From the NCBI GenBank assembly GCA_024642485.1, contig JAHEAY010000023.1:1-32761 (forward strand): a DNA stretch of 32,761 bases, written 5' to 3'. The notes beneath the pieces are model-generated. The model worked only from the letters and a program-made list of their open reading frames with translations. It was not told where the DNA came from and made no database searches. Positions 1 through 32,761 of this stretch are shown here, piece after piece (the first letter of the stretch is position 1; every line of letters begins with the position of its first letter). Both the position numbers and the translations under genes were made by a program. This DNA comes from Cytophagaceae bacterium. Its GTDB lineage: Bacteria; Bacteroidota; Bacteroidia; Cytophagales; Spirosomataceae.

Positions 1-248
1 TGTAAGTCTTGCAAGATAGCATAGCTTGCTTTTTGGAGGCGTTTAAAGCCGCCAGGAAGATCGTTCCCAGCCAGGTAGACCTTGATGTGAATCGGCCCAT
101 CCAAAGACTGTAAGGTTGCAAGGGTGGATTCGCTTAGGGTGAACTTCTTTTCTTCGCTTAAATCCCAACGAACTAGGACATACGGACTTGCCAGGAGCAT
201 TAAAAGCCCTGCAGAAACGAATAAAATCCAAGCACGTAAATTTTTCAT
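1..248 (-). CDS. gldG: Gliding-motility ABC-type protein GldG, N-terminal part (runs off the window edge)
   Basis: Own reverse-strand translation from ATG at 248: MKNLRAWILFVSAGLLMLLASPYVLVRWDLSEEKKFTLSESTLATLQSLDGPIHIKVYLAGNDLPGGFKRLQKASYAILQDL. The N-terminal TM plus RxDLxEEKxxTLS and GFKRLQ pattern resembles GldG. Absent from the ORF track because it is open at the edge; the track's 43..270 ORF is another frame. Confidence 0.8.
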   Translation of the reverse strand, partial: MKNLRAWILFVSAGLLMLLASPYVLVRWDLSEEKKFTLSESTLATLQSLDGPIHIKVYLAGNDLPGGFKRLQKASYAILQDL

Positions 249-260
249 GGCATCTAAACA

Positions 261-290
261 AGAAAAGCATCCCTTACAGAATGCTTTTCT
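261..290 (-). terminator. Perfect 10-bp stem hairpin between ppiD stop and gldG start
   Basis: AGAAAAGCAT-CCCTTACAGA-ATGCTTTTCT; T-rich tract on both sides, ends about 12 nt upstream of the gldG start. Confidence 0.5.
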
Positions 291-308
291 CTTTTTCGGT
301 AAGTACTA

Positions 309-2426
309 CTAATAGAACTTGTAACGCTTATCTACAATCTTAGCATTCTCTTTGATTGCCTCGTTGATGTAGAATGAAGAACGTTGAACGCCCATCATTT
401 GAATTTGATTTTTGTATAATGAGTAATCCGCTAAGGCTGGAGCCGCAACACCACCAGTTTTTTCTGCGATGAAAACACCATTGTCTCCTACGAATACAGC
501 ACTACGCTTTCCATTTTTCAAACCTGCAATACGTCCTAAAGCGACTGCATCTGGTCCTGCTGTATTCAACATACCGCCAGCCAAAGTTTGATCTTGTACC
601 GTTTCTACCAAAGCACCCGCACCGTATTTCTGTGCGATTTGCTCTAATGTACCTTTGATACCTGCTAATTTTTTCGAGATTTGCTCACCTTTGATTTCGT
701 TACGAACCAAAGCCGTCAATTCGATGCGGAAGTCTTCAACTTTCACATTGTCTTTCTCAGTTTTACCTGTTAAGAAGGCAACGATGTATTGGTTATCTTG
801 CTCAAATACTTTCTTTGAACCATCACCTACTGCAGTGTTGTCATCAAATGCCCAACGAACGATTTCACGTGCATTGGCTAAGTTGTTAACTGCTGATGAG
901 TTTTCTTGCAAACGATCGGCACGCATCATGATGATTGATTTGTCTTTCTTCAAAGCCGCCTCAAAAGCGCCTACTGTTCCATTCGCATTCGCGAATGCAT
1001 CTGCTTGCGTGAACACCTTGTCTAATGTTGATTGCGATGGAGCGATTGTTTTGTTGATCGCCGCTAATTTATAGCTTGTGTTTGTTTTAGCATCCGTTAC
1101 TTTCACAACGTGGTAACCAAAATCAGTTTCAACAACACCTGGCATCAACCCTGTTCCATTAAAACCAAACAATGCTTTCTCGAATGACTTAACCATTCCG
1201 CCATTGTTTTTGAAATAGCCTAAATCGCCACCGTTTTGAGCTGTACCATCCATGCCATTCATTTGAGCCAAAGTCTCAAAACTTCCGCCTCCTTTAACTT
1301 GCGCTAAAATTGCTTCAGCACGTTGCTTTGCTTGTGCTTTCGCTGAATCGGATTTGTTTGCCGGAGCTATTAAAATATGGCTTGCACGCATCGTGAACAA
1401 AGAATCTTTCTTTACTCCACCGTATTTGTAAATCGAATAAGTTAATCCTTCTTTGAATGGTCCGTAGATACCACCCACTTGGAAGGTTGGCAACATCGCT
1501 TTCACCGCTGCAGGAATTTCCGCGTATGGTAACAAGTACGGAGTGCGCACATCCGAATTCAACATGGCAAAAGCTGAATCGTTTGGCGCAACCGCTAAGT
1601 CTTTCGCTAATTTTTTGATTTGCGTGTAGAACTCAGCTGTATCTTGTTTCGTAGGAATTACAGGGAAAGTCGCATATTGGATTGAACGTGTGTTCGTTCC
1701 TTTGAATTGATCTTTGTGCTTCGCTAAATACTCTTCTAATTGCGCATCAGTCACTTTCACGGTTGTGTCTGCCACTGAGAAGAAAGGCACAAATAAGAAA
1801 CGCGCATTGAACTTCGCATTTTGCGCTTGGTATTCTTTTTGCGCATCTGCTTGTGTAACGTAGTTAGACAAACGCAATAAGTTCTCATATTTTGAACGAA
1901 TACGATCTTGTGAAATCGACTTCTCAAACGCCGCCCAAGCTTGTTGTTGTTGCGCTGGCATTGTTTTCAAGTTCTTCAAAAATTGGATGACAAACGTTTT
2001 GTCAAATTGACCTGTTTGTGGATTTGTGAATTGTTGGCGTACAGACGGGTGGATGTAATTTCCTTGAACCATGTCGATCAATTCCTCTTCAGAAACCTTT
2101 AATCCCAAGGCATCGAATTCTTTTTTATAAGCAATATCCAAAACGAATTGGTTCCAAACTTGCTCACGAATCGAAGCAGCTTCTTGCTCAGATGGGCCTT
2201 TGCCTGTTTGAGCCGTGTAATTAGCCGTAGCTTCTTCTACTTTCTTTTGGAAGTCTTGAATCATAATGCTTTCGCCCGCGATTTGCCCTACTTCTTGAGA
2301 ACTTGAACCAAATAAAGATGATTTACCTTGGAAAATATCACTTCCCACGAGAAACAACACTAAACTGATCGCGATAGCCGCTGCCGCAATTCCCGATTTC
2401 TCTCTAATTTTTGTAATTAATGCCAT
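309..2426 (-). CDS. Peptidylprolyl isomerase / SurA-PpiD-type periplasmic foldase
   Basis: 705 aa, single N-terminal TM, SurA_N-like region and parvulin core (RASHILIAP...GGDLGYF...GYHVVKV). Confidence 0.88.
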   Translation of the reverse strand: MALITKIREKSGIAAAAIAISLVLFLVGSDIFQGKSSLFGSSSQEVGQIAGESIMIQDFQKKVEEATANYTAQTGKGPSEQEAASIREQVWNQFVLDIAYKKEFDALGLKVSEEELIDMVQGNYIHPSVRQQFTNPQTGQFDKTFVIQFLKNLKTMPAQQQQAWAAFEKSISQDRIRSKYENLLRLSNYVTQADAQKEYQAQNAKFNARFLFVPFFSVADTTVKVTDAQLEEYLAKHKDQFKGTNTRSIQYATFPVIPTKQDTAEFYTQIKKLAKDLAVAPNDSAFAMLNSDVRTPYLLPYAEIPAAVKAMLPTFQVGGIYGPFKEGLTYSIYKYGGVKKDSLFTMRASHILIAPANKSDSAKAQAKQRAEAILAQVKGGGSFETLAQMNGMDGTAQNGGDLGYFKNNGGMVKSFEKALFGFNGTGLMPGVVETDFGYHVVKVTDAKTNTSYKLAAINKTIAPSQSTLDKVFTQADAFANANGTVGAFEAALKKDKSIIMMRADRLQENSSAVNNLANAREIVRWAFDDNTAVGDGSKKVFEQDNQYIVAFLTGKTEKDNVKVEDFRIELTALVRNEIKGEQISKKLAGIKGTLEQIAQKYGAGALVETVQDQTLAGGMLNTAGPDAVALGRIAGLKNGKRSAVFVGDNGVFIAEKTGGVAAPALADYSLYKNQIQMMGVQRSSFYINEAIKENAKIVDKRYKFY

Positions 2427-2549
2427 TGATACTATTATCTAATTGTTTTGTACGCTTTCTTTTCTTTGTATTTCTCGACTTTGTCTTGAACAAAAGAAAC
2501 GCAAAATAATCACATTTCTAATGAAAAAGCAAGTCATTTCTAAACTAAT

Positions 2550-3674
2550 CTAGCCTTTTAAAACGCTTCGTAAACTTTCAAGGAAACGATCTGCGATGGC
2601 TTGGTCAATCGCCAAACTTGGCAATAAACGTAGCGTATGCTTTCCTGCATAGCCCATGAAAATATGGTGCTTGTGTAATAATGCATCCCGAATAGGCCCT
2701 ACAGCTTCTTCAAGCTCGATTCCAATCATCAATCCACGTCCGCGAACTTCTTTGATACCTTGAATTCCGGCTAATTCTTGCTCGATATAGGCGCCAATTT
2801 GCGTTGCATTGGCTAATAAATTTTCTTCTTCAATGATATCCAACACGACATTAGCTGCTGTACATGCCAAATGATTCCCACCAAAAGTCGTACCTAGCAA
2901 GCCATAACTCGCCTGAATATGAGGTGCGATTAACACGCCGCCAATCGGGAAACCATTGCCCATGCCTTTCGCTGTGGTCATCATATCGGGATTAATTCCC
3001 GCATATTGATGCGAGAAGAATTTCCCCGAACGGCCATAGCCACATTGAACCGAATCCAAGATTAATTGTGCTCCCGTTTCATCGCAATGCTGACGCAATG
3101 CTTGTAAAAATGGGGTGGAGGCAACTTGAATGCCACCTACGCCTTGAATACCTTCTACAATCACTGCGGCCGTTTCTTCCGTAATGACGTCCGATAATCC
3201 CTCGATTTGATTGAAGGGATGGAATGTTACATGGGATGTATCATTGATCGGTGCGACGATGCTCGGGTTGTCGGTAACCGCCACAGCACCAGCTGTTCTG
3301 CCGTGGAATGCTTTGGTGAATGCGACAACTTTCTTACGTCCGGTGTGAAAAGAAGCCAATTTTAAGGCATTTTCATTTGATTCAGCACCAGAATTCGTTA
3401 AGAATAATTGGTAGGTAGGATATCCTGAAACACGTCCTAATTTCTCCGCTAATTCCGCTTGGCCACCGATGATGATGGAATTTGAATAGAAACCGATGTT
3501 GGACAATTGTTCCGTCATCTTAGCCACATAAGTCGGGTGGGAGTGACCTATCGAGATCACCGCATGTCCGCCATATAAATCTAAATATTCCTGTCCATTT
3601 TTATCCCAAACCGTGCTTCCTTGGGCTTTCACCAATTCGATAGGGTAGAGGGGATATACGTCAAATAGTTTCAT
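2550..3674 (-). CDS. argD: Acetyl-/succinyl-ornithine aminotransferase (PLP class III)
   Basis: 374 aa, class III aminotransferase motifs (NSGAESNENALKLA, DSVQCGYGRSGKFF, TTAKGMGNGFPIG); in an arginine operon. Confidence 0.9.
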   Translation of the reverse strand: MKLFDVYPLYPIELVKAQGSTVWDKNGQEYLDLYGGHAVISIGHSHPTYVAKMTEQLSNIGFYSNSIIIGGQAELAEKLGRVSGYPTYQLFLTNSGAESNENALKLASFHTGRKKVVAFTKAFHGRTAGAVAVTDNPSIVAPINDTSHVTFHPFNQIEGLSDVITEETAAVIVEGIQGVGGIQVASTPFLQALRQHCDETGAQLILDSVQCGYGRSGKFFSHQYAGINPDMMTTAKGMGNGFPIGGVLIAPHIQASYGLLGTTFGGNHLACTAANVVLDIIEEENLLANATQIGAYIEQELAGIQGIKEVRGRGLMIGIELEEAVGPIRDALLHKHHIFMGYAGKHTLRLLPSLAIDQAIADRFLESLRSVLKG

Positions 3675-3680
3675 GTTATC

Positions 3681-3708
3681 AGTCGCTAGTCTCTAGTCGC
3701 TAGTTTAA
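3681..3708 (+). repeat. Heptamer array, family 1 (AGTCGCT AGTCTCT AGTCGCT AGTTTAA)
   Basis: Read directly; 7-nt period immediately 5' of the argD start codon. Confidence 0.85.
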
Positions 3709-3720
3709 ATTTTAAATATT

Positions 3721-3827
3721 CCCTAGGTTTTAACCTGGGGTTAATGTTTTTTATGGCCCCTGACTTCAGTCTGGGGAATCGGCGCACAGCGCCTCAACCT
3801 TTGGCAATCCTGAAAGGTTTGCCAAAG
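3721..3827. repeat. Cluster of four hairpin-forming palindromes in the argC-argD spacer
   Basis: CCCTAGGTT-TT-AACCTGGGG (3721-3740, one mismatch); CCCCTGACT-TC-AGTCTGGGG (3757-3776, one mismatch); GGCGC-ACA-GCGCC (3781-3793); CTTTGGCAA-TCCTGAAAGGT-TTGCCAAAG (3799-3827). Confidence 0.85.
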
Positions 3828-3832
3828 ACAAA

Positions 3833-3867
3833 ACCTCTTACCTCTTACCTCTTACCTCTTACCTCCT
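3833..3867 (-). repeat. Heptamer array (ACCTCTT)x4 + ACCTCCT; GAGGTAA family on the coding strand
   Basis: Four perfect and one imperfect tandem 7-mers running into the argC stop codon (3866-3868). Confidence 0.92.
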
Positions 3868-4816
3868 AAAACCCTATCGCCTTCAATCCCAAGCCCGCGG
3901 TCTCAGGCCAGCCCAACATCAAATTCATGTTTTGAACGGCTTGGCCAGATGCGCCTTTGATTAAGTTGTCAATTACCGAGCTGATCAACAATTGGCCATC
4001 ATATACTTCTAAATGCAGAAAACATTTATTGGTATTCACCACTTGCTTCACGTCAATGGCCTTTGGACTTACAAATACGAAAGGCGAATCTTGGTAATAG
4101 CTTTCATAAAGTTCGACAGCCTCTTCCTGAGTGCCTGCAAATGCCGTGTACACATTGGCCATGATGCCGCGTGAAAAGTTTCCACGGTAGGGGATGAAAT
4201 TTACCTTGGGTGCAGGAGATTTTGTTCCCAATACCATACCGATTTCCGTCAGGTGCTGATGTGTAAAAGCTTTGTAAATGCTCACATTGTTATTTCTCCA
4301 GGAGAAATGACTCGTAGAAGATAGTGCTTGGCCTGCTCCCGTTGAGCCTGTCACCGCCGAAACGTGTATATCTGCTTTCAATAAACCCGCTTGTGCCAAA
4401 GGCAAAAGTGCCAATTCAATCGAAGTAGCGAAACAACCCGGGTTGGCGATTTTATTCGCCGACTGGATTTTTGACTTTTGGAATTCGGCTAAGCCGTAGA
4501 CAAATCCTTCGGACTCATCACGGAAATCCGTGCTCAAATCTACGATTTTGGTATGCCATGGAATCTCATTCGCTGCTAAGAATTTCTTTGATTCGCCGTG
4601 TCCAGAACACAAGAAGAGTACATCTACCGGGCTCAAATCAGCGCAGAAACGTGTATTCGTTGATCCCAAAAGATCCGTATGCACGTCAGAAACCAATTTT
4701 CCTGCTTGCGAATTGGACATAATACAAGTTAATTGAACATCCGGGTGATTGACCAAGATGCGCAATAATTCACCACCTGTGTAGCCCGCAGCGCCTACGA
4801 TTCCAATTTTAGCCAT
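3866..4816 (-). CDS. argC: N-acetyl(succinyl)-gamma-glutamyl-phosphate reductase
   Basis: MAKIGIVGAAGYTGGELLRIL, NPGCFATSIELALLPL catalytic Cys motif. Confidence 0.95.
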   Translation of the reverse strand: MAKIGIVGAAGYTGGELLRILVNHPDVQLTCIMSNSQAGKLVSDVHTDLLGSTNTRFCADLSPVDVLFLCSGHGESKKFLAANEIPWHTKIVDLSTDFRDESEGFVYGLAEFQKSKIQSANKIANPGCFATSIELALLPLAQAGLLKADIHVSAVTGSTGAGQALSSTSHFSWRNNNVSIYKAFTHQHLTEIGMVLGTKSPAPKVNFIPYRGNFSRGIMANVYTAFAGTQEEAVELYESYYQDSPFVFVSPKAIDVKQVVNTNKCFLHLEVYDGQLLISSVIDNLIKGASGQAVQNMNLMLGWPETAGLGLKAIGF

Positions 4817-6012
4817 TAGTTTGATTCGTTTACTTTCCGGTGAATCATCGTTTGGTTCGAAACGATTTTCGAGAATCCTCTCACATCATCACCCGTCCAT
4901 GCTTTGTTCATTTCCCCATAGGCACCAAATGCCGATGACATCAAGTCAAATTTCGACTCGATACCTGTCACCTGGAATTGATAAGGGGATAAAACCACGT
5001 GAACGGTCCCTGTAACATTGTCCTGTGTATCTGCTAGGAAGGTTTCGAAATTCCGCATAATTGGATCCAAGAATTGTCCTTCGTGCAATAAAGTGCCATA
5101 CATATCACCAATGTTTTGTTTCCAATACAATTGGTGTTTTGTCAACACGTGTTTCTCTAATAAATGATGCGCCTTAATGATGATCAATGGTGCAGGAGCC
5201 TCAAAGCCCACACGACCTTTGATACCAATAATTGTATCACCCACGTGAATATCTCGGCCGATCGCATAAGCACCCGCGCGTGCAGTCAATTCACGAATGG
5301 CATCTACCGAGCTTGCATATTTCTCGCCATCGATGCCCACTAATTGGCCATATTCAAATTGCAAAGATAATTTGCTCGGTTTCGTTTCTGTTAATTGTGT
5401 TGGCCATGCCTCTTCTGGTAAATAACCATCGGATGTCAACGTTTCTTTACCTCCTACCGATGTTCCCCAAAGACCTTTATTGATCGAATAAGTGGATTTA
5501 TGCCACTCTTGTACAACACCTTTTGATTTCAAGAAATCGATTTCTGCTTCACGTGATAATTGTAAGTCGCGAATAGGCGTGATGACTTCACATTCTGGTG
5601 CCAAAATGCGGAATACCACATCGAAACGAACTTGGTCATTGCCTGCACCTGTACTTCCGTGAGCGATCGCTTTGGCACCTAATTTAGCTGCATATTTAGC
5701 GACGGCAGTTGCTTGGAAAACACGCTCAGCTGAAACAGATAATGGATAAGTATTATTTTTCAATACGTTTCCAAAGACCAAATACTTGATGCAATCTTGG
5801 TAATATTCTTCCACGACATCTAACGTAACGTGTGAAGTTACTCCTAAGGAATAGGCTTTTTCTTCAATCGTCTTTAATTCCGCAGGTGAAAAACCACCTG
5901 TGTCTACCAAAGCTGAGTGCACTTCCATGCCGCGCTCTTCGGTTAAGTATTTTACACAAAATGATGTATCTAATCCCCCACTAAATGCGAGTATTACTTT
6001 CGGCTTGCTCAT
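4816..6012 (-). CDS. argG: Argininosuccinate synthase
   Basis: AFSGGLDTSFCVKYL, AHGSTGAGNDQVRFD; stop overlaps the argC start (TAATG). Confidence 0.96.
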   Translation of the reverse strand: MSKPKVILAFSGGLDTSFCVKYLTEERGMEVHSALVDTGGFSPAELKTIEEKAYSLGVTSHVTLDVVEEYYQDCIKYLVFGNVLKNNTYPLSVSAERVFQATAVAKYAAKLGAKAIAHGSTGAGNDQVRFDVVFRILAPECEVITPIRDLQLSREAEIDFLKSKGVVQEWHKSTYSINKGLWGTSVGGKETLTSDGYLPEEAWPTQLTETKPSKLSLQFEYGQLVGIDGEKYASSVDAIRELTARAGAYAIGRDIHVGDTIIGIKGRVGFEAPAPLIIIKAHHLLEKHVLTKHQLYWKQNIGDMYGTLLHEGQFLDPIMRNFETFLADTQDNVTGTVHVVLSPYQFQVTGIESKFDLMSSAFGAYGEMNKAWTGDDVRGFSKIVSNQTMIHRKVNESN

Positions 6013-6015
6013 AAT

Positions 6016-6678
6016 TTATTTGGATTTTCCTTTCTTATGGAAAGGCATTAATAATTTCTCTTTAATTTTTTTCAATTGGGTGAAGTCGGCAATGTTCTTT
6101 AAAAAGATCCATTTGTCGTCTTTTTCCGGTTTAACTGTTGTTTGTGCCGGGTCGTAAATCATCCCCGTGCATAAACAAATCTTGCGTTCCGTTCGGGTTA
6201 AGATGTCATAATTCACGCAGGATTGGCAACCTTTCCAAAAGTTATCATCTACCGGTAATTCAGAAAAGGTCGTTGGCTCATAGCCCAAATCCGAATTAAT
6301 CTTCATCACCGCGAGTGAAGTCGTAATACCAATGATTTTGGCATCCGGAAAACGTGTGCGAGATAATTCAAAAGCTTTTGATTTAACCGCTTTGGCGACA
6401 CCGTATTGTCGGTAAGATGGTTTAACGATCAAACCCGAGTTTGCGACAAACTTGCCATGTTGCCAAGTTTCAATGTAGCAAAAGCCCACGAATTCGCCTG
6501 TTACATCATCTGTTGCGATGATGGCTTTACCTTCCGACATTTTTTCTTGCAGGTATTCGGGTGTACGTTTGGCGATACCGGTGCCACGTGCTTTGGCAGA
6601 TTCTGCCATCTCGTGGCAAATAGATTCCGCTAGGTCAAAATGGGCTTGACTAGCGATTTGAACAGTATATGAATTCAT
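6016..6678 (-). CDS. GNAT-family N-acyltransferase heading the arg operon (candidate N-acyl(succinyl)glutamate synthase)
   Basis: GNAT-like fold, start at MNSYTVQIASQ, 3 nt from argG; C-terminal CxxC...CxC (CQSC...CLC). Confidence 0.8.
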   Translation of the reverse strand: MNSYTVQIASQAHFDLAESICHEMAESAKARGTGIAKRTPEYLQEKMSEGKAIIATDDVTGEFVGFCYIETWQHGKFVANSGLIVKPSYRQYGVAKAVKSKAFELSRTRFPDAKIIGITTSLAVMKINSDLGYEPTTFSELPVDDNFWKGCQSCVNYDILTRTERKICLCTGMIYDPAQTTVKPEKDDKWIFLKNIADFTQLKKIKEKLLMPFHKKGKSK

Positions 6679-6740
6679 GAATGGAATCAAGTATAAATGA
6701 AACAAATAGGTAAATCAATCTTGCAGGGGAATCATACCCT

Positions 6741-6769
6741 GAAGATGAATCTTCGTCGTCGGAGCGACG
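6741..6769. other. Two adjacent palindromes in the divergent GNAT/aat intergenic region
   Basis: GAAGAT-GA-ATCTTC (6741-6754) and CGTCG-GAG-CGACG (6757-6769). Confidence 0.6.
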
Positions 6770-6807
6770 TGACTACATACCTGTTTGAATTATTTATCTT
6801 CATGTTC

Positions 6808-6839
6808 TTGATAAACAGCGTGATTAAACGCTAATTTTG
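6808..6839 (+). promoter_or_regulatory. Bacteroidota-type promoter upstream of aat: TTG-N21-TAATTTTG
   Basis: Exact match to TAnnTTTG at 6832-6839 with TTG at 6808-6810. Confidence 0.6.
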
Positions 6840-6905
6840 TCTCGATAATAGGGGACAAATTTCAGTAATTCAACGGGGAAATCCCAACAATCAACTGATT
6901 ATTTC

Positions 6906-7514
6906 ATGGAAAATGATAATTCTTTAACAGCAGAAGCGTTGATTTATGCCTATACCTCGGGCGTCTTTCCGATGGCGGAAGCGGATGGAACGATCTATTG
7001 GTACCGTCCAGATCCCAGGGCAATCATTCCCATTGATACCTATAAGCCTGCCAAATCCCTGAAACCGATACTTAATCGGGGCCAATTTGAAATACGAATT
7101 GATACGGCATTTGAAGCTGTTATGCTAGCTTGTGCGGAACCTCGTGCGTATGAGCAGGAGACTTGGATATCGGAAGAGCTCATTCAAGCCTATGTCGAAT
7201 TACATCAAATGGGCTTCGCGCATTCGGTGGAAGCGTATGAGCATGGAGAACTCGTAGGTGGACTTTATGGCGTGCATTTCGCTTCAGCATTTTTTGGTGA
7301 ATCGATGTTTATGAAGGTTTCCAATGCGTCCAAGGTAGCCTTTCATTACTTAATTGAGATTTTGCGCGCAAATGATTTTAATTTGTTGGACACACAGTTT
7401 ATGAATGATAATGTGCAGCGATATGGAGCGATTGAAATAAAGCGTACGGCTTACGAAAAGTTATTGTCCAAGAGTTTAATGAAGGCAAGTGAATTTAAAT
7501 TGCCAGCCAAATAG
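6906..7514 (+). CDS. aat: Leucyl/phenylalanyl-tRNA-protein transferase
   Basis: YTSGVFPMAEADGTIYWYRPDPRAIIP, GGLYGVHFASAFFGESMF, LLDTQFMNDNVQRYGA. Confidence 0.95.
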   Translation: MENDNSLTAEALIYAYTSGVFPMAEADGTIYWYRPDPRAIIPIDTYKPAKSLKPILNRGQFEIRIDTAFEAVMLACAEPRAYEQETWISEELIQAYVELHQMGFAHSVEAYEHGELVGGLYGVHFASAFFGESMFMKVSNASKVAFHYLIEILRANDFNLLDTQFMNDNVQRYGAIEIKRTAYEKLLSKSLMKASEFKLPAK

Positions 7515-7560
7515 CCTAAATTTCATCATAAAGGGCTAAATTGTAGCAAAATTCAAGATT

Positions 7561-8589
7561 ATGTCAAAGCCGATTCTCGTCATTAAGTTTGGTTCATCTT
7601 CCATTACCCATGCCAATGGAGAAGTGAATGAACAGACGCTCGAGAAAATTGCGGCACAGGTAGCAAGTCTTCAAGGTGAATATTCCATTGTATTAGTATC
7701 GAGTGGCGCCGTAGCTGCGGGTAAAGGCTCTTTGAAACATTACAAAGGAACTTTGTCGGAGCGTAAGGCTGCCGCCGCGGTAGGGAATCCTTTATTAATT
7801 GCCAAATACAATCATTATTTCCAAAAATACGGTATCTCCATTGCCCAGAGTCTTTGCGAGCGTCATCATTTTTCCAAACGGGAATCTTTCCTGCAATTGA
7901 AGGAAACCTATCAAGAGCTTTGGCGAAATGACATTATTCCGATTGCAAATGAAAATGACGTGGTGAGTAATGTGGAATTAAAGTTTTCGGACAATGATGA
8001 ATTGGCAACTTTAATCGCTACCGGTTTTGGAGCTGAAAAATTATTGATTTCCACTTCGGTGGGTGGCTTATTAGATGAACAAGGTCAAATCATTCGTCAA
8101 GTTAAGGAGATCAACGCATCTATTTTGGATGTGGTGAATACGGATACATCTAGCACAGGCTTGGGCGGCATGATTTCCAAATTGACCTTCACGCGTTTGG
8201 CTACTCGAATGGGAATCAAAGTTGTGATTTTTGGATTAGATCAGGCGAATGGGATCATAGACGCTTTGCATGAAAATATCGGAACAGTTTTTGAGCCGCA
8301 ATCGGCAACACTTTCTGCCCGACAAAAATGGTTAGCTTCTGGTAGTGTCATTACCGGTAGAATCGTTTTAGATAAAGGAGCTGTCAAAGCTATCCAAAAC
8401 CGGAAGAGTCTATTATCCGTAGGAGTTCTAGAATACATCGGCGATTTCGAAAAAGGCGAAGTGGTCGAAATGCTGGACCCACAACACAATCCGATCGCCG
8501 TTGCGCGCGCGCGTTACTCCAAATCAGAGCTTGTTAATGTTACGGAAAGTAGGGAGGTGGCGAATGCGGATGATATAGTGGTCTATTAG
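7561..8589 (+). CDS. proB: Glutamate 5-kinase
   Basis: IVLVSSGAVAAGK, PIANENDVVSNVELKFSDNDELATLIA, TGLGGMISKL, C-terminal PUA-like region. Confidence 0.95.
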   Translation: MSKPILVIKFGSSSITHANGEVNEQTLEKIAAQVASLQGEYSIVLVSSGAVAAGKGSLKHYKGTLSERKAAAAVGNPLLIAKYNHYFQKYGISIAQSLCERHHFSKRESFLQLKETYQELWRNDIIPIANENDVVSNVELKFSDNDELATLIATGFGAEKLLISTSVGGLLDEQGQIIRQVKEINASILDVVNTDTSSTGLGGMISKLTFTRLATRMGIKVVIFGLDQANGIIDALHENIGTVFEPQSATLSARQKWLASGSVITGRIVLDKGAVKAIQNRKSLLSVGVLEYIGDFEKGEVVEMLDPQHNPIAVARARYSKSELVNVTESREVANADDIVVY

Positions 8590-8641
8590 TCGTTGGACGT
8601 TAGACATTGGTTTTTAGACATTAGACTTTGGACGTTGGAAT
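8586..8641 (+). repeat. Heptamer array, family 2 (TTRGACR), 8 units overlapping the proB stop
   Basis: TTAGTCG TTGGACG TTAGACA TTGGTTT TTAGACA TTAGACT TTGGACG TTGGAAT. Confidence 0.9.
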
Positions 8642-8753
8642 TATTTGTGTATGGATGCGATACTTTACGACCAATATTATCACCAATTTGATAAAATTGA
8701 ATCTTTATCAATTTTAATACTCATGATTATTTGAATTCATTCTTTCTTTGTTC

Positions 8754-9128
8754 ATGAAGAAAAAAGAAAGAAAAGTTGAGGATTTGATTGTTTGGCAGCA
8801 AGCCATTGATGTTGCGAATGTAATTTATTTGAATTTTAATTCATTGCACGATTTCGGTTTTAGAAGTCAAATTCAACGCGCAGCAGTTTCCATTTCTAAT
8901 AATATTGCTGAAGGATTTTATCGAAAATCTGACCGTGAATTTAAGCGCTTTCTTACTATTGCTCTCGGTTCAATGGGTGAACTGAAATCGATGTTGATTC
9001 TCGCCGTTCATTTGAAATATATATCAGGAGCATTACAATCGATATTAACAGATCAACTTAATCAGATAGGCAAGATGATTAATTCGCTTATTAATTACTT
9101 GGGACGTGAAATTGAAAGCTCTAAATGA
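8754..9128 (+). CDS. Four-helix-bundle protein of the 23S rRNA intervening-sequence (S23) family
   Basis: VEDLIVWQQAIDVANVIY...FGFRSQIQRAAVSISNNIAEGFYRKSDREFKRFLTIALGSMGELKS is characteristic of this family; no 23S rRNA nearby. Confidence 0.9.
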   Translation: MKKKERKVEDLIVWQQAIDVANVIYLNFNSLHDFGFRSQIQRAAVSISNNIAEGFYRKSDREFKRFLTIALGSMGELKSMLILAVHLKYISGALQSILTDQLNQIGKMINSLINYLGREIESSK

Positions 9129-9131
9129 AAA

Positions 9132-9155
9132 AAGACGCGAATTTCTTCGCGTCTT
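9132..9155 (-). terminator. secA terminator, perfect 10-bp stem
   Basis: AAGACGCGAA-TTTC-TTCGCGTCTT; on the minus strand followed by TTTTTT (from the 9128-9133 A-run). Confidence 0.8.
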
Positions 9156-9168
9156 AATTAATATGCTT

Positions 9169-9203
9169 CTAACGTCTAACGTCCATTGTCCAACGTCTAT
9201 TCC
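9169..9203 (-). repeat. Heptamer array, family 2, inverted, starting at the secA stop
   Basis: CTAACGT CTAACGT CCATTGT CCAACGT CTATTCC on the plus strand. Confidence 0.9.
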
Positions 9204-12200
9204 ACAACCACCGCTTTCCCACTCTCCACATCCGCTTCCACAGCCTTGTACTTAACATTTTCCTTAATGCTTCCATCTTGGTATTGTACCGTTACGCGTT
9301 GGTTGCGATCCGCAATTTTGATGGCTTGACGAGGTGCTACACGCTCCGCTTGGCCTGCCGATGGATCATGGTAGCCTGGCTCTTCTTGTGCGCCAGCTAA
9401 TCCACCTAATAAAGAAGATAATGCCTCATCCTTGCTCATTTGCAATTTAGGTGCCTTCTCTTTCGGTGCTTTGGGTGCCGTTTGATTCGTCGATTGTGCC
9501 GCAGGAATTTCCGCTTTGATCACGAAGCTAATCGTATCCGAATTCACACGTGCCACAAAACGTTGGAATAAATCCACCGCCTCAAACTTATAAATCAATA
9601 ATGGATCTTTCTGCTCAAACACTGCATTTTGAACGGATTGCTTCAAATCATCCATTTCACGCAAATGCTCCTTCCACTCTTGGTCGATCAAGGTCAACGT
9701 GATGAATTTCTCCATCTCAGAGATTACTTCTTTTCCTTGTGTCGCCAACGTTTTGTCGGCATCTACCACAACACCCGTCACCATGTGGCCATTCGAAATT
9801 GGAACCTGAATGCCCGAGAATCCTTGACGCTTCGCCTCTTCCGCCACCTGAATTACTTGCTGTGCAATGATTTCATTCTTCGCCTTGTAATGCATTTCTG
9901 CCGCTAAGAATAATTGTTCTGTCCGTTTATCTAGCGCCAATCGATTAAACTCTTCCGCCGTGAACGGTGGCTCCATGCCTAATAATTCAATCACTTTTAG
10001 TTCAAGCTCCTCATAATTTGAATAGCTTGTTGTGATGTCCTGGCATACATCGAACAAAATATTGATGATGTCCAACGATAAACGCTCGCCTAATAATGCA
10101 TTTTGGCGTCGCTTATAAATCGCATTCCGTTGGTAATTCATTACGTCATCGTATTCCAATAAACGCTTACGAATACCAAAGTTGTTTTCTTCTACCTTTT
10201 TCTGCGCGCGCTCAATCGAATTCGTAATCATCGAGTGTTGAATCACTTCGCCTTCGTCCATGCCTAAACGATCCATCACTTTCGCGATACGATCTGAACC
10301 GAATAAACGCATTAAATTATCCTCCAATGACACAAAGAATTGAGATGAACCCACATCGCCTTGACGTCCCGCCCGACCGCGCAACTGACGGTCAACCCGA
10401 CGAGATTCGTGGCGCTCTGTACCGATAATCGCTAAACCACCCGCAGCTTTTGACTCCGGACTCAACTTAATATCCGTTCCACGACCAGCCATGTTGGTCG
10501 CAATGGTTACCTTGCCTGATTGTCCCGCTTCCGCCACAATCTCTGCCTCTCTAGCATGTTGTTTGGCATTCAAGACATTGTGTTGAATCTTACGGATATT
10601 CAATAATCGACTCAATAATTCTGAGTTTTCTACTGAAGTCGTACCCACCAATACCGGTCGGCCTGCAGCAACCAATTCTTGAATTTCTTCCGCTACGGCA
10701 TTGTATTTCTCACGCACCGTACGATAAACTTTATCCTCATGATCTTTACGTTGGATCGTACGATTCGTAGGAATCGAAACCACATCCAATTTGTAAATCG
10801 TCCAGAATTCACCTGCTTCCGTTTCCGCCGTTCCTGTCATACCGCCTAATTTGTGGTACATACGGAAGTAATTTTGCAAGGTTATCGTCGCATAGGTTTG
10901 TGACGCATCTTCCACGTTCACACCTTCTTTGGCCTCAATCGCCTGGTGTAATCCGTCGGAATACCGGCGGCCTTCCATCACACGACCTGTTTGCTCATCG
11001 ACAATCTTAACCTTACCTTCTACTAAGATGTATTCGGTATCTTTTTCGAATAGGGTATAGGCCTTCAACAACTGATTAACTGTGTGAATGCGTGATGCCT
11101 TCTCATTGTATTCGCTGATCAATTGCTCTTTTTTTGCCAAACGCTCCGCGTCCGACAAATCTCTATTCTTTTCGATTTTATTTAAATCGATCGACAAGTG
11201 TGGCAAAACGAAAAAGTCGGGATTCTCGGTGTTTCCACTCATGAATGCCAATCCTTGTTCGGTCAATTCAACTTGATTATTCTTTTCTTCAATCGTGAAT
11301 AATAACGGCTCATCTGCATGCGGCATCAATTTTTGGTTCTCTGCCAAATAAATCGATTCCGTTTCATGCATCAATTGCTTCATGCCGCTCTCCGACAAGA
11401 ATTTAATCAACGGTTTTGATTTCGGTAAACCGCGATAAGCGCGGAATAAGGCAAGACCACCTTCTTTTTTATTGCCAGCTGCAATTTCTTTTTTGGCCTC
11501 AACCAAGAAGTTTTGAACGATTTGTTTTTGAGCCTCAACCAATTTATTTACTCGGGGTTGAAATGCTTCAAACTCTTGTTCATCTCCTTTTGGAATAGGA
11601 CCTGAGATAATTAATGGTGTACGTGCATCATCGATTAACACGGAGTCAACCTCATCCACCATCGCAAAATGATGCGGACGTTGAACCTGATCTTCCAAAC
11701 TGCGCGCCATGTTGTCACGCAAATAATCAAAACCAAATTCATTATTTGTTCCGTAGGTAATGTCTGCCAAATAAGCTTGGCGACGCTCTTCTGTATTCGG
11801 CTCATGCTTGTCGATACAATCCACCTTCAAGCCATGGAATTCGAATAAAGGCGCATTCCATTCGGAGTCACGTTTCGCAAGATAATCATTCACGGTTACC
11901 AAGTGAACCCCACGTCCGGCTAAGGCATTTAGATAGGTAGGCAAGGTAGAAACCAAGGTTTTCCCTTCCCCTGTACCCATTTCAGAAATCTTTCCTTGGT
12001 GTAAAACGATACCACCGATCAACTGTACGTCATAGTGGATCATGTCCCAAGTAATCTGGTTTCCAGCGGCCAACCATTGATTATGCCAAATCGCTTTTTC
12101 ACCTTCAATTACGACATTCGCCTTTTTAGCTGCGATGAACTTGTCTTCAACCGTTGCGGTTACGACTAATTTCTTGTTTTCTGTCAAACGACGAGCGGTT

Positions 12201-12556
12201 TCTTTTACAACTGCGAATGCTTCTGGAAGAATTTCCATCAAGACAACTTCCAATTGTTTATTACGATCCTCGTTTAATTTATCGATTTGAACAAAGAAAG
12301 TCTCCTTCTCATCGATATCCTCAGTTGCATTTCCTTGCTCGCGCAAAGCGACAATTTGTGCATCGATATCCGCTAAAAATTCCTGAATGCGTTGCTTGAA
12401 TTCGTAAGACTTTCCACGAAGTGCATCATCCGAAATCTCATGCAAACGAGCATATTCTTCCTTGATCTTTTCCACAATCGGCATGATTGCTTTGATGTCA
12501 CGCTCCGACTTCGTGCCAAATATTTTTGTAACGCTTTTGCTTAGTATTGAAAACAT
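9197..12556 (-). CDS. secA: Preprotein translocase ATPase SecA
   Basis: [61 protein letters not shown]; likely start [14 protein letters not shown] at 12556. Confidence 0.97.
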
Positions 12557-12708
12557 GGTAATATAGGGCCTACCTAGGCTTGGTGATAATTTAATTTGCA
12601 ATTTACCAATTTGAATTTTTATCCTTGCTATGTTCCGACAATTAATCCAAAATTTTTACGGATTTGAATTCGAAATTCATTTGTTTTGTAGCTCAATTTT
12701 GAATTCTT

Positions 12709-13173
12709 ATGGCTGATAATCCAATTCCTCCTCGTCGGGCACCCCGGAAAAAACTGAAGATGCCGCTTTTCGGCGATATGATCAGTGGTTCTTCGGGACA
12801 AGGCGGGTCGAAGAATTTCTCAACATACCTTTTTTTATTAGTGGGTTTGGGGATGTTAGGCCAATTGTTCCTACCACAATTATGGGCGGAAAAGGTGTAT
12901 GATTCCGTATCGGAAGTGCGCAATATGGAAATCGATGGGGTATTGCGTAAAAAGTATGCAGATGCCAGTGATCGAAGTGAGATTCATTATTTGCTCGTTG
13001 TAGTCGAAAAGGAAGGCAAACGAAAGAAGTTAGATTTATATCAGGCTGATTCTGTATTTTTTGAACAAGTGGCTGTTCCTCAGCGAATTAAAAAAGAGTC
13101 TGGAAGTTTGAAAGTACTTGTTACGCGCTATGCTAAACCTGATACCACGCTTGAAATTCGATTTAAAGAATAA
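12709..13173 (+). CDS. Hypothetical single-TM protein
   Basis: 154 aa, basic N-terminus and one TM (YLFLLVGLGMLGQLFLPQLW); divergent from secA. Confidence 0.65.
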   Translation: MADNPIPPRRAPRKKLKMPLFGDMISGSSGQGGSKNFSTYLFLLVGLGMLGQLFLPQLWAEKVYDSVSEVRNMEIDGVLRKKYADASDRSEIHYLLVVVEKEGKRKKLDLYQADSVFFEQVAVPQRIKKESGSLKVLVTRYAKPDTTLEIRFKE

Positions 13174-13237
13174 ATAATATCAGTTTTTTGATAATCGGTA
13201 AAATCAATTTACCTTAGGGCAACATTCTACTATAACA

Positions 13238-14608
13238 ATGCCCGCGCTTACCTCACCGAATGCTAAACATTTGTTGGCCCGTACGCTCTTTGGTTTCTCC
13301 AAAGAACAATTTCAGCAGGCCATGGGCTATGGTTCTCTCGAAGATCTTGTTGACCGTGCTCTTTTAGCTGATGTAGCTTTGCCGGCATCTCCTAATTCTT
13401 GGGTGAATACTGTGCCAGCGCAATCCCAGCAAGATTCTGGAGATGCGGGAACATGGTATCGCGAATTGACCTATTGGTGGTATAATCGCATGTTTTCGGA
13501 AGGCTTGAATTTTCAAGAAAAGATGGTGCTGTTTTGGCATAACCACTTCTCCTGTGAACGGGATAAAGTGAATTATCCGCAATACATGTACCAGCAAAAT
13601 CAATTGTTTCGCAAGTTTGCCTTTGGCAACTTTAAACAAATGGTTAAGGAAGTCAGTATCGATCCTACGATGCTCCAATATTTAGACGGGAATAATAGTC
13701 GGGGAACAGGCCCCAATGAAAATTATGCCCGCGAGGTAATGGAATTGTTCACCCTCGGAATCGGGAATTACACAGAAAATGATATCAAACAAGCCGCCAA
13801 AGTGTTTTCGGGTTGGCAAGTCAAAGGCCTAACGTCCGTGTTTGATTCAACCCGGTGGTACAAAGAAACATCTTTAACCATTTTTGGGAAAACAGCGGCA
13901 TTCAAGGTTGATACGCTTATCGATTTAATCTTTGAGCAAAAGGCCTGTGCAGAATTTATTTGTCGGAAACTTTACAAAGCATTCATTTACTATAAACCTG
14001 AAGAGGCTTTTGTTGCTCAAATGGCATCCGTTCTTAGGACGAATAATTACGAAATGAAACCTTTGTTGCGTTTTATGTTTTTGTCAGATCATTTTTACCA
14101 AACGACATTTCGGGCGAGTCATATCAAGGATCCACAGGAATTAATGGTGGGTTCATTAAAAGCACTTCAGGTGAAAACACCAGATTTGGTCAATTTGTAT
14201 GACATGGCGAAACTCTTGCAAATGCAATTGTTTCAGCCACCCAATGTTGCCGGATGGCCCGGACAGCGCGATTGGATTAGTTCAACGACCTATTCCTATC
14301 GAGGTGGATTTACGGATTCTTTGTTGACCGGCAAGCGCTTTAACGGAACAGCTGTCACTGGAAAATTGGATGCAGTAGCCTATGCCCGTACTTTCTCGAA
14401 TAGCGAGAAGGCTACTTTGTTTGTAGACGATGTTATTGATTCCTTGATTTTATTTCCATTGACAGCGGCCAAACGGCAGTTTTTATTGGACACGTTATTA
14501 GACGGAACTTTGGCGGCAAATTGGTCGACCTATACTCCTCAGGCAGACGCGCGGATTGTTCGTTTACTGAAAGCAATTATGCGTTTACCTGAATACCAAC
14601 TGAATTAA
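13238..14608 (+). CDS. DUF1800 family protein
   Basis: HLLARTLFGFS...FWHNHFSCERDKV...MLQYLDGNNS...NENYAREVMELFTLGIGNYTENDIKQAAKVFSGW. Confidence 0.93.
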   Translation: MPALTSPNAKHLLARTLFGFSKEQFQQAMGYGSLEDLVDRALLADVALPASPNSWVNTVPAQSQQDSGDAGTWYRELTYWWYNRMFSEGLNFQEKMVLFWHNHFSCERDKVNYPQYMYQQNQLFRKFAFGNFKQMVKEVSIDPTMLQYLDGNNSRGTGPNENYAREVMELFTLGIGNYTENDIKQAAKVFSGWQVKGLTSVFDSTRWYKETSLTIFGKTAAFKVDTLIDLIFEQKACAEFICRKLYKAFIYYKPEEAFVAQMASVLRTNNYEMKPLLRFMFLSDHFYQTTFRASHIKDPQELMVGSLKALQVKTPDLVNLYDMAKLLQMQLFQPPNVAGWPGQRDWISSTTYSYRGGFTDSLLTGKRFNGTAVTGKLDAVAYARTFSNSEKATLFVDDVIDSLILFPLTAAKRQFLLDTLLDGTLAANWSTYTPQADARIVRLLKAIMRLPEYQLN

Positions 14609-14612
14609 GGTC

Positions 14613-16148
14613 ATGAAGAAGCAGATAAATCGGAAAGTATTTTTACAGCAGTTGGCCGTTCTGACAGGTGGAGTGGGATTTGGTTTGGGTGCTGTTACGG
14701 GTAAGGCATTTGGCCAAATTCCTGCAGCGCACATGGCTAATGTGGAGCCAGGTAAAATTTTGATAATTATTCAATTAGCCGGAGGGAATGACGGTTTGAA
14801 TACGGTAATTCCCGCGGAGGACGATTTGTATTTTTCCGCCAGACCTGGGATTGCCATTAAAAAAGAGGATGCGTTGAAATTAGATCAAGGCATGTATTTG
14901 CATCCATCTGCCGTCGGTTTAAAGAAATTATATGATCAAGGGCAAATGAGCATTGCCCAAAACATTGGTTACCCAAATCCGAATCGCTCACATTTTCGTG
15001 CGACGGATATTTGGAATACAGGGTCCGATGCCTCGACTGTATTAGAGGAAGGTTGGGCAGGTCGTTTTTTAAAAACGCGCTATCCTGAGTTTCCTATTTC
15101 GCTAGCCAAGCACCCGATGGCGGTTCAGTTGGGTTCTGTGGAGTCATTGTTATTTCAGTCGGAGCAAGGAGGTTTTAGTACCGTTTTTGAAGATCCCAAT
15201 TTGTTTTATCAATTAGTAAGCGGAACACCTGCTGACACAGATATCCCTCCTGCAACTTTGGCGGGGGATGAACTCGGTTTTCTGAAACAGATCGCAGCGG
15301 CTTCGGTTCAATATGCTGGTGTCATCCGAGATGGTGCGACGAAGGGTGTGAATACACTAAGTTATCCGACCTCTAATTTAGGCCGACAGTTTGGCATCGT
15401 GTCAAAATTGATTTCCGGGGGATTAGAAACGCCTGTTTATTTGTTGAATATCGGAGGATTTGATACCCATGCGAATCAATTGACTCAACACGCTAATTTG
15501 TGGAAAACGATCTCTGAAGCGGTTTCAACGTTTCAGGTGGACATGATGAATCAAAATTTAGCGGATCGAATTAACATCATGACCTTCTCGGAATTCGGTC
15601 GGCGGGTGAATCAAAATGGAACCGCTGGTACGGATCATGGAACTGCCGCACCCATGTTATTTATTGGGAAAACGGTTCGCGGAGGCTTGATTGGGGCAAA
15701 TCCAAATTTGAAGGCATTGGATAGCAATGGGGATTTGAAGTTTAATTATGATTACCGACAGGTGTACAGCACGGTGTTGCGGGATCATTTAGGTTTGGAT
15801 AATGTGCGTTCGCAGCAGATTTTCAATTCGACCTTTGAGCGATTACCTATCTTTAAGAATTCACCTGATGCACTTCCAGAGGCTATTACAATGGAACTAA
15901 TTGCGCCATGGCCAAATCCAGCGAGTGGTTATACTTTGTTGCAATATGGAATTTTTGAGGAGGCGACTGTTTCGTTGGCGTTGTATGATTTGCAGGGTCG
16001 CCAACTGAAATTAATCGATTCGGGCTTGCGCAAGGTGGGGTCTTATTCGGTTAATCTAGACTTGCAAGGCTATGCATCGGGTCATTATTTGGTCAGCTTA
16101 AGTACAAGTAGAGGAGGACGAATGACTCGCCAATTGGTGATTCAATAG
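14613..16148 (+). CDS. DUF1501 family protein with a T9SS type A C-terminal sorting domain
   Basis: IQLAGGNDGLNTVIP, GGFDTHANQ, FSEFGRRVNQN; C-terminus PWPNPASGYTLLQY...LYDLQGRQLK...GSYSVNLDLQGYASGHYLVSL...RQLVIQ. Confidence 0.93.
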   Translation: MKKQINRKVFLQQLAVLTGGVGFGLGAVTGKAFGQIPAAHMANVEPGKILIIIQLAGGNDGLNTVIPAEDDLYFSARPGIAIKKEDALKLDQGMYLHPSAVGLKKLYDQGQMSIAQNIGYPNPNRSHFRATDIWNTGSDASTVLEEGWAGRFLKTRYPEFPISLAKHPMAVQLGSVESLLFQSEQGGFSTVFEDPNLFYQLVSGTPADTDIPPATLAGDELGFLKQIAAASVQYAGVIRDGATKGVNTLSYPTSNLGRQFGIVSKLISGGLETPVYLLNIGGFDTHANQLTQHANLWKTISEAVSTFQVDMMNQNLADRINIMTFSEFGRRVNQNGTAGTDHGTAAPMLFIGKTVRGGLIGANPNLKALDSNGDLKFNYDYRQVYSTVLRDHLGLDNVRSQQIFNSTFERLPIFKNSPDALPEAITMELIAPWPNPASGYTLLQYGIFEEATVSLALYDLQGRQLKLIDSGLRKVGSYSVNLDLQGYASGHYLVSLSTSRGGRMTRQLVIQ

Positions 16149-16165
16149 ATAAATTGTTATCTTCG
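16134..16165 (+). promoter_or_regulatory. Possible promoter: TTG-N21-TATCTTCG (one mismatch to TAnnTTTG)
   Basis: About 40 nt upstream of the first PorG-like start. Confidence 0.35.
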
Positions 16166-16206
16166 AAACTTGAATTTCGCACAACAAACATTTTGAATTT
16201 TCGTTG

Positions 16207-17187
16207 ATGCTAAAACGTAAATTATATTCTATGTTTCGATTCGCCGTTCTTATCTGCTTGTTGGTCGGTCTGTCTCACACAGACTCAAATGCACAAATGT
16301 GGTTTTTAGGACAAAAAGGCAAAAAGAAGTCGCCTTTCCCTGTTTTCAAAAAGCATACATCGATCTCTTTTGGGGCAGGTTCATCGCATTACATTGGAGA
16401 TTTGGTTCCAGTCGCGGGTTTATTTACGGTGGGTGCACAGACAACTCGTTGGAATGTAGGAGTTAATTTTACCCGTCATTTGTCTTCCAATTTTAGTGCG
16501 AATCTCGGATTGAATTACATTAGAATCGCTGGGGATGATAGTTATTTTTCACCTGTGGGAACCTGGGATGCCAATTTTAGACGCAATCTGCATTTTAGAA
16601 ATGATATTAAAGAATTGTCCTTGGTGGGGATGTATGAGATTGGAGGCAATCCAGAAAATTTAAAAAAACGAAATGCGGTTTCGCCTTATGTATATTTAGG
16701 AGTAAGTGGTTTTTTACATTCGCCTGATGCGCGTAAGCAAGCAACGGTAAACGCTGCAGGAAATCCAGTTCAAGGGCCTTGGTTGTCGGACAACAATGGA
16801 AGTTTATTGGATTACAAAAACGAAGGTGTTGATTATTCGCTGATGGGGGTTTCGATTCCGTTTGGTGTTGGATTTCGCTATAAGATTACCGATGCAATGG
16901 ATCTAGGCTTTGACTTTGGTTACCGCGTCGCTTTAACGGATTATTTGGATGATGTGTCAGATAATCGAAATACGGTGCTTCCTGTTTCCATTGGGGGATC
17001 CATGTTATATACGGATCGTTCGGGAGAACCTTATGCGGCGAATACATTAGTTAATCGTATTCCAGTTCCTGCGACAGTTTCAGCGCCAAAAATCTCAACA
17101 GGTCCTGATCAATATTTTACCACGCAAGTACGTATTATTTATCATTTGCGAAATAAAATTGATTGTCCTCCTTTGCCCAATCAATGA
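16207..17187 (+). CDS. Outer-membrane beta-barrel protein, PorG/DUF6089-like (copy 1)
   Basis: Signal peptide, SFGAGSSHYIGDL, repeated amphipathic beta strands; adjacent to uppS-bamA. Confidence 0.75.
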   Translation: MLKRKLYSMFRFAVLICLLVGLSHTDSNAQMWFLGQKGKKKSPFPVFKKHTSISFGAGSSHYIGDLVPVAGLFTVGAQTTRWNVGVNFTRHLSSNFSANLGLNYIRIAGDDSYFSPVGTWDANFRRNLHFRNDIKELSLVGMYEIGGNPENLKKRNAVSPYVYLGVSGFLHSPDARKQATVNAAGNPVQGPWLSDNNGSLLDYKNEGVDYSLMGVSIPFGVGFRYKITDAMDLGFDFGYRVALTDYLDDVSDNRNTVLPVSIGGSMLYTDRSGEPYAANTLVNRIPVPATVSAPKISTGPDQYFTTQVRIIYHLRNKIDCPPLPNQ

Positions 17188-17861
17188 GAAAAATTTTAGG
17201 TTTTGTTGTGTTAATGGTACTAAGCCATGCGGTATTCGCTCAGCGTTGGACCATGTCCGCAGGGGCGGGTGCTACCTTGTACAAGGGAGATTTATCAGAT
17301 TGGCATTTGATTCCTCATTTATCCCAATTGAAAACGGCTTCGACAGGAGTCAACTTCCAATTACGTTATCAGCCTAATCAGGCGATTGCCTACCGGGCAA
17401 AATTGACTTTTACGGGAATATCAGGTGATGGTGCGAATTTTGGGTTGCCCAGTATTTCTTATTCGACTAATAGTTTTTCAAGTCCATTAATTGAATTTGC
17501 TGGTCTGGTGGATTATAATTTCAAAGATTATCAAGCCAATAGAAATGTGCGAAATTGGACACCCTTTATTTATGGAGGCTTGGGAACCTTGTTTGTGAGC
17601 CCTGAAGGAAACATTCCTTCCCCTAAAACCTACTTTACTTGGGCAATCCCATTTGGTGTAGGGATAAAGGCCCAAATAAACAATCGATTAGGATTGCAAT
17701 GGGAATTTGGAACGAGTAAATCCTTGTCAAACATATTGGATGGTCAAGCTGCGTGGGGCGAACAGCCCCAGATTTTTACGCTGAATAAAACAGACCAATA
17801 TTTGCAAAGTTCGGTATCAATAACTTATTCGTTGATTTCCGTTTATTGCCCTCGGGATTAA
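17184..17861 (+). CDS. Outer-membrane beta-barrel protein, PorG/DUF6089-like (copy 2)
   Basis: MRKILGFVVLMVLSHAVFAQRWTMSAGAGATLYKGDLSD; ATGA overlap with copy 1. Confidence 0.75.
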   Translation: MRKILGFVVLMVLSHAVFAQRWTMSAGAGATLYKGDLSDWHLIPHLSQLKTASTGVNFQLRYQPNQAIAYRAKLTFTGISGDGANFGLPSISYSTNSFSSPLIEFAGLVDYNFKDYQANRNVRNWTPFIYGGLGTLFVSPEGNIPSPKTYFTWAIPFGVGIKAQINNRLGLQWEFGTSKSLSNILDGQAAWGEQPQIFTLNKTDQYLQSSVSITYSLISVYCPRD

Positions 17862-17865
17862 TGTT

Positions 17866-17895
17866 TTGAATAAGGGGAGGGATTAGCTATCTTTG
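17866..17895 (+). promoter_or_regulatory. Promoter of uppS-bamA-ompH: TTG-N19-TATCTTTG
   Basis: TTG 17866-17868, 19-nt spacer, TATCTTTG 17888-17895; exact match to the Bacteroidota -33/-7 pattern. Confidence 0.75.
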
Positions 17896-17922
17896 CCTCT
17901 TGTATGTTGTATTTATATAGTT

Positions 17923-18684
17923 GTGAGTCATAACGTAAAAGATTCTATTGATGTAAACAATCTGCCGGCGCACGTTGCCGTTATCATGGATGGTAATGGG
18001 CGATGGGCTAAACAGCAGGGGTTTAAAGATCGCATTTTCGGTCACCGACATGCCATTGCGGCTGTTCGGGAGACGATTGAAGGTTGCGGTGAATTGGGTA
18101 TCAAGTATCTTACTTTGTACGCATTTTCAACGGAAAATTGGAATCGTCCTGCAGCGGAGGTGAAGGCCTTGATGAGTCTATTGGTGAGTGCTATCCACGA
18201 CGAATTGCCAGGAATGATGAAGAATCAGATACGCTTAAAAGCGATTGGAGATTTGGCATCATTACCTAAAAGTTCGCAGAAAGAATTGCAATCGGCGATG
18301 GATCAAACGGCTGCGAATAAGGGTTTAACACTCGTTTTAGCCTTGTCATATTCCGGAAAGTGGGATTTGACGCAAGCTACCCAAAAGATTGCCTTGAAGG
18401 TTGCAGCCGGTGAAATGGCAGCATCAGATGTGGATGCCAATGTGATCAATGCGCATTTATCTACGGCAGGAATGCCGGATCCTGATCTGATGATTCGTAC
18501 GGGTGGGGATCACCGAATAAGTAATTTTATGCTGTGGCAATTAGCCTATGCGGAGTTGTATATTTTTGAAGAATTGTTTTGGCCCGATTTTAGAAAAGTC
18601 AATTTGCATCAAGCAATTGTTGATTTTCAGATGCGCGAGCGTCGGTTTGGCAAAACAAGTGAACAAGTTAAACGTGAGGGCTAG
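17923..18684 (+). CDS. uppS: Isoprenyl transferase (undecaprenyl diphosphate synthase)
   Basis: HVAVIMDGNGRWAKQQG, YAFSTENWNRP, DLMIRTGGDHRISNFMLWQLAYAELY; GTG 17923 preferred because the upstream TTG lies in the promoter. Confidence 0.93.
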   Translation: MSHNVKDSIDVNNLPAHVAVIMDGNGRWAKQQGFKDRIFGHRHAIAAVRETIEGCGELGIKYLTLYAFSTENWNRPAAEVKALMSLLVSAIHDELPGMMKNQIRLKAIGDLASLPKSSQKELQSAMDQTAANKGLTLVLALSYSGKWDLTQATQKIALKVAAGEMAASDVDANVINAHLSTAGMPDPDLMIRTGGDHRISNFMLWQLAYAELYIFEELFWPDFRKVNLHQAIVDFQMRERRFGKTSEQVKREG

Positions 18685-18693
18685 GCCCTAGTA

Positions 18694-21363
18694 ATGAAAA
18701 AAGACATTTGCATGAATTTTCGTAAAGAATCAAAAGGGTATCGTTCTTGGCAGCTAGTATTGGTGGGCTTGGTTCTTTTCATCACTCAAACTGCGCAAGC
18801 GCAGGTTTTAGGCGGCCGCCGGTTCGCGCCTTCTACGGCTGCTACTTCGACTTTCTCGTGGGCAGATCCCAAAGAGTATGAAATTGCCGACATTGAAGTG
18901 ACGGGTTCACAGTTTTACGACGGTGCCTCGATGATTAACATTTCAGGCTTGCAAAAAGGTGATAAAATCAAAGTTCCGGGTGATGCGGTTGCGACGGCGA
19001 TTCGTAAAATCATGGACCAAGGAATCCTAGAAGAAGTGGAAATTTTAGCTTCTAAGGTGGAAGGGGATAAAATTTGGCTTCAAATTGCTTTGAAAGAACG
19101 TCCTCGTTTGTATGCCATCAATTATGTGGGGATTCGTAAAGGGGAGCAAGAAAGTTTAAGCGAAAAGGTGAAAACCTACAAAGGAAAAATTATTACGGAA
19201 ACCCTTAAGAAGAATTTAGAATTAGCAATCCGTAAGTATTATCAAGAAAAAGGTCGCTTGAATGTTAAGACAAAATCTACGATTCGTGTAGATACATTAC
19301 GCGGTAACAATGCGACGTTAATTGTCAATGTTGACAAGGGAGAGAAGGTAAAAGTGCATAAAATCATTTTAAACGGGATTGATGAAAAGTCGCGCGGCTT
19401 GATCCTTCGTAAAATCAAAAACACGAAGCAAGTTCGTTTTGGACGTATTTTTAAGCCATCCAAATTTGTGCCTAAAAAATGGGATGAGGATAAAACGAAG
19501 TTGCTCGAAGCCATGAATAAATTAGGTTTCCGTGACTTTCAAATCAAATCGGATTCGATTGGTAAAGTGGATAAAAAGTCGGTAGACTTATACATCAAAC
19601 TCGTTCAAGGAAAAAAATATTATTACCGCAATATCAATTTTGAAGGAAATTATATTTATCCGGATTCTGTGTTGCACATGGTATTAGGTGTCAAAAAAGG
19701 GGATGTGTACAATACGGAAGAATTGGACAAGAAAATGCAAGGAAATCCTGGTGATGACTTGAGTTCTGTGTACATGGATAACGGTTATTTGTATTACAAT
19801 GCGGAGCCTGTGGAGTCGGCGATCGAAGGTGATTCAATCGATTTAACGATTCGTATCAGTGAAGGTAAGCAAGCGACGATCAACAAGGTTATCTTGAACG
19901 GAAATACAAAGACATCTGATCACGTCGTTATGCGTGAGATTCGTACGTTACCGGGCCAGAAATTTAACAAGTCGGCGATTATCCGTACTGTGCGTGAGTT
20001 ATCTACCATCGGTTATTTTAACCCGGAAAAAATTACACCAAATCCACAGCCTCGTCCGGATGGAACGGTGGATATAGAGTACAACGTAGAAGAGAAACCA
20101 TCTGATCAAATTGAGCTTTCAGGCGGTTGGGGTGGTTACATCGGTTTTGTGGGTACCTTGGGAGTCGTGTTTAATAACTTTTCAGCGAAGAACTTGACGA
20201 ATTGGTCGGCTTGGCGTCCTTTACCTGCGGGTGATGGCCAAAAGTTATCTGTTCGTTTTCAAGCGAATGGTGCTGCTTACCAAAATTATAGCTTGACATT
20301 TACGGAGCCTTGGTTAGGAGGAAAGAAGCCGAATTCATTCTCGATTTCATTGAACCGAAGTGTCTCTTATCCATATCAATTTAGAACGACTGGTTACGGT
20401 GGAGGTTATGGTAGTGGCATGGGAGGATATGGCAGTGGCTATGGTGGATATGGCGGCGGCTACGGTGGCTATGGTGGATATGGTGGTTACGGTGGATATG
20501 GGATGAGTGCTTATTCTGTTCCCGATTCCCTATTGGATGCGCACTTTAATGTGAACTCAGTGACCTTCAGTTTAGGTAAGCGTTTGAAATGGCCAGATGA
20601 TTATTTCTCATTGAGTAATTCCTTGTCATTCTCGCAGTATGATGTAGATCGTTATTATACTTGGGCTTACCCACAAGGTAAATCAACTTCGATCACTTTG
20701 ATGACAAACCTCTCTCGGAACAGTATAGACAATCCTACATTCCCACGTATGGGATCAAGTTTCTCATTGAATGCATCGTTAACACCACCTTATTCATTAA
20801 TGGGGGGAAATAAAGAAGGTAATTTGATTGAGTACCATAAGTGGATGTTTGATGCGAGTTGGTTTACGCCTTTACTTGGTAAGTTGATTTTACATACACG
20901 AGCTCATTTAGGATTCTTAGGTTCTTATGGAGGAGCTGCAACCACACGATTCGAACGTTTTGATTTGGGGGGCTCTGGAATGGTGCAAGGTTTCTCATTC
21001 AACCGGGATATCGTGGGATTGCGTGGTTATAAAGATCGTGTGATTGGACCATCGGGATCATACGGAAATGGTGGGGTCGCCTACAATAAGTTTGTGATGG
21101 AAGCACGTTATCCTGTCTCATTAAATCCTTCTGCGACAATCTTTGTGTTGGGCTTTGCTGAAGGAGGTAATAACTTTGCTTCGATGACGGATTATAATCC
21201 GTTTAATCTGTATAAATCAGCTGGATTTGGGGCACGTATTTTTATGCCAGCATTTGGTATGATTGGTATTGATTATGGTTTTGCGTTTGATAAGCCACGT
21301 CCGGGAGATTCGGATTTTGGCCGACAAGCATTTACGTTCTCGATTGGACAGCAAATTCGCTAA
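18694..21363 (+). CDS. bamA: Outer membrane assembly factor BamA (Omp85)
   Basis: POTRA repeats plus Omp85 barrel (RGYKDR...FVMEARYPVSL); Gly/Tyr-rich insertion. Confidence 0.94.
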   Translation: MKKDICMNFRKESKGYRSWQLVLVGLVLFITQTAQAQVLGGRRFAPSTAATSTFSWADPKEYEIADIEVTGSQFYDGASMINISGLQKGDKIKVPGDAVATAIRKIMDQGILEEVEILASKVEGDKIWLQIALKERPRLYAINYVGIRKGEQESLSEKVKTYKGKIITETLKKNLELAIRKYYQEKGRLNVKTKSTIRVDTLRGNNATLIVNVDKGEKVKVHKIILNGIDEKSRGLILRKIKNTKQVRFGRIFKPSKFVPKKWDEDKTKLLEAMNKLGFRDFQIKSDSIGKVDKKSVDLYIKLVQGKKYYYRNINFEGNYIYPDSVLHMVLGVKKGDVYNTEELDKKMQGNPGDDLSSVYMDNGYLYYNAEPVESAIEGDSIDLTIRISEGKQATINKVILNGNTKTSDHVVMREIRTLPGQKFNKSAIIRTVRELSTIGYFNPEKITPNPQPRPDGTVDIEYNVEEKPSDQIELSGGWGGYIGFVGTLGVVFNNFSAKNLTNWSAWRPLPAGDGQKLSVRFQANGAAYQNYSLTFTEPWLGGKKPNSFSISLNRSVSYPYQFRTTGYGGGYGSGMGGYGSGYGGYGGGYGGYGGYGGYGGYGMSAYSVPDSLLDAHFNVNSVTFSLGKRLKWPDDYFSLSNSLSFSQYDVDRYYTWAYPQGKSTSITLMTNLSRNSIDNPTFPRMGSSFSLNASLTPPYSLMGGNKEGNLIEYHKWMFDASWFTPLLGKLILHTRAHLGFLGSYGGAATTRFERFDLGGSGMVQGFSFNRDIVGLRGYKDRVIGPSGSYGNGGVAYNKFVMEARYPVSLNPSATIFVLGFAEGGNNFASMTDYNPFNLYKSAGFGARIFMPAFGMIGIDYGFAFDKPRPGDSDFGRQAFTFSIGQQIR
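20394..20505 (+). repeat. In-frame GGY tandem repeat within bamA
   Basis: Encodes GYGGGYGSGMGGYGSGYGGYGGGYGGYGGYGGYGGYG; 9-bp GGTGGNTAY-type units. Confidence 0.9.
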
Positions 21364-21375
21364 GCGGTATTAACA

Positions 21376-21915
21376 ATGAAAAAGTCAATTTTTTTCTTAA
21401 TTTTGGGAATCTTGTGCATGGGACAACGGACCTATGCGCAGAAATTTGGCTACATTGATACGGAATTTATTACGTCCAAAATGCCTGAATTTCAAAAAGT
21501 TCAAACGGCTTTGAATGAGAAAACAAAAACCTGGTTGAAGGAAGTTGCCGACAAGCAGGAGGCTGTTGCTCAATTGGAAAAAGAGTTTCATTTGGAGGAA
21601 TTATTGTTGACAGACGAGTTACGTCAACAACGTTTGGCTACGATTAAGTTGAAAGATCAAGAGGCTAAGGCTTACCAGGAAAAAGTATTTGGAGAGGAAG
21701 GTGAGTTGTTTAAAGCCAAACAAAATGCCATGAAGCCCATATTGGATGAGATCTCGAAAGCATTGGAGCGTGTTGTGCGCCAAAAGCGTTTGGATTTTGT
21801 GTTTGATAAGGCAAACGATGGCTTAGCATTGATCTATACAAATCCGATTCATGATTATTCGGATTATGTGTTGGAGGAACTAGGTTTGGAACTAGATCCT
21901 AATTTGAAGAAATAG
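21376..21915 (+). CDS. OmpH/Skp family periplasmic chaperone (copy 1)
   Basis: Signal peptide, KFGYIDTEFITSKMPEFQKVQ, coiled coil, next to bamA. Confidence 0.9.
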   Translation: MKKSIFFLILGILCMGQRTYAQKFGYIDTEFITSKMPEFQKVQTALNEKTKTWLKEVADKQEAVAQLEKEFHLEELLLTDELRQQRLATIKLKDQEAKAYQEKVFGEEGELFKAKQNAMKPILDEISKALERVVRQKRLDFVFDKANDGLALIYTNPIHDYSDYVLEELGLELDPNLKK

Positions 21916-21961
21916 TAGAGTGATTAAGAATATAAAACAAAAACAACTAGATTAAACTTTT

Positions 21962-22540
21962 ATGAAAAACAAACTATTCTTAGCTATGAGCCTTGTGTTC
22001 GGAATGGCTATTTTACCAGCGAAAGCACAAGTGAAAATTGGATTTATTAACGCGGATTACATCTTAAGCCAAATGCCAGAAGCTAAGCAAGTGGAGGAAG
22101 ATTTGAAAAATACGCAAAAGCAATATGAGACGCTTTATCAAGGAAAAGTGAAGGATTTTCAAGATAAATTAGCGGCGTTTGAGAAATTAAATGCAGATCC
22201 TAAGACAGCTGATATCATCAAGCAAGACAAAGAAAAAGAATTGCAAAATTTACAAACTTCGATTCAAGAGTTCCAACAAAATTCACAATCTTCATTGCAA
22301 AAGAAACAAGCTCAATTGTTACAACCCTTGTTGAAGAAAGTAGAAGAAAACATGCACACAGTAGCTGCTGAAAATGCTTATACGTATGTATTCAACTACG
22401 ATGCAGGAATGGGAACAGCTCCAATCTTGTTGCACTACCCAGCAGATGCTAACATGTCTGACTTGGTATTAAAGAAAATGGGCATTACGCCTAAGCCAGC
22501 GGCTCCTGCTGCAGCACCTGCTGCTCCAGCAAAGAAATAA
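21962..22540 (+). CDS. OmpH/Skp family periplasmic chaperone (copy 2)
   Basis: KIGFINADYILSQMPEAKQVEEDL, coiled coil, Pro/Ala-rich tail. Confidence 0.92.
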   Translation: MKNKLFLAMSLVFGMAILPAKAQVKIGFINADYILSQMPEAKQVEEDLKNTQKQYETLYQGKVKDFQDKLAAFEKLNADPKTADIIKQDKEKELQNLQTSIQEFQQNSQSSLQKKQAQLLQPLLKKVEENMHTVAAENAYTYVFNYDAGMGTAPILLHYPADANMSDLVLKKMGITPKPAAPAAAPAAPAKK

Positions 22541-22561
22541 GTTAGCTGATTCTTTTGAAGA

Positions 22562-22590
22562 AAGCCTCGATGAAAATCGGGGCTTTTTTT
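22562..22590 (+). terminator. Terminator after ompH copy 2
   Basis: AAGCCTCGAT-GAAA-ATCGGGGCTT followed by T-run. Confidence 0.85.
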
Positions 22591-22602
22591 GTGGATTTTG
22601 TG

Positions 22603-22769
22603 GAGACGCGATACTTCGCGTCAATTGGACGTTAGACTTTAGACGTTGGACTTTTGAGATGAATAACTCGCGTCTATTAGACGGTGGACTTTGGACGCTG
22701 GACTTTAGAAATGAATACCGCGCGTCTATTGGATTATATCGTTGGTCTTAGACGCGATGTATCGCGTCT
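22603..22769 (+). repeat. Family 2 heptamers in two 52-bp tandem units, bracketed by GACGCGA palindromes
   Basis: Units 22624-22675 and 22676-22727; palindromes GACGCGA-TACT-TCGCGTC and AGACGCGAT-GT-ATCGCGTCT on the two sides. Confidence 0.85.
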
Positions 22770-22780
22770 CTACAAATTAG

Positions 22781-23506
22781 CTACCAAAAATATTTAATTG
22801 CCTGCAACAACGATGTCAATAGAATAACCCCCAACACAATATATTGAAATGTCTTTTCAGGAATGTATTGTAAAATTCTTTTTCCCAAATAGGAGCCTGC
22901 AATCGATATTACGATGAGGAAAGGGATCAAAACAATGTGTTCTTGATGGAAATATCCGCTGGCGATGTAAACACCTGCCCGACTCAAATCCACGCCCATA
23001 TCAATGATTGCAGAAGTAGCAATAAAAGCATCTTTTTCTAAATTAAATGCGGCCAAAGTAATTCCTCGAATTGCTCCGCCAGTTCCAATTAAACCTGCCA
23101 GAAATCCAGAAATAGTTCCGCCTAGATAGAGGTTGGTATTCGTTTCCTTCAGCCCTTTGTGATGACCCGTCATGAGGTAGAGCGCTAAAATGAAAATGAT
23201 TATATTCATCCCCATTTCAATTTCTTTCTGAGGAATGTAATTCGTAAGCCAAGCACCTAAGGTGACAAATAATACGGCTGGAATACCCAATTTTAGGGCA
23301 ATCTTTTTGTCGATTCCTGTTTGGAATAAATAAATCTTGGACAAATTACTGAATACATGAAAAACAGCTGTGATTCCAAGTACAATCTTGAAATCCAAGA
23401 CGAGCGAAGCTAGTGGAACGAACAAAATAGATGAACCGAAGCCACTGATTGTTCCGACGATTTCAGCGAGTAGGGCCAATAAGAAAAAGATGAAATATTG
23501 CCCCAT
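22781..23506 (-). CDS. TauE/SafE family (sulfite exporter-like) membrane protein
   Basis: GTISGFGSSILFVPL..., GFLAGLIGTGGAIRG. Confidence 0.85.
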   Translation of the reverse strand: MGQYFIFFLLALLAEIVGTISGFGSSILFVPLASLVLDFKIVLGITAVFHVFSNLSKIYLFQTGIDKKIALKLGIPAVLFVTLGAWLTNYIPQKEIEMGMNIIIFILALYLMTGHHKGLKETNTNLYLGGTISGFLAGLIGTGGAIRGITLAAFNLEKDAFIATSAIIDMGVDLSRAGVYIASGYFHQEHIVLIPFLIVISIAGSYLGKRILQYIPEKTFQYIVLGVILLTSLLQAIKYFW

Positions 23507-23515
23507 ATTATAGCG

Positions 23516-24100
23516 TTATTCGTTTTCTTCTTTAAACAAGTAATTCTGAAAGAACAAGATCGTCACAACGCCGCAAAAAATAGCAGCATCTGCAAAATTA
23601 AATATGGGTGTTGAATAATAACTTCCTCCCCAAACGGGTATCCAAGTGGGCAGAATTCCTTCCCAAAAATCAAAGAAAAACATGTCAATCACTTGCCCGT
23701 GAAACCATTGCATGGGTGCTCCCTGAGGCGCATTATTCAAAAATACGCCATAGAATACTGAGTCAATGAGATTTCCAATTGCTCCTCCTAAAATGAGGGA
23801 CGTACAAACCAATAATAAGGTTTTTGATTTTTTGACCGTCAAGGTATACAACAAGTATCCGATGCCGAACATTGCCAAAATGCGAAAGCTCGTTAAGATT
23901 AATTTTCCGTAATCAGAACCTAATTGAATGCCAAATGCCATCCCAGGGTTTAAGGTATAATGCAATTTGACATATGGACTAATCAGTTCGATTTGCCCAT
24001 AATATCCGGGATCCATAAAATGGTGTACAGCCATTTTGATTCCTTGATCCAAGAGGATGATCAATAAACTAAGAAGGAAATAGCGATAATTGGATTTCAT
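23516..24100 (-). CDS. lspA: Signal peptidase II
   Basis: LLDQGIKMAVH, TLNPGMAFG, GGAIGNLIDSVFYG, VIDMFFFDFW, PIFNFADAAIFCGV. Confidence 0.93.
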   Translation of the reverse strand: MKSNYRYFLLSLLIILLDQGIKMAVHHFMDPGYYGQIELISPYVKLHYTLNPGMAFGIQLGSDYGKLILTSFRILAMFGIGYLLYTLTVKKSKTLLLVCTSLILGGAIGNLIDSVFYGVFLNNAPQGAPMQWFHGQVIDMFFFDFWEGILPTWIPVWGGSYYSTPIFNFADAAIFCGVVTILFFQNYLFKEENE

Positions 24101-25296
24101 TAGGCGTTTTTTCTGCGTTTAACTTCGTTTTGCAATAACGTGTATTCACGCGAAGTTTGTCCAGCAATGGAGCTGTTTTCCTCTGCCCGACGGAATAAAT
24201 AAGGCATAACAGATTCAACAGGGCCATAAGGAACGTATTTGGCTACATTATACCCTGATGCCGCAAGATTGTAACTGATGTTGTCCGACATGCCTAACAA
24301 TTGTGCGAAGTAAATATTCGGGTGATTGTGTGGAATTTCCTTCTTCGCCATCTCCTCAGCCAGTAATTGGCAGCTAAATTCATTATGTGTTCCGATACAA
24401 AAATGTACTCGGTCGATGTTATTCAGGCAGGCCAACATCCCTAAATTGAAATCTTGGTCGGTATGTGCCTTGTCTTTGTGAAGAGGTTCTGAATATTCAT
24501 CTTCATGCGCTCGTTGACGCTCTTTTTCCAAATAGGCTCCACGTACCAACTTTACACCTAAAAAATAGTTTTTGTCTTTGGCTGCTGCGATGGCAGAAGT
24601 CAAATTCTCCAGCATATCTACCCGATACATTTGAAAAGTATTGTAAATGATGGCATGCTGTTGATTGAATCTTTCCATCATTTCATAGGTCAAGCTGTCA
24701 ATTGTACCTTGTATCCAACTCTCTTCAGCATCGATAAAAAGACGAACGCGTAAATCAAATGCCTTTTGGCAAATCTCCACCAAGATATCTTTACTATGTT
24801 GAAATGCCTCTTCGTTTTCCTCGCTTAAGCCTGTTTCGGTTTGGAATTCTTCCAAAAGATCAGCTTGGAAAATGCCCGTCATTTTAAAAACGGCAAATGG
24901 AATGGCTTGATTCTCATGTGCTTTCTGTATCGTTTTTAAGATTTCTTGCTTGGTTGTTTGAAAGGATTTTTCATTTTCTTCCCCCTCAACTGAGTAGTCA
25001 AGAATCGTTCCAATCTTTCCTAATTGTAATTGGTCAATCGTCTGTTTGCATTCTTGAATCGTTTCTCCACCACAAAATTGTTCGAAAATCGTAGATTTTA
25101 TCAGTTTTTTAATGGGAAAATGGAGGAAAAGGAACAATTTGATGAAAAAAGTCCCTAACTTTACAAGCCAATTTTGGTTCATTAAGGCAAAAATCCAATA
25201 GGCCTTTTTGAGTTTAAAGTTGGATTTAGATGCAAAGGCAATTTGTGTGTCTTCGAACGATAAGTGAGGTATGGTTGAAGCGTTGATTTTGTTCAT
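24100..25296 (-). CDS. Proline dehydrogenase
   Basis: LFIDAEESWIQ, GVKLVRGAYLEKERQRA, FCIGTHNEF, YVPYGPVESVMPYLFRRAEEN; start MNKINASTIPH at 25296. Confidence 0.9.
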   Translation of the reverse strand: MNKINASTIPHLSFEDTQIAFASKSNFKLKKAYWIFALMNQNWLVKLGTFFIKLFLFLHFPIKKLIKSTIFEQFCGGETIQECKQTIDQLQLGKIGTILDYSVEGEENEKSFQTTKQEILKTIQKAHENQAIPFAVFKMTGIFQADLLEEFQTETGLSEENEEAFQHSKDILVEICQKAFDLRVRLFIDAEESWIQGTIDSLTYEMMERFNQQHAIIYNTFQMYRVDMLENLTSAIAAAKDKNYFLGVKLVRGAYLEKERQRAHEDEYSEPLHKDKAHTDQDFNLGMLACLNNIDRVHFCIGTHNEFSCQLLAEEMAKKEIPHNHPNIYFAQLLGMSDNISYNLAASGYNVAKYVPYGPVESVMPYLFRRAEENSSIAGQTSREYTLLQNEVKRRKNA

Positions 25297-25408
25297 TGAT
25301 TTTGAAATAGCTTGCAAATATAAGAGAATTAATAATCCGTTGAATCGGTGAAGTATAAAATAAAATAAACAAAACGTTTGGGGCGTTAGCCTTGTAAATC
25401 CGAAAATT

Positions 25409-26503
25409 ATGAATGCCAATTTAGACATTGTACCTATGCAAGAGTGGATTCAGACTGGTGGAAAGCCGTTGATTATTGCGGGTCCATGTTCAGCTGAAAC
25501 TGAGGAGCAAGTATTAGAAACTGCCCGTCGTATCAAGGCGGAAGGTTATGCACACATTATGCGTGCTGGAGTTTGGAAACCTCGTACACGTCCAGGAAGC
25601 TTTGAAGGTATGGGTGAACCTGCTTTGAAGTGGTTGGTAGAGGCGAAAAAAGAAACGGGATTGCCATTGGCTATCGAAGTTGCAACGCCTGAGCACATTG
25701 AATTGGCTTTGAAATATGGTGTTGATGTATTGTGGATTGGTGCACGTACTACCGTTAATCCATTCAACGTACAAGATTTAGCTGATGCATTGAAAGGTGT
25801 TGATGTTCCTGTATTGGTTAAAAATCCGGTTAATCCTGATTTGGCTTTATGGGTAGGAGCATTTGAACGTTTACAAGGTTCAGGTATCAAGAAATTAGGT
25901 GCAATTCACCGTGGTTTCTCAAACGCACAAGAAACGAAATACCGTAACTCACCAATGTGGGCAATGGCGGTTGAGTTGAAGCGTTTATTTCCTCAAATGC
26001 CAATCATCGGTGATCCATCGCACATGGCTGGAAAGCGTGCTTTATTGATGGAATTGTCGCAACGTATTTTGGATTTGAACTACGATGGTATGATCATCGA
26101 GACTCACCGCGATCCAGATGCGGCTTGGTCTGATGCTTCTCAACAAGTTACTCCGGAGAAATTAGGTGAAATGTTGCGCGAATTAGAAGTTCGTAATGCA
26201 AATTACGGTTCAGACTTCTCTGACGAATTAGCAGGTCTTCGTGAGAAGATTGACAACATCGATCGTGAATTGATGGAAGTTTTAGCTGCTCGTATGGCAG
26301 TTGTTGAGAAATTAGGAGAGTACAAGCGTGATAACAACGTTGCAGTATTGCAATTGGATCGTTGGAAGCAATTGCACAATGATCGTGCAAACCAAGCTAA
26401 AGGCTTAGGCTTGTATCCTGAATTCGTAGAGGAAATGTTCAAATTGGTTCACTTAGAATCTATCCGTAAACAAACGGAAGTAATGAATTCTGCTACGGCA
26501 TAA
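25409..26503 (+). CDS. Bifunctional DAHP synthase (type I-beta-like) / chorismate mutase (AroQ-type)
   Basis: IIAGPCSAETEEQV, MRAGVWKPRTRPGSFEG, GDPSHMAGKR, then LREKIDNIDRELMEVLAARMAVVEKLGEYKRDNN. Confidence 0.93.
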   Translation: MNANLDIVPMQEWIQTGGKPLIIAGPCSAETEEQVLETARRIKAEGYAHIMRAGVWKPRTRPGSFEGMGEPALKWLVEAKKETGLPLAIEVATPEHIELALKYGVDVLWIGARTTVNPFNVQDLADALKGVDVPVLVKNPVNPDLALWVGAFERLQGSGIKKLGAIHRGFSNAQETKYRNSPMWAMAVELKRLFPQMPIIGDPSHMAGKRALLMELSQRILDLNYDGMIIETHRDPDAAWSDASQQVTPEKLGEMLRELEVRNANYGSDFSDELAGLREKIDNIDRELMEVLAARMAVVEKLGEYKRDNNVAVLQLDRWKQLHNDRANQAKGLGLYPEFVEEMFKLVHLESIRKQTEVMNSATA

Positions 26504-26530
26504 TTTGAACTTTGTATAATATTGATTGCT

Positions 26531-26564
26531 GAGCCCTGAGAGAAATCTTGGGGCTCGCTTTTTT
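26531..26564 (+). terminator. Terminator after the DAHP synthase gene
   Basis: GAGCCC...GGGCTC stem followed by a T-rich tract. Confidence 0.75.
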
Positions 26565-26568
26565 AAAT

Positions 26569-26603
26569 GAGTTAAGAATTAAGAGTTAAGAGTGAAGAAT
26601 TTT
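26569..26603 (+). repeat. Heptamer array, family 3 (GAGTTAA)
   Basis: GAGTTAA GAATTAA GAGTTAA GAGTGAA GAATTTT. Confidence 0.9.
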
Positions 26604-26638
26604 TGTAATTGATAGATTGAAATACTTGTGCTTTCTCC

Positions 26639-26686
26639 ACCTCTTACCTCTTAATTCTTCACTCTTAACTCTTAACTCTTCTCTCA
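26639..26686 (-). repeat. Heptamer array, family 3, inverted, abutting the EamA gene stop
   Basis: Minus strand GAGAGAA GAGTTAA GAGTTAA GAGTGAA GAATTAA GAGGTAA GAGGTGG; shares a 23-bp exact segment with 26569-26603. Confidence 0.9.
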
Positions 26687-27580
26687 CTTCTTGCTCACCC
26701 GATAACTCCCCCAAACCACCATTACCATCCCCAAGCAAATCAAGAAGGAAGGAAAGCCATGCCCCAAAGCGATTTCAATGGCAATTGAAAACACCACGGC
26801 ACTATTTCCTACAGCTCCTACAATACTGGTTTGCTCATTCAATAGAGCCTGAGTCGTAAAGTATTGAACGCCTAGGGCTAATAAGCCCATAACTAATGCT
26901 TTTACCCACTCAAAGGGGGTAGGCATTACCCAAACTCCCGTAAAAAAACTGTTCGGCATTTCTAAAAATGTACCTAAACACAAGGAGATAGTTGATGCAA
27001 TTAAGCCAGCACCCATAAAGGACACAACCACCCAACGGGAGTCATAATATTTCTGTGCCTCTTTAATCGCCAGGTAACCGAGCGCCGTCCCCATCGCATA
27101 AATGATTCCCGTTGCATGATTGAACCACTGGCCCGTGGCTTCCGGTTGGAAGATTAATAAAATTCCGAAAAAGCCGACCATCAAAAACAACACCTGTTTG
27201 CTTGTCAAACGTTCATTGGGAATCAGAAAAAAGCTAAAGATTGCGATGAATAAGGGAAACGCCTGGCCATAGGTGTTGGTTAGTGAAAGTCCCAAATGTT
27301 CCAAGGTGTAGAACAAGCAATATAAAGTAAATGCTCCCAGCAAACCCCGAAGAATAATGAAATAAAGTTTGCCACCTTTTTGAACTGCTGGCCTGCGAAT
27401 CAAGCTCGTTAATAGAAAGGGGAGGCCTACAGCACTTCGAAAAAACACCAATTCCACCGATCCGAATCGGTCGCTCATGGATTTGGCAAGTGCCGACATC
27501 AATGCAAAACACAAAGAAGAAATGAGCATGTAGCCGATTCCTTTATTCTTGTACCAAACCTTGTGTATTTTTTTGCGCAT
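26684..27580 (-). CDS. EamA/DMT-family transporter
   Basis: 10-TM pattern, GYMLISSLCFALMSALAKSM...; start MRKKIHKVWYK is preferred over the longer ORF. Confidence 0.85.
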   Translation of the reverse strand: MRKKIHKVWYKNKGIGYMLISSLCFALMSALAKSMSDRFGSVELVFFRSAVGLPFLLTSLIRRPAVQKGGKLYFIILRGLLGAFTLYCLFYTLEHLGLSLTNTYGQAFPLFIAIFSFFLIPNERLTSKQVLFLMVGFFGILLIFQPEATGQWFNHATGIIYAMGTALGYLAIKEAQKYYDSRWVVVSFMGAGLIASTISLCLGTFLEMPNSFFTGVWVMPTPFEWVKALVMGLLALGVQYFTTQALLNEQTSIVGAVGNSAVVFSIAIEIALGHGFPSFLICLGMVMVVWGSYRVSKK

Positions 27581-27657
27581 GAATAAATCGATTCCGCAGT
27601 TTCCTGATTCGAGATTCAGGCAAATTTTGGTAACTTGCATCTCTTATTTCAAAGGTA

Positions 27658-28031
27658 TGACAAAAAAAATAATTTTTTCTCCTGACGCCCCCGCTGCAAT
27701 TGGTCCTTACTCGCAAGCGGTCGAAGTGAACGGCATGGTTTTCGTTTCCGGTCAAATCGCTTTAAGCGTGTTTGAGTCTGGCGCGAGCATCGAAGAAGAA
27801 ACGGACCAAGTCATGAAAAACATGGGTCACATTCTAAAAGCGGCAGGTTGCTCGTATTCAGATGTGGTCAAATGTTCCATCTTTGTCAAAGACATGGATA
27901 ATTTTGCCAAAATTAACCAAGTATACGGGGCATATTTTCCCGAAAATCCTCCCGCACGCGAAACGGTCGAAGTGGCAAGACTCCCCAAAGATGTGCGTGT
28001 AGAAATTGCTTGTATTGCCTATAAATCATAA
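27658..28031 (+). CDS. ridA: RidA family enamine/imine deaminase
   Basis: MTKKIIFSPDAPAAIGPYSQAVEVNGMVFVSGQIAL...RETVEVARLPKDVRVEIACIA. Confidence 0.92.
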
Positions 28032-28034
28032 TAT

Positions 28035-29540
28035 ATGTCATCATCAGTTCGCGTTCGTTTTGCCCCAAGTCCTACGGGTCCCTTACACATCGGTGGGGTT
28101 AGAACCGCGTTATATAATTATCTCTTCGCGCGTAAAATGGGCGGAACATTCATTCTTCGGATTGAAGATACCGACCAAACGCGTTTCGTTCCCGGAGCGG
28201 AGCAATACATTTTAGATAGCTTAGCTTGGTTGGGCATTAGCCCCGACGAAGGTGTGGGTGCTGCTGGGCCGCATGCACCTTACCGACAAAGCGAGCGGAA
28301 AGAACTTTACAAAGCCTATGCGGATCAATTGATTCGCGAGGAAAAAGCCTATTATGCTTTTGATACATCCGAGGAATTGGATGCGATGCGGACGATGTTT
28401 GAAAGTAAAGGTTCTGCATTTCAATACAATGCGTTAACACGCGTTAAACTACGTAATTCCTTGGCGTTGCCTGCTGCAGAAGTGCAAGCATTATTGGATG
28501 TAAATACGCCTTATGTGATTCGGTTAAAGGTTCCTGCCAAAGGAGAAATTCGTTTCCAAGATTCTGTTCGTGACTGGGTGCATGTTCATACGTCGAGTAT
28601 CGATGATAAGGTTTTGATGAAATCAGACGGCATGCCTACTTACCATTTGGCGAATGTGGTAGATGATCACATCATGGAAATTACGCATGTGATTCGTGGA
28701 GAAGAATGGTTGCCATCGGCTCCTTTACATATTCTTTTGTACCAAGCATTCGGTTGGACCGCGCCACAATTCGCACACCTACCACTTTTATTAAAGCCAG
28801 AAGGAAATGGTAAATTGTCCAAACGCGATGCGGATTTAGGCGGTTTCCCCGTATTCCCAATGGAATGGACGGATCCACTAACGGGTGCCGTTTCCAAAGG
28901 ATTTAAGCAAGAAGGTTATTTGCCTGAAGCGACCTTGAATTTCTTAGCCTTTTTAGGTTGGAATCCAGGTACGGAGCAAGAATTATTTAACTTGACGGAA
29001 TTAGTTGATGCCTTTTCATTGGAACGTATCAACAAAGCTGGAGCCAAATTTGATGTAAATAAAGCCAAATGGTTTAATGAGCAATATTTGAAACAACAAG
29101 CTCCTGAATTATTAGCGAAAGAATATTTGGGACATTTACCTTCCGAACAAGGTTTGGCATTTGTTTCTCTGTTTTTAGACCGAATTACTTTTCCTCAGGA
29201 ATTGTCAACATTGGTGGCTGCATTTATCGAAAGTCCTTCGACTTATGATGAGGCTGTTATTCAAAATAAATGGAATGCGGAAGCTGAGAAAGGTTTGCGC
29301 TTGCTTGCAGATGCGTTGCCTAAGGTTGGCGTTTGGCAAGCCGACGAGATAAAACATGCGATTCACGAATGTTTAGAAGCGGCAGGAATCAAAATGGGGA
29401 AGGTCATGCAAATTTTACGTGTTGCCCTTAGTGGCAATGGTGCAGGGCCAGATTTGATGATATCCATGCAATTATGGGGAAAGGATCAAGTGGTAGAACG
29501 ATTATCAGCTGCATTACAAGCATTTCCACAAAATAGCTAA
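28035..29540 (+). CDS. gltX: Glutamate-tRNA ligase
   Basis: RFAPSPTGPLHIGGVRTALYNYLFAR, KLSKRDAD (KMSKS-like). Confidence 0.96.
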   Translation: MSSSVRVRFAPSPTGPLHIGGVRTALYNYLFARKMGGTFILRIEDTDQTRFVPGAEQYILDSLAWLGISPDEGVGAAGPHAPYRQSERKELYKAYADQLIREEKAYYAFDTSEELDAMRTMFESKGSAFQYNALTRVKLRNSLALPAAEVQALLDVNTPYVIRLKVPAKGEIRFQDSVRDWVHVHTSSIDDKVLMKSDGMPTYHLANVVDDHIMEITHVIRGEEWLPSAPLHILLYQAFGWTAPQFAHLPLLLKPEGNGKLSKRDADLGGFPVFPMEWTDPLTGAVSKGFKQEGYLPEATLNFLAFLGWNPGTEQELFNLTELVDAFSLERINKAGAKFDVNKAKWFNEQYLKQQAPELLAKEYLGHLPSEQGLAFVSLFLDRITFPQELSTLVAAFIESPSTYDEAVIQNKWNAEAEKGLRLLADALPKVGVWQADEIKHAIHECLEAAGIKMGKVMQILRVALSGNGAGPDLMISMQLWGKDQVVERLSAALQAFPQNS

Positions 29541-29722
29541 TGAAAGCAAAACCAAAACCAAAGGCGCCCAAAGTTCATCCGGATTTAGCCGGATTTGAAA
29601 TGAATATAGATTCATTGGGCCAAATCACGACAAATTTGGATCGTGATGCCTTGAACGCATTTTTGGATAAAGAAATGCCGGAGGATAAAAAATTAAGATC
29701 AAAGAAAGATGAAGGTAAGTAA
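29540..29722 (+). CDS. Small hypothetical protein between gltX and gatC
   Basis: 60 aa; start overlaps the gltX stop (TAATG), end overlaps gatC by 14 nt. Confidence 0.65.
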   Translation: MKAKPKPKAPKVHPDLAGFEMNIDSLGQITTNLDRDALNAFLDKEMPEDKKLRSKKDEGK

Positions 29723-29996
29723 GGAGGATGTTGTTAAGATCGCGCATTTAGCACGTTTGGATTTGAAAGAATCGAAGGTGGCAGAAATGCAAGATTCCAT
29801 CAACAAGGTTTTGGATTGGATGGAAGCTTTGAATGTGGTGGATACGCAGCATGTTGCCCCTTTGGCACACATGACTTCGGCTTTAAATCACTTCCGAGAA
29901 GATAAGGCGATTTCGAATTTAGCGCGTGAAAAAGCACTCGCATTAGGGCCGGATACCAACGAGCAATATTTTAAAGTTCCACAAGTAATCGAGTAA
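29709..29996 (+). CDS. gatC: Asp-tRNA(Asn)/Glu-tRNA(Gln) amidotransferase subunit C
   Basis: VSKEDVVKIAHLARLDLKESK...VLDWMEALNVVDTQHVAPLAHMT. Confidence 0.92.
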   Translation: MKVSKEDVVKIAHLARLDLKESKVAEMQDSINKVLDWMEALNVVDTQHVAPLAHMTSALNHFREDKAISNLAREKALALGPDTNEQYFKVPQVIE

Positions 29997-31025
29997 TTAT
30001 CCGATGTAATATTCCAAGGCTTTCTTCATCTCCGCCTTGGTCACAGGAATATCATAACCACAATCTCCAATCCCTGTAAGTAGCGAGAATCGAATTTCGG
30101 ATCCTTTGTTTTTCTTGTCCTGGGATGTTAATTGTATAATTGCTGGGATTTCATTTGCTTTTATTTGAACACGGCCGTAGGTAGCAAATAACATAGCTTC
30201 GATGGCCTCTAATTCTTCAGCCTCCAATAAGTTGCGTTCAAATGCCAAATAGGCCTCTGTAATCATACCCACAGCAATAGCTTCTCCATGCAAAACGGCA
30301 CGTTTGCCTAATCCCAACAGGTAGGTTTCAACCGCATGACCTAATGTGTGTCCAAAATTTAAAATTTTTCGCAAGCCTTTTTCTTTCGGATCTTCTTCTA
30401 CAACTGCTTTTTTGATTTCGACAGAATGGGCGATTAAATCAGCTAGGTCAACTTGGTCAAAATCCAAAGCTGCGATTGTTTCCCATTTTGCAGAATCTCG
30501 GATTAAACAATGTTTAATGATTTCCGCAAAGCCTGACAATTTTTGACGATGTGGAAGTGTCTGAATGAAAAATGGGTCTATCAAAACAGTTTTAGGCAAT
30601 TGGAATACCCCAATGTGATTTTTTAAGCCATGAAAATCGATTCCCAATTTCCCTCCTACGCTTGCATCCACTTGTGCTAATAAGGTAGTTGGTATTTGAA
30701 TAAAATCAATGCCTCTTTTATATGTAGATGCGCAAAAGCCGCCCATATCTCCAATCACCCCACCACCAAGGTTTATGACTAATCCATGACGATCCATGTT
30801 GGCACGTGTCATCGCCTGCCAAATTTTCTCACAAGTTGCGAGTGTTTTGTTCTCTTCTCCAGATTTGATAACGATTTTCGTATGATTTTTCGGGAGCAAG
30901 GATTGAATAAGAGGTAAACAATGTTTTTGTGTCTTTTCGTCCACAATAACTGCGATATGTGAATAATCGTGTTGGCTTAAAAAGCTCGATAAAGTTGCAG
31001 AAATTGCGCCGATTTGAACTGACAT
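29997..31025 (-). CDS. aroB: 3-dehydroquinate synthase
   Basis: NLGGGVIGDMGGFCASTYKRGIDFIQIPTTLLAQVDASVGGKLGID, LNFGHTLGHAVE; start MSVQIGAI at 31025. Confidence 0.95.
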   Translation of the reverse strand: MSVQIGAISATLSSFLSQHDYSHIAVIVDEKTQKHCLPLIQSLLPKNHTKIVIKSGEENKTLATCEKIWQAMTRANMDRHGLVINLGGGVIGDMGGFCASTYKRGIDFIQIPTTLLAQVDASVGGKLGIDFHGLKNHIGVFQLPKTVLIDPFFIQTLPHRQKLSGFAEIIKHCLIRDSAKWETIAALDFDQVDLADLIAHSVEIKKAVVEEDPKEKGLRKILNFGHTLGHAVETYLLGLGKRAVLHGEAIAVGMITEAYLAFERNLLEAEELEAIEAMLFATYGRVQIKANEIPAIIQLTSQDKKNKGSEIRFSLLTGIGDCGYDIPVTKAEMKKALEYYIG

Positions 31026-31100
31026 GGTTGATTTTATTCGATGGAAATTCAAAAATACGACGATTTTACTAAAATAGACGGATTGTAACCTGAATTTTGG

Positions 31101-31132
31101 TTTTGCGGTGTGCTTTTTCTTGCCTAATTTTG
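31101..31132 (+). promoter_or_regulatory. Promoter: TTTTG-N19-TAATTTTG
   Basis: 31101-31105 and 31125-31132; exact match to TAnnTTTG. Confidence 0.75.
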
Positions 31133-31167
31133 TCGCTGCTTGGGAATGCCCAAAACAAAGATATCAT

Positions 31168-32151
31168 ATGAGAGAAATTCAATTTAGAGAAGCCTTACGT
31201 GAGGCTATGCAAGAGGAAATGCGTCGCGACGATACTGTCTTCTTAATGGGAGAAGAAGTTGCGGAATACAATGGTGCTTACAAAGTGTCACAAGGTATGT
31301 TGGACGAATTTGGTCCAGAGCGCGTGATTGATACCCCAATCGCTGAATTAGGTTTCGGTGGTATTGGTGTCGGTGCTGCTGCGAATGGTTTACGTCCGAT
31401 TATTGAGTTCATGACTTTTAACTTCTCTTTGGTGGCTATTGACCAAATCATCAACTCAGCATCTAAGTTGATGTCGATGTCGGGAGGTCAGTATTCTTGT
31501 CCTATTGTTTTCCGTGGACCTACCGGAAATGCTGGGCAATTATCCTCACAACACTCATCCAATTTTGAAAATTGGTTTGCTAATACTCCTGGACTTAAAG
31601 TGGTTGTTCCTGCAACGCCAGCGGATGCGAAAGGCTTAATGAAGGCTTCTATTCGTGATAATGACCCTGTTATTTTCATGGAATCGGAATTGATGTATGG
31701 AGATAAGGGTTTAGTGCCAGACGGTGAATATTTGATTCCGATTGGTAAAGCAAATGTTGTGAAAGCGGGTACGGATGTGACAATTGTTACTTTTGGTAAA
31801 ATGTTGTCTCGTGTGGTTTTGCCAGCGGTAGAAGAATTAGCAAAACAAGGAATCAATGCTGAAGTAATCGATTTGCGTACTGTTCGTCCAATCGATTATT
31901 TGACTGTTGTTGAGTCAGTTAAGAAAACAAACCGTTGTGTCGTTGTTGAGGAAGCTAATCCATTATCTGCTATCTCATCTGAAATTGCATACCACTTACA
32001 ACGTTGGGCTTTTGATTATTTAGATGCACCAGTAGTTCGTGTGAATTCACGTGACTTACCTTTGCCATATGCTCCAACATTAATCGAAGAGATTTTGCCA
32101 AACGTAGCTCGTACAATCGATGCGGTGAAGACGGTGATGTATCGTAAATAG
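31168..32151 (+). CDS. pdhB: Pyruvate (2-oxoacid) dehydrogenase E1 component beta subunit
   Basis: MREIQFREALREAMQEEMRRDDTVFLMGEEVAEYNGAYKVSQGML...; start set downstream of the promoter. Confidence 0.93.
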   Translation: MREIQFREALREAMQEEMRRDDTVFLMGEEVAEYNGAYKVSQGMLDEFGPERVIDTPIAELGFGGIGVGAAANGLRPIIEFMTFNFSLVAIDQIINSASKLMSMSGGQYSCPIVFRGPTGNAGQLSSQHSSNFENWFANTPGLKVVVPATPADAKGLMKASIRDNDPVIFMESELMYGDKGLVPDGEYLIPIGKANVVKAGTDVTIVTFGKMLSRVVLPAVEELAKQGINAEVIDLRTVRPIDYLTVVESVKKTNRCVVVEEANPLSAISSEIAYHLQRWAFDYLDAPVVRVNSRDLPLPYAPTLIEEILPNVARTIDAVKTVMYRK

Positions 32152-32420
32152 TCGCTAGTCATCAGTCACTAGTCGCTAGACTGATAAATTAGCTAAAATA
32201 TATAAGCCCTGCTTGGTATTCCAGACGGGGCTTTTTTATTCAGTCGATAGTCACTAGTCATCAGTCACTAGTCGGATAAATTATCCAACATATTAATCCC
32301 CACTAGGGTTTCTCAATGAGGCTTTTTTTTAATAGTTGTCAGTCACTTGTCGCTAGTCAGATAAATTACCTTTAAAATAATTTCATTGCTGGGCTTTGAG
32401 TTTTCAATAGGTCTCAAAAA
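32149..32420 (+). repeat. Tandem composite units: family 1 heptamers + GATAAATTA + terminator-like segment (about 3 copies)
   Basis: GATAAATTA at 32183, 32275 and 32360 (spacings 92 and 85); each preceded by 5, 5 and 4 heptamers. Confidence 0.9.
32204..32237 (+). terminator. pdhB terminator
   Basis: AAGCCC-TGCT-TGG-TATT-CCA-GACG-GGGCTT followed by T-run. Confidence 0.85.
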
Positions 32421-32429
32421 ATCAATGCT

Positions 32430-32463
32430 TGACTAGTGACTAGCGACTGTTGACTAGCGACTT
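32430..32463 (-). repeat. Family 1 heptamers, inverted orientation
   Basis: TTGACTAGTGACTAGCGACTGTTGACTAGCGACT. Confidence 0.85.
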
Positions 32464-32471
32464 ACCTCCCC

Positions 32472-32510
32472 AAAAAAGCCCCACCTGGAATACCAAGCGA
32501 GGCTTTTTTT
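32472..32510 (-). terminator. Bidirectional terminator, near reverse complement of the 32204-32237 hairpin
   Basis: AAAAAAGCC-CCACC-TGG-AATA-CCA-AGCGA-GGCTTTTTTT. Confidence 0.8.
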
Positions 32511-32536
32511 CTTTCGTGTTATAGATGTCAGCTAAT

Positions 32537-32634
32537 GACTAGCGACTGACAACTAGTGACTAGCGACTGATGACTAGCAACTAGTGACTAGCGACTGACA
32601 ACTAGTGACTAGCGACTGATGACTAGTGACTATT
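32537..32634 (-). repeat. Fourteen consecutive family 1 heptamers with 49-bp higher-order period
   Basis: GACTAGC GACTGAC AACTAGT GACTAGC GACTGAT GACTAGC AACTAGT | GACTAGC GACTGAC AACTAGT GACTAGC GACTGAT GACTAGT GACTATT. Confidence 0.95.
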
Positions 32635-32761
32635 TACAACACATAAATAAACCTTGACCCATCCACATCAATACCCTCTAGCTTCGTGCGGCCTTTGCGT
32701 GCTTCAAGTAATTCAGCAGCTTCTTTCGGGTTATTTACTGCTTTGTCATTAATCTTTGTGA
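32634..32761 (-). CDS. C-terminal fragment of an unidentified protein (runs off the window edge)
   Basis: Reverse-strand translation ...TKINDKAVNNPKEAAELLEARKGRTKLEGIDVDGSRFIYVL-stop; open at the edge so absent from the ORF track. Confidence 0.65.
   Translation of the reverse strand, partial: TKINDKAVNNPKEAAELLEARKGRTKLEGIDVDGSRFIYVL

What the first reader, a model, noticed from the sequence alone, without database searches (positions are those of the whole stretch)
3681..32634. Unrelated intergenic repeat families that all share a 7-nt period
Seven loci in 32 kb carry degenerate tandem repeats with a strict 7-bp unit, from at least three distinct sequence families: TAGTCRC/CAGTCAY (3681, 32149-32360, 32430, 32537), TTRGACG/TTRGACT (8586, 9169, 22624) and GAGKTAA/GAATTAA (3833, 26569, 26639). 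Each family recurs at distant loci, which suggests dispersal or gene conversion, yet the unit length is always 7. Heptanucleotide STRR repeats are established in cyanobacteria. I do not know of a described multi-family heptamer system in this lineage, but I could not search for one. The conserved period with changing sequence suggests that length is the constrained property.
Basis: partly seen in the sequence, partly recalled or inferred. Interest (0 to 1): 0.82.

Follow-up and report, generated by a model that had tools for sequence, protein, structure and literature searches.

The report
Heptamer arrays are mobile-element arms
The seven-letter DNA repeats between these bacterial genes are the matching ends of a tiny, poorly recognised mobile element built around one small protein gene (the 23S rRNA 'intervening sequence protein'), plus its gene-less offshoots, which may explain why 7-base repeats turn up in so many unrelated bacteria.

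Summary
Every coordinate carries a period-7 array, and in 570 kb of the same genome period 7 dominates (41 arrays at TRF score >=40; none at period 6 or 8).

The arrays are not free-standing. Window 8586-9201 is one complete unit: a TTRGACN array, a gene for a PF05635 four-helix-bundle protein (IVP/S23p), and the same array inverted. In loci of this genus, of its order, of named genomes from several phyla and of plasmids, IVP genes are bracketed by inverted, locus-specific, usually period-7 arms, including two classic 23S rRNA intervening sequences. Near-identical cyanobacterial plasmids show arms plus gene inserted as one unit into sites lacking both (four filled/empty sites). An IVP-less element with the same arms inserted into an IVP gene and recurs elsewhere.

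So the window's three families are arms of IVP elements (two have an IVP gene in this genome, the third in a sister species at the orthologous site) and IVP-less derivatives. Each genome's scattered arrays tend to match its own IVP arms. How the element moves, whether IVP drives it, and why the unit is 7 are unknown. I found no paper linking IVP to heptamer repeats, but only open-access text was searchable.

The parts
3681..3704 (+). TAGTCRC heptamer array (no IVP gene here), left end of intergenic region 3675-3865
   Evidence: TRF; identical 24/24 in sister species G035
3833..3865 (-). GAGKTAA-family array, right end of the same intergenic region; two units longer in G035
   Evidence: TRF; alignment
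8586..8640 (+). 5' arm (TTRGACN array) of the complete IVP element between proB and secA; it contains the proB stop codon
   Evidence: TRF; sequence; gene names
8748..9128 (+). IVP gene: four-helix-bundle protein PF05635/TIGR02436 (ATG at 8754)
   Evidence: PF05635 2.2e-32, TIGR02436 1.7e-30, PDB 2GSC 4.8e-14
9133..9154 (.). inner hairpin AGACGCGAATTTCTTCGCGTCT between IVP and 3' arm; also inside the TTRGAC-armed IVP element of G023 (related hairpins in G006, G012)
   Evidence: sequence; enrichment
9168..9201 (-). 3' arm (inverted TTRGACN array) of the IVP element
   Evidence: TRF; arms pair when the region is folded as RNA, z -4.6
22604..22775 (+). IVP-less TTRGACN arrays (22616-22730) with GACGCGA..TCGCGTC hairpins; different sequence at the orthologous site in G035
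   Evidence: TRF; sequence; alignment
26569..26601 (+). GAGTTAA array, left arm of an IVP-less inverted pair between convergent genes
   Evidence: TRF; one 7-bp unit fewer in G035
26633..26685 (-). GAGTTAA array, right (inverted) arm of the same pair
   Evidence: TRF
32149..32179 (+). TAGTCRC array overlapping the stop codon of the upstream gene
   Evidence: TRF
32248..32273 (+). TAGTCRC array, second copy of an array + GATAAATTA + terminator-like module
   Evidence: TRF
32339..32360 (+). CAGTCAC/TAGTC array, third copy of the module
   Evidence: sequence; scan
32430..32462 (-). inverted TAGTCRC array
   Evidence: TRF
32532..32632 (-). inverted TAGTCRC array (49-bp higher-order unit)
   Evidence: TRF

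Best explanation
The arrays are the terminal arms of a small (~0.4-0.6 kb) mobile element and its IVP-less derivatives. The full element is: forward heptamer array, short leader, a gene for a PF05635 four-helix-bundle protein (IVP/S23p), the same array inverted. SHOWN: this anatomy in four sets of loci; insertion of arms plus gene as a unit at four plasmid sites; mobile IVP-less elements with matching arms in Nostoc plasmids; purifying selection on IVP; closely related IVP proteins share arm families; dispersed arrays in a genome tend to match that genome's IVP arms. INFERRED: most solo arrays in the window derive from such elements; IVP (a homopentamer in X. campestris) recognises its own arms as DNA or as the RNA/ssDNA hairpin they form, and acts in trans on IVP-less copies. 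UNKNOWN: the cutting/joining or copying enzyme, and why the unit is 7. My preferred guess is that 7 is the footprint spacing of IVP on the arms, with replication slippage adjusting copy number.
For: Window 8586-9201 is array-IVP-inverted array. Across 31 genus IVP loci nearly all have arrays on both sides, mostly period 7, a few period 15 or 19. Lag-7 identity just after the IVP stop is 0.57 (genus), 0.52 (order), 0.47 (named genomes) while lags 3-6 and 8-13 lie between 0.20 and 0.30. Inverted-arm score exceeds the 99th percentile of 984 control genes in 48/49 genus, 21/30 order, 23/27 named and 12/17 plasmid loci; within-locus match median 31 versus 9 between loci in the genus. Filled/empty sites: cas10-cmr3, a conjugative-plasmid locus, two Nostoc loci. 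A ~180-bp IVP-less element with the same arms sits inside an IVP gene (L379), with full-length relatives elsewhere. Two 23S rRNA genes (L361, L308) carry IVP with inverted heptamer arms. Arm heptamers occur at 20 arrays/Mb in the own genome versus 6 in others, IVP loci masked, 0 of 10,000 label shuffles as high. IVP identity versus heptamer sharing: r 0.60, 0 of 5000 permutations. dN/dS mostly 0.03-0.24. Inner GACGCGA hairpin at 29/46 TTRGAC arrays. At the proB-secA site G035 has a GAGTTAA-armed IVP in opposite orientation.
Against: Only 2 IVP genes were found for about 100 arrays in this MAG. No window solo array was individually shown to be an insertion. Target-site duplications are inconsistent (one plausible, GTAAT[T]AA, among four sites). 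No recombinase, RT or Y1 transposase accompanies the element, so the mobility mechanism is missing. Some IVP loci have weak or no period 7 (e.g. L256, L272; L363; period-15/19 arms); L362 has direct rather than inverted AAAAGCY arrays. The GAGTTAA family has no IVP gene in this 89%-complete genome. G003 and G059 have TTRGAC arrays but no TTRGAC-armed IVP was found.
Confidence: 0.8

Rival explanations
1. Slippage only: heptamers expand because of how DNA polymerase meets the template (the proposal of Mrazek and colleagues, 2007, as cited by MacGregor 2015); IVP is irrelevant.
For: Array length differs from the sister species by whole units. Heptanucleotide excess is reported for many prokaryotes. 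No trans-acting enzyme is known.
Against: Slippage does not explain inverted, locus-specific arms on both sides of one gene family in several phyla, insertion of arms plus gene as a unit, or the match between a genome's arrays and its IVP arms.
Confidence: 0.1
2. Target preference: IVP elements insert into heptamer arrays that existed already.
For: Arrays outnumber IVP genes. Different IVP classes occupy the same proB-secA site in window and G035.
Against: Empty plasmid sites lack the arrays. The arms of the 23S rRNA insertions lie inside an rRNA gene that otherwise matches LSU rRNA across its length.
Confidence: 0.05
3. Host regulatory sites: arrays are protein-binding or terminator/translation control sites kept by selection (as suggested for TAACTGA in Beggiatoaceae).
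For: Arrays often lie next to terminator-like hairpins or between convergent genes. One array is conserved 24/24 in a sister at about 92% local identity.
Against: Families are replaced at orthologous sites and are patchy between species of one genus. Polarity follows element arms, not transcription.
Confidence: 0.05

Closest known systems
23S rRNA intervening sequences (IVS) of Leptospira, Coxiella and others
   Same: Same protein family and inverted terminal repeats forming a stem. Coxiella IVS has 2-3 tandem heptamers (GACAGAT) before the S23p ORF, variable between strains (PMC4990558). L361 and L308 are such IVS with heptamer arms.
   Different: The window element is intergenic, not in rRNA; other intergenic elements have long tandem heptamer arms; many IVP-less copies accompany it. 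RNase III processing was not tested.
STRR / long simple sequence repeats: GGGGAYT in Nostoc, GGGAATC in Xanthomonas, TAACTGA in Beggiatoaceae, Cyanobacteria and Bacteroidetes
   Same: Intergenic tandem heptamers, dispersed, sometimes inverted, species-specific (PMC4692102, PMC4679880). GAATTAC arrays flank an Oscillatoriales IVP gene (L312).
   Different: In the passages read, those reports treat the repeats as slippage products or regulatory sites and do not mention IVP genes.
REP sequences and REP-associated tyrosine transposases (RAYT)
   Same: Works alike in outline: a rare gene bracketed by copies of a dispersed repeat, plus many gene-less copies.
   Different: No Y1 transposase found in this genome; the repeats are tandem heptamer arrays; the protein is a helical bundle.
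Avd of diversity-generating retroelements
   Same: Distant similarity of the four-helix bundle (NF033474, 23 bits).
   Different: Far below the family cut-off (80 bits); no reverse transcriptase found in the genome.

Membership tests
PF05635 / TIGR02436 (IVP, S23p) | profile match above curated cut-off | tested here: met
   111.9 bits versus 33.8; 105.5 versus 24
23S rRNA intervening sequence | located in a 23S rRNA helix | tested here: not met
   window element lies between proB and secA; no rRNA in the window at gathering thresholds
23S rRNA intervening sequence | terminal inverted repeats able to form a stem around the IVP ORF | tested here: met
23S rRNA intervening sequence | excised from RNA by RNase III | not testable with these tools
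   needs RNA-end mapping
STRR / heptanucleotide LSSR | tandem heptanucleotide repeats, intergenic, several families per genome | tested here: met
MITE-type non-autonomous element | shares terminal sequences with a full element and is found inserted at sites that lack it | tested here: met
   for Nostoc plasmids; for the window's own solo arrays only indirect
MITE-type non-autonomous element | regular target-site duplication and a known transposase | tested here: inconclusive
   one plausible duplication among four sites; no transposase in the element
REP/RAYT | Y1 (HUH) transposase gene flanked by the repeats | tested here: not met
   no PF01797 match in G000, G007, G020, G013
DGR Avd | Avd equivalog score and a linked reverse transcriptase | tested here: not met
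   23.1 bits versus cut-off 80; no PF00078 in G000

The most novel reading that the evidence does not exclude
A previously unrecognised, cross-phylum class of transposable element: a pentameric four-helix-bundle protein without any known recombinase, bracketed by inverted heptamer arrays that it recognises through their 7-nt period, moves itself and swarms of gene-less copies, and is the main source of heptanucleotide repeats in bacteria.
Probability: 0.4. Interest if true: 0.95.

Novelty: new variant of a known kind. Interest (0 to 1): 0.87.

Why it matters
Heptanucleotide repeats have been reported in Cyanobacteria, Xanthomonas, Beggiatoaceae and Bacteroidetes with no agreed cause, and IVP/S23p is a widespread family with no known function. 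Linking the two gives each a testable role: IVP elements as the source of the repeats, and mobility of heptamer-armed elements as the job of IVP. It would also place the classic 23S rRNA intervening sequences as one special case of a broader element.

Tried and rejected
(1) Arrays oriented by transcription: tandem gene pairs give 12 sense versus 14 antisense by my tally; rejected in favour of inward-facing pairs. (2) Stop codons in all frames as the constraint: considered, not tested. (3) IVP near every array: only 2 of 114 named 8-kb loci with TTRGAC arrays hold an IVP gene, so most arrays are IVP-less. (4) GATAA leader motif as a general mark of solo arrays: not enriched except weakly for TAGTC arrays (4 inner, 1 outer of 28). 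(5) Simple percentile test of lag 7 per gene: weak in this genus because its dispersed arrays raise the control; replaced by the inverted-arm test. (7) The reversed control for the AATGGT pattern is uninformative because it resembles the unit. (8) Rfam finds no RNA family in the window. (9) No IVP relative in the phage collection.
Full report
What was checked. The window is contig C36 of a 2.54-Mb, 238-contig, 89%-complete genome; its long-type SecA (PRK12901) fits Bacteroidota, which is an inference. In 570 kb of this genome TRF finds 74 period-7 arrays versus 9 in a Markov surrogate; at score >=40 there are 41 of period 7 and none of period 6 or 8. Autocorrelation of intergenic DNA peaks at 7, 14 and 21. 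Sister species have the same period with other heptamers, such as AATGGTG, AAAGCAT and TATAGAG in G007 and AAATTAT, AATGTAG and TAGTTAT in G018. Distribution inside the genus is patchy: TTRGAC occurs in 8 of 38 genomes at zero mismatches, TAGTCRC in 16, AATGGT in 16.

Arrangement. Arrays face inward from the flanking genes (60 versus 16) and sit mostly between convergent genes (43 of 76). Adjacent same-family pairs are head-to-head 14 times and tail-to-tail twice. This polarity matches the arms described next.

The sister species. G035 contig C29 is syntenic with the whole window at 85-92% identity over most of its length. Array lengths differ by whole units at intergenic regions 3675-3865 and 26504-26683. 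At the proB-secA region (window 8590-9196) both species have arrays at both ends, but the window has TTRGACN and G035 has GAGTTAA, around DNA that does not align. Both cargoes are PF05635 genes, in opposite orientation.

IVP genes are bracketed by heptamer arms. The genome has two PF05635 genes: the window one (TTRGACN arms) and one on C157 (TAGTCGC array upstream; the contig ends on the other side). Of the 31 genus loci, nearly all have a tandem array just upstream and its inverted counterpart just downstream, mostly of period 7, some of period 15 or 19. Lag-7 identity beside IVP genes is raised in the genus, in 30 loci of the order and in 30 loci from named genomes of several phyla. Against 984 control genes, the inverted-arm score passes the 99th percentile in 48/49, 21/30, 23/27 and 12/17 loci of the four sets. 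Arms match within a locus, not between loci. Arms include GGGCATT in Tychonema, GAATTAC in an Oscillatoriales MAG, and AGGAGTC or GGGAGTA in Nostoc-type plasmids. Two loci, Azospirillum lipoferum and Ca. Formimonas, are 23S rRNA genes carrying IVP with inverted heptamer arms, so the classic intervening sequences share this anatomy. Consistent with that, the Coxiella IVS has heptamers before its S23p ORF (PMC4990558).

The unit is mobile. Near-identical cyanobacterial plasmids give filled and empty sites: cas10-cmr3 in Picosynechococcus PCC 7003 versus 7002; a conjugative-plasmid locus in Trichormus and Scytonema versus Nostoc linckia, Aulosira and N. carneum; and two neighbouring sites in Nostoc plasmids. 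The empty sites lack both arms and gene. In Nostoc N6 an IVP-less element of about 180 bp with inverted heptamer arms has inserted into the IVP gene itself; full-length relatives, 83-92% identical, lie elsewhere in Nostoc plasmids. Target duplications are not consistent.

Link between IVP and dispersed arrays. With IVP loci masked, arm heptamers of a genome's own IVP genes occur at 20 arrays/Mb in that genome versus 6 in others; none of 10,000 label shuffles reached this. The six genomes with TAGTCGC-armed IVP have the six highest TAGTCRC counts of 38, but those counts include the arms themselves. Four genomes with TTRGAC-armed IVP are all among the eight with TTRGAC arrays. G035, whose proB-secA site holds a GAGTTAA-armed IVP instead, has only 4 exact TTRGAC matches. 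These comparisons are not corrected for phylogeny. Solo TTRGAC arrays carry a GACGCGA/TCGCGTC hairpin on their inner side in 29 of 46 cases, against about 1% expected from the genome, and TTRGAC-armed IVP elements carry such hairpins inside. IVP proteins above 80% identity share about half their heptamers, below 60% almost none. IVP is under purifying selection (dN/dS mostly 0.03-0.24).

Mechanism. Shown: anatomy, insertion as a unit, mobile IVP-less copies, selection on IVP. Inferred: IVP recognises its arms and acts in trans. The arms can pair: folding 8583-9203 as RNA pairs the two ends, z -4.6. Reverse transcriptase (PF00078) and Y1 transposase (PF01797) are not found in this genome or in the 99%-complete G020, so neither seems required, although recent mobility was not shown in those genomes. 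The enzyme that cuts or copies is unknown. Seven may reflect IVP spacing on the arms; slippage can add or remove units, as seen.

Relation to known things. Heptanucleotide repeats are well described (PMC4679880, PMC4692102), with polymerase slippage or regulation as proposed causes. IVS are called selfish elements with S23p of unknown function (PMC4990558). Nine searches of the open-access library found no paper joining the two; subscription papers were not searchable. The window element is a member of the IVP protein family but not a 23S IVS by location; it works like one in anatomy, and like REP/RAYT systems in population structure, without being either.

Noticed in passing
32149-32360: Array + GATAAATTA + terminator-like hairpin module present three times in tandem; G035 has fewer copies.
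   Followed up: partly
22604-22775 and 9133-9154: GACGCGA..TCGCGTC hairpins (full form GTAGAGACGCGAT..ATCGCGTCTCTAC) accompany TTRGAC arrays; resembles, from memory, palindromes seen in other bacteria.
   Followed up: partly
L225, L229, L231 and others (hemE-engB-like locus of the genus): An IVP element sits at what looks like the same divergent promoter region in many species, with different arm families and in both orientations (gene names from memory of the sequence, not tested).
   Followed up: partly
L315, L319, L324, L326, L254: One IVP clade has arms of about 19 bp built from TTAGTC plus small palindromes; another clade has 15-bp units (AGTCCGGAGGGAAAG). Period 7 is usual, not universal.
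   Followed up: no
L358, L362 (cyanobacterial plasmids): IVP genes sit between cas6 and cas4 of type I-D CRISPR-Cas operons; another lies inside a cmr operon (L367).
   Followed up: no
L036, L059 (Pseudomonas stutzeri NCTC11607 record, CABDVE010000001.1): TTRGAC heptamer arrays in a 1.9-Mb genome under this name, which has no IVP match; the size suggests a mislabelled or partial record.
   Followed up: no
L196:18804-19117 (G012): A 314-bp TTRGAC array, far longer than others, without an IVP gene found beside it.
   Followed up: no
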